This document shows positions 1-64,000 of a stretch of 64,000 nucleotides of DNA, piece after piece. Each line of letters begins with the position of its first letter. The first letter of the stretch is position 1. Under the pieces are notes generated by a model. It did not search any database and was not told where the DNA came from. It worked only from the letters and a program-made list of their open reading frames with translations. The position numbers and the translations under genes were made by a program. Origin of the DNA: Neorhizobium alkalisoli (GTDB lineage Bacteria; Pseudomonadota; Alphaproteobacteria; Rhizobiales; Rhizobiaceae); NCBI RefSeq assembly GCF_007829835.1, contig NZ_VIWP01000001.1, positions 744,001 to 808,000 on the forward strand, given 5' to 3'.

Positions 1-115
1 GCTCAATCCTTTCAGCTCGCGAACGCTCACGCCGGCGAACTCCCCTCTGCAAAACCGCGCCGGCCAGCGAACCGGCAGCATGAGAAGGGTCGTCACCTTC
101 ATCAAAGGAACAGCG

Positions 116-1093
116 GTGAAAATCTCCATCCTCGAACAATCGACCCTGTCGGAAAACGCCTCCCCATCCGACGCGATCCAGAACACCGTCTGGCTGGCAC
201 GCGAAGCCGACTATCTTGGTTATGAGCGACTCTGGCTGTCGGAACATCACAACATGAGCATCCTGCAGGGCTCCTCGCCGGAAGTCCTGCTTGCCGCGGT
301 CGGCTCCAAGACCGACCGTATCCGCCTCGGCTCCGGCGGCGTCATGTTGCCGAACCATTCTGCCTACAAGGTGGCCGAGAATTTTCGCGTGCTGGAAGCG
401 CTCTTCCCCGGCCGCGTCGATTGCGGGATCGGCCGCGCGAGCGGCGGCGATCCCTATTCGACGGCTCTCCTCAATCCGCCGGACGGGATCGACTTCCCCC
501 AGCAGGTCGGCCAGCTCGAACGCTTCTTCCACGACGGGCATCAAAGGGTAACCGCAACGCCGAAAGTGGATAGCGCACCGCCGCTCTGGCTGCTCTCGGC
601 CGGATCTCATCCCGAGAGCGGGCTGATGGCGGCTGAAAAGGGAATGGGGCTCGCCATCGCCCTGTTCATCAATCCGGCGGCAACCCGCGAGGCCGTCGCC
701 CAGTACCGCCGCAATTTCAGGCCTTCGCCGGAATTTCCCGAGCCGCGCGTTCTGATCGCGCTCAACTTCGTCGGCGCCGATACGCCGGCGAAGCTCGAGG
801 AGATGAAAAAGGCCTCGGATTATTTCCGGCTCATGCGCGACAGCGGCAACTATCCGAAAGCCGTCCCCTCGCCCGAGACGCTGGACCGTGTCGAATTCTC
901 GGCCAGTCAGAAGGCCTATCTCGCTCAGATCGCCAATCGCGAGGTTACGGGCCTGATCGATGATGCGGTGAAGGAGATCGCGGCACGGGCTGCGGCCTAT
1001 GATGCCGACGAGGTCATGCTGACGATGATGTGCTTCGACATAGAGGACAAGATCCGTGCCTTCCATCAGGTTGCCGACAGGATTGTGAGCTGA
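116..1093 (+). CDS. LLM-class flavin-dependent oxidoreductase (luciferase-like monooxygenase) 1
   Basis: The 325-residue product belongs to the bacterial luciferase-like family, TIM-barrel enzymes that use reduced flavin and O2 on small organic substrates. The N-terminal ISILEQ strand, the LWLSEHHN motif near residue 50 and the GRVDCGIGRASGGDP loop are typical. The substrate cannot be read from sequence. I chose the GTG at 116 because AAAGGA lies about 6 bases upstream; an in-frame ATG at 80 would add 12 weakly supported residues. A second family member follows after 5 bases, so the pair is probably co-transcribed. Family is confident, function is not. Confidence 0.88.
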   Translation: MKISILEQSTLSENASPSDAIQNTVWLAREADYLGYERLWLSEHHNMSILQGSSPEVLLAAVGSKTDRIRLGSGGVMLPNHSAYKVAENFRVLEALFPGRVDCGIGRASGGDPYSTALLNPPDGIDFPQQVGQLERFFHDGHQRVTATPKVDSAPPLWLLSAGSHPESGLMAAEKGMGLAIALFINPAATREAVAQYRRNFRPSPEFPEPRVLIALNFVGADTPAKLEEMKKASDYFRLMRDSGNYPKAVPSPETLDRVEFSASQKAYLAQIANREVTGLIDDAVKEIAARAAAYDADEVMLTMMCFDIEDKIRAFHQVADRIVS

Positions 1094-1098
1094 AGGCC

Positions 1099-2142
1099 AT
1101 GACCGAAAAACTGACCCTTTCCATCCTCGATATCGGCCCGATCCGGTCGAACCAAACGGCCACCGACTGCTTCGACTCGATGATCGCACTGGCGAAGCTC
1201 GGCGACGATCTCGGCTATCACCGGTATTGGCTGGCGGAGCACCACAATGTCGAGGCAGTCGCGGCCAGCCATACGGCATCCTTCGCGCCTGTGATCGGCG
1301 CGCATACGAAACGCATCCGGATCGGTGGATGCGTTTTGCTCGCGCATTATCCGCCGCTGCTGATCGCGGAGCAGATGGGGCTGGTGGAAGCCTGTTATCC
1401 CGGGCGAGTCGATCTCGGCATCGGCCGGTCGAGCGGTGCGGACTGGGCCACCAGTTCGCTATTGCGCGGTGGCACCGAAGCGAAATCCGACGAGGCCATG
1501 ATAAATGATCTCCGCAACCTGCTTGCTCTCAACCAGCCCGAGGGACTGACGGTGTCGCAGGATGATCGCCAGTTCAGCTTCCGGCCGGTGCCGAATGCGA
1601 CCAGCGCACCGGCGCCCTGGATATTGGGGACGTCGAGCTATTCGGCGCACCTGGCCGCCGAGCTTGGTCTACCCTATGCATTCGGCTATCATATCCGTGC
1701 CGAGGGCGCGAAGGAGGCGATCGCGCTTTATCGCGAACGCTTCAAGCCCAGCAGCTACCTGGCCGAGCCGAAAGTTCTGGTTTCCGCCATCGTCGTCATC
1801 GGTGAAACCGATGAGGAAGCCGAACGGCTTGCCCGACCGCAACTGTTCTTCATGTCCTCATTCCGCTCTGGCGAACCGGTACAGTCGCAGATGCTGGTCG
1901 AGGAGGCCGATGGCAAGGTATTCCCCGCTCACCACGAAGAGCTTGTCCGGATGTTCCGCCGATCCTGGATCATCGGATCGCCCGATCGTGCAGCAGAAAG
2001 CATTGCCAATCTTGCCGCAGACCTCGGCGTGTCGGAGATGATGATCAATCCGGTGGTTGCCGCCTATTCATCGCAGCCGGCCAATCGCGCGCCAAACAGG
2101 GAATTTACACTCGCCGCACTGGCCGAGCGTTTCCCCCAATAG
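1099..2142 (+). CDS. LLM-class flavin-dependent oxidoreductase (luciferase-like monooxygenase) 2
   Basis: This 347-residue luciferase-like monooxygenase is a diverged neighbour of the upstream gene, with the same LSILDIGPI start, the YWLAEHHN motif and the GRVDLGIGRSSG flavin-side loop. It starts at ATG 1099, 5 bases after the preceding stop, with GAAGG just upstream, which indicates translational coupling. Two tandem paralogues suggest either a heterodimer, as in LuxAB, or two enzymes for related substrates. No flavin reductase lies directly beside them; the flavodoxin-like gene at 2345-2923 is on the opposite strand. Confidence 0.87.
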   Translation: MTEKLTLSILDIGPIRSNQTATDCFDSMIALAKLGDDLGYHRYWLAEHHNVEAVAASHTASFAPVIGAHTKRIRIGGCVLLAHYPPLLIAEQMGLVEACYPGRVDLGIGRSSGADWATSSLLRGGTEAKSDEAMINDLRNLLALNQPEGLTVSQDDRQFSFRPVPNATSAPAPWILGTSSYSAHLAAELGLPYAFGYHIRAEGAKEAIALYRERFKPSSYLAEPKVLVSAIVVIGETDEEAERLARPQLFFMSSFRSGEPVQSQMLVEEADGKVFPAHHEELVRMFRRSWIIGSPDRAAESIANLAADLGVSEMMINPVVAAYSSQPANRAPNREFTLAALAERFPQ

Positions 2143-2265
2143 GCCGGCCAGCACGGACGCTGCGTTTTGGACGCGCTCGTCACGTCGGCGGCGGAAAACA
2201 TCAATGGCGTGGCGGCGGCGTTCGGCCACAAGCTGCACCCGCCACACAACCAGTTGCGATCGCAG

Positions 2266-2304
2266 CTGAGACGGACAAAAGCCTACTGCTTATGTCCGTC
2301 TCAG
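2266..2304. terminator. 12-bp perfect inverted repeat between convergent genes
   Basis: The arms CTGAGACGGACA (2266-2277) and TGTCCGTCTCAG (2293-2304) pair perfectly around a 15-base loop. The repeat lies between the stop of the second monooxygenase (+) and the stop of the flavodoxin gene (-), where a bidirectional terminator is expected. Neither side has a T-run, so it may instead be a transcript-end hairpin acting with Rho, or a protein-binding palindrome. Confidence 0.5.
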
Positions 2305-2344
2305 GATCAACGCCCGCAGGCTTAACCGCGGGTACTTCTCAAGC

Positions 2345-2923
2345 TCATGCGGCAGGCCCGAAGCGCTGCGCCGTCATTGCCACACGCTGGCCGTAAGCAC
2401 GTGCGGTTTCCAGGTCACCGGCAGACATCTCGCTCGGAGCAGCGTCGGCGTCCGACTGCGCCATCGGCCCGATATAGGAACCCATGCGGTTTGCATCGTC
2501 CCGCCTGGAAGCCTTGACGTTTGAGGGTTTGATGCCGAGGCTTACCCACAAACCACCATGCTGTCCGGCGAGCAGGACGAAATACTGCAATGTATTCAGT
2601 TTGTCGCCATTGAGACTGGCGCTGTTCGTGAACCCGCCAAAAATCTTGTCCTGCCATTTTCCGGAGAACCAAGGCTTCGACGACGCGTCGGCAAACTTTT
2701 TAAACTGCCAGCTCGGGCCGCCCATATAGGTCGGCGAGCCGAAGATGATGGCATCCGCAGCATCCAGCGCCGCCCATCCTTCGTCCGAGAGATTGCCCTC
2801 CGCATCGAGAGCATAGAGCGTCGCGCCGGCTCCGGCGGCGACTGCCTCAGCCATTCTTTGAGTATGGCCGTAACCGGAGTGATAGACGACGACGGTTTTT
2901 GGGGTGAAATTTGATGAGGTCAT
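2345..2923 (-). CDS. Flavodoxin-like NAD(P)H-dependent oxidoreductase
   Basis: The 192-residue product has a flavodoxin fold. TVVVYHSGYGHTQRMAEAV near the N-terminus is the FMN phosphate-binding loop, GSPTYMGGPS is the second flavin loop, and FGGFTNSASLNGDK with AGQHGGLWV follows as in WrbA/KefF-type quinone reductases. It likely reduces quinones or other small electrophiles. The start at 2923 is set by AAGGAG about 7 bases upstream. The open frame extends further upstream without support. The DoxX-like gene lies upstream on the same strand, and both are next to a divergent TetR gene, so TetR control of both is plausible. Confidence 0.85.
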   Translation of the reverse strand: MTSSNFTPKTVVVYHSGYGHTQRMAEAVAAGAGATLYALDAEGNLSDEGWAALDAADAIIFGSPTYMGGPSWQFKKFADASSKPWFSGKWQDKIFGGFTNSASLNGDKLNTLQYFVLLAGQHGGLWVSLGIKPSNVKASRRDDANRMGSYIGPMAQSDADAAPSEMSAGDLETARAYGQRVAMTAQRFGPAA

Positions 2924-3030
2924 GACTGGCTCCTTAAGCCGTGGTTGTACGCCTCGCCGGGTCAGGCCGGCGCGGTTCGCATTCGATAAAAAATGTGTCG
3001 GAGACTTGTGTCTGTCGGGTCGCCCGACGA

Positions 3031-3369
3031 TCAGAAATGGGTGCCGGCTGCCACGATCAGAAGCAGCATGAACACGGCCGGCGGCGGGATGTGCCGGAAG
3101 TTCTTTGCACGAATGACGGAGGCGATGGCGGCGATCATGATACAGGCCCCAAGCGCAACACCGATGTAAAAGGTCGCCGGAAATACCAGCAGGCAGGCGG
3201 TCGCGATCTCCAGTGCGGCCGTGATCCAGCACCACCACGGCGGGAAGCCGTAACGTCTGAAATCGTCCCGGATCGCTTGTGCACCGGAAGCGTTGACGGC
3301 GCCGCCGATCAGGAAGGCCGCGGCGGCCAGCCAGGTCGCGACGGCAAAAACTGTTGTTGGAAGAAACAT
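3031..3369 (-). CDS. DoxX-like four-helix membrane protein
   Basis: The 112-residue product has about four transmembrane helices, with GGAVNASGAQAIRDDFRRYGFPPWW followed by ALEIATACLLVF in its central part. This is the usual pattern of small DoxX-like proteins, often found with redox or electrophile-stress genes. I prefer the ATG at 3369 because the upstream ATG at 3399 has no recognisable ribosome binding site. It is transcribed away from the TetR-family gene. Biochemical role is unknown. Confidence 0.75.
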   Translation of the reverse strand: MFLPTTVFAVATWLAAAAFLIGGAVNASGAQAIRDDFRRYGFPPWWCWITAALEIATACLLVFPATFYIGVALGACIMIAAIASVIRAKNFRHIPPPAVFMLLLIVAAGTHF

Positions 3370-3422
3370 CGAACTAATCTCGCTGTTGGTGGCATGCAAG
3401 AATTTATCATCGCAAAAATATC

Positions 3423-3433
3423 TAGCAATGCTA
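3423..3433. promoter_or_regulatory. Candidate TetR operator (11-bp palindrome)
   Basis: TAGCAATGCTA is a perfect palindrome with one central base. It sits in an A/T-rich stretch in the divergent promoter between the DoxX-like gene and the TetR gene, which is where an autoregulating TetR repressor would bind. Function is inferred from position and symmetry only. Confidence 0.45.
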
Positions 3434-3501
3434 TTTTGTCAATCGCTGTTTTTAAACCTGACCTGTTGCGATAAGCTACCGCCGGAATGAAAGGGCGGCG
3501 A

Positions 3502-4068
3502 ATGGGGATTGCAGAACGCAAGGAGCGGGAAAAAGGCGAGCGGGAGCGCCGTATTGTCAGTGCGGCGAGAATGCTCGCAGAGCGAGACGGCTGGGCTTCC
3601 GTTACCGTACGGCGTCTGGCTCAGGAGATCGAATATAGTCAGCCGGTTCTATACGCTCATTTTGAAAATCGCGACGCTATCGTCGGCGCTGTCGCGCTGG
3701 AAGGCTTTGGCGAGCTCGGCCCCGCACTGCGGGCGTCGGTTCAGCCATCCGCCACTCCTTCTGAAGCGATGAAAAGTGTCGCCATCGCTTATCTCGAGTT
3801 CGCGTTTGAACGGCCGGCCCTGTACGAGGCGATGTTCATCCTTCCGACCGGGCTGCGTTTTGCAAAGTCCGACACGCCGCAGGTGCTGCGCGACACGTTC
3901 GGCGCCATGCTGGCGGTCATCACGCCTTTCCGCGATGACGCAGAGCTTGCGACCGAAACTCTTTGGGCTGCCTTGCACGGACTGGCGGAACTTGAACGTC
4001 ACGGCAGGATCAGAGCTGCCTTTCGCGAGCAGCGCGTGACGCAGATCGTCGCGATGTTCTCGGCTTAA
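3502..4068 (+). CDS. TetR/AcrR family transcriptional regulator
   Basis: The product is 188 residues. Residues 10-55 form the N-terminal helix-turn-helix (REKGERERRIVSAARMLAE, then VTVRRLAQEIEYSQPVLYAHFENRDAIVGAV), a standard TetR DNA-binding domain. The remainder is a helical ligand-binding domain ending in LHGLAELERHGRI. The ATG at 3502 has AAGG at good distance; an ATG five codons upstream is weaker. Its target is probably its own promoter and the divergent DoxX/flavodoxin genes. Its stop codon overlaps that of the convergent antiporter gene by three to four bases. Confidence 0.88.
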   Translation: MGIAERKEREKGERERRIVSAARMLAERDGWASVTVRRLAQEIEYSQPVLYAHFENRDAIVGAVALEGFGELGPALRASVQPSATPSEAMKSVAIAYLEFAFERPALYEAMFILPTGLRFAKSDTPQVLRDTFGAMLAVITPFRDDAELATETLWAALHGLAELERHGRIRAAFREQRVTQIVAMFSA

Positions 4069-5660
4069 AGCGCGCCTTCATCCCTGCGCCGCAGGGTGGC
4101 GAGTTCCTGCAGATCCAGATCCTGCTCGATGTTCCGCATGATCCTGTCCGAGACATGCCCGGTCCGGTACATTTTCAGGACTTCCTCCCGGCCCGTGCGG
4201 ATCGCACAGAGGATCGCTTCGAAATGCTCGTCCGAAAGCGGGCGCCGGCGTTCTGGGACGAGGTTGAAATGCGGGACCGACAATACGCTGAACAGGTCTC
4301 GATCAGACATATGCGGAAGACCATGCGATGGATTAGAACGGCAATGCGCCAGCATGGCCTGATATTGAATGTCGGCAACTTTCTTGCGGACCGCGGCCTC
4401 ATCCCGGGCAAGCTGCGAATTGCTCTTCAGCGTGATCGACGGAAACAGCCTGATGACGAGCGGAAGCGTGGTGCCCTGAACAAGCACCGTCACGAGGATC
4501 ACCCCGAAGGCCGAAGCCAGGATAAGGTCGCGCCCCGGAAAATTGATCGGCAGCGACAAAGCCGCCGCCAGTGTTACGGCTCCTCTCATCCCGGCCCAGC
4601 TCAGGATCACGGTCGTCGGAATGGACGGAAGGTGTTTTGGATGAATGCCGACCCGCGACAACGCCGTCCAGATCATGTCCGATCCGACCAGCCAGACGAA
4701 ACGCGCGACGATCACGGTCACGACCACGGCGGCAACCGGCAGCGCCAGGGTCTGCAGCCCGTCTCCGACGCTTTCGAAATGATTGAGCGCCTGTCTTAAT
4801 GACAAGCCGATCAGGACGAAAAGAAGGGATTCCAGAAGGAAGACGAGGACGCGCCAGAACGCCTGGGCCCGGATACGGGTCGCCGCCGAAAAGATCTCGT
4901 GCTGCTGCCAGCCCAGCATCAAGCCGGTCGTCACCGTGGCAAGAACGCCGGAAAAACCCAACCGGTCGGAAATCATGTAGGAGACAGCTGCAAGCAGCAG
5001 CGTGCCCGTGACGACGAGCTCGCTGTTTGCGAACTGCCGCAAAAGGCGCAGCGCGACCCAGCCGAGCGAGAGCCCCACCATCACGCCGCCGAGCGAAACG
5101 ACAAAGAAGGTCGCGACCCCGACGGGGGCGTCAAATGAGCCGTTCAGGGCCGCCGAAACGGCGAAGTGAAAAAGAACAAGGCCGCTTGCGTCATTGACCA
5201 GGCTCTCGCCGGTCAGGACGGTGGTGACACGGGTGGGAAGTCTCAGCTTGTCCAGCACGGCACGGGCCGCCACCGCGTCCGGCGGAGAAACGATCGCTCC
5301 GAGGGCAAAGGCGGCAGACCAGGGAATATCGGGGCGCAGCCAGTGAACGACGGCTCCGACCGACAGGGTCGTGAACGCGACGGCCCCGACCGCAAGCGAC
5401 GAGATTGCCGCGAAATACTGTTTGAAGTCGAGCCAGACGGTCTGATAGGCGCTGCTCAGCAGGAGCGGCGGCAGGAAAACGACCATGACGAGGTCGGGGT
5501 CCATCGCGACGACCGGGATGCCCGGTATGAAGGCAAGCGCAATCCCACCGACGATCAATGCGACGGCAGAAGGCAGGTGCAGGCGCCTGGCGGCAAGTGC
5601 CAGAACGAGCACGACCATCAGCAGACCGACAAGGAATTCATAGTCGAGTTCGATAGACAT
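4065..5660 (-). CDS. Na+/H+ antiporter, CPA1 (NhaP-like) family
   Basis: The 531-residue inner-membrane protein has about 12 transmembrane helices followed by a cytoplasmic tail of about 110 residues rich in charged residues. Diagnostic CPA1 motifs are FLPPLLLSSAYQT, GAIVSPPDAVAARAVL (ion-site Asp), TGESLVNDASGLV and SWAGMRGAVTLAAALSLP. It exchanges cytoplasmic Na+ (or K+) for H+. It is a single gene, convergent with the TetR gene on its 3' side. No regulatory element is evident. Confidence 0.9.
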   Translation of the reverse strand: MSIELDYEFLVGLLMVVLVLALAARRLHLPSAVALIVGGIALAFIPGIPVVAMDPDLVMVVFLPPLLLSSAYQTVWLDFKQYFAAISSLAVGAVAFTTLSVGAVVHWLRPDIPWSAAFALGAIVSPPDAVAARAVLDKLRLPTRVTTVLTGESLVNDASGLVLFHFAVSAALNGSFDAPVGVATFFVVSLGGVMVGLSLGWVALRLLRQFANSELVVTGTLLLAAVSYMISDRLGFSGVLATVTTGLMLGWQQHEIFSAATRIRAQAFWRVLVFLLESLLFVLIGLSLRQALNHFESVGDGLQTLALPVAAVVVTVIVARFVWLVGSDMIWTALSRVGIHPKHLPSIPTTVILSWAGMRGAVTLAAALSLPINFPGRDLILASAFGVILVTVLVQGTTLPLVIRLFPSITLKSNSQLARDEAAVRKKVADIQYQAMLAHCRSNPSHGLPHMSDRDLFSVLSVPHFNLVPERRRPLSDEHFEAILCAIRTGREEVLKMYRTGHVSDRIMRNIEQDLDLQELATLRRRDEGAL

Positions 5661-5844
5661 GTCGGCAGGCTCGCAGGTCAGGGGGCGTGCTGACGGGGCT
5701 ACCGTCGCTGGTCGTGTTCGTCGAAATTCCGAACGGCATTTTCAGATGGATTGGGTGCACGGTTCCACGCATAAACTTGGAACCGCACACCATGTTTGCG
5801 CTCAGAACCGCCTCGCCGGGCAGGCAGAGAGTGCTCGAAAGCAG

Positions 5845-6690
5845 CTACCGGCTACCCATGCGCGCAGCACGAAGAAACTCCATGTAGCGATCCCGGCCAT
5901 GGAGCGCGGCCTTTGTCCCGAGGCGGGAAGCAACGGCACCGGACCATCCGTGAGGAGACATTCCCTGCTTGTTCTGGAACCGGCTCATGATGCGATCATA
6001 GGCGGAAATCTCTTCGGCATCGGCCACACGATAGACCTCGTCATGGACCACCACGTCCTGGCTCAGGCGTGGCTTGATATCTGTGTCATGCCTCGGATGA
6101 GGGCGGCCGACGACCAGACCGGTCACGGGAACGCAACGATCCGGAAGTTTCAGGAGGGATGAGAGCGTTTCGGCGTTGTTGCGTACGGCGCCGATGAAAC
6201 AGGTTCCGTAGCCGAGCGCTTCGAATGCCAGCGCGGCATTCTGGGCCGCGATACAGGTATCGACGATCCCGAGCATCATCGTCTCAAAATAGTCGAACGC
6301 CTCGAGCGGCGTGTCATAGGCCTGACCGATGGCATAGTTGCGGCTCTGGTCGGCCAGCCATACGAGCATCAAAGGTGCTTCTTCAATCTGGCCCTGATTA
6401 CCGCAGAGGCGATTGACCTCCTGCTTGTGGGTCGGGTCCGAAATCTTGATGACGCTCCAGCTCTGGAGGTTGGACGAAGTCGCGGCCGATTGGGCTGCAG
6501 CGATTGCCGTCTTCATATCGCCTTCGGCGACCGGTTCGGCGGTGAACCGACGAATGCTCCGATGCATCAGCATATGGTCGATAATGGCATTGCCGGACCG
6601 GATCAGGCTGTCTGCCTCACCATATCTGTCCGAAACAGCGTCAGCGACGGGACGTCCATATTTCACTGCATAGTTTTTGTAGAAGTCCAT
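5845..6690 (-). CDS. Nitroreductase family protein (NfsA-like)
   Basis: The product is about 281 residues. The N-terminal MLMHRSIRRFTAEPV segment is the FMN-binding HRS(I)R motif. The dimer core contains QSWSVIKISDP, ALGYGTCFIGAVRNN and VVGRPHPRHD. The length and C-terminal tail (about 70 residues after the VGRP motif) fit NADPH-dependent NfsA-type nitroreductases more than the short NfsB type. It likely reduces nitroaromatics or quinones. The ATG at 6690 or a GTG at 6699 could start it; neither has a strong ribosome binding site. Confidence 0.85.
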   Translation of the reverse strand: MDFYKNYAVKYGRPVADAVSDRYGEADSLIRSGNAIIDHMLMHRSIRRFTAEPVAEGDMKTAIAAAQSAATSSNLQSWSVIKISDPTHKQEVNRLCGNQGQIEEAPLMLVWLADQSRNYAIGQAYDTPLEAFDYFETMMLGIVDTCIAAQNAALAFEALGYGTCFIGAVRNNAETLSSLLKLPDRCVPVTGLVVGRPHPRHDTDIKPRLSQDVVVHDEVYRVADAEEISAYDRIMSRFQNKQGMSPHGWSGAVASRLGTKAALHGRDRYMEFLRAARMGSR

Positions 6691-6737
6691 CTCTGACACT
6701 CACTGTTATGGGCATTTACGGCCAGGCTTTGTCGAAC

Positions 6738-6770
6738 GCCGGCAAGGCAGAGGATATCCGCCTTGCCGGC
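6738..6770 (-). terminator. Hairpin after the gene at 6789-7352
   Basis: GCCGGCAAGGC and GCCTTGCCGGC pair perfectly over 11 bp around an 11-base loop. It lies just past the stop of the leftward gene and upstream of the nitroreductase start, so it probably ends that transcript. There is no clear T-run. Confidence 0.5.
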
Positions 6771-6788
6771 TATCTTAAGCAAGAGCCT

Positions 6789-7352
6789 TTATTCTGCAGC
6801 GACCTTGGCAGCTGCCTTGGCGCGTGCCTTGCGGGCGATGCTTTCGGCGAAGAACGGCGTTTCACGATGGTTATGGTCGCCACCGGCAGCCTGGCGAGCG
6901 GCGGCGGCCTGTTCGAAAGTCTGGCCGTGCTGCTCGATGAAGGTCATGAAGGCATCGGTCGGATGGCAGGTGACCTTGTTGGTGTAACGGGTGCGGTTGC
7001 CGTCGATTGCTTCGGCAATCAGTTCCCAGATGACATTGACCTGGGTGCGCTCACCGGTCGGAGTGAAGACGTCGGAGATCGAGTTCATGCGGCAATAGGA
7101 CGGCGTGGCTTCCTTGGCGACATAGTGCTGGATGACGAGGCCGGTGCCGATCTTTTCGACATTGATGGACATCTTACGGCCATCGTCGGTGAAGGTTGCG
7201 CCGCAAGAGACGTGATCCGGTACGCAGCAACGCTGATACTCGGCTTCCGGGAGATTGAAGAGCCAATCGGCGATATCGATCTGGTCGAGCGGAACATCGA
7301 TCTCGTGCGAATAGGCGGAGAGCGAAAGCAGCTTGTCGGTGATAACTTTCAT
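6789..7352 (-). CDS. Conserved-looking protein of unknown function, possibly SRPBCC-like
   Basis: The product is 187 residues, starting at ATG 7352 behind AAAGGATA. I do not recognise the family. Features: no signal peptide or membrane helix, an alternating strand pattern through residues 50-120 (GLVIQHYVAKEATPSYCRM and TQVNVIWELIAEAI), four cysteines in the first half, and an Ala/Lys-rich charged C-terminal tail. The N-terminal VPLDQIDIADWLFNLPEAEYQRC followed by an antiparallel-strand region loosely resembles START/SRPBCC ligand-binding proteins. It is divergent from a LysR gene, a common arrangement for a regulated target. Confidence 0.6.
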   Translation of the reverse strand: MKVITDKLLSLSAYSHEIDVPLDQIDIADWLFNLPEAEYQRCCVPDHVSCGATFTDDGRKMSINVEKIGTGLVIQHYVAKEATPSYCRMNSISDVFTPTGERTQVNVIWELIAEAIDGNRTRYTNKVTCHPTDAFMTFIEQHGQTFEQAAAARQAAGGDHNHRETPFFAESIARKARAKAAAKVAAE

Positions 7353-7713
7353 GGTCTTATCCTTTCGGTCTGGTTTCGGCATCCGAAACCCGCAACCCTT
7401 TCGGCAACGGTCCCGGTGCTCTTGCGGTGATCTTTACGAGCAACTCCGATGTCTGCTCCGGGGGTAAAACTGGCATCCTGCGGCCCCGGTCTCAATTATA
7501 CGGACAGGTCCCGACCCTATCCTTTGGTCTTGGTCGACCGCCTTTCGGCATGGCGAGAGAGGTTGACGAAAAGTGCGTATTTTTGCCCCTTATGCGGGGA
7601 ATTTCTCCAGAACCGGCGCTTGAACAGCCCATCGGGCATGGAAGAAATTGCACCCGGCAACTCCGGGGTATAAGCCCAAATCTCCTCGAAACGGCTTTGC
7701 CGGGAATGCAAAG
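7353..7713. other. Intergenic region between divergent genes
   Basis: These 361 bases separate the unassigned gene (-) from the LysR gene (+) and must hold both promoters. I see a short CCCC-TTATG-CGGGG hairpin near 7586-7602. I see no convincing LysR-type T-N11-A palindrome or further coding sequence. Confidence 0.4.
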
Positions 7714-8628
7714 ATGAGAGCAGAATTCCTTTCCACCTTCATCGATGTCGTCCAGGAAGGAAGCTTTTCGGGAGCCGCACGCAAGCGGGCGGTCACGCCG
7801 TCGGCAGTCGTCAGGCAGATCGATACGCTGGAGCAGGATCTCGGGGTGGCGCTGCTTGTCCGTTCGACACGAGCCCTGACACTGACGGATGCCGGCGAGA
7901 GACTGCATGAGCGCGCGTTACGCCTGCTCGAGGATATCGCCGACACCCATGCCGAGGTCGCGGCCTTCGGCGGTTCGGTCTCCGGCACCTTGCGTGTCGC
8001 CTGTTTCCCAACCTTCGGCAAACGTTATGTCGTGCCGATCGTTACCGCGCTGCAGCTGGAACATCCGGATCTGAAGATCGAGCTGACACTGACCGAACGC
8101 CTTGCCGATCCGGTGCAGGAACGCCTCGACGTCGTCATCCGGATGGGAAACCTGCCCAACAGTACGTTGATCGGCACGAGGATCGCTCCGTTTCGGCGGC
8201 TTCTTGCCGCAAGCCCCGCTTATCTCGAGCGCGCGGGCGTGCCGGAGACGATCAATGATCTCTTCGACCACAAGCTGCTCGACAAGCTGCATGGCGCCGA
8301 TCTCCTTGGCTGGACGGATGTGCTGGGCACACCGGCCGGCGAAGCCGGCCACGGAGAGGTCGCGTTCCGCTGCGACGATTTCGAGGCACTTCGTGGCGCA
8401 GCCGAGGCCGGAATGGGGATCGCATTTCTTTCGACCTGGGTGGTCGGACCTGACATCCAGCAGGGCAAGCTGCGCGAAGTCCTGCCCGGCCTCGATCGAT
8501 GGAATGACGATCCAGCCGGCATTTTTCTTCTGCGTGCTCTTCCGAGTCCAAGTGCCAAGGTCCTCGCTTTTTCCAGGGCACTCATTGCCTCGATCGGCAA
8601 TCCTCCAGTCTGGGAACCGCTCCCCTAA
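7714..8628 (+). CDS. LysR family transcriptional regulator
   Basis: The 304-residue product is a canonical LysR regulator. The winged helix-turn-helix is at residues 2-60 (FLSTFIDVVQEGSFSGAARKRAVTPSAVVRQIDTLE, then LLVRSTRALTLTDAG), followed by a periplasmic-binding-like effector domain. The ATG at 7714 directly precedes the conserved DNA-binding domain, and an upstream in-frame ATG would add an atypical tail. It is divergent from the gene at 6789-7352, its most likely target. moaA follows 107 bases downstream but has its own box (8666-8685). Confidence 0.9.
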   Translation: MRAEFLSTFIDVVQEGSFSGAARKRAVTPSAVVRQIDTLEQDLGVALLVRSTRALTLTDAGERLHERALRLLEDIADTHAEVAAFGGSVSGTLRVACFPTFGKRYVVPIVTALQLEHPDLKIELTLTERLADPVQERLDVVIRMGNLPNSTLIGTRIAPFRRLLAASPAYLERAGVPETINDLFDHKLLDKLHGADLLGWTDVLGTPAGEAGHGEVAFRCDDFEALRGAAEAGMGIAFLSTWVVGPDIQQGKLREVLPGLDRWNDDPAGIFLLRALPSPSAKVLAFSRALIASIGNPPVWEPLP

Positions 8629-8665
8629 GCACCTTTACCCGTCCATAGCTGCACCGAAACGCCGG

Positions 8666-8685
8666 CCTATACATGAGTATGGTTG
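8666..8685 (+). promoter_or_regulatory. ATAC-N4-GTAT box upstream of moaA
   Basis: CCTATACATGAGTATGGTTG contains the perfect half-sites ATAC and GTAT four bases apart and the GGTTG extension shared with the copies at 21206 and, as AGTTG, 12651 and 23600. It ends 50 bases before the moaA start codon. It is a candidate binding site for the FixJ-type regulator encoded at 10344-11021 (inference). Confidence 0.6.
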
Positions 8686-8735
8686 TTCCATCGCTCTGCC
8701 TGCGGGATTGTTGTGCCGGTTCGGAAGGAATTGCG

Positions 8736-9779
8736 ATGCAGACGACAGCTCTTCACACGGCACATGGATCCGAAGCGGCAGCGGAGGGCGGGCTCGTCGA
8801 TCCGTTCGGCCGGTCGGTCACCTATCTGCGCGTTTCCGTGACAGACCGCTGCGATTTCCGCTGCACCTATTGCATGGCCGAGAATATGTCCTTCCTTCCA
8901 AAGAAGGATCTGCTGACCCTCGATGAACTTGACCGACTCTGTACGGCCTTCATCTCGAGGGGCGTCCGCAAGCTGCGCCTGACGGGCGGCGAACCGCTGG
9001 TTCGCAAGAATATCATGCATCTGGTGCGTCAGCTTGGCCGCCATATCGGCTATGGTCTGGACGAACTGACCCTGACGACAAACGGCTCCCAGCTCGCACG
9101 ACACGCCGAGGAACTCGCCGATTGCGGCGTGCGCCGGATCAATGTCTCGCTCGACACGCTCGACCCGGAAAAGTTCCGCAGGATCACCCGGTGGGGTGAT
9201 TTCTCCCGGGTCATGGAAGGGCTGGATGCAGCCCAGAAGGCCGGCATTGCGATCAAGCTGAATGCCGTTGCCCTCAAGGACTTCAACGCCCCGGAAATGC
9301 CCGATCTCATCCGGTTCGCGCATGGTCGCGGCATGGATCTCACGGTTATTGAGACGATGCCGATGGGCGAGATCGAGGAGGATCGCACCGACCGATACCT
9401 TCCCCTGTCGAAGCTGCGCACGGACCTGGAGCAGCAATTCACCTTCCAGGATCTGGCCTATCGGACCGGAGGGCCTGCCCGCTATGTGAAGGTTGCGGAG
9501 ACGGGCGGCCGTCTGGGCTTCATCACGCCCATGACCCATAATTTCTGTGAAAGCTGCAATCGCGTCCGGCTCACCTGCACGGGAACGCTCTATATGTGCC
9601 TCGGCCAGAACGACGCCGCCGATCTGCGGTCGGTGCTGCGTACGAGTGAGAGCGACGCGAACCTGCATGCCGCGATAGACGATGCGATTTCGCGAAAACC
9701 CAAAGGGCACGACTTCATCATCGACCGCTCGAACAACCGCCCAAGTGTCGGCCGCCATATGAGCGTGACCGGTGGCTGA
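8736..9779 (+). CDS. moaA: GTP 3',8-cyclase MoaA (molybdenum cofactor biosynthesis)
   Basis: The 347-residue radical-SAM enzyme converts GTP to (8S)-3',8-cyclo-7,8-dihydroguanosine 5'-triphosphate, the first step of molybdopterin synthesis. The SAM [4Fe-4S] motif is Cys39-X3-Cys43-X2-Cys46 ([15 protein letters not shown]). The second cluster lies in [15 protein letters not shown]. The chain ends in Gly-Gly, which is essential for MoaA activity. The start at 8736 follows GGAAGGAA. The gene stands alone without moaB/C/D/E, so it is probably a second, specially regulated copy serving an induced molybdoenzyme such as formate dehydrogenase (inference). Confidence 0.93.
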
Positions 9780-9781
9780 GG

Positions 9782-9794
9782 CGGATAGTATCCG
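9782..9794. repeat. 13-bp perfect palindrome downstream of moaA
   Basis: CGGATAGTATCCG (6-bp arms around one base) lies 2 bases past the moaA stop. A second small hairpin, CGGCC-ACC-GGCCG with TTTA after it, is near 9918-9934. Together they may end the moaA transcript and the convergent receiver gene. No strong T-run is present. Confidence 0.35.
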
Positions 9795-9930
9795 ACGCGT
9801 TCCGAGACCGTCCTGATGCAAAAGCACCCGGCGCTCGTTTAAATCAACGCAATCAACTCTTCATGGGAATTCGTTCGGCGGATACCGCTTGCGGCAAATG
9901 ATCTGGCCGGATTAGACGGCCACCGGCCGT

Positions 9931-10311
9931 TTATGCCGGCTTGGGCAGAGCAAGGGCCGTGTCGATGAACTCGATCAGCTTCGTCAGGTCGACGGGTTTC
10001 CCGAGGAAAGCCAGTGCGCCGCCATCAAGCGCCGCGGTGCGCGTACGCTCGTCGTGATAGGACGTCATGAAGATCATCGGCGGGCGATCGCCTTCCTGGT
10101 TAAGGCGGCTCTGCAGCTCGATGCCGCTCAGGCCCGGCATTTTGACGTCGACGACCATGCAGTCTACGGACGCGCGCGGCTTGAACGCCAGAAACGCCTC
10201 GGCAGACTCGAAAAGCTTGCTCTCGTAACCCAGGGACTTGACCAGGTCATCGAGCGCTTCGCGGATAGCCAGGTCATCATCGACAATGGCGATTAGGGAC
10301 GTTTGGGACAC
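9931..10311 (-). CDS. Stand-alone receiver-domain response regulator
   Basis: The 126-residue product is a single CheY/FixJ-type receiver domain with no output domain. The acidic pair is in IAIVDDD, the phospho-acceptor Asp is in CMVVDVKMPG, the switch Thr is in MIFMTSY, and the Lys is in AFLGKPVD. It lies last in the histidine kinase-FixJ-receiver run (32 bases after the regulator stop). It could be a phosphate sink or modulator of the kinase, or signal to another partner. The family is certain; the role is inferred. Confidence 0.9.
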   Translation of the reverse strand: MSQTSLIAIVDDDLAIREALDDLVKSLGYESKLFESAEAFLAFKPRASVDCMVVDVKMPGLSGIELQSRLNQEGDRPPMIFMTSYHDERTRTAALDGGALAFLGKPVDLTKLIEFIDTALALPKPA

Positions 10312-10343
10312 TTATTACGACTTTCATAGTTTTCGCATCGGTC

Positions 10344-11021
10344 TCAAGCCACACGCACGAGTGTGGGCTTTGCTGACCGTACCAGATGTTCATTCGCCTG
10401 CTCGGTGGCCCGAACCAGTTCGGCCACCGACTTGACCTGCATCTTTCTCATGACGTTGCCGCGATGCAGTTTCACGGTGATTTCGCTGATCCCCAGCCGG
10501 AAGGCGATCTGCTTGTTCATCAGCCCCTCGACAACGGCCCCCATCACCTCGCGTTCCCGCACTGTCAAGGTTTCGAACCGGGTGGCGACGTCCTGATGCC
10601 GGCGCATTTCGCGGCGGCGGGTCGCGTCGCGCTCGACGGCGGCGAGGACCGCATCGAGAATGTCCTGATCGCGGAAAGGCTTGGCGAGAAAATCGACGGC
10701 ACCTGCCTTCATGGCACGCACGCTCATCGAAATATCTCCGTATCCGGTCATGAAAACGACCGGCAGGAGGCTTCCGGCGCGCTCAAGATGGGCCTGGAAG
10801 TCGAGTCCGTTGACGCCCGGCAAACGAACATCAAGCACGATGCAGCCCGCCCGGTTGAGATCCGCCATTCCCATGAACTCGTTGGGATTGGCAAAAGCCT
10901 CTGCCTCGATCTGCATCGAGCGGAAGAGATCGACGAGCGATTCCCGCATCGAAAGGTCATCATCGAGAATGTAGATGACGGGAGCGTCTGGGTTTCGCTT
11001 GCTGCTCTTCAATTCAAGCAT
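10344..11021 (-). CDS. FixJ/NarL-type response regulator (receiver + LuxR HTH)
   Basis: The 225-residue product has an N-terminal receiver (YILDDDLSMRE; phospho-Asp in CIVLDVRLPG; MTGYGD; DFLAKPF) and a C-terminal LuxR helix-turn-helix (LTVREREVMGAVVEGLMNKQIA, then LGISEITVKLHRGNVMRKM). This is the FixJ/TodT architecture of transcription activators. The ATG at 11021 has AGGAG upstream and overlaps the stop region of the kinase gene by 8 bases, so the two are translationally coupled. It is the obvious candidate to bind the repeated ATAC-N4-GTAT boxes in 8.6-23.6 kb; FixJ-class HTH proteins bind palindromes as dimers. Confidence 0.93.
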   Translation of the reverse strand: MLELKSSKRNPDAPVIYILDDDLSMRESLVDLFRSMQIEAEAFANPNEFMGMADLNRAGCIVLDVRLPGVNGLDFQAHLERAGSLLPVVFMTGYGDISMSVRAMKAGAVDFLAKPFRDQDILDAVLAAVERDATRRREMRRHQDVATRFETLTVREREVMGAVVEGLMNKQIAFRLGISEITVKLHRGNVMRKMQVKSVAELVRATEQANEHLVRSAKPTLVRVA

Positions 11022-12597
11022 TGGCCGTCTCCTTCGGTAATCTGATTTCAAAAATTGCGCCGCCATCGGGGTGGTTGCGCCCGTCAAGCGAGCCCCCAAT
11101 GGCCTCAATGGTACTTCTGCAAATAGAAAGACCGATCCCCATGCCGTTTTCCTTGGTCGTGAAGAAAGGTTTGAATAGGTTCTGCTGGGCCTCAGCACCC
11201 AATCCGTCACCGGTGTCGCGCACGGTGATCGAGACATGATCCGCGTCTGCCGGAGCATCCAGCGTGATCGTCACCAGTTTTCGCAGCGCTTCCGATGCGG
11301 TCATCGCCTGGGCGGCGTTGGAAATAAGGTTGATCAGGACCTGCTGCATCTCGACCCGAACGCCGGAAACAGCCGGAATTTTAGTCTTGAAGATGACGTC
11401 CACTTCCGCACGCTCACGCTGAAGATCGTGGTCCATCAGGGTCAGCGTATCATCCACCAGCACGCCGAGGTCGATGGTTTCATTCTCCTTCGGCGCGGCG
11501 AGCATCACGGCGCGGGTATTCTTGAAAATATCGCTGGCGCGGTTGCTGTCCCGCAGGATCCGCTCCGCCGACCGCTTGGCCGCCTCGATATCGGGTGGAT
11601 TCCGATCAAGCCAGCGAACAAGCGTCTGCGAATTGACCGCGATCGCCCCAAGCGGCTGGTTGAGTTCATGCGCCAGAGACGCAGACAGGGCGCCGACGGT
11701 CGCAGCCTTTGAAGCGCGGCTCAGCTCCGCCTGTGCATCGGCCAGCGCCTTGCGCGCCTCTTCGCGCTGGGTGACATCGACCATGCTGACGATGACGCGG
11801 TTGAAGGCGGAAGGATCCTTCGGAAAGCTGATGCCAAGCAGGACGAGCCTCGGCTCGCCATTCTCGTTGAAGACTTCGGCATTGTCTTCGAAATAGGTGG
11901 CGCCATCCATGATCGCCTGCAGCAGCGCCGAGAACGCGTCGCTGTCCTTCGGAATGATACGATGCATGATGCCGCCCGGAATGTCGGCCGCGAACGAGCC
12001 GAGAAGCTCGACAGCCGCCGCATTGGCATCAACGATCGCGATCTTGTCGACACATTCGGCGAGGAAATCGGGATTGGCCTGTGCATAGGCTTTGGCGTCC
12101 TTCACACCACGCGCTTTCAGGCCGACGAGGAAATCGCGCAGCCTCGAATAGTCGCGTTCCCACAGGGCAACACGAGTGCGATCGAAGATCGCGCGGTAAC
12201 GCGCCTCGCTTTCGCGCAGGGCAGCGTTTGTCTGAAGCAGCTCGGCCCTGGCCTGTTCGGTGCGCAGGAGCAGTGCCGCCGTCACGGCAAGTGCCGCCAG
12301 CGCCACACAGAGGCGCAGAAAGGTCGGAAAGTCCGGATCCGGCGTATGCGTCAGGAAGAACGAGATCAGCGTGCAGACGATGAACAGAGCGGTGAGCGCG
12401 ATCAGTCCGAGCCGGCTGGCGGCTTCGGCGGCCAGTAGAAGAGCGATCGCATAGAGTACCGCGATCGCGCCCTCGATATCCGTGAACGTATCCACGGCAA
12501 AAACGGCGGCAGCCACGATAAGAGCCGCGCCACCGAAGATGATATCGTGGCGACCTGCCTCTTGCCTTGCCAATCTGAACTGCAGCATCTGTGCCAT
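11014..12597 (-). CDS. Membrane-bound PAS sensor histidine kinase
   Basis: The product is about 527 residues. Residues 15-110 form about four transmembrane helices. A PAS-like sensor region follows (ALRESEARYRAIFDRTRVALW, with IVDANAAAVELLG). The dimerisation/phosphotransfer helix is ASLAHELNQPLGAIAVN (phospho-His in AHELNQP, FixL-like HWE-negative type), then the ATPase with VLINLISNAAQAM (N box), DTGDGL, FKPFFTTKENGMGIGLSI. I chose ATG 12597; the frame opens at a TTG four codons earlier. A box at 12651-12670 lies 54 bases upstream, suggesting autoregulation. The signal is unknown. Confidence 0.92.
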   Translation of the reverse strand: MAQMLQFRLARQEAGRHDIIFGGAALIVAAAVFAVDTFTDIEGAIAVLYAIALLLAAEAASRLGLIALTALFIVCTLISFFLTHTPDPDFPTFLRLCVALAALAVTAALLLRTEQARAELLQTNAALRESEARYRAIFDRTRVALWERDYSRLRDFLVGLKARGVKDAKAYAQANPDFLAECVDKIAIVDANAAAVELLGSFAADIPGGIMHRIIPKDSDAFSALLQAIMDGATYFEDNAEVFNENGEPRLVLLGISFPKDPSAFNRVIVSMVDVTQREEARKALADAQAELSRASKAATVGALSASLAHELNQPLGAIAVNSQTLVRWLDRNPPDIEAAKRSAERILRDSNRASDIFKNTRAVMLAAPKENETIDLGVLVDDTLTLMDHDLQRERAEVDVIFKTKIPAVSGVRVEMQQVLINLISNAAQAMTASEALRKLVTITLDAPADADHVSITVRDTGDGLGAEAQQNLFKPFFTTKENGMGIGLSICRSTIEAIGGSLDGRNHPDGGAIFEIRLPKETANA

Positions 12598-12650
12598 GAA
12601 TGGTTCCAAATCTTTGAGATCGAGGATACCGGTTCATGGCACCCGCCGGA

Positions 12651-12670
12651 CCTATACAATGGTCTAGTTG
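12651..12670 (+). promoter_or_regulatory. ATAC-N4-GTAT-type box upstream of the histidine kinase
   Basis: CCTATACAATGGTCTAGTTG keeps the CCTATAC half and the AGTTG tail of the shared box; the right half is GTCT instead of GTAT. It lies 54 bases before the kinase start. The kinase reads leftward, so the near-palindrome is used from the opposite face. Autoregulation is inferred. Confidence 0.5.
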
Positions 12671-12720
12671 ATCGGCTTGCGACACCGCCAGATCCCTGCT
12701 TTTCCATGACAAATATCCAG

Positions 12721-12761
12721 AAAAAAGAGGCCGCCTTCCCGGCGGTGGAAGGCGGCCTTTT
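12721..12761 (-). terminator. Strong intrinsic terminator
   Basis: GGCCGCCTTCC (12729-12739) and GGAAGGCGGCC (12747-12757) pair over 11 bp with a 7-base loop. Read leftward it is followed by TC and six T (12726-12721). Read rightward only four T follow (12758-12761). It lies upstream of the kinase promoter box, so it most likely ends the putative small RNA. Confidence 0.85.
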
Positions 12762-12870
12762 GCGGATCGCGGTGGTCCGCAGTTGGTCCGAGGGGAGGGG
12801 TTGCTCGGACCTGCAGCGCCTGGCGCTACTGACCTCGTCGAGGGGCGGGCGATCGAGGTAACGAGATGAA
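12721..12870 (-). ncRNA. Putative small regulatory RNA with C-rich loop (5' end approximate)
   Basis: This leftward unit has no open frame. It is bounded by a shared box at 12896-12915 and by a textbook intrinsic terminator at 12721-12757. Internally GGTCCGAG/CTCGGACC (12804-12811 and 12785-12792) forms a perfect 8-bp hairpin whose loop in the leftward RNA reads CAACCCCTCCC, able to pair with GGAGGG-type ribosome binding sites. Rhizobial sRNAs of the αr15 and CcsR type expose comparable CU-rich anti-Shine-Dalgarno loops; this one is similar in principle, not shown to be homologous. The flanking genes have their own promoter (kinase) or terminator (13020 gene), so the terminator needs an owner. 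Confidence 0.45.
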
Positions 12871-12895
12871 GACTACCGCCGCAGCGGGCGCGGCG

Positions 12896-12915
12896 TAACT
12901 ATACTTAGGTGTTGT
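12896..12915 (-). promoter_or_regulatory. ATAC-N4-GTAT-type box upstream of the putative small RNA
   Basis: On the minus strand this reads ACAACACCTAAGTATAGTTA, matching the CACCTAAGTAT and AGTT core of the copies at 21206 and 23600. It points toward the 12870-12721 interval, where there is a terminator but no protein gene. Confidence 0.5.
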
Positions 12916-12949
12916 CAGGTATATACGTTTGCATGCAAGCAATCATGGC

Positions 12950-12987
12950 GGGAAACAAAAGGCCCTGCGATGCGATCGCGGGGCCTT
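12950..12987 (-). terminator. Intrinsic terminator of the 13020-13343 gene
   Basis: AAGGCCCTGCGAT and ATCGCGGGGCCTT (12959-12987) pair over 13 bp with one G-U pair and a 3-base loop. Read leftward the stem is followed by TTTTGTTT. It sits 33 bases past the stop of the leftward gene. Confidence 0.8.
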
Positions 12988-13019
12988 GTCCATCCATCCG
13001 ATGCGGGTTGGTACCCATT

Positions 13020-13343
13020 TCAGGCTGCAAGACTTTGTTCGATCCGGCCAACCGAGGCTGCCATCCTTTCAATCAAGGCAGGCCCGTAGCTTGCCGCAGC
13101 GATCTCGGCGGCCGACAGGCGAAACGAGTCGGAAAGCTCTGCCAGCATCGTTTGCAGGTCCTTCCGGTCGCGCCGTCTCGCGGCAGTGGACATTTCCCCG
13201 AGCCTGATGGAAAGACCCATGATGACGTCGTGGCGCGCTTCGGCCGTGATCGACATCAGGTGCTTTCTGGTTTGCAGTCCAAGGGCCGTAAGGCCGGCCT
13301 GCTGCCCAGCCTCGACGAAATCGCCGGCCATCTCTTCATACAT
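13020..13343 (-). CDS. Small helical protein of unknown function
   Basis: The 107-residue product is predicted cytoplasmic and almost entirely helical, rich in Ala, Met, Glu and Arg, with no cysteine and no signal peptide. I recognise no domain. The ATG at 13343 has GAGAGG 7 bases upstream; the frame runs further upstream without support. It has its own terminator (12950-12987). Its promoter region, shared with the divergent cupin operon, contains the palindrome CATACGTATG at 13426-13435, an ATAC/GTAT pair without the four-base spacer seen elsewhere. Confidence 0.65.
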   Translation of the reverse strand: MYEEMAGDFVEAGQQAGLTALGLQTRKHLMSITAEARHDVIMGLSIRLGEMSTAARRRDRKDLQTMLAELSDSFRLSAAEIAAASYGPALIERMAASVGRIEQSLAA

Positions 13344-13530
13344 CGTTCGACCTCTCTCCTGCCCGGCAGGCGGGCGTGATCCGTGAATTGTCGAAAGCCT
13401 AGCCTCCATTCCGTGGTCGCTGAATCATACGTATGTTTAGGGCGCCAGGCGGATCGTATCGGAGCCTCGCCGCGAGGCCTGCCGCTCTATGGGACATGTG
13501 CCGGTATCGTTAAGCGAAGGTCTGGCCCGA

Positions 13531-13550
13531 CCTATACCTAAGCTTGATAT
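13531..13550 (+). promoter_or_regulatory. ATAC-N4-GTAT-type box upstream of the cupin-mqo operon
   Basis: CCTATACCTAAGCTTGATAT matches the first 12 bases of the shared box exactly (CCTATACCTAAG) and diverges in the right half. It lies about 93 bases before the cupin start codon in the divergent promoter region. Confidence 0.45.
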
Positions 13551-13642
13551 CGCCGCTGATTGTTGGCGCCTTAGGCTGAACCTCACGACAAGCCGGCCAG
13601 GCCTCCTCTTGCTGGAGCCTGCCGAACAGTGAGGTGAAAGAC

Positions 13643-14059
13643 ATGTTTCGATGCGTGCGGATCTGGACCGACAGCGAGGGCAATTCCGAGTTTGAAGAGG
13701 GGCTTATCGATCTTCCGAAGGGAGATCGGGGCGACACGCTGAGCGCTGTTTTCGACACCGCCTCGATCTCGTTTCGCGAGACCGCACCCGGCGGTGAATA
13801 TGCCTGGCACCCGGCCCCGATCCGGCAGTTCGTTCTGACCTTGAGTGGCACGCTCGAGTTCGAAACCAAGCTTGGAAAGCGTTTCACCATCCGTCCCGGC
13901 GATATCCTTCTTGCCGAAGACACGACGGGCGGCGGGCATCGCTGGAGGCTGCTGGGCGACGCCCCCTGGCGGCGTGCCTACGTGATCCTCGCCAGCGGTT
14001 CCGCCGCGGGCTTCGTCGCATCAACCTCGCTCCAGTCGAAGGATGAAGCACATGGCTGA
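13643..14059 (+). CDS. Single-domain cupin protein
   Basis: The 138-residue product is one cupin barrel. Motif 1 is degenerate ([25 protein letters not shown]) and motif 2 is [25 protein letters not shown]; the single His of each suggests metal binding with an incomplete ligand set. Such small cupins are often of unknown function or bind small acids. ATG 13643 follows GAGGTGAAAGAC. The gene overlaps the next by 8 bases, so its product is probably made in step with malate:quinone oxidoreductase. Confidence 0.8.
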
Positions 14060-15545
14060 CGTGAACGAGAAAGCCGATATCGTCCTCATCGGCGCCGGCA
14101 TCATGAGCGCAACGGTCGCGACCATGCTGAAGGAGCTGGAACCCAGCCTGTCCGTGGTCGTGTTCGAAACGCTCGGCGATTGCGCGCTCGAAAGCTCGCA
14201 TGGATGGAACAATGCCGGGACCGGCCATGCGGCCAATTGCGAGCTGAATTACACGCCCCAGCGCGCCGACGGCACTGTCGACATCCACAAGGCGCTGGAG
14301 GTCAATGTCGAGTTCGATCTCTCGCGCCAGCTGTGGTCGCATCTCGTCCGCAAGGACGCGATCAAGGATCCCGGCGCCTTCCTGCATGCCTGCCCGCATA
14401 TGAGCTTCGTGACCGGAGATGCCAATGTCGCGTTTCTGCGCAAGCGCTTCGAGGCCATGACAAAGAGCCATTGCTATCACGGCATGGAATTTTCGGATGT
14501 CTCGTCCAGGATCGAGGAATGGGCTCCGCTCGTCATGGAAGGTCGCGCCGGTGATGAGCCCGTTGCCGCCACACGGATCGTCTCGGGTGCGGATGTCGAT
14601 TATGGCGCCCTCACCCATCTGCTGATGTCGCAACTTTCGGCGCAAAGCGGTTTCTCCGTCTTCTACAGGCATAGGGTCAGCGACCTCACCCGCACGGAGA
14701 ACGGCAAATGGCGCGTCGAGGTCGAAGATGCCGAAACCGGCTATATCTCTTCCACCATCGCCAGCTTCGTTTTCATCGGTGCCGGCGGCGCATCAATCGA
14801 GCTCCTGCAGAAATCCGGCATTCCCGAAGGCCACGGTTATGGCGGTTTTCCGGTCAGCGGCATCTGGCTTCGGTGTGACGAGGCTGCAGTCGCCAGCCGT
14901 CACCATGCCAAGGTTTATGGCAAGGCGGCGCATGGCTCCCCGCCCATGTCCGTGCCTCACCTCGACACACGCATCATCGGCGGCAGGCGTTCGGTCCTGT
15001 TTGGCCCCTATGCCGGCTTTTCGACCAAGTTCCTCAAGGAAGGATCCTATCTCGATCTCTTCGGTTCGATCCGTCCCTCCAACATCCTGCCGATGCTGGA
15101 CGTGGCCTTCCACAGCCTGCAGCTTGAGGAATATCTTGTCGGGCAAGTGGTCGAAACCGACCGCGCCAAATTCGAAACCCTGCAACACTTCTTCCCGATG
15201 GCACGGCGTGAAGACTGGACGGAGGCGGTTGCCGGTCAGCGCGTGCAGATCATCAAGCCGAAGGGACATGTGGGTGGCGAGCTGGAATTCGGCACGGAAC
15301 TGATCGCGGCTGCCGACAATTCCCTTGTCGCACTCCTCGGCGCCTCCCCCGGCGCTTCGACCGCGGCCTTTATTGCGATCGAAGTTCTGGAAAAGTGCTT
15401 TGCCGACAGGCTGACGGAAGACGGCTGGCTGCCTCGCCTGCGCGAGGTCATCCCGACCTATGGCATCGACCTCAAGACCGATGCCGATGCCTGCCACAGG
15501 ATCAGGTCCGAAACCGCTTCCGTGCTCGGCCTGGAATTTGTGTGA
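14052..15545 (+). CDS. mqo: Malate:quinone oxidoreductase
   Basis: The 497-residue FAD enzyme oxidises malate to oxaloacetate at the inner face of the membrane and passes electrons to quinone. It shows the N-terminal nucleotide-binding [17 protein letters not shown], the Mqo signature [41 protein letters not shown] and [12 protein letters not shown], and the C-terminal [12 protein letters not shown]. Length matches the family. ATG 14052 has AAGGA 8 bases upstream; ATG 14043 is too close to it. It sits in a cupin-mqo-thrE-fumC run with fumarase, so consecutive TCA steps (fumarate to malate to oxaloacetate) are encoded together. Confidence 0.95.
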
Positions 15546-15551
15546 CCTGCC

Positions 15552-16850
15552 ATGATAAAGGTCGGTGACAGCCAAGCTCCACAACCTCGGGCTTCCATTC
15601 CTCCGGCACGCGCAGCCCATATTGCTGCGCGTATCGGCCGACTGCTCTACGTGAATGGCGCCGACACCCGCCATGTCGTCCACAATGTCACGGAAGTTGC
15701 CGGGCACCTTGGCCATGCGGCGCATGTACTGGTCACCCCGGAAGGTATTCTGGTCACGGTCGGCACCGAGGAGCAGTTCAGCACCAAGGTCGGCCATGAA
15801 GTCACGGCAACAGCCGTCAACATGGGAAAACTGCTGGAAATCCAGCGGATCGTCGATGATGCGCGGATCGGGAAAGATGGATTTGCTGCGATAGAGCAGC
15901 GGATCGATGCAGCCGAATCCGACGGTCACGACTATCCGGAATATGTCGTCATGCTCGGCGTGGCAGTCACCACCGGCTCATTGGCAATGCTGTTCGGGTC
16001 ACCCTGTTCTGTCGCGATCGTATCCTTCGTGACCGGCCTCGTCAGTGCATTTCTGCGGAAACATCTGCCGGCATTCCTGCCGAATGCATTCGCGGTTACT
16101 TTCGCTACCGCGATCATTAGCGGCCTCGTTGCGGTCTTTGTCCTGCGGCTGTGGCCGGGAGAATCGCCGATCCTTGCGCTGACGGCGGCCGGAATGATCC
16201 TCGTTCCCGGCGTGCCCCTGATCAACGGTATTCGCGAGATCGCCACAGGTCATGCGGGCAACGGCATTGCCCGGCTGGCGACAGGTATCTCGCTCGTGCT
16301 GGCGATCGGGTTTGCACTTTATACAGTCGGGTTCGCGACTGGTGCCGATCTGCCTGTGGACGTCGGTCCCGGCACTCTTCCCGTCATCGAAGACCTGCTG
16401 TTTTCCGCTCTCGCTGCAGCGGGTTTCGCCCTGCTGTTCGGCGTTCCACCAAGGGCGATCGGCTTCTGCCTTCTCGCGGGCATGGCCGGCCACGGTCTGC
16501 GCACCGGCCTTGAGGAACTGGGGCTGAGCCTGCCGATCGCATCCCTGATCGGTGCGGTCTCTGCGGCCCTCGTCGCAAGGCTGGCAGCCGCGGTCCATCG
16601 CGTGCCTGCCGTCGTCTTCGCCTTCCCGGGCGTCGTCGCGATGATCCCCGGCTCCTACGGATTTCGCGCAGGAATCGGCGGGCTGCAGCTGATGGCACAG
16701 GGAGCCACCGCCCCGCACGACCTGATCGCCAACACGTTGGCACTCGCCATTACCACCGCCGTGACCACGATCGCCATCGGCATCGGCCTGGCGTTGCCAC
16801 TCTCGGGTTATCCCGCAGACCCCTCTTCTTCATACGGACGAAAGGATTGA
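15552..16850 (+). CDS. Threonine/serine exporter family (ThrE-like) membrane protein
   Basis: The 432-residue product starts 7 bases after mqo. The N-terminal half has the ThrE_N motif region (IGRLLYVNGADTRHVVHNV, TPEGILVTV), followed by about ten transmembrane helices, with GMILVPGVPLINGIREI and FAFPGVVAMIPGSYGFRA marking the two fused membrane modules. ThrE-type proteins export threonine/serine by proton antiport. Placement between mqo and fumC is unusual and hints at export of a small acid or amino acid made when the pathway runs. The substrate here is not established. Confidence 0.85.
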   Translation: MIKVGDSQAPQPRASIPPARAAHIAARIGRLLYVNGADTRHVVHNVTEVAGHLGHAAHVLVTPEGILVTVGTEEQFSTKVGHEVTATAVNMGKLLEIQRIVDDARIGKDGFAAIEQRIDAAESDGHDYPEYVVMLGVAVTTGSLAMLFGSPCSVAIVSFVTGLVSAFLRKHLPAFLPNAFAVTFATAIISGLVAVFVLRLWPGESPILALTAAGMILVPGVPLINGIREIATGHAGNGIARLATGISLVLAIGFALYTVGFATGADLPVDVGPGTLPVIEDLLFSALAAAGFALLFGVPPRAIGFCLLAGMAGHGLRTGLEELGLSLPIASLIGAVSAALVARLAAAVHRVPAVVFAFPGVVAMIPGSYGFRAGIGGLQLMAQGATAPHDLIANTLALAITTAVTTIAIGIGLALPLSGYPADPSSSYGRKD

Positions 16851-16854
16851 GACC

Positions 16855-18315
16855 ATGAATGATACCGCCAACAGCCACCCTGTCATGAAGGATGTTGCGA
16901 TCGGCCTCGATGCCGCCGGCGAGCGGACGGAGTTCGACAGCATGGGTGAGGTCAAGGTGCCGGCCGACCGATACTGGGGCGCCCAGACACAGAGGTCGCT
17001 CCTCCATTTCAATATCGGCGGCGACCGGATGCCGAAAGCCGTCTACCGGGCCTATGGCACCGTCAAGAAGGCGGCCGCTCTCGTCAACGGCCAGTCCGGG
17101 CATCTCCCTGGCTGGAAGGTTGATGCCATCGTCAAGGCCGCCGACGAGGCGATCGCCGGCAAGCTCGACGATCACTTTCCGCTGTTTGTCTGGCAGACCG
17201 GCTCAGGCACGCAGTCCAACATGAATGTCAACGAAGTCCTGTCGAACCGGGCGATCCAGCTGCTCGGCGGCACGCTCGGCTCGCAGCATCCGGTTGGCCC
17301 GAACGACGACGTCAATATGGGCCAGTCTTCCAATGACAGCTTTCCGACGGCAATGCATATCGCCGCGGTGACGATCATCGACGACCGCCTCATACCCGAA
17401 CTCGACAAGCTCGCCTCGACAATCGAAACGAAGGCCTACGGCTGGATGGACGTGGTCAAGGTCGGCCGAACCCATCTCGAGGATGCGACGCCGCTGTCGG
17501 TCGGGCAGGAATGGTCGGGATGGGCCGCCCAGATCCGCGCCGTCATCTCCGAAATCCGGCACGCCCGTGAAGGCCTGCTGGAACTCGCGCTCGGCGGCAC
17601 CGCCGTTGGCACGGGCCTCAACGCACCGGCCGGATTTTCTGTCAATGTCGCGAGCAAGATCGCCGAGCTGACCGGAAAACCCTTCGTCACGGCGCCGAAC
17701 AAGTTCATGGCGCAGGGCTCGCTCGATCCGATGGTGCGCGCCTCGGCCGCGCTGCGCGGCGCCGCCGTCTCGCTGATGAAGATCGCCAATGACATGCGCT
17801 GGCTCGCTTCCGGCCCACGCTGCGGCTTCGGCGAGCTGAAACTGCCGGCCAATGAACCGGGCTCCTCCATCATGCCCGGCAAGGTCAACCCGACCCAGTG
17901 CGAGGCGATGGTGATGATTTCGATCCAGGTGATCGGAGACGACACGGCAACGGCCTTTGCGGGCAGCCAGGGCAATTTCGAGCTCAATGCGATGCGCCCG
18001 ATCATCATCAATAACTTCCTGCACTCGGCTGCAATCCTCGCCGATGGCTGCGAGAAGTTCCGGACCTATTCCGTCGAAGGCACGGAGATCGACCGGGATC
18101 GCATTCAGTCCTATGTCGACAATAACCTGATGCTGGTCACCGCACTCTCTCCCGTCATCGGATACCAGAAGGCCGCGCATATTGCCGAAAACGCCGCAGC
18201 CACGGGCTCGACGCTGAAGGCAGCAGCTCTCTCCTCCGGTTTCGTCACCGAGGCGCAATATGACAAGGTCATCGTTCCGGGAAACATGATCGGCACCGGC
18301 CTGGTCGGCGCCTGA
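16855..18315 (+). CDS. fumC: Fumarate hydratase, class II
   Basis: The 486-residue product is the iron-independent fumarase that interconverts fumarate and (S)-malate. The aspartase/fumarase signature GSSIMPGKVNPTQCEA is intact, with TGSGTQSNMNVNEV, VGRTHLEDATPLSVGQEW and the lyase GTAVGTGLN loop. It carries an N-terminal extension of about 20 residues compared with E. coli FumC. The start has AAAGGA upstream and lies 4 bases past thrE. Being oxygen-stable, class II fumarase fits an aerobic acid-catabolic operon. It may be an additional copy beside a housekeeping fumarase elsewhere. Confidence 0.95.
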   Translation: MNDTANSHPVMKDVAIGLDAAGERTEFDSMGEVKVPADRYWGAQTQRSLLHFNIGGDRMPKAVYRAYGTVKKAAALVNGQSGHLPGWKVDAIVKAADEAIAGKLDDHFPLFVWQTGSGTQSNMNVNEVLSNRAIQLLGGTLGSQHPVGPNDDVNMGQSSNDSFPTAMHIAAVTIIDDRLIPELDKLASTIETKAYGWMDVVKVGRTHLEDATPLSVGQEWSGWAAQIRAVISEIRHAREGLLELALGGTAVGTGLNAPAGFSVNVASKIAELTGKPFVTAPNKFMAQGSLDPMVRASAALRGAAVSLMKIANDMRWLASGPRCGFGELKLPANEPGSSIMPGKVNPTQCEAMVMISIQVIGDDTATAFAGSQGNFELNAMRPIIINNFLHSAAILADGCEKFRTYSVEGTEIDRDRIQSYVDNNLMLVTALSPVIGYQKAAHIAENAAATGSTLKAAALSSGFVTEAQYDKVIVPGNMIGTGLVGA

Positions 18316-18469
18316 TGCCGGCCAAGCTCCCCCGCACAGTCGGATCGTCCAAAGGTTACCAAGGTTTAACCGCCCGGATATCCGGCTGTAATCAAGAACA
18401 GACTAATTTCCTTTTCATGGTCACAGCAGAACGCCAATGACCGTCGAACCATTACGAAGGATCTCGACC

Positions 18470-18802
18470 ATGTTGACTACGACACGTCAGTTCGTCACCA
18501 CCGGTCTAGTCGCCTTGACGATAGCCAGCACGGCTCTCGTCACCGCCTCGCAGGCTGAAGCTCATGATAATTTCGGCCGCGGCCTTGCCGCCGGCGTAGC
18601 CGGCGCCATCGTCGGCGGTGCATTGGTTGCCGGCGCTACCAACGCCTATGGCTACGGTGCTCCGGTCTATGCCACCGCACCCTACGGGCCTCCGCCCTAT
18701 GTCTATGGCCGCGGTCCGGTCGTCTCCTATTATCCGTCCTGCCACATCGCCTGGCATCAGGATCGTTGGGGCGACATGTATCGCGTCCGCGTCTGCAACT
18801 GA
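18470..18802 (+). CDS. Small exported glycine/tyrosine-rich protein
   Basis: The 110-residue product begins with a clear signal peptide (about residues 1-32, ending ASQAEA). A glycine-zipper-like stretch (GLAAGVAGAIVGGALVAGA) follows, then a Gly/Pro/Tyr-rich region and two cysteines near the C-terminus (YPSCHIAWH and VRVCN) that could form a disulfide. It is probably periplasmic or envelope-associated. Function unknown. ATG 18470 has AAGGA 8 bases upstream. It is followed by a small GC hairpin (18811-18828) and then the DegP-type protease gene. Confidence 0.75.
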   Translation: MLTTTRQFVTTGLVALTIASTALVTASQAEAHDNFGRGLAAGVAGAIVGGALVAGATNAYGYGAPVYATAPYGPPPYVYGRGPVVSYYPSCHIAWHQDRWGDMYRVRVCN

Positions 18803-18919
18803 CCCATTCCTGCCGGCCAGGGCCGGCATCCTGAAATGCCCATGATCGACCACTCGCACGCCACCTCACCGGTAGCGATGAGCCCGCTTGTCCCAATTTT
18901 AGCCAGAAAGTGAAAACCC

Positions 18920-20470
18920 ATGTCGAACATCACTGAAAGAAAGCCGAATATCATTCAAAGAAACCGGATCCTGGCTTTGGTCGGCGCCGCCATTATCGCC
19001 GTGCCACTGGCAGCCCCGATCATCCTCGGCACGAATTCGGCCTTCGCCGCCGCCTCGTCGACACCGGCCGTTGCCGGGATCGTTGCGCCGGCCGGTTCGT
19101 TCGCATCGATCGTCTCTGCAGACAAACCTGCGGTCGTTACGATCACCAGCACGATGAAGGCGGAACCGGTCGCCGCGACCGAGGCATCTCCGTTCGGCGA
19201 AGATTCGCCCTTCAACGAACAGTTCCAGCAGTTCTTCGGCCAGAAGGGCATCCCCATGCCGCGCCAGGCCCCTGAACAGCGGCAGTCACAGCATGCCCAG
19301 GCTCTGGGATCCGGCTTTATCATCAGCTCGAACGGCTACATCGTCACCAATAACCACGTGATCGACAAGGCGATGAGCATTAAGGTCACGCTTGATGACG
19401 GAACCGAATTGCCCGCCAAGCTGATCGGTGCCGATCCGAAATCCGACCTCGCAGTGGTCAAGATCGAAGCCAAGAAGCCGCTGGCGACCGTCGCCTGGGG
19501 CGATTCCGACAAACTCAAGCTCGGTGACCAGATTCTGGCGATCGGCAATCCGTTCGGCATCGGCACGACCGTGACAGCGGGCATTGTCTCGGCTCGTGGC
19601 CGCGACCTGCATTCCGGCCCCTATGACGACTTCATCCAGATCGATGCGCCGATCAACCATGGCAATTCGGGCGGACCGCTGGTCGACACGGAAGGCCAGG
19701 TGGTCGGCATCAACACGGCGATCTATTCGCCGAATGGTGGTAGCGTCGGTGTCGGCTTTGCCATTCCGTCCGATCAGGCACAGAACATCGTTGCCAAGCT
19801 GATCAAGAACGGCTCGATCGAGCACGGCTTCCTCGGTGTCGAAATCCAGCCCGTCACCGCGGATGTCGCCAATGCCATCGGTCTCGACAAGGCTGACGGT
19901 GCCCTGGTCGCCGGCGTCAATGATGACACGCCTGCCTCCAAGGCCGGGGTCAAGACCGGCGACGTCATCACCGCACTCGGCGGAAAGCCGGTTTCGAGCC
20001 CACGCGATCTCTCCCGCATGGTGGCTGACCTTGCCCCCGGTGACCGCCAGGATCTGACGGTCTGGCGCCAGGGCGCATCCCGGACGCTGCAGCTGACGAT
20101 CGGCGGCAACAGCCAGGATCAGGAACAGGCATCCGCCGAAAGCGGCAAGGCCGGTCCTGCCGCGCATAAGGTCCCGACCATCGGTATCGGCCTTGCCGAT
20201 ATCACCGATGACGTGCGCCAGGCCCTGAACCTGTCGAGGCAGGAAAAGGGTGCGGTCATCGAAAGTGTCGCGCCGGACAAGCCTGCCGCCGATGCCGGCC
20301 TTCAGCCCGGCGATGTGGTCGTCGCCGTCAACCAGCAGCCGGTGAAGTCTGCAGAGGAAGCCAAGACCGCCGTTGCGGATGCAGGCAGGGCCGGCCGGAA
20401 GGCTGTCCTGCTTCTCATCCAGCGCGGCGAAAACAAGAGCTTCGTCACCGTGCCGTTCTCGATCGGCTGA
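18920..20470 (+). CDS. HtrA/DegP-type periplasmic serine endoprotease
   Basis: The 516-residue product has an N-terminal signal/anchor segment (about residues 17-43, ending AFA), a trypsin-like domain with His146 (NNHVID), Asp176 (SDLAVVKIE) and Ser250 (HGNSGGP), then two PDZ domains (about residues 300-390 and 415-510). This is the full DegP/DegQ plan for quality control of periplasmic proteins. A Q-rich linker lies at about residues 92-127. It is a single gene closed by a strong terminator. Which of the several rhizobial Deg paralogues it is cannot be told from sequence alone. Confidence 0.93.
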   Translation: MSNITERKPNIIQRNRILALVGAAIIAVPLAAPIILGTNSAFAAASSTPAVAGIVAPAGSFASIVSADKPAVVTITSTMKAEPVAATEASPFGEDSPFNEQFQQFFGQKGIPMPRQAPEQRQSQHAQALGSGFIISSNGYIVTNNHVIDKAMSIKVTLDDGTELPAKLIGADPKSDLAVVKIEAKKPLATVAWGDSDKLKLGDQILAIGNPFGIGTTVTAGIVSARGRDLHSGPYDDFIQIDAPINHGNSGGPLVDTEGQVVGINTAIYSPNGGSVGVGFAIPSDQAQNIVAKLIKNGSIEHGFLGVEIQPVTADVANAIGLDKADGALVAGVNDDTPASKAGVKTGDVITALGGKPVSSPRDLSRMVADLAPGDRQDLTVWRQGASRTLQLTIGGNSQDQEQASAESGKAGPAAHKVPTIGIGLADITDDVRQALNLSRQEKGAVIESVAPDKPAADAGLQPGDVVVAVNQQPVKSAEEAKTAVADAGRAGRKAVLLLIQRGENKSFVTVPFSIG

Positions 20471-20490
20471 TATTCACCCGCCAATCGAGC

Positions 20491-20531
20491 CGCCCCCACC
20501 CTGACATGATGTCGGAGTGGGGGCGTTTTTT
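20491..20531 (+). terminator. Strong intrinsic terminator after the DegP-type gene
   Basis: CGCCCCCACCCTGACA (20491-20506) and TGTCGGAGTGGGGGCG (20510-20525) form a long, nearly perfect GC stem with a 3-base loop, followed by six T. It also separates this gene from the convergent AraC gene. Confidence 0.92.
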
Positions 20532-20598
20532 GAGAACCAGACCGGCGTTCGAGACCTCGACTCCATTCTGCCGGAACGGACAGGATTGGGAGCAGCGA

Positions 20599-21093
20599 TC
20601 AGGCTGCGGCTCGCGTGGCGGCCAGGTATCTGTGCTTCTGCCGCCAGGCTGTCGGCGTGATGCCCTCGATGCGCCGGAAAATACGCGACAGATGCGCCTG
20701 ATCTGCCAGCCCACATTCCAGCGCGATCTGGCAAAGCGGTATCTTGTCTTCAAGCATCTGCCGCTTGGCGTGGTCGACACGGCGAGCGATGATATAGGCA
20801 TGGGGCGATATGCCGAAACTACGCCGGAACGCCGCAGCAAAATAACTCGGGCTCAATTTGGCCAATGCGGCAAGCTCATCGACGCTCAGTTTTTCCGACA
20901 ACCTTTCCTCGATCCGGGCGGCCACTCGCCTGATCTGCCAGGGTGCCAACCCGCCGGGCACCGGCTTGCTGACCGCTTCGAAACAGCTACCTGAGCCAGA
21001 CTGCACCGGACCGGAATATTTGCGCGGATCGACATCACCGGTGACGATGGGCAGGGCTGGTGCACGATCAAGAACGGTGTCCTGAATACGCAT
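20599..21093 (-). CDS. Short AraC-type regulator, DNA-binding half only
   Basis: The 164-residue product has a complete AraC double helix-turn-helix (SVDELAALAKLSPSYFAAAFRRSFGISP, then IPLCQIALECGLADQAHLSRIFRRIEGITPTAWR), preceded by GGLAPWQIRRVAARIEERL, the linker that normally follows a ~150-residue effector domain. That effector domain is absent; the first 45 residues are low-information. It could be a natural short regulator (a constitutive DNA binder) or a 5'-truncated gene. ATG 21093 has GGAG at good distance. A shared box at 21206-21225 lies 113 bases upstream. Compare the N-terminal half-gene at 22410-22964. Confidence 0.8.
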   Translation of the reverse strand: MRIQDTVLDRAPALPIVTGDVDPRKYSGPVQSGSGSCFEAVSKPVPGGLAPWQIRRVAARIEERLSEKLSVDELAALAKLSPSYFAAAFRRSFGISPHAYIIARRVDHAKRQMLEDKIPLCQIALECGLADQAHLSRIFRRIEGITPTAWRQKHRYLAATRAAA

Positions 21094-21205
21094 GGTCGGT
21101 CTCCGATGCTGGCAGTAAAGCATTTGCTGGCAGCGATACTGCCGGGCACGGAGACGCGTCGAAACTCAACTGAGATACAGGTTCTATAGCCGTCAGTCTA
21201 AGCCA

Positions 21206-21225
21206 TCCATACCTAAGTATGGTTG
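21206..21225. promoter_or_regulatory. ATAC-N4-GTAT box, best-preserved copy
   Basis: TCCATACCTAAGTATGGTTG contains CCATAC and GTATGG, 6-bp arms that pair perfectly around CTAA. This is the most symmetric copy of the shared box. It lies upstream of the short AraC gene (-) and past the stop of the next AraC gene. Confidence 0.6.
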
Positions 21226-21294
21226 CGCGCAAGATCACAATCGTGATCGACGGCGAGACGAAGAGCGCGTTGCCCCCCGGTTGTTGCATGCATA

Positions 21295-22242
21295 TCAGGC
21301 GTTACGGCGCCATTGTCCCGGCGTGGTTCCGACCGTATTGGCAAATGTCCGGGTAAAATGGCTCTGGTCTGCGAAGCCACATGCCGTTGCCACGTCCGAA
21401 AGCGACATTTCGGACGTTCGAAGCAATTCGCACGCCCTGGAAATCCGTTCCTTCTGGAGCCAGCGGTAGGGCGTCATGCCTGTCGTTTCGCGAAACGCAT
21501 GGATAAAGTAGCCACGCGAAAGATTGCAGGCTTTTGCGACATCGAGAATGGAAATGTCGCCCTTCAGGTTCTCGAGGAACATGTTCTTTGCCAAGGCTTC
21601 ATGAGAGCGCGAAAGCTTCCTCGAGGCTTTGGCCGAAACGAGCTTTCCGCCATATTCCTGGACAATGTGAATGCCGATGGCCGATGCCAGCTGATCGACG
21701 AACAATCTGCTGGCATGTTCGGGATGTTCAAGCGCCGGGATCAGTGTTTTTACGAGATTGGCAAGGACGGGATCACTCCATGCCGTCTTGATGTCCAGCG
21801 ACGCGATGCCCGCAAGATCGCTCTCCTGCGCAATCCGCTGAAGCGCTGCGGGCGAGATTTCGAGCAACAGGAAGTCGAACGGCCCGCCGAGATCCGCCTT
21901 GTAAGGATCCGCGAGATTTCGGACATAGATCGAATTCTCGGCGAAATCATAGGTCGTGGCATGGTGTTCGTGAAAGATCCGGCGCGAATGGCCACCCGTC
22001 GTCGAAATGCCGATCGCAAATCCGCGCTCGCTGGCGGGCGTCGTGACCTGTTCCAGCTTCAGCTCCAAAGCGCCCTTGCGGAAGAAGCTGATATCGGCGC
22101 CCTGAATGGACTGGTTCTTGTAAAGCTTGTCGAATGGGCAGCCAAAGCTGTCCGTCGCCTTCACGATCCGCGCCTCTGCCCTATTTGCAGAATTATGATC
22201 CAAAATGCGCAACTTTCCTGATCGAGAGGCCCGACTGATCAT
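21295..22242 (-). CDS. AraC family transcriptional regulator (full length)
   Basis: The product is about 315 residues. An N-terminal effector domain of about 200 residues (through FLLLEISPAALQRIA and FVDQLASAIGIHIVQEYGG) is followed by the C-terminal AraC double helix-turn-helix (SILDVAKACNLSRGYFIHAFRETTGMTP, then SLSDVATACGFADQSHFTRTFANTVGTTPGQWR). I chose ATG 22242; an in-frame GTG at 22275 would add 11 residues. It is the intact member of a cluster of three AraC-type genes or part-genes. Target and inducer are unknown. Confidence 0.85.
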   Translation of the reverse strand: MISRASRSGKLRILDHNSANRAEARIVKATDSFGCPFDKLYKNQSIQGADISFFRKGALELKLEQVTTPASERGFAIGISTTGGHSRRIFHEHHATTYDFAENSIYVRNLADPYKADLGGPFDFLLLEISPAALQRIAQESDLAGIASLDIKTAWSDPVLANLVKTLIPALEHPEHASRLFVDQLASAIGIHIVQEYGGKLVSAKASRKLSRSHEALAKNMFLENLKGDISILDVAKACNLSRGYFIHAFRETTGMTPYRWLQKERISRACELLRTSEMSLSDVATACGFADQSHFTRTFANTVGTTPGQWRRNA

Positions 22243-22409
22243 GTCTTGTACAGTCAAAAATGCCAGCCACCTCACGTTGACCGATTTCGGCCGGCGAAGC
22301 CATAGCGATCAGCCGCGGCGCCAAAAAACACAGTAACAATATACAAATCCATACTGGACAGGACGCCCCAAATTCGGATCATGGCCGGGGTGCGAATGCG
22401 AGAAGAACA

Positions 22410-22964
22410 TTGGCAACAGGTGAAGAAATCGCCGATTGTTTCGGTGCAGATGACGTAAGCTCTCTTGTAACCAGGCCACTGAAAGGGGCGGAACTTTCGA
22501 TTACACATCTCCGGCATGATTACGAGGATGGAGACGCCCCGGTGATCCTGCCTTCGGATGATGCGTTTCTGATTGTGCTCTATCTCGTCGATGTGGAACA
22601 TCGCGACCTCTACCCCGACCGTCCCCCTGCGCCCCTCAAGCGTTATACCGAAGGGTCCATTTGCCTTATCAGCCTCGACCAGGGTGCCACGATTGCGATC
22701 TGCGGCCGATTTGAAGCAATCCTTTTTCACTTCCCCCGCCGCCATCTGACGGAACCTGCGGAAAAGGCGGGAGAACCGCTCGTCAAGGAACTTGCGGTCT
22801 GCCGTGGCGTGAAAGACCAGACCATTGCCGACCTCGGCGCAGCCCTGTTGCCGATCCTGCATGCGCCATCCGGAGGGGTGGATCGACAGGCACTGCCGTA
22901 TATCTGCCTGGCCTTCAGCGCCCATATCGCCCATCGATATGGGCGGCCTTACCATCCCCACTAA
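22410..22964 (+). pseudogene. AraC-type effector domain lacking the DNA-binding half
   Basis: The open frame (from a TTG; no in-frame ATG near) encodes about 184 residues that look like the N-terminal half of the same AraC subfamily as the neighbour: DDAFLIVLYLVDVEHRDLY, FEAILFHFPRRHLTEPAEKAG, then ALPYICLAFSAHIAHRYG. In family members this last motif leads into GGLAPWQ and the helix-turn-helix. Here it stops within six residues, and no helix-turn-helix is visible in any frame downstream. It is probably a decayed gene, or less likely a stand-alone effector domain. Confidence 0.6.
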
Positions 22965-22994
22965 GAGGCGTTGCCGGGCGAACAGCACGGCCAT

Positions 22995-23014
22995 CCTATA
23001 CCAAGGTGCCGTCG
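22995..23014 (+). promoter_or_regulatory. Weak ATAC-N4-GTAT-type box upstream of the frameshifted membrane gene
   Basis: CCTATACCAAGGTGCCGTCG matches the left half of the shared box (CCTATACC.AAG) but not the right. It may be a decayed copy, in keeping with the degenerate gene at 23237-23564 downstream. Confidence 0.25.
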
Positions 23015-23236
23015 GCCTAGACCTTGAAACGATTTCGCCGGCGGCAGCCAAGTCGTACCCTTCTGCAGCAATGAGCAAGTGCCTGGAGCCACGATCTCCA
23101 CCTGGCCGAAAACGGCCGGCGTCCTCAGATCGTCCTTGGCTTCAGACCACGTTTGATCCCAAGCCCGGCCTCTCAACCGGTCGCAACCAAGTGATCCGGC
23201 ATGCTGGCTGGCCGGCTGCCCAGAAGGAATACGGTT

Positions 23237-23564
23237 ATGATCATCAACGAACGCGCCCCGAACATACTTCTTATCGTCACGCCGCTCGCTGTAACAGCGG
23301 TTTTCCTGCTCGATATCCTCGGCCCGGCTTCGCCGTATTCGAGCGCCCTCTACGTGCCCCCTCATCCTGCTTTCCATCTGGGTATTTTCCGCAGCCGGCG
23401 TCGCCTATACCGGGCTGGTCTGCTTCGTGATGACGATCGCCGGTTTTGTGCTGTCGCGAAATGAAGGTTTTGAGCGGACAAGCCCGTTCGATCTTTTCGC
23501 CATCCTTGCCGTCATCGCCATCACGACGATCATAGCGCTGGTCACAGCGCGGCCCGCCCGGTGA
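23237..23564 (+). pseudogene. Frameshifted membrane-domain remnant resembling the local histidine kinase N-terminus
   Basis: From ATG 23237 the frame encodes a membrane segment (NILLIVTPLAVTAVFLLDIL), then loses register at a run of five C (23357-23361). One base fewer there restores ILLSIWVFSAAGVAYTGL, a third helix, the loop SRNEGFERTSPFDLF, a fourth helix and VTARPAR before a stop at 23564. Helix order and loop lengths match the membrane part of the kinase at 11014-12597 (ALY..LLL, loop THTPDPDFPTF, LLLRTEQAR). The PAS and kinase parts are missing. It is either a relic of a second kinase copy or a short membrane protein with a sequencing error. Confidence 0.55.
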
Positions 23565-23599
23565 TCTCGGGTCGCGGGCCAGACCGAAGGTCTTGCCGA

Positions 23600-23619
23600 T
23601 CCACACCTACGTATAGTTG
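23600..23619 (+). promoter_or_regulatory. ATAC-N4-GTAT-type box upstream of oxdC
   Basis: TCCACACCTACGTATAGTTG has the right half GTATAGTTG intact and ACAC for ATAC on the left. It closely matches the minus-strand copy at 12896-12915. It ends about 150 bases before the oxdC start, leaving room for a promoter and leader. Confidence 0.55.
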
Positions 23620-23769
23620 CGGCAGGCGCGACTAAGATGAAATTCTGCATCAAGCCTGACAAGTGCGCCCCTGAGGATATCGCAACCAACCGATACCAAG
23701 CCGACCAGCACTCGCGCAGATCACCGACATCCATTCCGGACTTGCAACCTCTCCGACAGGAAAGCTCCC

Positions 23770-24909
23770 ATGGCAAACGACGCAATTGTACAGCCTATTC
23801 GCGGAACGCGCGGCGCCGATGACCCCGGCCCGCGCAACCTCGAGCTCGACCGCCAGAACCCCGACATCCTGATCCCGCCGGAAACGGATAACGGTTCGCT
23901 GCCGAACCTCAAGTTCCCCTTCGCGATGGCGCATAATCGTCTTGAAGATGGCGGCTGGGCACGCGAGGTGACACTGCGCGAGTTTCCCGTTTCGAAATCC
24001 ATGGCCGGCGTCAACATGCGCCTCGGCCCCGGCGTCGTCCGTGAGCTGCATTGGCACAAGGAAGCCGAGTGGGCTTACATTCTGACGGGGACGGTTCGCC
24101 TGACCACGGTCGATCCGCAGGGAAATCTGTCGGTCGATGACCTGGCACCCGGCGATGTCTGGCTCATTCCAGCAGGCATTCCCCATTCGATCCAGGGACT
24201 GGAAGAAGGCACGGAATTCCTGCTTGTCTTCGACGACGGCAATTTCTCGGAAAACGAAACCCTGCTGATCACCGAATACATGGCCCATACGCCTCCGAGC
24301 GTGCTGGCCAAGAATTTCGGTGTCCCGGTCGAGAACTTCGCTGACTTGCCGAAGAAGGAAAAATACATTTTCCGCATGCCCGTCCCCGAGCCGCTGGACG
24401 TGGTCAGAAAACAGCTGCCGGACAGGCCGGTTCCCACCCCTTACGTCTATGCCGCCTCGCAGCTGCCTGCAAAGGCCTATGCCGGCGGGACGGTGAAGAC
24501 GATCGACTCCAGGAACTTCCCCGTCACGACACTGTCTGCGCTGATCATCGAGATCGAGCCCGGCGGCATGCGCGAAATGCACTGGCATCCGGACGCGGAC
24601 GAATGGCAATATTATGTTGCCGGCGAAGCCCGCATGACCGTGTTCGACGCCACGTCCAAGGCCCGCACCTTCAACTATCGGGCAGGCGATGTCGGCTTCG
24701 TTCCGCGCACGCTCGGCCATTATATCGAGAATACGGGCACGACACCGGTCACGGTCATCAACGTCTTCAACAGCCGGATCTGCAGCGACATCTCGCTCAA
24801 TCGCTGGATGGCACTTACCCCGCCCGATCTGGTGCGCGGTCACCTCGGCCTCAACGACACCGTCATGGCCGCACTCAACCCCGATGCCAATGCCGTTGTC
24901 CGCGGATAG
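23770..24909 (+). CDS. oxdC: Oxalate decarboxylase (bicupin)
   Basis: The 379-residue Mn-dependent enzyme converts oxalate to formate and CO2. Both cupin metal sites are complete: His94, His96, Glu100, His139 in the first and His271, His273, Glu278, His317 in the second, matching B. subtilis OxdC spacing. The lid loop reads Ser160-Glu161-Asn162-Glu163; the lid glutamate distinguishes decarboxylases from the DASN-type oxidases. No signal peptide, so it is cytoplasmic. AGGAAA precedes the start. No dedicated oxalate transporter is adjacent. A shared regulatory box lies upstream. Confidence 0.93.
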   Translation: MANDAIVQPIRGTRGADDPGPRNLELDRQNPDILIPPETDNGSLPNLKFPFAMAHNRLEDGGWAREVTLREFPVSKSMAGVNMRLGPGVVRELHWHKEAEWAYILTGTVRLTTVDPQGNLSVDDLAPGDVWLIPAGIPHSIQGLEEGTEFLLVFDDGNFSENETLLITEYMAHTPPSVLAKNFGVPVENFADLPKKEKYIFRMPVPEPLDVVRKQLPDRPVPTPYVYAASQLPAKAYAGGTVKTIDSRNFPVTTLSALIIEIEPGGMREMHWHPDADEWQYYVAGEARMTVFDATSKARTFNYRAGDVGFVPRTLGHYIENTGTTPVTVINVFNSRICSDISLNRWMALTPPDLVRGHLGLNDTVMAALNPDANAVVRG

Positions 24910-24919
24910 TTTTCACGCG

Positions 24920-24944
24920 AACCCGCCGATCGCTTCGGCGGGTT
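24920..24944 (+). terminator. Hairpin after oxdC
   Basis: AACCCGCCGA and TCGGCGGGTT pair over 10 bp with a 5-base loop, 10 bases past the oxdC stop. There is no T-run, so termination strength is uncertain. Confidence 0.5.
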
Positions 24945-24968
24945 CCGACATCGGATTTAGTGCCGATC

Positions 24969-25067
24969 ATGATGACAGAACTCTACCGCAACATCGCTCT
25001 CCTTGGCGTCAACCGTGTCGAAGAGATTTGCGGCGACCATATCCAGATTGCTCGGCGGATCGCGTAA
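24969..25067 (+). pseudogene. Possible 3' remnant of an FMN-dependent α-hydroxy-acid oxidase
   Basis: A 32-codon frame, MMTELYRNIALLGVNRVEE followed by ICGDHIQIARRIA, resembles the last helix of lactate/mandelate dehydrogenase-type enzymes, where an E(L/I)xRxxALLG motif is usual. Nothing of the rest of such a gene is present; oxdC occupies the sequence upstream. It could also be chance. Read by eye only. Confidence 0.2.
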
Positions 25068-25070
25068 GGA

Positions 25071-25850
25071 TCACGCCGGATGCTGCTGAACGCTGAGGCC
25101 ACCATCCACGGTGAGGCAGGTCGCGTTCATGAAAGGGCATTCGTCGGAAATCATGAAGACTGCCGCCATGGCGATCTCTTCCGGCGAGGCAATACGGCCG
25201 CCCGGATGCAGTTTCATCGTCTCGGCTTTGGCGGCTTCCGGATCGGGAAAACTGTTCCAGTAGTCGATGACTTTCTGGGTCGAGACATAACCGGGTGCCA
25301 GCGCATTCACGCGCACGTTTTTCGGCGCATATTCCAGGCCGAGCGACTTTGTCATGCCGAGCAGCGCATGTTTTGCCAGCGGGTACGGGAATGTATGCGG
25401 GATGATGGTGAAGGCGTGCGTCGAGGCGATGTTGAGGATGACGCCGCCGCCGGCCTCGATCATGCCAGGCAACACCGCTTTACAGCAGTTCCAGGCGCCC
25501 TTCAGGTTGATGTCGAAACAGCGGTCCCATTCCTCGTCGGTCGTTTCGAGAGGCTCCGCGAAGACGTTGACCCCGGCATTGTTGACCAGTGCATTGATGG
25601 CGCCGATCTCCCCCGCCGCCTGACGGACGGCACCGGCGATCGCAGCAGCGTCGGTGATGTCCGCGGACAACCAGCCGATCTTACCGCCGGCCTGTTTCAT
25701 TACCGCAGCCTCGCGTGCCAAAAGGTCGGCATCGCGATCGATCAGGAACAGTGCAGCGCCCTCGCGCAAGAAGGTCTTTGCGATTGCAAGGCCGATGCCC
25801 TGCGCTGCGCCTGTCACGAATATCCGCTTGCCCGCCAGTCGTCCGGTCAT
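25071..25850 (-). CDS. Short-chain dehydrogenase/reductase (sugar-type)
   Basis: The 259-residue classical SDR has the cofactor motif TGAAQGIG near residue 13, NNAGVN, catalytic Ser in NIASTHAF, and Tyr/Lys in YPLAKH. An Asp after the second strand (FLIDRDADL) favours NAD+. It starts at 25850 behind AAGGAG, 10 bases after the dgoD stop, so it is the last gene of an epimerase-dgoD-SDR operon. In that context it probably oxidises an aldose or a keto-deoxy sugar acid (a galactose/fucose dehydrogenase role is plausible). The exact substrate is inferred. Confidence 0.85.
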   Translation of the reverse strand: MTGRLAGKRIFVTGAAQGIGLAIAKTFLREGAALFLIDRDADLLAREAAVMKQAGGKIGWLSADITDAAAIAGAVRQAAGEIGAINALVNNAGVNVFAEPLETTDEEWDRCFDINLKGAWNCCKAVLPGMIEAGGGVILNIASTHAFTIIPHTFPYPLAKHALLGMTKSLGLEYAPKNVRVNALAPGYVSTQKVIDYWNSFPDPEAAKAETMKLHPGGRIASPEEIAMAAVFMISDECPFMNATCLTVDGGLSVQQHPA

Positions 25851-25860
25851 CACGTTCTCC

Positions 25861-27009
25861 TTACCACTCGGCAAAGCTGCCATCGGGATGGCGCCAGATC
25901 GGGTTACGCCAGCGATGACCTTCCTTCGCCCGCTCGATCACATAGGCCTCGTCAACCTCGACGCCGAGGCCTGGTCCCTGCGGGATCGCTACAAAACCAT
26001 CCGAATACTGGAAGACGTCCTTGTTGACGATATAGTCGAGAATGTCGTTGGACTTGTTGTAATGAATGCCGAGGCTCTGCTCCTGAATGAAGGCATTATA
26101 GCTGACCGCATCGACCTGCAGGCAGGCGGCAAGGGCGATCGGTCCGAGCGGGCAATGCGGCGCAAGCGCCACGTCATAGGCCTCGGCCATGGCGGCGATC
26201 TTGCGGCATTCGGTAATGCCGCCGGCATGCGACAGATCCGGCTGGATGATATCGACATAACCGCCTTCAAAGACAGACTTGAAGTCCCAACGGGAATAGA
26301 GACGTTCTCCGAGCGCGATGGGCGTCGAGGAGTGATTGGCGATCTCTTTCAGCGCTTCCTTGTTTTCGGAAAGCACCGGCTCCTCGATGAACATCAGCTT
26401 GTAGGGTTCGAGCTCCTTGGCCAGAACCTTCGCCATGGGCTTGTGAACACGACCGTGGAAATCGACGCCGATGCCGATATGCGGGCCGACTGCTTCGCGG
26501 ATGATGGCGATCGTTTCGACCGCCTTTTCCACCTTCTCATTGGTATCAACGATCTGCATTTCTTCGCAGCCATTGAGCTTGATCGCTTTAAAACCGTTGG
26601 CAACCACCTCCTTGGCATTGCGCGCAACGTCTGAGGGACGGTCGCCGCCGATCCAGGAATAGACTTTTATCCGGTCGCGCAGTTGCCCGCCGAGGAGAGA
26701 ATGAACCGGCTGGCCCAGCGCCTTGCCCTTGATGTCCCACAATGCCTGGTCGATGCCCGCAAGTGCCGACATGTGGATGGCGCCGCCGCGATAAAAGCCG
26801 CCGCGGTAAAGAACCGTCCAGTGATCCTCGATCAGAAACGGATCCTTGCCGATCAGATAGTCCGCCATTTCCTCAACGGCCGCCTCGACGGTCAGCGCAC
26901 GGCCTTCGACGACCGGCTCGCCCCAGCCGACAATGCCTTCGTCCGTCTCGATCTTCAGGAACAGCCAGCGCGGCGGCACGATATAGGTGGTGAGCTTGGT
27001 GATCTTCAT
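25861..27009 (-). CDS. dgoD: D-galactonate dehydratase
   Basis: The 382-residue product has the same length as E. coli DgoD and is very close to it throughout: [69 protein letters not shown]-type motif ([19 protein letters not shown]) and [15 protein letters not shown]. It is an enolase-superfamily Mg-enzyme that dehydrates D-galactonate to 2-keto-3-deoxygalactonate. ATG 27009 has AGGA at good spacing. It follows aldose epimerase by 13 bases. No dgoK or dgoA lies in this window, so the later steps are encoded elsewhere. Confidence 0.93.
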
Positions 27010-27022
27010 GGGCATGTCCTGG

Positions 27023-27964
27023 TCAGGAGAGAATGGGGTTGGCCGCTGTTTTGACGGCCTTAATGGGAGCAATACTGGTAAGGCTTTCGGGTCGGAGCCG
27101 GATACTGCCCGACATGTGCTGGCCGGGCTGCAGGATCTTGAGCCCGCCGAAACCCGGCAGGTTGTGACCGTTTGCCAGATGCGACATCGGTTCGAAGCAA
27201 AAATAATCGCGCCTAAACTGTGGATCGAAGGTTGCATCCGAGATGAACAGGACGGCGTGCCTTAAGATCGGATCAGCCATCAGGCGGAGCTGCATGCTAC
27301 GTTCCGGCCAGGCGATCACCGCCGCACCCGACCAGTCCTCGAAACCGTTATTGACCCAGCGATGCGGCAGGCATGCCGGTTCGCTGAAATCGAGATCATC
27401 TGGAATGGCGGTCGCCTCGCCCGGCAGCCAGCCTTCAACCTCGGTCCAGAATCTTTGTGCCGGCGCAAACAGCGTCGTCTTTGGTGTCATCGGGAAAAAG
27501 GGGTGCCAGCCGAGGCCGAAGGGCAGAGCTTCCTCGCCCTGATTTTCAACCGAGAGCGTCAGCTGCAGCCCATCGTCTGCCAACAGGAATGTCTGCGTCG
27601 CGCGATAGATATAAGGTGTATGGCCGCCGCGATGGGAGAAACTCATCGTGGCGCGATTATCGCTCTGCTCGACTACGCTCCATTGCGATAGCCAGCCTTC
27701 GCCATGCAGGTAATGCGGATCCCAGGAAGTGTTGGGGCTGAAACGATAGCTTTGCTCCTCGAAATCGAAGCGATTGCCCTTCACCCGGTTGCCGAAAGGC
27801 ACGAGCGGGTAACAAGCCGAAGAAAGCGCATCCGCATCATCCGGCGCCTCGCGGAGAAGCGGCACAGGGCCACTTTCGTCTTCCTTCCAGAAGCCGAGGA
27901 TCAATCCGCCCATGGCCGACACCCGCAAAGAAAGGGAGCCGGCTTTCAGATCCAATATCGACAT
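27023..27964 (-). CDS. Aldose 1-epimerase (mutarotase)-like
   Basis: The 313-residue β-sandwich enzyme interconverts sugar anomers. Family motifs are [13 protein letters not shown] (substrate Arg), [10 protein letters not shown] (His), and [10 protein letters not shown] (catalytic His); the conserved C-terminal Glu is probably in FCFEPMSHL. It is the first gene of the leftward epimerase-dgoD-SDR operon, with GAGGGGAGGGG before the start. Mutarotation would supply the anomer used by a sugar dehydrogenase. The promoter region faces the divergent GntR gene. Confidence 0.9.
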
Positions 27965-28076
27965 GCCCCTCCCCTCGTGGCGCAGCAGGCCATATTGGTT
28001 GCCCGTAAATCGACCGGCTGGCTCCTCCGCCTTTGAGCCGCAACATCAGACTAAAAACCAGCACTCAAATGTCAAG

Positions 28077-28091
28077 ATAAATAGTATTTAT
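28077..28091. promoter_or_regulatory. 15-bp perfect palindrome in the epimerase/GntR divergent promoter
   Basis: ATAAATA-G-TATTTAT is a perfect palindrome, 113 bases upstream of the epimerase start and 138 bases upstream of the GntR start. The surrounding DNA is A/T-rich. It is a candidate GntR operator. TGATCA at 28100-28106 is another small palindrome nearby. Confidence 0.45.
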
Positions 28092-28228
28092 TTTTGAATT
28101 TGATCACAAACACCAGATCATTCATATTACTGATTGCAGACTTACTGGCTCACCGATCATGGGTCGAAAGCAGGCTGCACTTGTGGCCGCAAGCCGCAAC
28201 GAGGGGACAGAAATATGAAGGCAAACCG

Positions 28229-29011
28229 ATGAAGCAGATCCTGACCGAACATGGCTCGCCGATTGCCCAGCGCGGCAAGCGCAGCGTAAGAGAAGCGCTG
28301 CTTCACTGTCTGGTCGAGATGGTCGTATCGGGCACATTTCCGGAAAACGCGACGCTTCCGAACGAGGCCGATCTGACGGAAAAATTCGGCGTCAGCCGCA
28401 CCAGCCTGCGCGAGGCGATGCAATATCTATCGGCGCTCGGCATGGTGCGCTCGCGCACACGCGCCGGAACCACCGTGCTCCCGCGCGAAAACTGGAACTA
28501 TCTGGACCCGATCGTTCTCGATGTCATGCTCGCCGTCGGCGGTGACGATGCCTTCTATTCCTCGCTGATCGACGCCCGCCAGCTCCTGGAGCCCGCTGCC
28601 GCAGCCCAGGCCGCTGCCAATGCCAATGCCCGGCAGCTCTATCAGATCTCCAAGGCTTTCGAGGACATGGTGGAGGCCAATTCCCGCGATACCGAAGACT
28701 GGAGCCGCGCCGATCTCGAGTTCCATACGGCGATCATCAATGCCAGCGGCAACTGGGTCTACCGCCAGTTCGCAAGCGCCATCCGCGCTGCCCTCCTTGC
28801 CAGCTTCCGGCTGACCAACCGCGCCAGCCAGAGCCATGAACAAGCGATCCTCACCCATCAGGACGTGCTCGAAGCCATCCGCATGCGCCGGCCGGAAGCG
28901 GCACGCCATGCGATGGAACATCTGATTGGCGTCGCCAGAAGCGAGATGACCGATGCCCTGCGCCGGGCGCGCAAGGCGGCCGAGATTGCTGACCCACAAA
29001 CAGACAAATAA
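28229..29011 (+). CDS. GntR/FadR-family regulator, DgoR-like
   Basis: The 260-residue product has an N-terminal winged helix (SVREALLHCLVEMVVSGTF, LPNEADLTEKFGVSRTSLREAMQYLSALGMVRSRTRAGTTV) and a C-terminal FCD effector domain. The segment RENWNYLDPIVLDVMLA closely parallels RNQWNYLDTDVLQWVL of E. coli DgoR, the D-galactonate-responsive repressor. ATG 28229 has AAGG 7 bases upstream. It lies between the dgoD operon (divergent) and araFGH (downstream) and probably controls both. The effector is likely a sugar acid. Confidence 0.88.
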   Translation: MKQILTEHGSPIAQRGKRSVREALLHCLVEMVVSGTFPENATLPNEADLTEKFGVSRTSLREAMQYLSALGMVRSRTRAGTTVLPRENWNYLDPIVLDVMLAVGGDDAFYSSLIDARQLLEPAAAAQAAANANARQLYQISKAFEDMVEANSRDTEDWSRADLEFHTAIINASGNWVYRQFASAIRAALLASFRLTNRASQSHEQAILTHQDVLEAIRMRRPEAARHAMEHLIGVARSEMTDALRRARKAAEIADPQTDK

Positions 29012-29014
29012 AAA

Positions 29015-29042
29015 ATCATACATATCTGTTGACTGGTATGAT
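29015..29042. promoter_or_regulatory. Inverted repeat overlapping a putative araF promoter
   Basis: ATCATAC (29015-29021) and GTATGAT (29036-29042) are perfect 7-bp arms 14 bases apart. TTGACT at 29029-29034 lies between them as a possible -35 element, with GATAGT at 29051-29056 as a possible -10 (16-base spacer). A repressor bound here would block the araFGH promoter. Confidence 0.45.
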
Positions 29043-29101
29043 ATTTACTGGATAGTGAGGAGCGACCGCGGGGAGGCACGCGGAGAAGAGGGAGAGATTT
29101 C

Positions 29102-30082
29102 ATGCGTTCATTGAAGGCATTGTTTTTGGCTGGCGCCGTTGTCCTGACCGCGAGCGCGGCATGGGCCGCCGACGTCAAGATCGGTTTCGTCGTCAAGCAA
29201 GCGGAAGAACCCTGGTTCCAGGACGAATGGAAGTTTGCCGAGCAGGCAGCCAAGGAAAAGGGCTTCACGCTGGTGAAGATCGGCGCTGAAGACGGCGAAA
29301 AGGTCCAGTCGGCGATCGACAATCTCGGCGCCCAGGGCGCCCAGGGCTTCATCATCTGTGTTCCGGACGTCAAGCTCGGCCCCGGCATCGTCGCCAAGGC
29401 GGCCGCCAATGATCTCAAGCTGATGACCGTCGACGACCGCCTGGTCGGCGCCGATGGTAAGCCGCTCGAAGACGTCGCGCATATGGGCATTTCGGCAACC
29501 AAGATCGGCGAAACGGTCGGCACCGCGCTTGCCGCGCAAATCAAGAAGCGCGGCTGGGATATGAAGGATGTCGGCGCGATCCGCATCTCCTACGACCAGC
29601 TGCCGACGGCCGTCGACCGCGTCGAAGGCGCGATCTCGGTGCTGAAGACGGCCGGCTTCCCGGCCGGCAATATTTTTGACGCGCCGCAGGCAAAGACCGA
29701 TACGGAAGCGGCCCTCAATGCCGCAACGACGGTCCTCAACAAACACGCCAACATCAAGCACTGGGTGGCGTTCGGCCTGAATGACGAAGCCGTTCTCGGC
29801 GCCGTGCGCGCCTCGGAATCGGTCGGCATCACGCCCGACAACATGATCGGCGTCGGCATTGGCGGAGCGGAATCGGCGATCAACGAGTTCAAGAAACCTG
29901 CCGCAACCGGCTTCTTCGGCACGGTCATCATCTCGCCGAAGCGCCACGGTTATGAGACCGCGATGAACATGTACGAGTGGATCGCCGACAAGAAAGAGCC
30001 GCCGAAGCTGACGCTGACCTCCGGCTCGCTCGCCCTGCGCGGCGATTACCAGCAGGTCCGCAAGGATCTCGGCATCGAATAA
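29102..30082 (+). CDS. araF: Periplasmic sugar-binding protein, AraF-like
   Basis: The 326-residue product has a signal peptide (cleavage after AWA, about residue 22) and is recognisably the AraF orthologue: VKIGFVVKQAEEPWFQDEWKFAEQAAKEKGF, VQSAIDNLGAQGAQGFIICVPDVKLG, FGLNDEAVLGAVRASE, and ATGFFGTVIISPKRHGYE. AraF binds L-arabinose, D-galactose and D-fucose. With dgoD next door, galactose or fucose may be the main ligand here. It is first in the araFGH operon and followed by a strong hairpin. Confidence 0.9.
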   Translation: MRSLKALFLAGAVVLTASAAWAADVKIGFVVKQAEEPWFQDEWKFAEQAAKEKGFTLVKIGAEDGEKVQSAIDNLGAQGAQGFIICVPDVKLGPGIVAKAAANDLKLMTVDDRLVGADGKPLEDVAHMGISATKIGETVGTALAAQIKKRGWDMKDVGAIRISYDQLPTAVDRVEGAISVLKTAGFPAGNIFDAPQAKTDTEAALNAATTVLNKHANIKHWVAFGLNDEAVLGAVRASESVGITPDNMIGVGIGGAESAINEFKKPAATGFFGTVIISPKRHGYETAMNMYEWIADKKEPPKLTLTSGSLALRGDYQQVRKDLGIE

Positions 30083-30114
30083 TCATCGCCCGCGCGATCC
30101 TTGAAGCAAGACAT

Positions 30115-30147
30115 GCCCCGGCAGCAGCCAAGAAAGGCTGCCGGGGC
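30115..30147 (+). other. Intercistronic hairpin between araF and araG
   Basis: GCCCCGGCAGC and GCTGCCGGGGC form a perfect 11-bp stem with an 11-base loop in the 91-base gap after araF. There is no T-run. Such structures after binding-protein genes usually protect the upstream mRNA and lower downstream expression, giving excess binding protein. Confidence 0.65.
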
Positions 30148-30173
30148 GTTCATCCGGCATTGATGGGGCGACG

Positions 30174-31679
<1,506 letters not shown>

Positions 31680-31695
31680 TCCAGGAACGATACCG

Positions 31696-32649
31696 ATGAA
31701 TTCGTTGAAAAAAATCCTTCTCGGCGAACAGGGGCTTGTGGTGATCTTCGCCATTGCCTTCGTGATCGTGTCGATCTTCGTTCCGAACTTTCTGACCGAG
31801 CGCAACATGCTCGGCCTGTTGCAGTCGGTGGTGACGATCGGCATCGTCGCCTGCACGATGATGTTCTGCCTTGCATCGCGTGATTTCGACCTTTCGGTCG
31901 GCTCGACGGTCGCCTTTTCAGGCATGATCGCCGTCATGGTCTCGAACGCGTCCGGCTCGATCCTGCTCGGCCTTCTGGCGGCACTGCTGGCGGGCAGCGC
32001 GGTCGGCTTCGTCAATGGCGTGGTCATCGCGAAATTCCGCATCAACGCGCTGATCACCACGCTTGCGACAATGCAGATCGTCCGCGGCTTTGCGCTGATC
32101 GCCTCGGATGGCCGCGCCGTCGGTATTAACGACCCCAGCTTCTACCAGCTGGCTCTGTCGCGCTTCTTCACCATCCCGACGCCGATCTGGGTGATGATCA
32201 TCCTGTTCCTCGTCTTCGGTTTCGTGCTCAACCGCACGGTCTTTGGCAAGAACACGCTGGCGATCGGCGGCAATCCGGAAGCTTCCCGTCTTGCCGGCGT
32301 CAATGTCGTGCGCATGCGCATCTGGATCTTTGCGCTCCAAGGCCTCGTCTGCGCCATTGCCGGCATCCTGCTTGCCTCGCGCATCACCTCGGGCCAGCCG
32401 AATGCGGCAACGGGCCTCGAACTGTCCGTTATCTCTGCCTGCGTTCTCGGTGGCGTGTCGCTGGCCGGCGGGCGAGCGGCGATGACCGGCGTCATCGTCG
32501 GCGTGCTGATCATGGGCATTGCCGAGAACGTTATGAACCTCCTCAACATCCAGGCTTTTTACCAGTATGTCGTGCGCGGCTTCATTCTCCTCGTCGCCGT
32601 TCTGCTCGACAATCTGCGCTCGTCTGCGGCCGGTCGCGGCAGGGCCTGA
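31696..32649 (+). CDS. araH: Sugar ABC transporter permease, AraH-like
   Basis: The 317-residue inner-membrane permease has 8-10 helices and the CUT2 signatures SRDFDLSVGSTVAFSGMIAV, INALITTLATMQIVRGFALI, and NPEASRLAGVNVVRMRIW (ATPase contact loop), with ISACVLGGVSLAGGRAAMTGV. It forms the channel of the AraFGH system. It is the last gene of the operon and its stop lies 11 bases from the stop of the convergent LysR gene; no terminator is evident between them. Confidence 0.92.
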   Translation: MNSLKKILLGEQGLVVIFAIAFVIVSIFVPNFLTERNMLGLLQSVVTIGIVACTMMFCLASRDFDLSVGSTVAFSGMIAVMVSNASGSILLGLLAALLAGSAVGFVNGVVIAKFRINALITTLATMQIVRGFALIASDGRAVGINDPSFYQLALSRFFTIPTPIWVMIILFLVFGFVLNRTVFGKNTLAIGGNPEASRLAGVNVVRMRIWIFALQGLVCAIAGILLASRITSGQPNAATGLELSVISACVLGGVSLAGGRAAMTGVIVGVLIMGIAENVMNLLNIQAFYQYVVRGFILLVAVLLDNLRSSAAGRGRA

Positions 32650-32660
32650 AGAGAACTCTG

Positions 32661-33554
32661 CTAAAGCGCTGCGTTCTTAAAAAGCTCGGAGATCCAGTCA
32701 AGGAAGACACGAAGCCTTGGCGCCGTATGGCGGCTGTGCGGATAAAGCGCGGACAGGGGTGTGGGTGACGGCGGATAATCCGGCAGCAACTCCACCAGTG
32801 TGCCCGCGCTGATATCCTTTTCGAGACGATAGCGGGGCGCCTGAAAAATCCCGAAACCTCGACGGCCGAGATCCGCCATCGTGTCGGAATTGTTGACCAT
32901 CACCTGAGCAGGCAGCGTGACCTCTTTCAGCTTGCCGTTCATCGTGAACTCGAGCGGGATGATCTGGCCGGAGCGCGAGGAGATGAAACCGATCATCATG
33001 TGCCCTTCCAGCGCATCCGGCGTGACCGGCAATCCGTATTTCTCGATATAGGCGGGGCTTGCGCAGGTCACTTCCCTGATCATGCCGAGCCGGCGCATGA
33101 TCAGCCCGCTGTCTTCGATCTCGCCTGCCCTGATAACGCAATCGATGCCCTCGCGCACCATGTCGACCAACCGGTCGCCCTGGCCGAGCTGCAGCTTTAA
33201 AAGCGGATAGCGGCCGAGAAAATCCGCTAGATGCGGAAGAAGGAAAGTCTGGGTCAGCAGCGGGTGGGCGTCCACGCGCAAAAGACCGCGCGGCTGCGCA
33301 TCCCTAAAGATGTTTTCCGCCTCCTCGACCTCGGCCAGCACCGTCTGGCACCGCTCGTAAAATGCCAGGCCATCAAGCGTCGTCGTCACGTGCCGCGTCG
33401 TGCGATCGAGCAGCCGCACGCCAAGATCCTTTTCCAGCTGCTTGATGGATTCGGTAACCGTTGACCGCGCCAGACAAAGATCGGCAGCGGCAGCCGCAAA
33501 GCTGCGGCGATCAACGACACGGACGAAAAGCTGCATGCGATCGAGGCGGTCCAT
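32661..33554 (-). CDS. LysR family transcriptional regulator
   Basis: The 297-residue product has a helix-turn-helix at residues 4-62 (MQLFVRVVDRRSFAAAAADLCLARSTVTESIKQLE, LLDRTTRHVTTT) and a LysR effector domain. It belongs to the large AaeR/DsdC-like group that often controls adjacent SDR or quinone-reductase genes. It is divergent from the SDR-SDR-tautomerase genes, with a perfect inverted repeat between them (33582-33606), its probable binding site. Confidence 0.92.
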   Translation of the reverse strand: MDRLDRMQLFVRVVDRRSFAAAAADLCLARSTVTESIKQLEKDLGVRLLDRTTRHVTTTLDGLAFYERCQTVLAEVEEAENIFRDAQPRGLLRVDAHPLLTQTFLLPHLADFLGRYPLLKLQLGQGDRLVDMVREGIDCVIRAGEIEDSGLIMRRLGMIREVTCASPAYIEKYGLPVTPDALEGHMMIGFISSRSGQIIPLEFTMNGKLKEVTLPAQVMVNNSDTMADLGRRGFGIFQAPRYRLEKDISAGTLVELLPDYPPSPTPLSALYPHSRHTAPRLRVFLDWISELFKNAAL

Positions 33555-33581
33555 GTTCGCTCCTGGCGAATTGTGATGTCG

Positions 33582-33606
33582 CTATTCAGGCAATTGTTCT
33601 GAATAG
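33582..33606. promoter_or_regulatory. LysR-type operator (perfect 8-bp inverted repeat)
   Basis: CTATTCAG (33582-33589) and CTGAATAG (33599-33606) are perfect arms with a 9-base spacer. This is the size and dyad form of LysR recognition sites (T-N11-A within dyad symmetry). It is centred between the divergent LysR gene and the SDR gene. Confidence 0.65.
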
Positions 33607-33652
33607 GTGGCAGGCATAGCTTTGGCTCATCGGAAACGAAGGAGCAAGATCC

Positions 33653-34393
33653 ATGACCAATATCGAACCTCGTGTTGCGATCGTGACGGGTGCCTCCAAG
33701 GGCATCGGCGCCGCCATCGCACAACGCCTCTCCGCCGACGGCATCAGCGTCGTCGTCAATTACGCCAACAGTGCTGCCGATGCCGACCGCGTCGTCGCCG
33801 CGATCAAGCAGGCCGGCGGAAATGCCCTTGCCGTCAAGGCCGATATCGGCAGCCGGACAGGCATGACCGATCTCTTCGACGCAGCCGGGGCGGCATTCGG
33901 CAAGATCGACATTCTCGTCAACAATGCCGGCATCATGCAGCTATCGCCGCTCGTCGAGACCAGCGACGAGAGTTTTGAAAACCAGATCAATACCAACCTT
34001 TCAGGTGTCTTCCGCGGCATGCGCGAGGCCGGCAGGCGCATGAAGGACGGCGGACGTATCATCAATTTCTCGTCCAGCGTCGTCGGCCTCTATCAGCCGG
34101 CCTATGCGGTCTATGCCGCCACCAAGGCCGCCGTGGAAGCGATGACCCATGTCTTCGCCAAGGAAATGGGAACCCGCGGCATAACGGTCAACGCCGTCGC
34201 CCCCGGCCCTGTCGAAACCGACCTGTTCATGAAGGGCAAGAACGAAGCCGTCGTCAACGCCATCATCGCGATGAACCCGCTGAAACGCCTCGGCCAGCCA
34301 CAGGATATCGCCAATGTCGTGGCCTTCCTCGCCGGGCCGGACAGCGGCTGGGTCAATGGCCAGGTCATCCGCGCCAATGGCGGCGTCATCTGA
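33653..34393 (+). CDS. Short-chain dehydrogenase/reductase
   Basis: The 246-residue classical SDR has TGASKGIG, NNAGIM, catalytic Ser in NFSSSVVG and YAATK. An NYANS stretch after the second strand, without acidic Asp, and Lys in the glycine motif favour NADP(H). It follows AAGGAGC and is first of three genes divergent from the LysR gene. It probably reduces a carbonyl compound; the substrate is unknown. Confidence 0.88.
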   Translation: MTNIEPRVAIVTGASKGIGAAIAQRLSADGISVVVNYANSAADADRVVAAIKQAGGNALAVKADIGSRTGMTDLFDAAGAAFGKIDILVNNAGIMQLSPLVETSDESFENQINTNLSGVFRGMREAGRRMKDGGRIINFSSSVVGLYQPAYAVYAATKAAVEAMTHVFAKEMGTRGITVNAVAPGPVETDLFMKGKNEAVVNAIIAMNPLKRLGQPQDIANVVAFLAGPDSGWVNGQVIRANGGVI

Positions 34394-34404
34394 GGAGAGA
34401 TGTT

Positions 34405-35313
34405 ATGTCCTATATCACACTCGTGACCGGAGCCTCGAGCGGCTTCGGCAGAATGATCGCCGATGAACTCGCAGGACGCGGGCATACGGTCTACGCCTCC
34501 ATGCGTGACATTGCGGGGCGCAACGCATCGAATGCCGCCGAGCTGACATCCTATGCAGCAAAACACGGCGTCGATCTGAAGCCGATCGAACTGGATGTTC
34601 AGGACGAAGCCTCGGTCCAGGCCGCAACCGACAGGATCATCGCCGATCACGGTCGGCTGGATGTCGTGGTCCAGAATGCCGGGCACATGGTGTTCGGTCC
34701 GGCCGAAGCCTTTACTCCGGAACAGCTGGCGCAGCTCTATGACGTCAATGTGCTCGGCACCCAGCGCGTCAACAGAGCCGTGCTGCCGCATATGCGGGCC
34801 GCCCGACAGGGGCTGATCGTCTGGATCGGCAGCAGCAGCGTCATCGGCGGTATCCCGCCCTTGCTGGCACCCTATTTCGCCGCCAAGGCCGGCATGGATG
34901 CCATGGCCGTCGCCTATGCCCGCGAACTTGCGCCGCTCGGCATCGAGACATCCATCGTCGTTCCCGGCGCCTTTACCAGCGGCACCAACCACTTTGCCCA
35001 TGCGGGAACGCCGGCAGATACGCAGCGTGCGCAGGAATACCAGTCAGCCTATCCGGCCGGCTTTTCAGACCGCATGCTGGAAGCTCTTGCAAAAACCGTT
35101 CCCGAAGACGCCGATCCTGCGGAAGTGGCGAAGGCGGTCGGCAGGATCGTCGATACGCCTTTCGGCAAAAGGCCCTTCCGCGCGGTGATCGATCCGGCCA
35201 GCGACGGCGCGGTCGTCACGTCTGCGGTAATCGACCGGATCCGCGAACAGTTCCTGCAGCGGATCGGCTTCGAAGACCTGATGACACCTGCCCATCTCAA
35301 CTCATCCAAGTGA
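34405..35313 (+). CDS. Short-chain dehydrogenase/reductase (long form)
   Basis: The 302-residue SDR has TGASSGFG, QNAGHM (atypical for NNAG), catalytic Ser in WIGSSSVIGG and YFAAK, with a C-terminal extension of about 50 residues compared with its upstream neighbour. The N-terminal YITLVTGASSGFGRMIADEL pattern is common in a rhizobial SDR group of unknown substrate. It starts 11 bases after the previous stop, so the two form an operon. Confidence 0.87.
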   Translation: MSYITLVTGASSGFGRMIADELAGRGHTVYASMRDIAGRNASNAAELTSYAAKHGVDLKPIELDVQDEASVQAATDRIIADHGRLDVVVQNAGHMVFGPAEAFTPEQLAQLYDVNVLGTQRVNRAVLPHMRAARQGLIVWIGSSSVIGGIPPLLAPYFAAKAGMDAMAVAYARELAPLGIETSIVVPGAFTSGTNHFAHAGTPADTQRAQEYQSAYPAGFSDRMLEALAKTVPEDADPAEVAKAVGRIVDTPFGKRPFRAVIDPASDGAVVTSAVIDRIREQFLQRIGFEDLMTPAHLNSSK

Positions 35314-35362
35314 AACGGACATGTCCCGCCAGCATGGCCGGACACTGATAAAGGAGACCAGA

Positions 35363-35575
35363 ATGCCGTTCATCAACATCAAGACGCCGGAAGGCGCACT
35401 CAACAGGGCGCAGAAAGAGGAAATCGTACACCGCGCGACCAACCTTCTCGTCGAATATTTCTCCGAAGCCGCCCGCCCGCACACGATGGTGCTGATCGAG
35501 GAAGTCAAGGATGGCGGTTACGGCCGCGCCGACGAGGTGTTCATTCTGCCCGAGGCATACCGGGCCAAGGACTGA
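35363..35575 (+). CDS. 4-oxalocrotonate tautomerase-family protein
   Basis: The 70-residue product begins Met-Pro-Phe; the proline becomes the catalytic N-terminal base after Met removal. PFINIKTPEGALNRAQKEEIVHR and TMVLIEEVKDGGYGRA fit the tautomerase fold, with the conserved Arg-type position partly changed. Start at 35363 is fixed by AAGGAG and by Pro2. It is third in the LysR-linked set. Substrate is probably an enol/keto acid; it is not assignable further. Confidence 0.88.
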   Translation: MPFINIKTPEGALNRAQKEEIVHRATNLLVEYFSEAARPHTMVLIEEVKDGGYGRADEVFILPEAYRAKD

Positions 35576-35593
35576 ACTGCAAATATAGAATTG

Positions 35594-35635
35594 CCACCCG
35601 CCTTCAGAATATCCTGAGGGCGGGTGGTCGTATTT
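35594..35635 (+). terminator. Intrinsic terminator after the tautomerase gene
   Basis: CCACCCGCCTTCAG (35594-35607) and CTGAGGGCGGGTGG (35614-35627) pair over 14 bp with one G-U pair and a 6-base loop, followed by TCGTATTT. It lies between convergent genes. Confidence 0.8.
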
Positions 35636-35656
35636 CATTCTCAGCCGTTCAGAATG

Positions 35657-36052
35657 TCAGTTCTGCGGCAGAATGCGCCCTGCACCGCCCGTATCGGGAT
35701 GGCCCAGCCCGTTCCGCTCGCCGCGATCAGATCCACCGTGAACTGGGCCGGCACGGTCCGAATTGCGCCAGTTGTGATTGTCGGGACGATCCGGCCGGCC
35801 AGGGCCGTGGCCGTGATCGGGGCGTCCGGGTCTTCCCGGATCTCCCGGCCTGCCGGGGCCTCCAGGGTTGCCGGGCCGGGGACCGTGGTCCGGACGATGA
35901 TGATCCCAACGATCACGGTCGCGCCAGTAATAACCATCGTCGCGGCTGACATAACGATATTCCGTATAGGTGCCGCCTTCACTGACACAGCCTGCAAGGG
36001 TCACGCCGGCAAGGCCGACGACTGCGGCGACGCTCAATAATCTCGATGTCAT
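35657..36052 (-). CDS. Putative lipoprotein with Pro/Gly/Arg/Asp-rich low-complexity region
   Basis: The 131-residue product has a lipoprotein signal peptide with lipobox LAGC (Cys22). A Tyr/Arg/Asp stretch follows (YRYVSRDDGYYWRDRDRWDHH), then a low-complexity region built on GRPG, GDPG and RPD units to about residue 95. It is presumably anchored in the outer membrane facing the periplasm. Function unknown. The low-complexity part is real coding: the frame is open, and a signal peptide precedes it. Confidence 0.7.
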   Translation of the reverse strand: MTSRLLSVAAVVGLAGVTLAGCVSEGGTYTEYRYVSRDDGYYWRDRDRWDHHRPDHGPRPGNPGGPGRPGDPGRPGRPDHGHGPGRPDRPDNHNWRNSDRAGPVHGGSDRGERNGLGHPDTGGAGRILPQN

Positions 36053-36184
36053 GGGGAAAATTCCTGTGGTCTTGTCTATGCGGCTTCAACTATCTGCCGG
36101 TCGCGAAGTTCCCTGGCCTACAGATCGACCGCTCGAATGAAGCCGGTCGATGGCTGAAACTCTCTGTGGATAATGTGTGGACGC

Positions 36185-36946
36185 CTAGGCCGACACACGG
36201 CCGTAAGCACCGAGAATAAAACGCTCGGCACGGACCAGATAGGCCTCCAGCAGGTCGGCTGCAACCTTGGCCCTGCCCGCTTCCAGCTCGCTGACGATCT
36301 CGAAATTTTGATCAATGAACGGCCCATGCAGGAATTCCGGATCCTGCAGCAGGCCGAAGACCAGGCGCAGTTCCAACGAAATCTGTGCGTAAAAGCTTGC
36401 AAGGCGGGGACTGTCGGAAAGTTCGACAATGGCAGCGTGAAAGGCGATGTCGGCGCTGCCGACACCGAGCCAGTCCTTCTCGTCGCGGCATTTGCGCGCC
36501 TCTTCCACCGCGGCCCGCATGCGTCTTACCGCCGGATGGCCGGGATGGGCCTGGGCGATGGCCGGACATTCGATGAAGCGGCGCACACGATAGATATCGA
36601 CGATCGTCGACATGTCGGGCGTGGAAACGAAAACACCCCGATTGGTCTCGTAACGGAGCAGGCCCTCGGTGGTGAGAAGCCGAAACACTTCGCGCAGCGT
36701 GTTGCGCGAAACCTGCAATTCGTCGCTGAGCGCCGTCTCGGACAGGTGGCTACCGGGCGTCAGCCTGCCGGATATCACCTGCTCGCGAATACGGGCGGCG
36801 ACGGTTTCGGCAAGCGTCGGCGTGGCTGCAGTTCCCCGAGAGGGTACCTGCGCGCGATTTTCTATCGCGGTCCGAGGCTTTGCCCCGCTTCCACTTGCCT
36901 TGCGTATGGCCAAGCCGTGCCCCTTCATGCGGACGTGTTTCACCAT
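36185..36946 (-). CDS. GntR family (FCD) transcriptional regulator
   Basis: The product is about 253 residues. The winged helix is at about residues 40-105 (LAETVAARIREQVISGRLTPG, LSETALSDELQVSRNTLREVFRLLTTEGLLRYETNRGVFV), followed by an FCD effector domain with metal-site histidines (IAFHAAIVEL). The start is uncertain; ATG 36946 and ATG 36928 both lack a strong ribosome binding site. It is divergent from the PxpA operon, which it most likely represses. Confidence 0.87.
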   Translation of the reverse strand: MVKHVRMKGHGLAIRKASGSGAKPRTAIENRAQVPSRGTAATPTLAETVAARIREQVISGRLTPGSHLSETALSDELQVSRNTLREVFRLLTTEGLLRYETNRGVFVSTPDMSTIVDIYRVRRFIECPAIAQAHPGHPAVRRMRAAVEEARKCRDEKDWLGVGSADIAFHAAIVELSDSPRLASFYAQISLELRLVFGLLQDPEFLHGPFIDQNFEIVSELEAGRAKVAADLLEAYLVRAERFILGAYGRVSA

Positions 36947-37081
36947 CCGGTAAATCGCTTTTTGCAATGCGACAAGAGAAATGACGGCGCAAAGGCCGAG
37001 TAACATGAAGGAAAAAGTGTAAAATCCACAGCATGCACAGATAGTGGGCAAGTGATCATTTGTAGGGCAATATACAAAAAT

Positions 37082-37108
37082 TGTTCAACACTATGGACAG
37101 CATTGTCC
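37082..37108. promoter_or_regulatory. Candidate GntR sites upstream of the pxpA operon
   Basis: TGTTCAACA (37082-37090) is a perfect palindrome close to the FCD-GntR pattern TNGTNNNACNA. GGACA-GCAT-TGTCC (37095-37108) is a second perfect dyad. Both lie 45-75 bases before the pxpA start, in the expected operator position. Confidence 0.4.
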
Positions 37109-37154
37109 TGCTTTGTTAGGCGTTCAATCAATAATCACAGGAGAGGTCGCCATC

Positions 37155-37922
37155 ATGGCCGGCATTGATCTCAACAGCGATCTTGGAGAAAGCTTCGGCG
37201 CCTGGAAGATGGGCGACGATGCGGCAATGCTCGATGTGGTCAGCAGCGCCAATGTGGCTTGCGGCTTTCATGCCGGTGATCCGGCCGGCATCCTGAAGAC
37301 GCTACGGGCCGCCGCGGAACGTGGTGTGGCAATCGGCGCCCATGTCGGTTACCGCGACCTTGCCGGCTTCGGTCGGCGCAACATGGATCCGAGCAGCGAG
37401 GAACTGGTCGGCGACGTCATCTATCAGATCGGCGCGCTGCAGGGCCTGGCCAAGGCCGCCGGCACACGCGTCACCTATGTGAAGCCGCATGGCGCCCTCT
37501 ACAATACGATCTCCATCGACGCCCGCCAGGCCGCCGATGTCATTGCCGCGATCCGTGCGATCGATCCCTCGCTGGTTCTGCTGGCGCTGGCTGGCTCACC
37601 GCTGATCGAGCAGGCACGGGCGGCTGGACTGACCGTGGTCGCCGAAGCCTTTGCCGACCGCGCCTATACGCCGGAAGGCAATCTCGTTTCCCGCCGCGAA
37701 AAGGGTTCCGTCCTGCACGATTCCGAACTCGTTGCGGCCCGCATGGTGCGCATGGTCAAGGAAGGCGTCGTCGAGGCGATCGATGGCACACCGACGAAGA
37801 TCGATGCCCAGTCGATCTGCGTACATGGCGACAGCCCGGGCGCCGTCGCAATTGCCAAGCGCCTGCGCGAATTGCTCGAACAGGCCGGCCTTTCCGTCCA
37901 GCCCTTTGCACCGACGACCTAA
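37155..37922 (+). CDS. pxpA: 5-oxoprolinase subunit A (LamB/YcsF family)
   Basis: The 255-residue product matches PxpA, part of the ATP-dependent enzyme that opens 5-oxoproline (pyroglutamate) to glutamate. Signatures: [83 protein letters not shown], and [16 protein letters not shown] 37155 follows AGGAGAGG. It is first in a seven-gene run with the PxpBC fusion, a biotin carboxylase, a dipeptide-type ABC importer and a peptidase. Confidence 0.93.
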
Positions 37923-37928
37923 GAGACG

Positions 37929-39572
37929 ATGAACCCGAACGTGCCCTTGTCATCCCGAGATACGTCGATGCGCATCCTTCCGGTGCGCGGCGACTGTATG
38001 CTCGTGGAACTGGCCGATCTCGGCGAGGCGCTGGCACTGTTCGACGCGCTGGAAAATGATCCGGTCGAGGGTATTCGCGAAATCATTCCGGCAGCCCGCA
38101 CCCTGCTGATTTCCTTCGATCCGAACGCCATATCCCGCGACAGGCTGATCGACGCCGTATCGGCACTGGCAGGCGGCGAACGCATAGCAGCCTCCGGCGC
38201 TCTTGTCGAAATCCCGGTCCAGTATGACGGCGAGGATCTGGCCGAGGTAGCCGGCATTTTGGGCATGAGCGCCGAAGAGGTCGTGCGCCTGCATGGCGAG
38301 AGCGATTATGTCGCCGCCTTTACCGGTTTTGCACCGGGCTTCGCCTACCTGTCCGGCGGCGATCCGCGGCTGGCCGTACCACGCCGCAAGTCGCCGCGCA
38401 CCCAGGTTCCGGCTGGCGCCGTTGGCCTTGCCGGCGCATTCAGCGGCGTCTATCCGAAAACCAGCCCCGGCGGCTGGCAGCTGATCGGCACGACGCCGCT
38501 TGCCATGTTCGATATCGACCGGACGCCGGCATCGCTGCTGCAACCGGGCAACCGCATCAAATTCCGCAATATGGCGGAAGACGGCGCCTACGAAATCAAG
38601 GCATCTGCCAAATCCGCCGCCAAAACTGAAGCGCGCGTTCCGTCCGAAAACGGAGCGGCCGCGATCGAGATCGTCTCTCTCGGCCTTCCTGTTGTATTTC
38701 AGGATCTTGGCCGCAGCGGTCAGGCAAGCCAGGGCATCAGCATCTCGGGTGCCGCCGACCGGACGAGTTTCAAGGCCGCCAATCGGCTGGTTGGAAACAG
38801 CGCTAATACCGCCGCCCTCGAAATCGCTCTCGGTGGCCTTCGCTTCCGCATGAAGGGGCGCGGCGTCATGGCACTGACTGGCGCAACGGCGCCGATCACC
38901 ATTACCGGGCAGGATGGTATAACAGTCTCCGCGCCCCACCACAGCGCAATCGCGCTCGATGATGGCGACTTGGTTGCGCTCGGCTCCCCGGTTTCGGGCA
39001 TGCGCTCCTATCTGGCGCTACGTGGCGGTTTTGCGGTGACGCCGGTTCTTGAGAGCGCCGCCACCGATACACTGGCGCAGATCGGCCCGGCCTCGCCCGC
39101 TGTCGGAGACACTCTCCTGATCCTGGCAGCACCAGCCGGCGCGTTTGTTGCCTCCGAAACACCTGCATTCGACATGCCCAGCGCATCGCAGACGGTGGTG
39201 CTGGATGTGGTCATGGGACCACGCACCGACTGGTTCACGCCGGAAGCGGTTGAAAGCTTCTTGTCGCAGGAATGGTCCGTTACGCCGCAGTCGAGCCGCG
39301 TCGGCATCCGCCTTTCCGGCGATGCGCTGGAGCGCGCGAACCATGGCGAACTGCCGAGCGAGGCGACGGTGCGCGGCGCCCTGCAGGTGCCGGCCAGCGG
39401 TCAGCCCGTCCTGTTCCTCGCCGATCATCCGCTGACCGGCGGTTATCCGGTCATCGCCAATGTCGCCGGCCATCATCTCGATCTCGCCGGCCAGATACCC
39501 GTGGGCGCAAAGATCCGTTTCAACGCGATCACCGATTTCGCGCCCCGTCTTATTCCAGGAAAGAGCATATGA
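37929..39572 (+). CDS. 5-oxoprolinase subunit B-subunit C fusion (KipI-KipA type)
   Basis: The 547-residue product joins a KipI/PxpB domain (residues 14-225; FTGFAPGFAYLSGGDPRLAVPRR, GAVGLAGAFSGVYPKTSPGGW) to a KipA/PxpC biotin-dependent carboxyltransferase-like domain (residues 240-540; VFQDLGRSGQASQGIS, GPRTDWFTPEAVESF, RVGIRLSGD). The same two domains occur as the carboxyltransferase half of urea amidolyase. It starts 6 bases after pxpA and its stop overlaps the next start by 4 bases (ATGA). The fusion plus the adjacent biotin carboxylase suggest a biotin-dependent variant of the enzyme. Confidence 0.9.
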   Translation: MNPNVPLSSRDTSMRILPVRGDCMLVELADLGEALALFDALENDPVEGIREIIPAARTLLISFDPNAISRDRLIDAVSALAGGERIAASGALVEIPVQYDGEDLAEVAGILGMSAEEVVRLHGESDYVAAFTGFAPGFAYLSGGDPRLAVPRRKSPRTQVPAGAVGLAGAFSGVYPKTSPGGWQLIGTTPLAMFDIDRTPASLLQPGNRIKFRNMAEDGAYEIKASAKSAAKTEARVPSENGAAAIEIVSLGLPVVFQDLGRSGQASQGISISGAADRTSFKAANRLVGNSANTAALEIALGGLRFRMKGRGVMALTGATAPITITGQDGITVSAPHHSAIALDDGDLVALGSPVSGMRSYLALRGGFAVTPVLESAATDTLAQIGPASPAVGDTLLILAAPAGAFVASETPAFDMPSASQTVVLDVVMGPRTDWFTPEAVESFLSQEWSVTPQSSRVGIRLSGDALERANHGELPSEATVRGALQVPASGQPVLFLADHPLTGGYPVIANVAGHHLDLAGQIPVGAKIRFNAITDFAPRLIPGKSI

Positions 39573-41344
39573 AGAAGGTTCTGATAGCAAACCGCGGCGA
39601 GATCGCGGTGCGGATCATCCGGGCCTGCCAGGATTACGGCCTGGCCTCCGTCGCCGTTTATGCCGACGCGGATGCCGATGCCCTGTTCGTGACGCTGGCC
39701 GACGAGGCTTTCGCGCTTGATGGTGTCACCGCCAAGGACAGCTATCTCGATATCGACAAGCTGATATCGGTCGCAAAACGTGCCGGCGCCGATGCCGTCC
39801 ATCCGGGTTACGGTTTTCTGTCCGAGCGGGCAGAATTCGCCAAGGCCGTGATCGATGCCGGCCTCGTCTGGATCGGCCCTGATCCTGAGGTTATCGATGC
39901 GCTCGGCGACAAGCTGAAGGCTCGTGCCATCGCCCAGAAGGTTGGCGCGCCGCTCGTTGCCGGCTCGGATGGCGCGATTTCCTCGCCCGCCGAAGCATTG
40001 GCTTTCGCGAAAAAATTCGGCCTGCCGATCGCCATCAAGGCCGCCCATGGCGGCGGCGGGCGTGGCCTGAAGATCGCCCGCGAACTTGGCGAGGTGGAAG
40101 AACTTTTTGAATCGGCGACGCGCGAAGCGGTCGCCGCCTTTGGTCGCGGCGAATGTTACGTCGAGCAATTTCTCGACCGTCCGCGGCATATCGAGGCGCA
40201 GGTGCTGGCGGACCGCCTCGGCAATGTTCTGGTCGTCGGAACACGCGATTGCTCGCTGCAGCGACGCAACCAGAAACTTGTCGAGGAAGCACCTGCGCCA
40301 TTCCTCTCCGACGAAGAACGGACGAGGATCCATACTGCAGCGCGCGATATCTGTGCCGAAGCCGGCTATACCGGCGCCGGTACGGTGGAGTTCCTGCGCA
40401 GCGCCGATGGCGTGATCTCCTTCCTCGAGGTCAATACACGCCTGCAGGTCGAACATCCCGTCACCGAGGAAACGACGGGTCTCGATCTGGTCATCGAACA
40501 GTTCCGGATTGCCGAAGGCCTGGCCCTCAGCGTCACCGAGATGCCGGCTCCGCGCGGCCATGCGATCGAATTCCGTATCAACATGGAAGATGCCGGTCGC
40601 GGCTTCCTGCCCTCGGCAGGTGAAATTTCCGAATTTTCCGCACCTTCCGGCCCAGGCGTACGGCTCGATTCCGGCATCGTGTCGGGCTCGGCCATCCCGC
40701 CGATGTTCGATTCTCTCGCCGCCAAGCTGATCGTCTGGGGTGCGACCCGCGAACAGGCGATTGCCCGCTCGCGACGCGCACTGAGCGAATTCAAGATCGA
40801 AGGCGTTCCATCCGTCCTGCCCTTCCATCGCGCGGTCATCGACCACACCGATTTTACCGGGGATTTCCGCGTCCATACGCGCTGGATCGAGACGGATTTT
40901 GCCGAAACGCTGGAAGCGGCGAGCCGCCCTGCTCCGGCAATGGGGACCGGCCTTCTGCGTGGCCATGTCGAGATCGACGGCAAGCGCGTTGAGATCGGTA
41001 TTCCCGATGCTTTTCTGCGTCTGCTCGGTCCGTTGTCTGCGGCATCCGGCAGCAACAAAGAGAACGAGCCAAGCGATGCGGGAGCCGTGCTGGCGCCGGT
41101 ACCCGGCATGCTCGTTCAGTGGAATGTGACAGATGGCGCCCTTGTCGAGAAGGACGAGGTGTTGGCAATGATGGACGTGATGAAGATGGAGACGGCCGTG
41201 ACGGCGCCGGTTGCCGGCATCGTCACCATCCTCGCCGAAGCCGGTTCGTCCCAGACGGCCGGCGCGGTCATCGCCCGCATCGCGAGCGCCCAGGAAACCA
41301 CCCCGACCAGCAGCGACAAGGCCAAGCCGGAGACACGGACATGA
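39569..41344 (+). CDS. Biotin carboxylase-biotin carboxyl carrier fusion
   Basis: The 591-residue product has a complete ATP-grasp biotin carboxylase (residues 1-450; MKKVLIANRGEIAVRII, HPGYGFLSERAEFA, AAHGGGGRGLKI, EVNTRLQVEHPVTEETTGLDLV) and a C-terminal biotinyl domain (residues 505-575) with Lys539 in VMKMETAV. It would carboxylate its own biotin with ATP and bicarbonate. No separate acyl-CoA carboxyltransferase lies nearby; the only carboxyltransferase-like partner is the upstream PxpBC fusion. The start overlaps that stop (ATGA), and the stop overlaps the next start the same way. Confidence 0.93.
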   Translation: MKKVLIANRGEIAVRIIRACQDYGLASVAVYADADADALFVTLADEAFALDGVTAKDSYLDIDKLISVAKRAGADAVHPGYGFLSERAEFAKAVIDAGLVWIGPDPEVIDALGDKLKARAIAQKVGAPLVAGSDGAISSPAEALAFAKKFGLPIAIKAAHGGGGRGLKIARELGEVEELFESATREAVAAFGRGECYVEQFLDRPRHIEAQVLADRLGNVLVVGTRDCSLQRRNQKLVEEAPAPFLSDEERTRIHTAARDICAEAGYTGAGTVEFLRSADGVISFLEVNTRLQVEHPVTEETTGLDLVIEQFRIAEGLALSVTEMPAPRGHAIEFRINMEDAGRGFLPSAGEISEFSAPSGPGVRLDSGIVSGSAIPPMFDSLAAKLIVWGATREQAIARSRRALSEFKIEGVPSVLPFHRAVIDHTDFTGDFRVHTRWIETDFAETLEAASRPAPAMGTGLLRGHVEIDGKRVEIGIPDAFLRLLGPLSAASGSNKENEPSDAGAVLAPVPGMLVQWNVTDGALVEKDEVLAMMDVMKMETAVTAPVAGIVTILAEAGSSQTAGAVIARIASAQETTPTSSDKAKPETRT

Positions 41345-43164
41345 CCACGATCGAAAACAGCAAGCCGCTTCTGTCGGTCGAAGGCCTGAGCGTCGAGTTC
41401 GGCGAAAGCCGTGTCGTCGATGATCTGTCGTTTATCGTCGAGGCCGGCAAGACGGTGGCCGTGGTCGGCGAATCCGGCTCCGGCAAGTCGGTGACGTCGC
41501 TGTCTACCATGCGTCTTGCCGACATGATGGGCGCGAAATACGCGTCCGGCCGCATCCAGTTCGGCAACAAGGATCTGCTGAAGGCATCGCAGAAGGAGAT
41601 GCGGTCGATCCGCGGCAAGGAGATCGCCATGATCTTCCAGGAGCCGATGACCTCGCTCAACCCGGTCTTCACGATCGGCGACCAGATCTGCGAAGTCCTG
41701 ATGCTGCACGAGAAGATGGGCAAGTCGGCGGCGATGGCGGAAGCCCGGCGCCTGCTCGACATGGTGCGCCTACCAGATAGCGCAGCCCTCCTCGAACGTT
41801 ATCCGCACCAGCTTTCCGGCGGCATGCGCCAGCGTGTGATGATCGCCATGGCACTCGCCTGCCGCCCCAAGCTGTTGATCGCCGACGAGCCGACGACGGC
41901 ACTCGACGTCACCATCCAGGCGCAGATCCTCAACATCATGCGCGACCTGCAGAAGACGCTCGGCATGGGCATGATCTTCATCACCCATGACATGGGTGTC
42001 GTCGCCGAAATGGCTGACCATGTCGTCGTCATGTGGAAGGGCAAGAAGGTCGAGGAAGGTCCGGTCCGCGAAATCTTTGCCAATCCGCAGCATCCCTATA
42101 CCCGCACGCTTCTCGCCGCCGTGCCGAAACTCGGCAGCATGCAGGGCGAAGAGTTCCCCAAGCGCATGCCGCTCACCGTGCTTCAGGACGGCAAGCCGAC
42201 CGTCGTCGGTGAAGAGCGCGTGCAGAACACGGCGAAATACGACGAAAAGCCGCTTCTGTCGGTCAACGACCTGTTCGTCCGCTTCGACATCAAGAAGAAC
42301 ATCTTCGGCAAGGTCACGCATCGCTGCAGCGCCGTGCAGAAGGTCAGCTTCGACATTCATCCGGGCGAGACACTGGCGCTGGTCGGCGAAAGCGGTTCCG
42401 GCAAGTCGACGATCGGCCGCACGATCCAGCAGCTGCAGTCTTCCATGGGCGGCGAGATCAGCTTCAACGGCCGCAGCTATTCGTCCATGTCGGCGACCGA
42501 GCGTTTTCGCATGCGCCAGGAAGTCCAGTATATTTTTCAGGACCCGTTCGCCTCACTTGATCCGCGCAAGACCGTTGGCTTCTCGATTGCCGAGCCGATC
42601 AATACCCATGGCCTGATTGCCGACAGCAAGGCCGTGCGCCGCCGCGTCGATGAACTGCTCGAACGCGTCGGCCTGTCGTCGGCCGTCGCTTCGCGTTATC
42701 CGCACGAATTTTCCGGCGGCCAACGCCAGCGCGTCTGCATCGCGCGTGCACTCGCCTCCAATCCGAAGCTGATCATTGCCGACGAGGCGCTGTCGGCTCT
42801 CGACGTCTCGATCCAGGCGCAGATCATCAATCTGTTCATGGATCTGCAGGCCGAACGCGGGCTCGCTTACCTGTTCATCTCCCATGACATGGCGGTGGTC
42901 GAGAAGATGAGCCACCGCGTCGCCGTGCTTTATCTCGGCCAGATCATGGAAATGGGCTCGCGCCGCCAAGTCTTCGAGACGCCGAGCCATGCCTATACCC
43001 GTCGCCTCCTCTCCGCCGTACCGGTCGCCGACCCGACGGCAGTCCGCCACACGGCGCTGATCGAAGGCGAAATTCCCAATCCGGTCCGCCGCGTCGGCGA
43101 CGAACCGGCCATCCTTTCCCACGAGGAAATCGATCCGGGCCACTTCGTCGCCAAAAGCGCCTGA
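41341..43164 (+). CDS. Dipeptide/oligopeptide ABC transporter, fused DppD-DppF ATPase
   Basis: The 607-residue product carries two full nucleotide-binding domains. N-terminal: [37 protein letters not shown]-terminal: [36 protein letters not shown] (Ala for the usual Pro after Glu). Each is followed by the oligopeptide-type C-terminal motif. This is the GsiA-like single-chain form of DppD plus DppF. It drives the importer encoded by the three following genes and is translationally coupled to the biotin carboxylase. Confidence 0.93.
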
Positions 43165-43220
43165 GCAGCCAGGATCATCAAACCGCGACACAATCGCAAG
43201 CATCTGAAGAGGAACAGGTA

Positions 43221-44756
43221 ATGACAACGTTCAAAAGGGGACTGACCGCAACCTTCATGGCTCTTGCCCTGTCGGCCACGGCCTTCACCGCCGCTCCGGC
43301 TTTCGCCGCCGGCAAAATGACCATTTCCACACCGCAGGATCCGGGCAGCTGGGATCCGATCGACACCTTCCTGGTGCAGTGGTCGGCCGTTGCCACCAAC
43401 ATCTTCGACGGCCTCACCTATCGCGGCCCCGACCTGAAGATCGTGCCCGGTCTCGCCGAAAGCTGGGAAGAGCTCGATGGCGGCAAGCGCCTGCGCTTCC
43501 ACCTGCGCCAGAACGTCAAATTCCATGACGGCGAGCCCTTCAATGCCGCAGCCGTCAAGTACACATTCGATCGCCTGCTCGGTGAACAGGGCGCCAAGGG
43601 CCCGCAGCGCTCCAACTACACCTCGATCGACAGCGTCGAAGTCATCGACGACAACACGGTCGACATGAAGCTGAAGGCGCCGGATCCGGTTCTTTTGACC
43701 AAGCTTGCCGGTTACGGCGGCATGATCGTTCCGCCGAAATACATCCAGGAAAAGGGTGAGGACAATTTCAACCTCAACCCGGTCGGCACCGGCCCGTTCA
43801 AGTTCGTGTCCTACCAGCCGAAGGTCAACATCAAGCTGGAAGCCAATGCGGACTATTGGGGCGGCGCACCGAAGCTTTCCGAGCTCGAATACCGCTTCAT
43901 CGCCGAGCCCTCGACCGCCGTTGCCGAATTGCAGGCCGGCCGCGTCGATCTCGTCATCCCGCCGACCATTCCGATCGGCATGATCCCGGTCATCAAGGGC
44001 GACCCGAAGCTCGCCGTCGTCAGCGTTCCCGGCCCGACCGTTGACGCACTGCGCTTCAACACTCGCGACGGCATCACTGCCGACCCGAAGGTCCGCAAGG
44101 CGATCATCATGGCCGTCGATCGCGACACGATCGTCAAGTCGATCCTCGCCGGCGAAGCTTCGCCGATCGTCTCCTTCCAGAGCGCGCTCTCCTTCGGTTA
44201 CGATCCGAACCTGAAGGGCCTGCCCTTCGATCCGGCCGGCGCCAAGAAGCTGCTCGCCGAAGCCGGCGTCAAGCCGGGCACGACGCTGCAGATCGACATC
44301 CGCGGCAGTGACGCGACGATGAACGAAGTCGCACAGGTCATTTCCAGCTATCTGTCGATGGTCGGCCTGACCGCCACCATCAAGCCTTACGAAACGAATG
44401 TCATCACCAACGACATCATTCCGCAGGGCAAGACCGGCGCCATGTTCCAGCAGAAATGGGGTGGCTGGACCTTCGACTACGACAACACCGCCTACGCCAT
44501 GTACCACTCGGGCGAAAAGTGGAACCCCTACGACAAGGACGAGAAGATGGACAAGCTGCTGGAATCGCAGCGTCCGCTGACCGACCGTGCCCAGCGCGAA
44601 AAGATCCTGCAGGAAGTCGGTGCCTATGCTTCCGAACGCGCGCTGGAACTGCCGCTCTACAACTCCAACGCCATCTTCGGCATCTCCAAGCGGGTCAAGG
44701 GCTTCGTTGCAGCCCCGGACAACCGCCTGAAGCTGAACGAAGTCAGCGTCGACTGA
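43221..44756 (+). CDS. ABC transporter substrate-binding protein (SBP family 5)
   Basis: The 511-residue product has a signal peptide (cleavage near AFA, residue 29) and the family 5 motif region FDGLTYRGPDLKIVPGLAESWEELDGGKRLRFHLRQNVKFHDG. It binds peptides or peptide-like ligands in the periplasm. The ligand is unknown; the PxpA/peptidase setting points to small peptides, pyroglutamyl peptides or lactams. It is followed by a hairpin (44784-44803) before the permease genes. Confidence 0.92.
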   Translation: MTTFKRGLTATFMALALSATAFTAAPAFAAGKMTISTPQDPGSWDPIDTFLVQWSAVATNIFDGLTYRGPDLKIVPGLAESWEELDGGKRLRFHLRQNVKFHDGEPFNAAAVKYTFDRLLGEQGAKGPQRSNYTSIDSVEVIDDNTVDMKLKAPDPVLLTKLAGYGGMIVPPKYIQEKGEDNFNLNPVGTGPFKFVSYQPKVNIKLEANADYWGGAPKLSELEYRFIAEPSTAVAELQAGRVDLVIPPTIPIGMIPVIKGDPKLAVVSVPGPTVDALRFNTRDGITADPKVRKAIIMAVDRDTIVKSILAGEASPIVSFQSALSFGYDPNLKGLPFDPAGAKKLLAEAGVKPGTTLQIDIRGSDATMNEVAQVISSYLSMVGLTATIKPYETNVITNDIIPQGKTGAMFQQKWGGWTFDYDNTAYAMYHSGEKWNPYDKDEKMDKLLESQRPLTDRAQREKILQEVGAYASERALELPLYNSNAIFGISKRVKGFVAAPDNRLKLNEVSVD

Positions 44757-44783
44757 TCGCGCAGTCAATCTGATCATGTGTCT

Positions 44784-44803
44784 CGCCCGCTTCTTCGCGG
44801 GCG
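44784..44803 (+). other. Intercistronic hairpin after the substrate-binding protein gene
   Basis: CGCCCGC and GCGGGCG form a 7-bp GC stem with loop TTCTTC in the 77-base gap before the permease gene. It probably stabilises the binding-protein message, as proposed for 30115-30147. Confidence 0.55.
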
Positions 44804-44833
44804 GGACCGGACCTTCTTTTCAAGGACAGTATC

Positions 44834-45760
44834 GTGGCCGGTTTTCTCATCAAGCGATTGCTGCAGGCAATCTTCGTCGTCATCGCCATCACGCTCGTCG
44901 TCTCCTTTGCCATTCGCCTGACCGGCGACCCGGCATTGATGATGTTCCAGGGCGGCGGTGGAAGCATGACTGAGGAGGATCTCGCCCGCATCCGTGCGGC
45001 GCTCGGAACCGACCAGCCTTTCCTCGTCCAATACTGGCATTTCCTCACGGGCATGCTGACGCTCGATTTCGGCCGCAGCTTTACCGGCGGCACATCCGTT
45101 TCGCTGCTGATCGGTGATGCCGTGCCGGCGACCCTGCTTCTCGCCTTCATCTCGATGCTTGTGTCGATCGCCCTGTCGATCCCGCTCGGCATCAAGGCGG
45201 CGACCGCGCGCGGCAAGGTCGCGGACCAGATCATCCGCATCCTGTCGCTGGTTGGTCTGTCCTTCCCGAATTTCTGGCTCGCAACCATGCTCGTGCTGCT
45301 GTTCGGCATCACGCTCGGTTGGCTGCCGCCAAGCGGCATGTCGGGCATGGCAAGTTATGTCATGCCGGCCGTCACCATGGGCATCATCCTCACAGCGACC
45401 AATGTGCGCCTCGTGCGTACGGCCATGCTGGAAACGCTGCAATCGCAATACATCATGGTGGCGCGCGCGAAAGGCCTGTCAGAAAGCAAGGTTCTTTACA
45501 AACATGCGCTGCGCAACTGCGCCATTCCGCTGATCACCTATTTCGGCCTGCAGTTCGGCGGCCTGCTCGGCGGTATCGTCGTCATCGAGCGCGTCTTCAA
45601 CTGGCCGGGCCTTGGCACGCTTGCCTTCGATGCGGTGGCCTCCCGCGATTATCCCGTGCTCCAGGCTGTCATCACCGTGTTGTCGCTGATGATCGTCGGC
45701 ATCAACCTTCTGGTCGATATCGCCTATGGGCTTGTCGATCCGCGCATCCGGACGGAGTAA
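44834..45760 (+). CDS. ABC transporter permease (DppB type)
   Basis: The 308-residue inner-membrane permease has an N-terminal helix, a periplasmic loop and a BPD_transp_1 core: GLSFPNFWLATMLVLLFGI, RTAMLETLQSQYIMVARAKGLSESKVLYKHALRNC (the EAA loop contacting the ATPase) and IVVIERVFNWPGLGTL. It pairs with the DppC-type permease starting 6 bases later. Confidence 0.93.
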   Translation: MAGFLIKRLLQAIFVVIAITLVVSFAIRLTGDPALMMFQGGGGSMTEEDLARIRAALGTDQPFLVQYWHFLTGMLTLDFGRSFTGGTSVSLLIGDAVPATLLLAFISMLVSIALSIPLGIKAATARGKVADQIIRILSLVGLSFPNFWLATMLVLLFGITLGWLPPSGMSGMASYVMPAVTMGIILTATNVRLVRTAMLETLQSQYIMVARAKGLSESKVLYKHALRNCAIPLITYFGLQFGGLLGGIVVIERVFNWPGLGTLAFDAVASRDYPVLQAVITVLSLMIVGINLLVDIAYGLVDPRIRTE

Positions 45761-45766
45761 CCGACA

Positions 45767-46615
45767 ATGGCTGCCAAAACCTCGCGCCTGTCGCGTTTCG
45801 CCAATATCGAATTCATCCTCGGCACGGTCCTTACCGTCGTCATCTGCCTTGCCGTTCTCTTCTCCGATATCCTCTTTCCCGGCGGCGCGGAAAAGATCGA
45901 CCTGATGGCGCGGCTGGCCAAACCCTTTGCCACGGCCGCCCATCCGTTTGGAACCGATCCGCTCGGCCGTGACGTGCTGGCCCGCGTCGTTGCCGGCGGC
46001 AAGATTTCGCTCGCCGTCGGTTTCACCTCGGTGATCGGCGCGGTCGTCTTCGGCGTCGCGATGGGCCTGATCGCCGGTTATTACCGCGGTTTCTGGGACA
46101 TGCTGGTCATGCGCTTTGCAGACTTGCAGCTCGCCATGCCCTTCATTCTGCTCGCGATCACCTTCATCGCCATCGTCGGCGGCAGCTTGACGAACACGGT
46201 CATCCTGCTGATCGTTTCGCAATGGGTGCAATATGCCCGCCTCGTGCGCGGCTCGGTCCTGACCCTGCGCGAACGCGAGTTCATTCTTTCAGCCCGCGCG
46301 ATCGGCGTAAAAGACTGGCGCATCATCCTCCAGCACCTGCTGCCGAACCTGATCGGCCCGGTCATCGTGCTGATGACGCTCAACGTCGCCAACAACATTC
46401 TGCTTGAAAGCAGCCTGACCTTCCTCGGCCTCGGCGTCGATCCGACCATTCCGAGCTGGGGTGGCATGCTGGCCGATGGCCGTACCTACCTGCAGACCGC
46501 CTGGTGGGTCAGCGTCTTCCCGGGCCTTGCCATCCTTCTCACCGTGCTCGGCCTCAACCTGCTCGGCGACTGGCTGCGCGACAGTCTCGATCCAACCGGC
46601 AGAACCTCCCGGTAA
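45767..46615 (+). CDS. ABC transporter permease (DppC type)
   Basis: The 282-residue permease shows the DppC pattern HPFGTDPLGRDVLARVVAGGKISL after the first helix, the EAA loop RGSVLTLREREFILSARAIGVKDWRII, and the C-terminal LESSLTFLGLGVDPTIPSWGGML with NLLGDWLRDSLDP. It completes the importer with the preceding permease, fused ATPase and binding protein. The M14 peptidase gene follows after 29 bases. Confidence 0.93.
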   Translation: MAAKTSRLSRFANIEFILGTVLTVVICLAVLFSDILFPGGAEKIDLMARLAKPFATAAHPFGTDPLGRDVLARVVAGGKISLAVGFTSVIGAVVFGVAMGLIAGYYRGFWDMLVMRFADLQLAMPFILLAITFIAIVGGSLTNTVILLIVSQWVQYARLVRGSVLTLREREFILSARAIGVKDWRIILQHLLPNLIGPVIVLMTLNVANNILLESSLTFLGLGVDPTIPSWGGMLADGRTYLQTAWWVSVFPGLAILLTVLGLNLLGDWLRDSLDPTGRTSR

Positions 46616-46644
46616 TCATTCGGCATTCCATCAGGGTAAGTGAC

Positions 46645-48378
46645 ATGACTTCGATCTTCGAGACTTCCTTTCCGCGCACGCTCGACATGCTGGTCAGGGA
46701 CGCCAAGCCCGGCCAGTCCTTCGAGGCCTGGACCTTCGACGATACGAAGAGCCGCCGTGCCGCCGAACAGGCGCTGAAGGAAAAGGGCGTCACCGCCCGC
46801 ATCTACAGCGCCTACAAGCCGCTTCTTTTCGCTTTCCTCGAAGAGATCGACCTCGCCGGTGTGACCGCAATCGAAGTGCGCTACCCGGTCCATGCAAACG
46901 CGCCGGCCAACCGTTTCCGCCTCGAAGCCTATCCCCTGGCCGCGCTGGTGGGCGATGCCAAGATCGATTTCGTGCCGCGCGAGGACAATGCCTTTTTCTA
47001 CGACGTGACACTGACGCGCGCCGGTCAGAACGAAACCATCAAGGTGTTCGTCCCGAACCGGGTGCATGACGATATCGTCGGCGAAACCAATGTTTCCCCG
47101 ACCGGCTGGTATCGCGCAGAAGGCGATGACACCGGCGAACGGCTGGAAACCGATTACGAGCGCCTGTTCCACGGCGCGATCGGGGCTGTCGCAAGCCATG
47201 ACTGGGGCGCAGAAGAGCCCTATTTCGAAGAACTCAATATCCGCGTCTCGCATCCGGCCGAAGATTTGCCCCTCCCCGTTGGCGACGAAGTGGTCAGCCT
47301 GCGCGAGGCATTGCACGAGGACTTTTACTTCTCGCTGCTCGAATTCTTCCAGAAGAAATCCGGCCGCCCGCTCGGCGACCGTGGGCTGAAGCCTGGCCAG
47401 ATCGTGCCGGAAATCGTTCGCAGCACAGGCGAGATCGGCATCCGCGTCGAAACACGCCCGCTGAGCACCGGCTTCCTCGATGGCAAGGAGCAGGCGATCG
47501 ATACGGCAAGTGAACCGCCAGCCGCCGCGCAGATGGCAAAGCTGTTGGCGGAGATCGGCGGCGAGGAATTCAACGCGAATTCCCGTTCGGGCCGCGTGCT
47601 TTCGGCGCGCTACATCAAGGGCAGCGATGCCGCGATCATGATCAGCGGCGGCCAGCACCCGAACGAGACGACCGGCATCGTCGGCGCCATTCGCGCCGCC
47701 CGCGCACTAAAGGCACGTGCCGGTGCGCATTTCACCATCTCGCCGCTGGAAAATCCGGACGGCTACGCGCTGCACCAGCGCCTGCGCGTCGACAATCCGC
47801 GCCACATGCACCATGCCGCGCGCTACACCGCGCTCGGCGACGACCTCGAATACCGTACGCGCGAAAATGCCGGCCAGCACCTGAACGAGAAGGCAATCCG
47901 CTTCAAGGCGCAGGAGATCAGCGATGCAAAGCTACATGTCAACCTGCACGGCTATCCATCGCATGAATGGACGCGGCCGCTCTCGGGTTACGTACCGCGC
48001 AATTTCGCCATGTGGACACTGCCAAAAGGCTTCTTCCTGGTGATGCGCCACCATGCCGGCTGGACAGAGCAGGCCGAAGCCATGCTGGATCACGTTACCC
48101 GCCATCTCGGCGCCATTCCGGGCATTCTCGACTATAACAACCGCCAGATCGCACTTTACGAGACCCATGCGGGTGAGACGGGTTTCCGCATCATCAACGG
48201 TTTCCCCTGCCTATCGTCGATCGATGACCGCCATACCGTGCCGCTGACGCTGATCACGGAATATCCCGACGAGACGATCTATGGCGACGATTTCGTCACG
48301 GGCCATACGGCGCAGATGGAAACGGTGATTTCCGCTTACGACGCGTGGCAGATGCTGCAGTCGAAAGCTTCGGCCTGA
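46645..48378 (+). CDS. M14-family zinc metallocarboxypeptidase-like protein
   Basis: The 577-residue cytoplasmic protein has its M14 catalytic domain in the C-terminal half. The zinc ligands His and Glu are in ISGGQHPNETTG, the third His in HVNLHGYPSHEW, and a candidate catalytic Glu in LTLITEYPDE. The first ~300 residues are an extra domain I do not recognise. ATG 46645 starts the frame; upstream codons overlap the permease gene. Position at the end of the PxpA/ABC operon suggests it hydrolyses the imported peptide or amide. No signal peptide. Confidence 0.85.
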   Translation: MTSIFETSFPRTLDMLVRDAKPGQSFEAWTFDDTKSRRAAEQALKEKGVTARIYSAYKPLLFAFLEEIDLAGVTAIEVRYPVHANAPANRFRLEAYPLAALVGDAKIDFVPREDNAFFYDVTLTRAGQNETIKVFVPNRVHDDIVGETNVSPTGWYRAEGDDTGERLETDYERLFHGAIGAVASHDWGAEEPYFEELNIRVSHPAEDLPLPVGDEVVSLREALHEDFYFSLLEFFQKKSGRPLGDRGLKPGQIVPEIVRSTGEIGIRVETRPLSTGFLDGKEQAIDTASEPPAAAQMAKLLAEIGGEEFNANSRSGRVLSARYIKGSDAAIMISGGQHPNETTGIVGAIRAARALKARAGAHFTISPLENPDGYALHQRLRVDNPRHMHHAARYTALGDDLEYRTRENAGQHLNEKAIRFKAQEISDAKLHVNLHGYPSHEWTRPLSGYVPRNFAMWTLPKGFFLVMRHHAGWTEQAEAMLDHVTRHLGAIPGILDYNNRQIALYETHAGETGFRIINGFPCLSSIDDRHTVPLTLITEYPDETIYGDDFVTGHTAQMETVISAYDAWQMLQSKASA

Positions 48379-48393
48379 CGGCTGATCTTTAAA

Positions 48394-48429
48394 ATACCGG
48401 GGCAGACAATCTCCTGTCTGCTCCGGTAT
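48394..48429. terminator. Bidirectional terminator between convergent operons
   Basis: ATACCGGGGCAGACA (48394-48408) and TGTCTGCTCCGGTAT (48415-48429) pair over 15 bp with one G-U pair and a 6-base loop. AAAT follows rightward and TTTTAAAG follows leftward. It separates the peptidase operon (+) from the amidohydrolase operon (-). Confidence 0.8.
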
Positions 48430-48450
48430 AAATGACGATTTCTATAGCGA

Positions 48451-49647
48451 TCAGTTCGTCAGGACCTTGCCGCCTTCGGCAACCAGACGCCCTTCCTTGA
48501 AGACCTTGCGATTGCCCGGGAACCCGACCACGGCCTCGGGAACATGCTCCGCTGCAATCGCCACAAAATCCGCCTTCGCCCCGATTTCGATACCATAGCC
48601 GTTGAGCCTGAGTGCCTTTGCCCCTGCCGTGGTGACGATGTCGAAGGCGCTCTGCAATTCGGCATCGGCGAAAAAGCCTGAGCGATAACCGATGATCTCG
48701 GCCCGGCGCAGCATGTCGCCATCGCCATAGGGCCACCAGCTGTCGCGGATATTGTCGCTGCCGGAAAAGACGTTAACACCTTCGCTGCGCAGCAGCGCGA
48801 CCGGCGGAAACGTGTGATGGCCTGGCGCATTGGTCATGATCGAAATGCCGCTTCTGGCAATCTTCGCTGCGATCTTGCGGGCCGCATCCGGCGCAAGATC
48901 ACCCAGACCATAGGCATGGCTGATCGATACATGGCCCTGCATGCCAAGCGCCTCGGTGCGGGCGCAGATTTCCTCGATCGTGAAAGCGCCCATGCTGCCG
49001 CCTTCATGCAGGTGAATGTCGGCATCGACGCCGCGCTTCTCGGCAATGCCGAAGATGACATCGAGATGGGCGGTGACATCACGGTCGAAGCTTGCCGGAT
49101 CGAGCCCGCCGATCAGGTCAGCGCCCAGACCGATCGCCTCGTCCAGCAATTCCGGCGTTCCCGGGCTTTTCAGAATGCCGCTCTGCGGAAAGGCAACGAG
49201 CTGGATATCGATGATATCCCCGTATTTTTCCCGAACGGCAAGGATCGTCTCCAGCGATTTCAACCCAACCGAGCCATCGACCATGACGTGGCTACGCATC
49301 TGCAGCGTGCCATGGGAAACGCAGAGTTCGAGCTGGTTGACCGCGCGCTCGGCCATCGGCTCGGCCTCTGCCATGTTCTCGGCCTGGAAGGCGACCCGCT
49401 CATGGACGTCGAAGCCGTTGGTGCAGGGGCGGTGCGGCACCCATTTTCCACCATAGAAGCTCGTATCCAGATGGATATGCCCTTCGACAAAACCCGGTAC
49501 GAGCAGCTGGCCGGCGATATCGACAGCATCACCGGCTGAGGCTGCCGACGAGGCGGGCTCGATTGCGGTTATCCGCCCGCCCTCGACATGGAGGTCGTGC
49601 AAAAGCCCGTCGGCGAGTTTGGCACTGGTGAAAATCGTCTTCGTCAT
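48451..49647 (-). CDS. Amidohydrolase, cytosine deaminase-like (second copy of type)
   Basis: The 398-residue TIM-barrel metal hydrolase has metal motifs HIHLD, His in DIHLHEGGSMGAF, His in SISHAYGLGD and the catalytic Asp in FSGSDNIRDSWWPYGDGDML, the pattern of E. coli cytosine deaminase and AtzC-like enzymes. It probably deaminates or opens a nitrogen heterocycle. It is the last gene of the eight-gene leftward operon, 37 bases after the DppF-type gene. ATG 49647 has GAGGAAA upstream. Substrate is unassigned. Confidence 0.85.
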   Translation of the reverse strand: MTKTIFTSAKLADGLLHDLHVEGGRITAIEPASSAASAGDAVDIAGQLLVPGFVEGHIHLDTSFYGGKWVPHRPCTNGFDVHERVAFQAENMAEAEPMAERAVNQLELCVSHGTLQMRSHVMVDGSVGLKSLETILAVREKYGDIIDIQLVAFPQSGILKSPGTPELLDEAIGLGADLIGGLDPASFDRDVTAHLDVIFGIAEKRGVDADIHLHEGGSMGAFTIEEICARTEALGMQGHVSISHAYGLGDLAPDAARKIAAKIARSGISIMTNAPGHHTFPPVALLRSEGVNVFSGSDNIRDSWWPYGDGDMLRRAEIIGYRSGFFADAELQSAFDIVTTAGAKALRLNGYGIEIGAKADFVAIAAEHVPEAVVGFPGNRKVFKEGRLVAEGGKVLTN

Positions 49648-49684
49648 GATCGGGTATTTCCTCAAATATTATCGTTGAACAGGG

Positions 49685-50665
49685 TCAGGCGGCCGGCGCG
49701 AGGTGACAGGCAACCGTGCCGCCACCCTTGCGTGCCCGAACCTCTGGCGCCGTCTTGCTGCACAGATCCGTCGCCATCGGACAGCGCGGATGGAAGGCAC
49801 AGCCCTTCGGTGGGTCGAGCGGGCTCGGCGGCTCGCCGCCCATCAGTTCGCGGTCACGATTGGGAGCTGCGACATCCGGGATCGTCTGGAGCAGGAGCCG
49901 CGTATAGGGATGTTGCGGATCGGCAAACAGCGCTTCGGTATCGGCCTCCTCGACGATCCGGCCGAGATACATAACCGAGATCCGGTCCGCCATATGGCGG
50001 ACGACCGCGAGATTGTGGCTGATGAAGAGATAGGTGAGACCGAGTTCGTCCTGCAGGCGGCGCATCAGGTTGAGGATTTGCGCCTGGACCGAAACGTCGA
50101 GCGCCGAGGTCGGTTCGTCACAAACGAGGAATTCCGGTTCGCTCGCGAGTGCCCGCGCGATCGAGATACGCTGCCGCTGGCCGCCCGAAAATTCATGCGG
50201 GTAGCGTTTTGCATCGTCCGGCGACAGGCCGACCGTACGCAGCAACTCGGCGACACGGGCCTCCGTTGCTTCCGCACCGCTGCGCAGGCCGAATTCACGG
50301 ATCGGTTCGGCGATAATGTCACCGACGCGCCAGCGCGGATTGAGGCTGGCATGTGGATCCTGGAAGATCATCTGGGCTTCCATCGGCTTGCCGCGGCCCC
50401 TGCCCTTGTCCGCTGGTGCGAAGACGATCGCCCCTTCGCTCGGCGCGTAAAGACCGGTGACCAGGCGCGCGACCGTGGACTTGCCGCAGCCGGATTCGCC
50501 GACCAGCGCCAGGCATTTACCCTTCTCGACAACGAAGGTGACATCCTGCACGGCCCGCAGATAACGTTTCGGCTTGCGATCGATCATCCGGTTCAGCCAG
50601 GGCGCAGAGACGTCGAAGACGCGTGAGAGCTGATCGACTTCCAGGGCGTTTTCAGCATTTCTCAT
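49685..50665 (-). CDS. ABC transporter ATP-binding protein (DppF type)
   Basis: The 326-residue ATPase has [24 protein letters not shown] and FLVCDEPTSALD, with the oligopeptide-type C-terminal region (PPSPLDPPKGCAFHPRCPMA, iron-sulfur-like cysteine pattern). It overlaps the DppD-type gene by 4 bases (ATGA) and powers the second dipeptide-type importer of this window together with it. Confidence 0.93.
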   Translation of the reverse strand: MRNAENALEVDQLSRVFDVSAPWLNRMIDRKPKRYLRAVQDVTFVVEKGKCLALVGESGCGKSTVARLVTGLYAPSEGAIVFAPADKGRGRGKPMEAQMIFQDPHASLNPRWRVGDIIAEPIREFGLRSGAEATEARVAELLRTVGLSPDDAKRYPHEFSGGQRQRISIARALASEPEFLVCDEPTSALDVSVQAQILNLMRRLQDELGLTYLFISHNLAVVRHMADRISVMYLGRIVEEADTEALFADPQHPYTRLLLQTIPDVAAPNRDRELMGGEPPSPLDPPKGCAFHPRCPMATDLCSKTAPEVRARKGGGTVACHLAPAA

Positions 50666-51660
50666 GACACACCTCCATCATGGACGAGACAGGCAACACT
50701 GCCTTGCGCCTGCGCCACCATTGTCGGGCGCACCTCGCGGCACCGGGAACCGGCTTCGAGACAGCGCGGGTTGAAGGCACACCCGGTCGGGATGGCATTC
50801 AGCCGCGGCATGGCGCCATCGATCTGGGCAAGGCGTTCCACACGGGCACCCAGCGCCGGGATCGAGCCCATCAGCCCGCGCGTATAGGGATGTTTTGGCC
50901 GGCTCAGCACCTCTTCGACCGGACCGATCTCGATGACGCGGCCGGCATACATGACGGCGACGCGATCGGCCGTTTCGGCGATGACACCCATGTCATGGGT
51001 CACCAGCATGACGCCCGTGCCATGTTCGCGGCAGAGCCGGCGCAGGAGTGCAGTGATCTGCGCCTGGATCGAGACATCGAGCGCCGTCGTCGGTTCATCG
51101 GCGATGATCAGCTGCGGATTGCCGGCAAGGGCGAGCGCGATGACAACACGCTGGCGCATACCTCCGGAAAACTGATGCGGATAATGATCGATCCGTTCGT
51201 TTGCGCCGGGAATGCCCACCTGTTTCAGAAGATCGACCGCATAGACCCTCGCCTCCGTCTTGTTCCGCTCTGAATGCAGGCGGATCGTCTCGACCAGCTG
51301 CTGGCCGACGGAGAACAGGGGATTGAGCGAGGTCAGCGGATCCTGAAAAATCGCGCCGACCATGCGGCCGCGGATGGCCGCCATCTCGGCTTCACTCAGA
51401 TTGTCGGTGCGCTTTCCGCCGATACGGATCTCGCCGCCTGCAATGCGTCCGGGCGGTTCCAGAAGGCCGAGCACGGCCATGCCGGTCATCGACTTTCCGG
51501 CGCCGGATTCACCGACGACACCAAGGATCTCGCCGCGCCGGATGGAGAGAGAGACATCGGAAAGTGCCGTCAGGACACCCTTGCGGGTCGGGAACTCGAC
51601 CGAGAGGCCTTTGACGTCAAGCGCAAGCACGTCGGCTGCAGGAGGATGCGCGATGCTCAT
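50662..51660 (-). CDS. ABC transporter ATP-binding protein (DppD type)
   Basis: The 332-residue ATPase has [24 protein letters not shown] and [12 protein letters not shown], and the C-terminal [15 protein letters not shown] cysteine-containing oligopeptide signature. Both ends overlap neighbours by 4 bases (ATGA), showing tight coupling to the amidohydrolase upstream and DppF downstream. Confidence 0.93.
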
Positions 51661-53159
51661 GACGAAACCTCGCTGTTGGATGGGGAGGACGGATAGCTCG
51701 GCGGAAAAATCGTCCCGACCGGCGGATGGCCGAAGGTGCGCTCGGGGTATCGGGCAACAAGTCCGTCGAACTGCGCCTGTGCCTGGCTTCGGACAGCGTC
51801 GAGATCCATCCCTGCCACCTTGCCGTCGCGCATCGACAGACGGCCATCGACGATCGTGGCGCGGGTAACGCGCCCCGTTGCGCCATAAACCAGGGTCTGG
51901 ATCGGATCGATCCGAGGCGCGATCATCCGGTCGGCCATGTCGAAAACGGCGAGATCGGCCTTGGAGCCGACCGCAAGCCGCCCGAGATCCGGCCGCTTCA
52001 GTGCGTCCGCACCGGAAATCGTTGCGGCGTCGTAGAATTCGGCGGCGGACGCCGCGTCACCCTTTCCGGCGGCAATACGGTTGGCCATCAGCCCGACCGC
52101 CATGTTCAGAACCATGTCCGGCGGTGCGGTATCGGTGCCCATGCCGATGCGGATGCCCATCGCCTTCAGACGCGAGAAGGATTTTAGCGCGGAACCATGC
52201 CTTGCGGAAACGAGCGGACAATGCGCGACCGTCACGCCGTTTGCGGCATAGAGGGCAAGATCCTCATCGGTGGCGACCGTCGCATGCGGCGCGATCAGGC
52301 GGGGCGAAAGAAGGCCAAGACCATCCAGCCATTGCGGCGCGGTCATACCGTGCAGCCGGCGGACGGTCTGCAGCTCCATCTCCCCCTGCGCCATATGCAG
52401 GCGCACGGGAAAGTCCATTTCATTCGCGTGGGCGAATGTCTTCTGCAGAAGCGTTTCGGTGCAGGTTTCGACCCGGTCCGGCGCAAACATGCCGGAGATC
52501 AGTCCTCCGGCACGCCCATGGACACGACCGGCAAAGGATGCCGCGGCGGCAAGTTCGGCAAGCCCGCGCTCTTCGTCGAAGACCGGCTGCATCGCGCCGG
52601 CCTCGTCGAGGATCACGCCGCCACTGCGATAGGCCGGCCCGAGCCAGACACGCAGGCCGAGATCTTCGGCAGCAATTGCCGCCGCCTCGAATTCCGCCAC
52701 CGTCTCGCCCCAAGCACGGTAGAAGAGCGAGGCGATCGGCAGGGCCGAGGTAATACCGTTCAGAAGCAGCTGCGCGAAGGCGTAACGCTTCTGGAAGGCC
52801 AGTTCTTCGGGCGAATACATTTCGTATGCCTGCGCGGCATAATCCGTCGGCCAGACGCGGCCCTTCTTCCAGCCCGGCTGGTTGTCCATGGAGAGCACGG
52901 TCGTATCAAGATCGGACAGTGCGTCGAGATCGACGAAACCGGGACCAATCAGCGCCTCACCCATGTCATAGCGTGCAGCAACCTCGCCTTCGAACCGATG
53001 GCCAAGCCAGATGACGCGGTCATTCTCGATGACGATTTCGCCATTCTCGATCAGCCGCCGGCCTTCGGGCAGATCGGCGACGATGAAACGCGCCTTGAGC
53101 GCCCAGCGGCCGGGTGGCCGCTTGCCAAGCGGAAGGTCGGACCAGTCCCTGTCCATCAT
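51657..53159 (-). CDS. Amidohydrolase, chlorohydrolase/TrzN-MtaD-like, atypical metal site
   Basis: The 500-residue product aligns with the ATZ/TRZ/MtaD group by HMAQGEMEL (His and Glu), IAPHATV (His), VAHCPLVSARHGS and GMGTDTAPPDM (Asp), and ends with the usual return of β-sandwich sequence (GSKADLAVFD). The first metal motif, normally HxH after PG(F/L)(V/I), reads GPGFVDLDALSDLD, so both histidines are missing. It may use a different metal set, be a natural subfamily, or be catalytically altered. TGATG overlap with the preceding gene fixes the start at 53159. Confidence 0.82.
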   Translation of the reverse strand: MMDRDWSDLPLGKRPPGRWALKARFIVADLPEGRRLIENGEIVIENDRVIWLGHRFEGEVAARYDMGEALIGPGFVDLDALSDLDTTVLSMDNQPGWKKGRVWPTDYAAQAYEMYSPEELAFQKRYAFAQLLLNGITSALPIASLFYRAWGETVAEFEAAAIAAEDLGLRVWLGPAYRSGGVILDEAGAMQPVFDEERGLAELAAAASFAGRVHGRAGGLISGMFAPDRVETCTETLLQKTFAHANEMDFPVRLHMAQGEMELQTVRRLHGMTAPQWLDGLGLLSPRLIAPHATVATDEDLALYAANGVTVAHCPLVSARHGSALKSFSRLKAMGIRIGMGTDTAPPDMVLNMAVGLMANRIAAGKGDAASAAEFYDAATISGADALKRPDLGRLAVGSKADLAVFDMADRMIAPRIDPIQTLVYGATGRVTRATIVDGRLSMRDGKVAGMDLDAVRSQAQAQFDGLVARYPERTFGHPPVGTIFPPSYPSSPSNSEVSS

Positions 53160-54352
53160 CACGGCCGTTCCGCCAAGCTCTTGCCGTCACGGGCAACGAC
53201 ATTGCCGGCCGTCACCACCAGCTTGCGCGGCTGATGGGTGACGATCGCCTCGCCGACCGTCTCACCTTCGACAATCACCACGTCTCCGCGTCCGCCAAGG
53301 ATCAGCGCATGTTCTTTCCGGTCCATCGCCATCGCACCGCCGGTGGTGCAGACATCGAGCGCCATCAACAGCTCGTCGTCGCGACGCAGATTGTTCTTCA
53401 TGCCGAGCAGCATGGCGCGTTCCAGCATGTCGCCATTGCCGTAAGGCCCCCAGGTATCCCGGAAGCCGTCGACACCCGCGCCGAAGCGCACGCCGGCGGA
53501 ACGCAGGCGCTTGAGGGACGGCACTTCGCGCGATGGCGGCGCCGTCGTCAAAATCGGCACGTCCAGTTCGGCGCAGGTATCGATCAGCGCCTGCGAGACG
53601 TTCCAATCAGGAAGGCCGAGGCAGAAGGCGTGGCTGACGGCGACCTTGCCCTGCATGCCATGTGCGCGGATACGCTCGAAAATCATCTCCATCGAAAAGG
53701 CACCGAGCTCGCCGCCCTCGTGCAGATGAATGTCGATGCCCTTGCCGTATTTTTCGGCGAGCGCAAAGATCGTATCGAGATGCGCCTTGGGATCGCGATC
53801 CATGCCGCAGGGATCAAGACCGCCGACGAGATCGGCACCCATCGCCATCGCCTTGTCCAGCAGTTCGGCCGTGCCCGGACGGCGCATCAGGCCGGATTGC
53901 GGGAAGGCAACGATCTCGATCTCGACGACACCGGCAAGCTTCCGGCGCGTCTCCAGCACGCCTTCCAGTGCAATCACGCCCTGATCGGTATCGATATCAA
54001 CATGGGTGCGGATCAGCGTCGTGCCGTAACCGACCGATTGCAGCGACTGGCGCATCGACTGCACATGCGCGTCGAGGCCAAAATCCTTCTTCACCTTGCG
54101 CTCGTTGTCGATCTTGTCGATCAGCCGCGGGCCGACCTCGTTCTTGTACCAGGGATAACCGAGCAGCGACTTGTCGAGATGCGTATGGGCATCGACGAGG
54201 CCGGGAATGGCGATGCGACCGCCGGCATCTTCCGTCACAGCGCCCTCTGCCGAGAGATTCTGGCCGATCGCGGCGATACTGCCCTGGCGGATCAGGATAT
54301 CGGCCGGCGCACCGCCCATCGGTCTCGTGTTCTTGATGAGAAGATCGCTCAT
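53159..54352 (-). CDS. Amidohydrolase, cytosine deaminase-like
   Basis: The 397-residue hydrolase has an intact HTHLD motif (GLVDAHTHLDKS), DIHLHEGGELGAF, AVSHAFCLG and the catalytic Asp in GAGVDGFRDTWGPYGNGDML, all as in cytosine deaminase. It is a clear paralogue of the enzyme at 48451-49647 (shared ...IVAFPQSG...RPGTAELLDKA pattern). The substrate is probably a cyclic ureide or pyrimidine-like compound (inference). It lies 9 bases after the DppC-type gene. Confidence 0.86.
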   Translation of the reverse strand: MSDLLIKNTRPMGGAPADILIRQGSIAAIGQNLSAEGAVTEDAGGRIAIPGLVDAHTHLDKSLLGYPWYKNEVGPRLIDKIDNERKVKKDFGLDAHVQSMRQSLQSVGYGTTLIRTHVDIDTDQGVIALEGVLETRRKLAGVVEIEIVAFPQSGLMRRPGTAELLDKAMAMGADLVGGLDPCGMDRDPKAHLDTIFALAEKYGKGIDIHLHEGGELGAFSMEMIFERIRAHGMQGKVAVSHAFCLGLPDWNVSQALIDTCAELDVPILTTAPPSREVPSLKRLRSAGVRFGAGVDGFRDTWGPYGNGDMLERAMLLGMKNNLRRDDELLMALDVCTTGGAMAMDRKEHALILGGRGDVVIVEGETVGEAIVTHQPRKLVVTAGNVVARDGKSLAERP

Positions 54353-54361
54353 AAAAATACC

Positions 54362-55318
54362 TCAGCGCAGTTTGGGATTGAGGGCGTCACGCAGCCAGTC
54401 GCCCAGGACATTGATGGAAACAACGAGAAGACAGAGCTGCAGGCCGGGGAAGAGAACGATCCACCACTGGCCGGAAAACAGATACTGGTTGCCGATGCGG
54501 ATCAGGGTGCCGAGCGACGGCTGTTCCGGCGGCATGCCGACGCCAAGGAAGGACAGTGTCGCCTCGATCAGGATGCCGAGACCGAAATTGAGGGTCGCAG
54601 TGACGAGCAGCGGTGTCGTCGTATTGGGCAGGATATGCTTGACGAGGATGCGCCAGGTCGGCACGCGGATCAGCCTTGCCACCTGCACATATTCCTTGTT
54701 GCGCTCCACCATGGTCAGCGCCCGGACAGTGCGGGCATATTGCACCCAGGCCGAAAGCGAGATGGCAAGCACGATGACGCCGGAGGCGCCGACTTCGCGC
54801 AGTGAGGCCGGAAGCGCCTGCCGCGCGAGCGCCGATACGAGGATGGCGATCAGCATGGTCGGCATGGACAGAAGCACGTCGCCGGCCCGCATCAGGAGGC
54901 CATCCACCCACTTTCCGTAATAGCCGGCAACCAGACCGAAGGCGGACCCGACGATCAGGGATACGGCAACGGAAGCGGCACCGATGACGATCGAGGCGCG
55001 CGAGCCATACAGGATGGCAGAGAGAAGATCGCGACCCTGCGTATCGGTGCCAAGCAGGAATGGCCATTGCCCATCCGCCATCCAGATCGGCGGGATTTCG
55101 GCATTGAGGAGATCGAGCGAGGCAAGGTCATAGGGGTTCTGGACGGTGAACCAGGGCGCAAAAAATGCCGAACCGATCAGAAGCAGCAGAAGAATTGCCG
55201 CCGCGACTGCGGACGGATGATGTTTAAAACTCCACCAGAGATCGGAATCGCGCAAGCGGGCGAGCCTGGAGGGCGCCGCACGGACGGCCTGTTTCGTGGT
55301 CTGTTCAATGATGGTCAT
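54362..55318 (-). CDS. ABC transporter permease (DppC type)
   Basis: The 318-residue permease has a cytoplasmic N-terminus, then PFLLGTDTQGRDLLSAILYG (DppC motif), the EAA loop RTVRALTMVERNKEYVQVARLI and LIEATLSFLGVGMPPEQPSLGTLI. It starts at 55318 behind GGAG, 14 bases after the DppB-type gene. Confidence 0.92.
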   Translation of the reverse strand: MTIIEQTTKQAVRAAPSRLARLRDSDLWWSFKHHPSAVAAAILLLLLIGSAFFAPWFTVQNPYDLASLDLLNAEIPPIWMADGQWPFLLGTDTQGRDLLSAILYGSRASIVIGAASVAVSLIVGSAFGLVAGYYGKWVDGLLMRAGDVLLSMPTMLIAILVSALARQALPASLREVGASGVIVLAISLSAWVQYARTVRALTMVERNKEYVQVARLIRVPTWRILVKHILPNTTTPLLVTATLNFGLGILIEATLSFLGVGMPPEQPSLGTLIRIGNQYLFSGQWWIVLFPGLQLCLLVVSINVLGDWLRDALNPKLR

Positions 55319-55332
55319 CTGTCTTTCTCCCT

Positions 55333-56298
55333 TCACGCGGCGCGCAGGCGCGGATCGATCACCGCATAGGCAATGTCGACGAACGTGTTCAGCGTCACGA
55401 AAATGAAGGATACGATGCAAAGATAGGCGGCCATGACCGGGATATCGACGAAGGTGACGGCTTGCATAAAGAGCATGCCCATGCCCGGCCACTGGAAGAC
55501 CGTTTCGGTCACGAGTGCAAAGGCGATGAGATTGCCGACCTGCATGGCCGTCAGCGTGACGACCGGCATCAGACAGTTCTTCAGCGCATGCCGGAACCAG
55601 AGCGCCCGGCGCTTGACGCCGCGGGCACGGGCGAACTTGATGAAATCGGCCCGGAGGATCTCCAGCATTTCGGCGCGGACGAGCCGCATCACCAGCGTGA
55701 TCTGGAAAAGCGAGAGCGACAATGCCGGCAGGATAACGGCTGCACGGCCGGAAGGCGTCAACAGGCCCGTCGACCACCAGCCAAGCCGCACCACCTCGCC
55801 GCGGCCATAACCCGGCAGCCAGCCGAGGCTGACGGAAAAGACGAGGATCAGGATGATACCGACGAAAAAACTCGGCAGCGACACACCGACGATGGAGGAG
55901 AATTGCATCCCCTCCGCCCACCAGCGCCCGCGGCCGATCGCTGTGAAGACGCCGAGCGGAATGCCGATCACCAGCGACAGGATAGTGGCGATGATGACAA
56001 GCTCGAAGGTCGCCGGAAAGCGCTCTGCGATCAGGGTGATGACATTCTGCTGATTGCGCCAGGAAAGCCCGAATTCGCCCTGCGCGGCATTAACGACGAA
56101 ACGGACATATTGAACGAGGAAACCGTCATTCAGGCCGAGGCGGCTGCGCAACTCGTCGCGCTCCACCTGGGTGGCGCTTTCATTCACCATCAGCTCGACC
56201 GGATCACCAAGGAACCGGAAGATCAGGAAAGCGAAAAAGGCGACGGTCAGCATCACGAGGATGGCGTTGCCGATACGTTTGACGAGAAAGGCGATCAT
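55333..56298 (-). CDS. ABC transporter permease (DppB type)
   Basis: The 321-residue permease has the DppB N-terminal helix (IGNAILVMLTVAFFAFLIFRF), GVSLPSFFVGIILILVFSV, the EAA loop MLEILRADFIKFARARGVKRRALWFRHALKN and LVTETVFQWPGMGMLF. It follows the substrate-binding gene by 104 bases. That gap contains a loose CCCCGC/GCGGGG stem (about 56360-56403). Confidence 0.92.
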   Translation of the reverse strand: MIAFLVKRIGNAILVMLTVAFFAFLIFRFLGDPVELMVNESATQVERDELRSRLGLNDGFLVQYVRFVVNAAQGEFGLSWRNQQNVITLIAERFPATFELVIIATILSLVIGIPLGVFTAIGRGRWWAEGMQFSSIVGVSLPSFFVGIILILVFSVSLGWLPGYGRGEVVRLGWWSTGLLTPSGRAAVILPALSLSLFQITLVMRLVRAEMLEILRADFIKFARARGVKRRALWFRHALKNCLMPVVTLTAMQVGNLIAFALVTETVFQWPGMGMLFMQAVTFVDIPVMAAYLCIVSFIFVTLNTFVDIAYAVIDPRLRAA

Positions 56299-56402
56299 GA
56301 GACGCTCCGTGACCCGATCATCGACCCGCTATCCGGCTCGATCCGACGATATGGAAAGCATTCCCCCCGCCACGTTTGGACCGCAGCGAGGGGCGCGCGG
56401 GG

Positions 56403-57956
56403 TTACATCTTCACCAGCCACAGGCGGGGAAGGTTGTCCGAGAAGAGCGGGAAATCCTTGATCTTCGACGTCGTCGCCCAGGCAAGCGGCTGCTGGTGCA
56501 GCGGGATCATCAGGGCATGGTCCTTGGCGATCTTGAGCGACTGGGCTTCCATGGCAAGCCGCTTCGTCTGGTCGAGCTCGACGGCGGAGGCTTCCGTCAC
56601 CTTGTCGAATTCCTTGTCGGACCAGCCGCCCCAGTTGAAGATGCCGAACGAGCCTTCCTTCGTATGCAGGACCTGCGAGGTGAGGCTGTAAGTGTCGAGC
56701 ATCGGCAGCGTTGCCCAGCCGAGCGTATAGACATCGACCTTGCCCGAAGACCGCTTCGGCGTCTGAACCGCACGGGTGCCCTGGTCCAGCTTCGGCTTCA
56801 GCCCGATGCGCGACCACATGGAGGCGACCGCCTGGCAGACCTGTTCCTCGTTGACGAGGCTGTCGGCGCAGTTGAACTCGAATTCGAAACCTTCCGAACC
56901 GGCTTCCTTCAGAAGCGCCTTTGCCTTTTCCGGATCGGCCTTGACCGGCGTGTCGAGTGCCGGATCGTAACCGGGGATCTGCGGCGCAACGAGCGCGCCG
57001 GCATTGCGTGACTTGCCGCGCATGACCTTCTTGTTGATGAGGTCGAGATCGATGGCGAGCTGCATCGCCTGGCGTACGCGCAGATCCTTCATCGGGTTTG
57101 GCGCGCCTGACAGCAGCTGGTCACGCTGTGAGAAGCCGATCATCACGGTGCGAAGGTCGGTGCCTTCGAGAACCTTGACCTCCGGCGAAGCTTGCAGCCG
57201 CGGCAGATCCTGTACCGGCGCCTGGTCGGTAAAGTCGATATCGCCGGCGAGAAGAGCGGCGACGCGGGTTGCCGGAGAGGCGATCGGCGTCAGCTCGATC
57301 CGGTCGATATTGTGCTGCGGCTTGTCCCACCATCCGTCGAACTTGACGAAGACCGTCTTCGCATCCGGCTGGCGGCTTTCGACCTTGAACGGGCCGGTGC
57401 CGTTTTCATTATAGGTAGCATATCCTTCGGTGCCCGAACCGACATCGGTCGGCGCCTCGGCATTGTTGTCCTTCAGCCAGCCGGCATCAAAGATGTAGAT
57501 CGTCGTCAGATCGTTGGGCAGAAGCGGATAATTGGCCGAGACATCGATCTCGATCGTATGCGCATCGATGACGCGCGAGCCCTTATAGGCCGGGATATTG
57601 CCGCGCAGCGGCGATTTCGGGTTCGAGGCACGCAGCAGCGAGGCCTGCACGTCTTCGGCCGTGAAATCAGCACCATTGTGGAACTTGACGCCTTCGCGCA
57701 GATGGAAGCGCCAGGTGGTCGGGGAAATGATCTCCCAGGACGTGGCAAGCGCCGGCTCGATCTTCAGGTCCCGATTGTAACGGACGAGACCTTCATAGGC
57801 GTGGTTCAGAACGCCAAGCGCAAAACTGTCGCCGTAGGAATAGGGATCGAGCGAGCTGATATCGCGCGAAGCGCCCCATTTCAAAGTACCGGCCATGGCC
57901 GGCACGGTCAGGGCGATAAGGGCAGCGCCCGTCGCCAGAATTCTTGACAATTGCAT
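56403..57956 (-). CDS. ABC transporter substrate-binding protein (SBP family 5)
   Basis: The 517-residue product has a signal peptide (cleavage near AMA-GTLKWG) and family 5 motifs: NHAYEGLVRYNRDLKIEPALATSWEIISPTTWRFHLREGVKFHNGADFTAEDV. ATG 57956 has GAGGGG about 8 bases upstream; an upstream ATG is possible but would precede the signal peptide awkwardly. It is first in the eight-gene operon and is preceded at 57975-57986 by a GntR-type palindrome. The ligand is presumably the substrate of the three amidohydrolases. Confidence 0.92.
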   Translation of the reverse strand: MQLSRILATGAALIALTVPAMAGTLKWGASRDISSLDPYSYGDSFALGVLNHAYEGLVRYNRDLKIEPALATSWEIISPTTWRFHLREGVKFHNGADFTAEDVQASLLRASNPKSPLRGNIPAYKGSRVIDAHTIEIDVSANYPLLPNDLTTIYIFDAGWLKDNNAEAPTDVGSGTEGYATYNENGTGPFKVESRQPDAKTVFVKFDGWWDKPQHNIDRIELTPIASPATRVAALLAGDIDFTDQAPVQDLPRLQASPEVKVLEGTDLRTVMIGFSQRDQLLSGAPNPMKDLRVRQAMQLAIDLDLINKKVMRGKSRNAGALVAPQIPGYDPALDTPVKADPEKAKALLKEAGSEGFEFEFNCADSLVNEEQVCQAVASMWSRIGLKPKLDQGTRAVQTPKRSSGKVDVYTLGWATLPMLDTYSLTSQVLHTKEGSFGIFNWGGWSDKEFDKVTEASAVELDQTKRLAMEAQSLKIAKDHALMIPLHQQPLAWATTSKIKDFPLFSDNLPRLWLVKM

Positions 57957-57974
57957 CGAAAAATTCCCCTCGGA

Positions 57975-57986
57975 TTGCATGCAATA
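57975..57986. promoter_or_regulatory. GntR-type palindrome ATTGCATGCAAT next to the SBP start
   Basis: A perfect 12-bp palindrome, 19 bases upstream of the SBP start codon. It shares the TTGCATGCAA core with the copy at 58111-58126. A regulator bound here would cover the transcription start or early leader. Confidence 0.65.
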
Positions 57987-58110
57987 TTCGAGCAATGTCT
58001 CTCGAAGTTGGATTGCATAGCGTTGAAACCGTTTCCCACAGGCGGCTTTTCGCGGCATTCTCTGCTGGATTAATTTCAGGCTAGATCAGAACGAATGCAA
58101 ACTCAATAGA

Positions 58111-58126
58111 AAATTGCATGCAATTT
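58111..58126. promoter_or_regulatory. GntR-type palindrome AAATTGCATGCAATTT in the divergent promoter
   Basis: A perfect 16-bp palindrome, 155 bases upstream of the SBP start and 73 bases upstream of the GntR start. Partial relatives (AATGCAAA near 58095, ATGCAATATGC near 58153) flank it. It is the most probable operator of the divergent GntR protein. Confidence 0.7.
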
Positions 58127-58198
58127 ATTCCACTGGATGCGGTACAATTTTTATGCAATATGCGGCCTATAATGCATCCAGGAGAAAGAGCGGCAGCG

Positions 58199-58888
58199 AT
58201 GTCCACCAATCTCAGCCGAAGTGACGCGATCTACGCATCGCTCCGCCGTGCAATCCTTGAACAGGCCCTGAAGCCAGGCACCAAGCTGCCGGAGGATTCG
58301 ATCGGCGACACGTTCAGCGTCAGCCGCACCAGCGCGCGCAACGCGCTGCTGCGCCTCGCGTCGGATGGCCTGGTCGAGATCAAGCCGAACCGCGGCGCAG
58401 CCGTCGCGATGCCGACGCTGGAGGAGGCGGAGGAAGTTTTTGCCTTGCGGCGCTGCCTTGAGCGCGAAGTGATCGAAAAGCTCTGCAGGCGCATGCCGCG
58501 CGACGGGATCGACGCGCTGATCAGCCATGTACGCGAAGAGGAACGGGCTTTGCAGGCCTCATCGCCACGCTCGATCCGGCTTGCCGGCGAGTTTCACATA
58601 CTGCTTGCCGAGCTTACCGGCTCGAAACTGCTGATCGATTTCATCAGCCAGGTCGTGTCGCGCTCATCGCTGATCCTCGCCCGTTTCGGGCGCCCGCATT
58701 CGGCTGAATGCGGGATCGACGAACATGTGCAGCTGATCGAGGCCTTGAAGGAACAGGATGCGCAGACGGCGAGCCGGATCATGGATCACCATCTGCATGC
58801 GGTCGAGGATCGTGCCAAGACGGACGACAAGGACGACGGCCCGGATATTTCGGAAATCCTCAACCGCTACATGACGGCTTCCGAATAA
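58199..58888 (+). CDS. GntR family (FCD) transcriptional regulator
   Basis: The 229-residue product has an N-terminal winged helix (SDAIYASLRRAILEQALKPGTKL, IGDTFSVSRTSARNALLRLASDGLVEIKPNRGAAV) and an FCD domain (EFHILLAELTGSKLLIDF). ATG 58199 begins just before the conserved domain; AGGAG lies rather far (about 14 bases) upstream, so an upstream start at 58172 cannot be excluded. It is divergent from the eight-gene transporter/amidohydrolase operon with two perfect TTGCATGCAA palindromes between. Confidence 0.88.
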   Translation: MSTNLSRSDAIYASLRRAILEQALKPGTKLPEDSIGDTFSVSRTSARNALLRLASDGLVEIKPNRGAAVAMPTLEEAEEVFALRRCLEREVIEKLCRRMPRDGIDALISHVREEERALQASSPRSIRLAGEFHILLAELTGSKLLIDFISQVVSRSSLILARFGRPHSAECGIDEHVQLIEALKEQDAQTASRIMDHHLHAVEDRAKTDDKDDGPDISEILNRYMTASE

Positions 58889-58916
58889 TTTTTGGCAGGC
58901 CACTGAACGGAGACGG

Positions 58917-58977
58917 AGTGTCTCGATCCAGCATGTGATCGAGACACTGGCCGGGTTGCGCCTCTACAGGGAGGCGC
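58917..58977. terminator. Two hairpins between convergent genes
   Basis: AGTGTCTCGATC (58917-58928) and GATCGAGACACT (58937-58948) form a perfect 12-bp stem. GCGCCTC (58958-58964) and GAGGCGC (58971-58977) form a second stem. They lie between the GntR stop (+) and the SDR stop (-). Neither has a T-run. Confidence 0.55.
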
Positions 58978-58992
58978 CGGGCAATTGACGCC

Positions 58993-59757
58993 TCAACGCG
59001 TCGTATAGCCACCGTCGATCACCAGCACCTCACCGGTAACATAGCTCGATGCCTGAGAGCACAGGAAGAGCGCCGCCGAAGCAACTTCCTCCGGCTGACC
59101 GACCCGGCCCATCGGCGTCATCCGCTGCCATATCGGGAACCAGTCGGGATTTTCGATGCCGCCGCGTGACAGGTCGGTTTCGATATAACCCGGCGCGATC
59201 GCGTTGACCCGGATGTTTTCAGCCGCGACCTCGCTTGCGAGGCTCTTCGTCATCATATGCACGGCCGCCTTGGAACTGTTATAGGCGACCTGGTTTTGCG
59301 GGATGTTCGAGACAATGCCCGACATCGAGCCGATGTTGAGGATCGTACCGCCACCCTGTCGGCGCATCGGCGCAAGGGCCGCGCGGCAACCGCGGAAAAC
59401 CGCGTCGACATTGACCGACATGATCTCCCGCCAGATCTCGTCCGAAAACTCTCCGCTATCGCCATGGATCGCAACGCCGGCATTGTTGACCAGAATGTCG
59501 AGGCGGCCTTCTTTCGACAGGGTCTCGGCAACCATTTCGTCGGCGCCCTCGAGTGTGCGAAGATCGGCGGCAACGAAATGGTGCGTGATACCTGCTGCCG
59601 TCAGCTGCTCCGCGGCCTGCGGCGAAGCATTGCGGCCGCTGATGACGATCGTGGCGCCCGCCTCGCCCAGCGCCTTTGCGATCGCAAGGCCGATGCCGCG
59701 GGTTCCGCCCGTCACCAGAGCCACTTTGCCGTCCAGTCTGAACCTGTCGAGGATCAT
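58993..59757 (-). CDS. Short-chain dehydrogenase/reductase
   Basis: The 254-residue classical SDR has [14 protein letters not shown], catalytic Ser in NIGSMSG and YNSSK, and ends ...[21 protein letters not shown] after the second strand favours NADP(H). It is the last gene of the leftward sugar-ABC operon; its likely role is oxidation of the imported sugar or polyol. Substrate unknown. Confidence 0.88.
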
Positions 59758-59800
59758 TGATTGTCTCCCTTAAATTGCTGTTTTTAAAATTGCTGGCCGC

Positions 59801-60529
59801 TCAGATGTCGGCGTTCTGCGGAAGGATGACGAGGTCGCGGATCGTGATATTGCGCGGCCGCGTCAGCATGAAAAGCACCGCTTCCGCCACTTCATTGGCC
59901 TCCATCAGGCCACCTGCCGCGAGCGCCTCGTCCAGCTTTTCCTGCGGCCAGTCGCTGAGAAGGGCCGTCACGACAGGCCCCGGAGCCACCGCACCGACCC
60001 GCAATCCATGTTTAGCCACCTGCCGCCGGAGTGTGTGGACGAAGGCCTGTACCGCATGTTTGGACGCCGTATAGATCGGCTCCCATACGACCGGGATCAT
60101 GCCGGCAACCGAGCTGGTCAGGATGATATCACCGGTCTTGCGCTCGACCATATGCGGCAGCACCGCATGCACCGAACGGAAGGCGGCGTTGACGTTGAGG
60201 TTCAGCATCCGGTCCCAGGCATCCGGATCGCCGCCGAGCACTTCCCCGCCGACATAGGAGCCCGCATTTGCATGGAAAATGTCCAGCTGGCCCGCCCTTT
60301 CGAGGATCTGCGGCATCATGCCGGCGACCGATTGCGGATTCGTGAGGTCGATGGTCAGCGGAATGGCCCGATCACCCAGTCCCCTGCATGCTTCCTCCAG
60401 CGCCTGCGTATTCCGGTCGACGAGAACGACCCTGGCGCCGGCTGCGATAAACGTGCGGGCGCATTCTAGCCCGATACCGGATGCGGCACCTGTGACGGCC
60501 GCGACTTTTCCAGACAGATCCTGTCCCAT
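59801..60529 (-). CDS. Short-chain dehydrogenase/reductase
   Basis: The 242-residue SDR has [15 protein letters not shown] (in place of NNAG), catalytic Ser in ILTSSVAG and YTASK. An Asp in VLVDRNTQ after the second strand favours NAD(H). The C-terminal [19 protein letters not shown] resembles the ribitol/sorbitol dehydrogenase-like SDR group (AITIRDLVLLP tail), so a polyol or sugar substrate is plausible. It lies 31 bases after the permease gene. AGAGGA precedes the start. Confidence 0.87.
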
Positions 60530-60560
60530 GGATTTTCCTCTGATGTTTTGATGTGTTTGC

Positions 60561-61835
60561 TCAAGCCCGGCCGTGCGAGATGCGCGAACGGCGGGCAAGC
60601 GAGTCGACGATGACGGCGATGGCAAGGACGGCGCCCGTGATCATGTATCGAAGCGACGATGACAGATCGAGAAGTGTCAGGCCGCTCGCGATCGACTGGA
60701 TGACGATGATCCCGAGCAGTGCCGAATAGGCGCTTCCGCGTCCGCCGAAAAGGCTCGTACCGCCGATCACGGCTGCCGCGATCGCATTCAGGTTGACGTC
60801 GCCGGTGCCTGCCTGCTGGCTGGATGTCGCAAGCCGCGCGGCCGACAGGAGACCGCCGGTTGCCGCCAGCAGCGAACATGCCACGAAGGCGCTCATATAG
60901 ATCCGGGCGACATTGATTCCCGAACGGCGCGCCGCCTCGCGGTTACCGCCGACCGCCTGCATCGAGCGGCCCCATTGCGTGCGGGTCAGCGCGTAGTTCA
61001 TGCCGATGACGAGCAGCGCGAAGAGGCCGAACATCCACGGGATGCCGCGCGAGGTGTTGAGATAGATGGCAACGGCTTCCAGCACCACGGTCAGGATGAC
61101 CGCCCGCAAAAGGATGCTGCCCAGCGAGCCGGATGAAAGACCGGCCGCCTTACGCCGCGATGCGGTTCTGTAGCGGCTCACGAAGTAGATGATGCCGACC
61201 AGCGCCGCCAGAACATAGGATACCGGATCCGGCATGACCTGGATCTGGCCGAAGCTCACGACCCAGGAACCGTAGGGAAGATTGATCGAGCCGGTAGAGC
61301 CGAGGAAATAGAGCTGCAATCCGAGCACGGCGAGAAGGCCCGACAGGGTCGATACGAAACTAGGCATGCCGAACCTGTTGAACAGGAAGGCATAGATCGA
61401 GCCGATAAAGGCGCCGATAGCCATGGCCGCGAGAATGGCCGCCACGACCGGCCAACCCTGATTTACCCAGAAGACGCCGAGCAGCGCCGAGGCGAAGCCG
61501 CTCACCGAACCGACCGAAAGATCGATCTCACCGACCATCAGCACGCAGACGATACCGAGTGCGATGACGCCGACCGTCGAGCAGTCGAAGAGCATGTTGA
61601 CGAGATTGCTCGCCGAAAGAAAGACCGGGTTGAGCGTCTGGAACACCGTCCAGATAATCAGCAGGCCGACGATGACCGGCAGCGAGCCGAGATCACCGGA
61701 GCGGACCCGATCGAAAAAGCTGCGGAGCGAGCCTGCAAAACTGTCGTCGTGCCGCACGCGTTCGTCGCGGCGGTCGATCAGCGGGCTTGTCGCCATGGGG
61801 GTCTGGGCGACAGGGGTCTGTGGTGCCTTGATCAT
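60561..61835 (-). CDS. CUT2 sugar ABC transporter permease (XylH/FrcC-like)
   Basis: The 424-residue permease is longer than most CUT2 permeases and has about 10-12 helices. Family motifs: [68 protein letters not shown] (ATPase contact) and [24 protein letters not shown]. The length and central loop ([13 protein letters not shown]) match XylH-type permeases. Its start overlaps the ATPase stop by 4 bases (ATGA). Confidence 0.92.
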
Positions 61836-62650
61836 GGCCTGTTCTCCTGTGCGATCGGGGCCTGCGCCTGACGGCGCTGGGCGCGGCGGGAGACCGAATT
61901 GTTGGAAGCGCCGGTAATGGCGCTGACGAGTTCCTCGTTGGATCCGTCCGGCGAGAAGATCCCGTTATTGCGTCCCAGCCGCAGCACGACGATCCGGTCG
62001 GCGACCGCCCGGACGTCTTCCATATTGTGGCTGATCATGATCACGCCGAGACCCCAATCGCGGACACGCTCGATCAGGTCGAGCACTTCGGCGGTCTGCG
62101 CCACACCAAGTGCAGCCGTCGGCTCGTCGAGCATGATCAGCTTCGGATCAAGCAGCAGGGAACGAGCGATCGCGACCGTCTGGCGCTGGCCGCCGGACAG
62201 CGAGGCGATCGGCTCGCGAACGCTTGGGATCTTTGCCGACAGTTCATTCAGCAGCTTCCAGGCCCGGACTTCCATCGAGACCTCGTCGAGCTGGTAGGGG
62301 CTCATTTCCTTGCCGAGAAAGATGTTGGCGACGACATCGAGATTTTCGCAAAGCGCGAGATCCTGAAAGACTGTGGCAATGCCGAGATCCAGCGCCGCGC
62401 TCGGGCTCGGCAGCGTCACGGGTTTGCCTTCGAACAGGATCATGCCCGAAGTCGGCTGGTGGACACCCGCCAGAACCTTGACGAGCGTCGACTTTCCGGC
62501 GCCGTTGTCGCCGACCAGCGCGACGACCTCACCCGGATGAACATCAAGCTCGATATCCGTGAGCGCCGAAACCGCGCCGAAATTCTTCGATATGCCGCGC
62601 AGGCTGAGCACGGGCTGGCGCGGAGAGACCGCGTTGAGGGGTTCTGACAT
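61832..62650 (-). CDS. Sugar ABC transporter ATP-binding protein, single domain (FrcA-like)
   Basis: The 272-residue protein has one nucleotide-binding domain (GDNGAGKST, LSGGQRQTVAIARSL, LIMLDEPTAALG) and a short C-terminal tail. It therefore belongs to the one-domain CUT2 ATPases such as FrcA of rhizobia, not the two-domain AraG type. It would act as a homodimer with the permease that follows. Confidence 0.92.
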   Translation of the reverse strand: MSEPLNAVSPRQPVLSLRGISKNFGAVSALTDIELDVHPGEVVALVGDNGAGKSTLVKVLAGVHQPTSGMILFEGKPVTLPSPSAALDLGIATVFQDLALCENLDVVANIFLGKEMSPYQLDEVSMEVRAWKLLNELSAKIPSVREPIASLSGGQRQTVAIARSLLLDPKLIMLDEPTAALGVAQTAEVLDLIERVRDWGLGVIMISHNMEDVRAVADRIVVLRLGRNNGIFSPDGSNEELVSAITGASNNSVSRRAQRRQAQAPIAQENRP

Positions 62651-62683
62651 GACGTGACCTTCCTCGATCAGATGTTTGGCAAA

Positions 62684-62707
62684 CGGGGCCGGTCGGGGCC
62701 GGCCCCG
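62684..62707 (-). other. Intercistronic hairpin after the sugar-binding protein gene
   Basis: CGGGGCCGG (62684-62692) and CCGGCCCCG (62699-62707) form a 9-bp GC stem with a 6-base loop in the 64-base gap between binding protein and ATPase. This is the third such hairpin after a binding-protein gene in this window. Confidence 0.55.
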
Positions 62708-62714
62708 CTGGCGG

Positions 62715-63770
62715 TTACTGCGAGATGCCGAGCTTCTTGCAGCCTTCGGCGTAACGCCCGGTGCAGAGTTCGGCGGCCGTGTTGATCTTCTTGTCGATGA
62801 TCTCGGCCTTCAGGTTTTCCGCAGTCACCACTGCCGGAATGAAGAGCTGCGCCGGCGTGTCGTAAAGCGTGGTCTCCGCCTTCGGCTTTTCGCCGGCGAT
62901 CAGCTTGACGGCGACATTCGCGGCAGCGGCAGCAACGATTTCCGAGGGCTTGGAGATCGTGTTGTACTGGTCGCCGGCGATGATCAGCTGCAGGGCGGCG
63001 ATCGTCGCATCATTGCCGGTGACGGGCGGCACGGGATCGACGCCGGCCGCCTTGAAGGCCGCGATCGCACCACCGCCGGTGCCGTCATTGGCTGCGACCA
63101 CGCCGACGATCTGCTTGTTGAAGCGGGTGATCTGACCGGCTGCCCATTGCTGGGCGTTGGACGGCAGCCAGTTCGGCGTGTCGTATTCGGCGAGCGTCTT
63201 GTAGCCGCTACTGGCAAGACCTTCATGGATACCGTCGCGGATCAGGCCGGCGGCGGCGTCGGTCGGTGATCCGTTGATCTGCAGCACGCCGACGCCGTCA
63301 GGCGACACGCTCTTTGCTTTCAGATGCTTTACCAGCGAGTCGGCGATTGCCTTGCCGATACCCTTGTTGTCGAAAGAAACGTAAAAGTCGGCCTTAGCCT
63401 TCGGGATGGGCCGGTCATAGGCGATGACCTTGACGTCCTGGCTCTGGGCAAGCTGCACGAGCGAGGCGGCCGCGGCCGAATCCACCGGGTCGAGCACGAT
63501 GACCTTGGCACCCTGGGTGATGGCGGAATTGAACTGCTGCTGCTGTTTAGCGATGTCGCCATCGGCATTCTGGTAGATGATCTTGCAGGAGGCGCACAGC
63601 TTCTTCATCTCGGCAACGAAACCGGGATGGTCATGCTCCTCGTAACGGGTCGAGCCCTGGTCGGGCATCAGGAACGCCACGGTGGCATCCTTGGCGAAAG
63701 CGGCCGAGCCGCCGAGAAGCGTCGAAGCCAGAAGGGCCGCGCCGATGATTTGCCTGTTGATCTCTTTCAT
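62715..63770 (-). CDS. Periplasmic sugar-binding protein (CUT2, xylose-binding-like)
   Basis: The 351-residue product has a signal peptide (cleavage after AFA, about residue 26) and the type 1 periplasmic-binding fold: VAFLMPDQGSTRYEEHDHPGF, QQFNSAITQGAKVIVLDPVDS, VIAYDRPIPKAKADFYVSFDN, and VTGNDATIAALQLIIAGDQYNTISKP, the last two close to XylF/ChvE-type proteins. ATG 63770 has GGAGG 8 bases upstream. It contains cysteines (LCASCKI, ELCTGRYAEGC) that could form two disulfides. First gene of the operon visible here. Exact sugar unknown. Confidence 0.9.
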   Translation of the reverse strand: MKEINRQIIGAALLASTLLGGSAAFAKDATVAFLMPDQGSTRYEEHDHPGFVAEMKKLCASCKIIYQNADGDIAKQQQQFNSAITQGAKVIVLDPVDSAAAASLVQLAQSQDVKVIAYDRPIPKAKADFYVSFDNKGIGKAIADSLVKHLKAKSVSPDGVGVLQINGSPTDAAAGLIRDGIHEGLASSGYKTLAEYDTPNWLPSNAQQWAAGQITRFNKQIVGVVAANDGTGGGAIAAFKAAGVDPVPPVTGNDATIAALQLIIAGDQYNTISKPSEIVAAAAANVAVKLIAGEKPKAETTLYDTPAQLFIPAVVTAENLKAEIIDKKINTAAELCTGRYAEGCKKLGISQ

Positions 63771-63955
63771 TTCCATCTCCTCCTTTGGAAACTCGGTTAT
63801 CGTTCTGCTTTCACCGGCCTCCGGAACGGGGGCACGGCGAATTCCGGGCATAGGTTCTCCTTCGCGAGCCCCATTGTGGTGGCCCTCGTCGGCAGTCACA
63901 TCGATGATTGCTCTCCTCCTATCCTCCTCGTTTGCCTCTGCCGCCCGCCTACCTC

Positions 63956-64000
63956 TCAGGCGGCTCTCGCACCATTCTTGTCACCCAGCAGCTTGCGGAA
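63956..64000 (-). CDS. 3' end of a leftward gene (partial, runs off the window)
   Basis: The last 14 codons read FRKLLGDKNGARAA before a TGA at 63956-63958. Codon use is GC3-rich and like the neighbours. Too short to identify. It may be the upstream gene of the sugar-ABC cluster. Confidence 0.4.
   Translation of the reverse strand, partial: FRKLLGDKNGARAA

Follow-up and report, generated by a model that had tools for sequence, protein, structure and literature searches.

Results

The window, a stretch of 64,000 nucleotides of the Neorhizobium alkalisoli genome, contains on its minus strand a two-component cassette composed of a membrane histidine kinase, HK (11014..12597; Pfam HisKA and HATPase_c, no Pfam family being matched in the sensor region), a FixJ/StyR-type response regulator, RR (10344..11021; Pfam Response_reg and GerE), and a single-domain response regulator, RD (9931..10311; Pfam Response_reg only). 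RR belongs to the NarL/FixJ class, its receiver and LuxR-type helix-turn-helix both scoring above the Pfam cut-offs, and stays below the cut-off of the NCBIfam FixJ equivalog (200.3 bits vs 255). The nearest solved structure is 1yio (E 5e-53), which we take to be StyR. Eight FixJ-type regulators, RR among them, were matched in this genome at E<=1e-40. A paralogous one, RR2, lies beside fdhF just left of the window (C1:743259-743903) and is 63% identical to RR, with a recognition helix TVKLHRGNVMRKM (nearly) common to both; belonging to the same island, RR2 could share the DNA site described below, of which RR is the proposed binder.

A preliminary description had listed six copies of a palindromic box in this region and a weak seventh, and all positions and strands proved correct. 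A symmetrised matrix of 16 columns was built from these six sites. The box centred 61 bp before moaA (8667..8682, plus strand, 20.2 bits) is intergenic and keeps its position on the Agrobacterium tumefaciens plasmid pAt-B441; the gene itself (8736..9779, plus) belongs to molybdenum cofactor (Moco) biosynthesis (TIGR02666, 373.5 bits, cut-off 284). Two boxes on the minus strand precede the kinase: a proximal one, 62 bp before its start (12652..12667, 16.9 bits), and a distal one (12899..12914, 20.3 bits), the proposed driver of a small RNA. A box with a weak right half (13532..13547, plus, 15.5 bits) stands 103 bp before the start of a series of cupin, Mqo, ThrE and FumC genes (13643..18315, plus; assigned by Pfam, the cupin match lying below the gathering score). 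The strongest box of the genome scan (21207..21222, minus, 23.1 bits) precedes a short AraC-type regulator gene (20599..21093, minus; Pfam HTH_AraC/HTH_18), and another (23601..23616, plus, 19.6 bits) lies 161 bp before oxdC, of the bicupin oxalate decarboxylase family (23770..24909, plus; TIGR03404, 539.8 bits, cut-off 254). The weak site at 22996 reached 11.2 bits. The statement that the box is absent from the rest of the window was nearly right, but there is a marginal site at 7517 (12.7 bits) and a good one at 13425..13440 (minus, 16.3 bits), behind which lies a gene for a protein of no assigned family (13020..13409, minus; no Pfam match).

The island goes on beyond the left edge of the window, where further boxes stand at positions -15089, -11977, -5968, -3203, -3162 and -83 relative to the window, and another of 12.3 bits at -3954. 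On this side, boxes are found ahead of a unit for a bd-type oxidase and PoxB, of an HlyD-MFS pump, of an FdhF/YdeP gene and of luciferase-like genes. The last are two monooxygenase genes (80..2142, plus; Pfam Bac_luciferase) behind the box at -83 (15.5 bits), just outside the window. The FdhF/YdeP protein passes its subfamily model (963.8 bits, cut-off 582) and misses the YdeP equivalog (1003.3 vs 1473). Nitroreductase genes are likewise found in or beside the island.

When 1.324 Mb of the home contig were scanned with the six-site matrix, matches did not occur equally often inside genes: all 13 sites of at least 13 bits within the 42-kb island were intergenic and none coding, and the other 1.28 Mb held three such sites, two of them within genes. 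At 14 bits or more, the contig yielded 16 matches, and 60 permuted matrices gave a mean of 5.9 and a maximum of 51; because of that maximum, the contig-wide total alone is unexceptional. What is exceptional is the concentration of boxes within the island, where permuted matrices produced on average 0.3 and at most 2 sites against the 13 observed. In 824 kb of pooled loci, at 16 bits or more and without the seed sites, there were 39 intergenic matches and one coding match, compared with means of 0.39 and 0.62, respectively, for 100 column-permuted matrices. The literal 20-mer consensus had two matches at no more than three mismatches and none in 100 shuffles. The exact pattern CYANACNNNNGTNTRG, itself partly shaped by the island sites, occurs at 8 places in the 7.03-Mb genome, six of them in C1:728911-767616, and its reversed control at 21. 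The box is real, and the regulon is larger than previously described.

Conservation was followed in 85 loci bearing a relative of RR, which include groups of near-identical Rhizobium strains and are not independent; the search for related loci covered the best 80 of 248 relatives. An intergenic box was present in 77 of them, the remaining eight having none of at least 13 bits, and 198 of the 208 matches were intergenic. The box stands in RR's own operon promoter and is missing at paralogues: it was found upstream of 12 of 14 orthologous kinases and of none of 15 paralogous ones, counts that omit a locus with a broken kinase (L100), which itself has boxes. The kinase-RR promoter carries it across many genera, and RD orthologues are preceded by it in 30 loci. 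Of the conservation looked for upstream of moaA, oxdC and the kinase, that at the kinase is thus widespread, and that at moaA and oxdC is confined mainly to one other locus, pAt-B441, where both genes have the box. On this plasmid, the orthologue of the short AraC gene has a box 129 bp ahead, RR and the boxes are kept, and RR2 is broken by stops and a frame change. No box before mqo-fumC was seen elsewhere in the loci compared, pAt-B441 retaining only a 63-aa Mqo fragment. At fdhF, no more than 6 of 13 close orthologues (from 30 loci, a subset of all FdhF matches) have the box, and it tracks the regulator imperfectly. Further FixJ-type regulators, for example at G000 C5 and G018, also have boxes nearby, and in a few beta- and gammaproteobacteria the same putative operator accompanies regulators related to RR.

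Among 144 promoters, from which near-duplicates had been removed, a fraction of 0.33 have a -10-like TANNNT hexamer at an offset of exactly 39 bases, counted from the start of the box, compared with at most 0.07 at any other offset and 0/68 in antisense controls. The 39-base offset places the box centre near -43. Box promoters appear, judging by sequence, to be organized like class-II activated promoters, with a site at about -40 and the -10 element at a fixed spacing. Six of 14 oriented island promoters have the hexamer at this offset, including those of the proximal kinase box (TATCCT), the distal box (TAGTCT) and the additional box at 13425 (TAGGCT); it is missing from the other eight, moaA, oxdC and the short AraC gene among them.

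The small RNA suspected behind the distal box (12896-12915, minus) turned out to be a conserved structured RNA (12720..12864, minus), with five hairpins, C-rich loops and a 3' terminator with a U run (fold z -6.2). It matches model R1, built without the window copy, at E=4.7e-11. The RNA model came from six close relatives. Covariation is strong, with two-sided changes in 30 of 35 base pairs. A box lies upstream in 31 of 33 model matches (a count drawing on 39 of 45 matches, six antisense ones being left out), and 42 nt separate the centre of the distal box from the start of the model downstream. In most loci the RNA is directly upstream of the kinase; in L188, L061, L058 and L165 it occurs apart from the kinase with unchanged box spacing. 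In the genus scan, 5 of 10 R1 matches had no box, namely a truncated copy (L233) and four weak matches (L234-L237, E 2e-5 to 7e-4); L237 carries a C-rich hairpin and so is not safely dismissed as an RNA copy. One boxless match of six to model R2 (L241) is terminator-like.

No Rfam family reached its gathering score for this RNA. The ar14 model (RF02344) gave no match at C1:756720-756864 and five copies over the cut-off elsewhere, and the CCUCCUCCC loops typical of ar14 were present in only 3 of 31 copies of the RNA. No target was supported by duplex energies computed for the third loop against 1097 gene starts of C1. The 20 box-operon genes paired less well with this loop than the remaining genes (p=0.015); the effect is unspecific, since an equal shift appeared with five shuffled loops (p 0.0002 to 0.055). 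The best single match of the third loop was an aldose-epimerase-like gene (window 27023-27964).

Discussion

The most probable reading of these data is that a FixJ/StyR-type regulator drives an acid and oxalate-formate response by class-II activation. Computation directly shows the box with its placement, spacing and conservation, as well as the structure of the RNA; we infer that RR binds the box and regulates positively, that the signal is acid or a weak organic acid, and that the RNA is expressed and active. HK would phosphorylate RR, which would then bind the AC-N4-GT dyad near -43 as a class-II activator replacing the -35 element. It would turn on its own kinase-regulator operon (in many relatives together with the single-domain regulator behind), an island of about 40 kb whose genes would dispose of protons and electrons (oxalate decarboxylase, FdhF/YdeP, Moco genes, bd-type oxidase with PoxB, Mqo-FumC, HlyD-MFS pump) and, through the distal box ahead of the kinase, the RNA of about 145 nt. 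With its C-rich loops, this RNA could mask the Shine-Dalgarno sequences of further mRNAs. That the box is the operator of RR, activating island, own operon and RNA, seems to us probable. The earlier proposal that RR governs a local regulon is supported by the sequence comparison, with a regulon about twice as large as claimed. Its proposed theme, oxalate decarboxylation with Moco synthesis and malate/fumarate oxidation, requires revision: with FdhF/YdeP, PoxB and the bd-type oxidase included, the emphasis seems to lie on formate/oxalate and quinone-linked oxidation more than on Moco and malate/fumarate alone.

Another possibility is that the box is bound mainly by RR2, or jointly by several FixJ-type regulators of which RR is one. 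The resemblance of RR2 to RR and the boxes near further FixJ-type regulators would agree with shared binding; we nevertheless find it unlikely, as RR2 is interrupted on pAt-B441 while RR and the boxes persist, and the box at the kinase-RR promoter across many genera speaks against RR2 as the main binder. A chance similarity or scattered repeat with no regulatory function would suit the shortness of the box and the 51 matches of one permuted matrix, and yet the yield of such matrices within the island, the intergenic bias and the fixed distance to the -10 hexamer and to gene starts make this extremely improbable.

As to the signal, the system might sense redox state or low oxygen through the quinone pool, with the oxidases and quinone-linked dehydrogenases at its heart and the oxalate and formate enzymes serving as electron sources. 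Several genes of the island or its immediate surroundings would fit this, namely those for the bd-type oxidase, PoxB and Mqo and the luciferase-like and nitroreductase genes. We give it a smaller, still appreciable chance, as OxdC, FdhF/YdeP and HlyD-MFS mirror by analogy the acid-responsive EvgA set in the available part of one report (PMC4283999), and excerpts of another describe acid induction of Bacillus subtilis oxdC and formate dehydrogenases (PMC2788229), again an analogy. The RNA, for its part, might belong to the kinase mRNA as its leader or attenuator and be no separate small RNA, as its usual place immediately ahead of the kinase would suggest. This is improbable given the terminator, the kinase's own proximal box in many loci, and the copies located away from the kinase. 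With RR as activator and the RNA as a separate product, the family would be transcribed from the same operator, usually within the promoter region of the kinase, and a structured RNA not described before would be linked with two-component signalling.

FixJ-type regulators abound in bacteria of this kind, but to our knowledge few have a described operator. A sharp operator combined with a fixed promoter spacing makes the regulon readable from sequence across genera. Four literal spellings of the box occurred in none of the open-licence papers searched, and among the papers listed there was no regulon of this kind; excerpts on AcfR of Azorhizobium describe no operator or regulon, three terms looked for in the main text of an R. 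etli tiling-array paper were absent, and an excerpt on a Rhizobium tropici acid-stress screen mentions a response-regulator mutant, with no link to RR found. The TcsA-TcrA-FsrR (lpiA) locus of Sinorhizobium medicae is likewise a rhizobial acid-linked two-component locus. It was rejected as the same system: the frames taken as tcsA, tcrA and fsrR by their place before lpiA show 31-44% identity over only 61-102 aa and are not orthologous, and no box of at least 12 bits was found in 32 kb.

StyR of Pseudomonas, the FixJ-family member taken above as the protein of 1yio, controls styrene catabolism. Its activator site is placed at about -40 in the excerpt available (PMC2442086). The RNA resembles the anti-Shine-Dalgarno RNAs ar14/NfeR1, described in excerpts as having several hairpins with C-rich loops, NfeR1 being tied to the two-component system NtrBC (PMC3927594, PMC10746234). 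Those RNAs have three hairpins with CCUCCUCCC, whereas the present one has five, with CCCCUCC in the third, and the four ar14 copies that were examined all lack the box.

A close parallel is the acid-resistance regulon of EvgS/EvgA in Escherichia coli, where a NarL/FixJ-class regulator governs ydeP and oxalate genes along with an HlyD-MFS pump of the emrKY type. The EvgA operator of E. coli differs from the island box, RR scores only 47.2 bits against the NCBIfam EvgA equivalog cut-off of 251, and EvgS is an unorthodox multi-domain kinase, whereas HK matches only HisKA and HATPase_c. The island has OxdC in place of the CoA route, and the RNA is added. The EvgA-like content (ydeP-type oxidoreductase, HlyD-MFS, oxalate decarboxylation) is shared by analogy only, and the response most likely resembles EvgAS in content and not in ancestry. 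In the available part of one study (PMC4283999), conversion of oxalate to formate, followed by YdeP, is proposed as an acid-resistance cycle, formate breakdown being put forward for YdeP, whose role had had no earlier explanation. The YdeP-type oxidoreductase beside an oxalate decarboxylase would be a second instance, outside E. coli. We regard as an even bet the fuller picture, in which RR and the island parallel EvgAS without orthologous regulators, the RNA arm constitutes a new anti-Shine-Dalgarno family, and one phosphorylation event would activate the island and repress translation elsewhere.

RESULTS

Distribution of the box

The six palindromic AC-N4-GT boxes that the preliminary description had placed around the FixJ/StyR-type response regulator RR (10344-11021), together with a weak seventh, were recovered exactly where they had been described. 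Contig C1 (1,324,000 bases of the 7.03-Mb genome), on which the window spans C1:744001-808000, was searched with a symmetrised 16-column matrix built on these six sites, with the intergenic/coding split taken from gene calls of a simple custom script, not a standard gene finder. At a threshold of at least 13 bits, 13 sites, all intergenic, fell in C1:727000-769000, called here the island, and the other 1.28 Mb of C1 held one intergenic and two coding matches. Intergenic/coding counts in the island and in the rest of C1 were 15/0 and 3/5 at 12 bits or above, and 16/1 and 5/11 at 11 bits or above. Sixty permuted matrices gave on C1, at 14 bits or above, a mean of 5.9 matches (maximum 51; real matrix 16), and in the island a mean of 0.3 (maximum 2; real matrix 13). 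Genome-wide, 8 places, 6 of them in the island, match CYANACNNNNGTNTRG exactly, a pattern that the island sites themselves helped to shape; its reversed control occurs at 21. The sole intergenic box of at least 13 bits on C1 outside the island (C1:571540, 18.1 bits) lies 123 bp before a minus-strand gene. Another intergenic box outside the island, at G000:C5:398876 (L076:12877; 16.5 bits), has a third FixJ-type regulator (C5:395621, 52% identical) some 2.7 kb away.

Seven boxes, one of them at 12.3 bits, lie left of the window. That at -15089 precedes a cytochrome bd-type oxidase gene (Pfam Cyt_bd_oxida_I; the second subunit and the name CioAB were assigned by eye) followed by PoxB, with a HATPase-domain gene on the divergent side. 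The box at -11977 stands before an HlyD-MFS pair, itself followed by MoeA, and the box at -5968 before a ferritin/Dps-like gene. A gene for an unknown protein follows the box at -3954, fdhF the two at -3203 and -3162, and two luciferase-like monooxygenase genes the box at -83. FdhF scores as a member of the FdhF/YdeP subfamily (963.8 bits, cut-off 582), PoxB is a ubiquinone-dependent pyruvate dehydrogenase (990.6 bits, cut-off 792), and OxdC falls in the bicupin oxalate decarboxylase family (539.8 bits, cut-off 254). The island also contains a DUF308 gene, whose product is presumably HdeD-like, and a ferritin/Dps-like gene (L019:14264-14833 and L019:13414-13929); Dps-type genes are recurrent box neighbours in relatives. 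Before oxdC, a short hydrophobic reading frame (23238-23564) resembles, by eye, an N-terminal remnant of a membrane sensor kinase.

Conservation in relatives

Among 85 loci of regulator relatives (79 from genome contigs, 6 from plasmids; the search for relatives kept the best 80 of 248), 77 had at least one intergenic match of at least 13 bits, six had none and two had coding matches only; 198 of the 208 matches at this threshold, and 130 of 133 at 15 bits or above, were intergenic. Loci with intergenic matches include, in alphaproteobacteria, Rhizobium, Neorhizobium, Agrobacterium, Martelella, Shinella, Azospirillum, Caulobacter, Microvirga and Ancylobacter, and beyond them two Pseudomonas, one Duganella and one Paraburkholderia.

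The expectation that the box would be kept before orthologues of the kinase, moaA and oxdC held for the kinase: 12 of its 14 orthologues, which are 48-100% identical, have a 5' box of at least 12 bits (weak in L098, absent in L094 and L099), and none of its 15 paralogues (33-42%) does; the moaA box was seen elsewhere on the Agrobacterium tumefaciens plasmid pAt-B441 only, and the oxdC box nearly so. On this plasmid, which carries the cassette with RR 89.8% identical, one box precedes a bicupin oxdC and another a formate/nitrite transporter gene with a second oxdC behind it; boxes also stand before the short AraC gene, the small RNA, the kinase, moaA, the monooxygenase genes and fdhF. In the 30 fdhF loci retrieved, 6 of 13 close orthologues (at least 70%) and none of 17 distant ones (48-56%) had a box close to the start; this distribution tracks the regulator imperfectly.

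RR has a FixJ-type paralogue beside fdhF, RR2 (63% identical), which may share its sites, since most of the recognition helix is common to both. The pAt-B441 orthologue of RR2, also beside fdhF (L056:31932-32554, minus), is a broken gene with stop codons and a frame change, and RR and the boxes are kept there, which favours RR over RR2 as the putative regulator of the box.

Promoter arrangement

Across 114 distinct sites the core A-C and G-T are nearly invariant, with flanks CTA and ATA/G-G. The distance from box to start is 62-66 bp in 10 of 13 fdhF matches and 69-81 in 26 of 31 for the single-domain response regulator. The frequency of TANNNT exactly 39 bases past the box start is 0.33 among 144 promoters, against at most 0.07 for every other offset between 18 and 74; none of 68 antisense controls has it at offset 39. 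Six of the 14 oriented island promoters have it (small RNA, kinase, box 13425, fdhF, the first monooxygenase gene, HlyD); the other eight, including moaA, oxdC and the short AraC gene, lack it. If the hexamer is a -10 element occupying -12 to -7, the centre of the box would lie near -43. The nearest solved structure to RR is 1yio, which we take to be StyR. StyR is reported to activate from a position of about -40 (PMC2442086). Together with the predicted location near -43, this makes the box a putative activator site.

The small RNA

Downstream of the distal box at 12899 come TAGTCT and a stretch of 145 nt (small RNA 12864-12720, minus) that folds into five hairpins (z -6.2; -4.1 to -8.3 in seven relatives). 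A covariance model built from six relatives, with the window left out, recovered the window copy (E=4.7e-11) along with further copies, including some that lie away from the kinase in loci L188, L061, L058 and L165. In 31 of 33 matches examined (E<0.001), six of the 31 being the training set, a box of at least 10 bits lies upstream, its centre 33-66 nt before the model start (33-45 nt in 29). The exceptions are L158 and L173, the latter having lost the 5' part and the box. In L173 (N. galegae DS1499) the RNA is reduced to its 3' end (around 8000-8310), and the kinase orthologue has no upstream box. Across the alignment of the 31 copies, pairing holds in 93.6% of cells, two-sided changes affect 30 of 35 pairs and covariation scores 0.543 (shuffled 0.184; slid at most 0.11), figures flattered by an alignment fitted to the structure and by related strains being counted separately. 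A scan of 57 genomes of the genus gave 10 places at E<=0.001; all five with E<1e-9 have a box, and the other five lack one. With a second model, 397 genomes of the order gave six places at E<=1e-5, the window among them; in five of the six, a site resembling the box (10.0 to 20.3 bits) lies 37-50 nt upstream.

The RNA matched no Rfam family above any gathering score. Five ar14 copies exceed the cut-off in the genome (C1:160559, C1:18237, C2:33275, C4:147443, C4:97299), none at the small RNA locus, and the four examined lack a box. CCCCUCC is present in 26 of the 31 small RNA copies, whereas ar14's CCUCCUCCC is found in 3; the first and third loops are both C-rich in 11. Expression evidence was looked for and none was found, and the target search supported no target. 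The best third-loop duplex among 1097 C1 genes (-26.2 kcal/mol) falls at the start of an aldose-epimerase-like gene (27023-27964, minus), a possible predicted target.

DISCUSSION

No published account of the box, regulon or RNA was found among the open-licence papers searched. Membership in EvgA, FixJ proper, ar14 and FsrR failed in each case. Neither the class of regulator nor the general type of RNA is new; the novelty lies in their combination under one operator, a variation on known systems.

Oxalate decarboxylation consumes one proton and produces formate, which could be disposed of by FdhF/YdeP with Moco, and electrons pass through quinones via bd oxidase, PoxB and Mqo. A redox signal, in place of an acid or oxalate-formate one, is a serious rival. 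For the latter speak reports that control by EvgA extends beyond ydeP to emrKY and oxalate genes, with the suggestion that formate breakdown by YdeP could sustain an oxalate acid-resistance cycle (PMC4283999), and that acid induces oxdC and formate dehydrogenases in Bacillus subtilis (PMC2788229). Taken with the oxalate, formate and quinone functions of its genes, these make the island look like an EvgAS-like acid/oxalate-formate response, which would operate via non-orthologous regulators.
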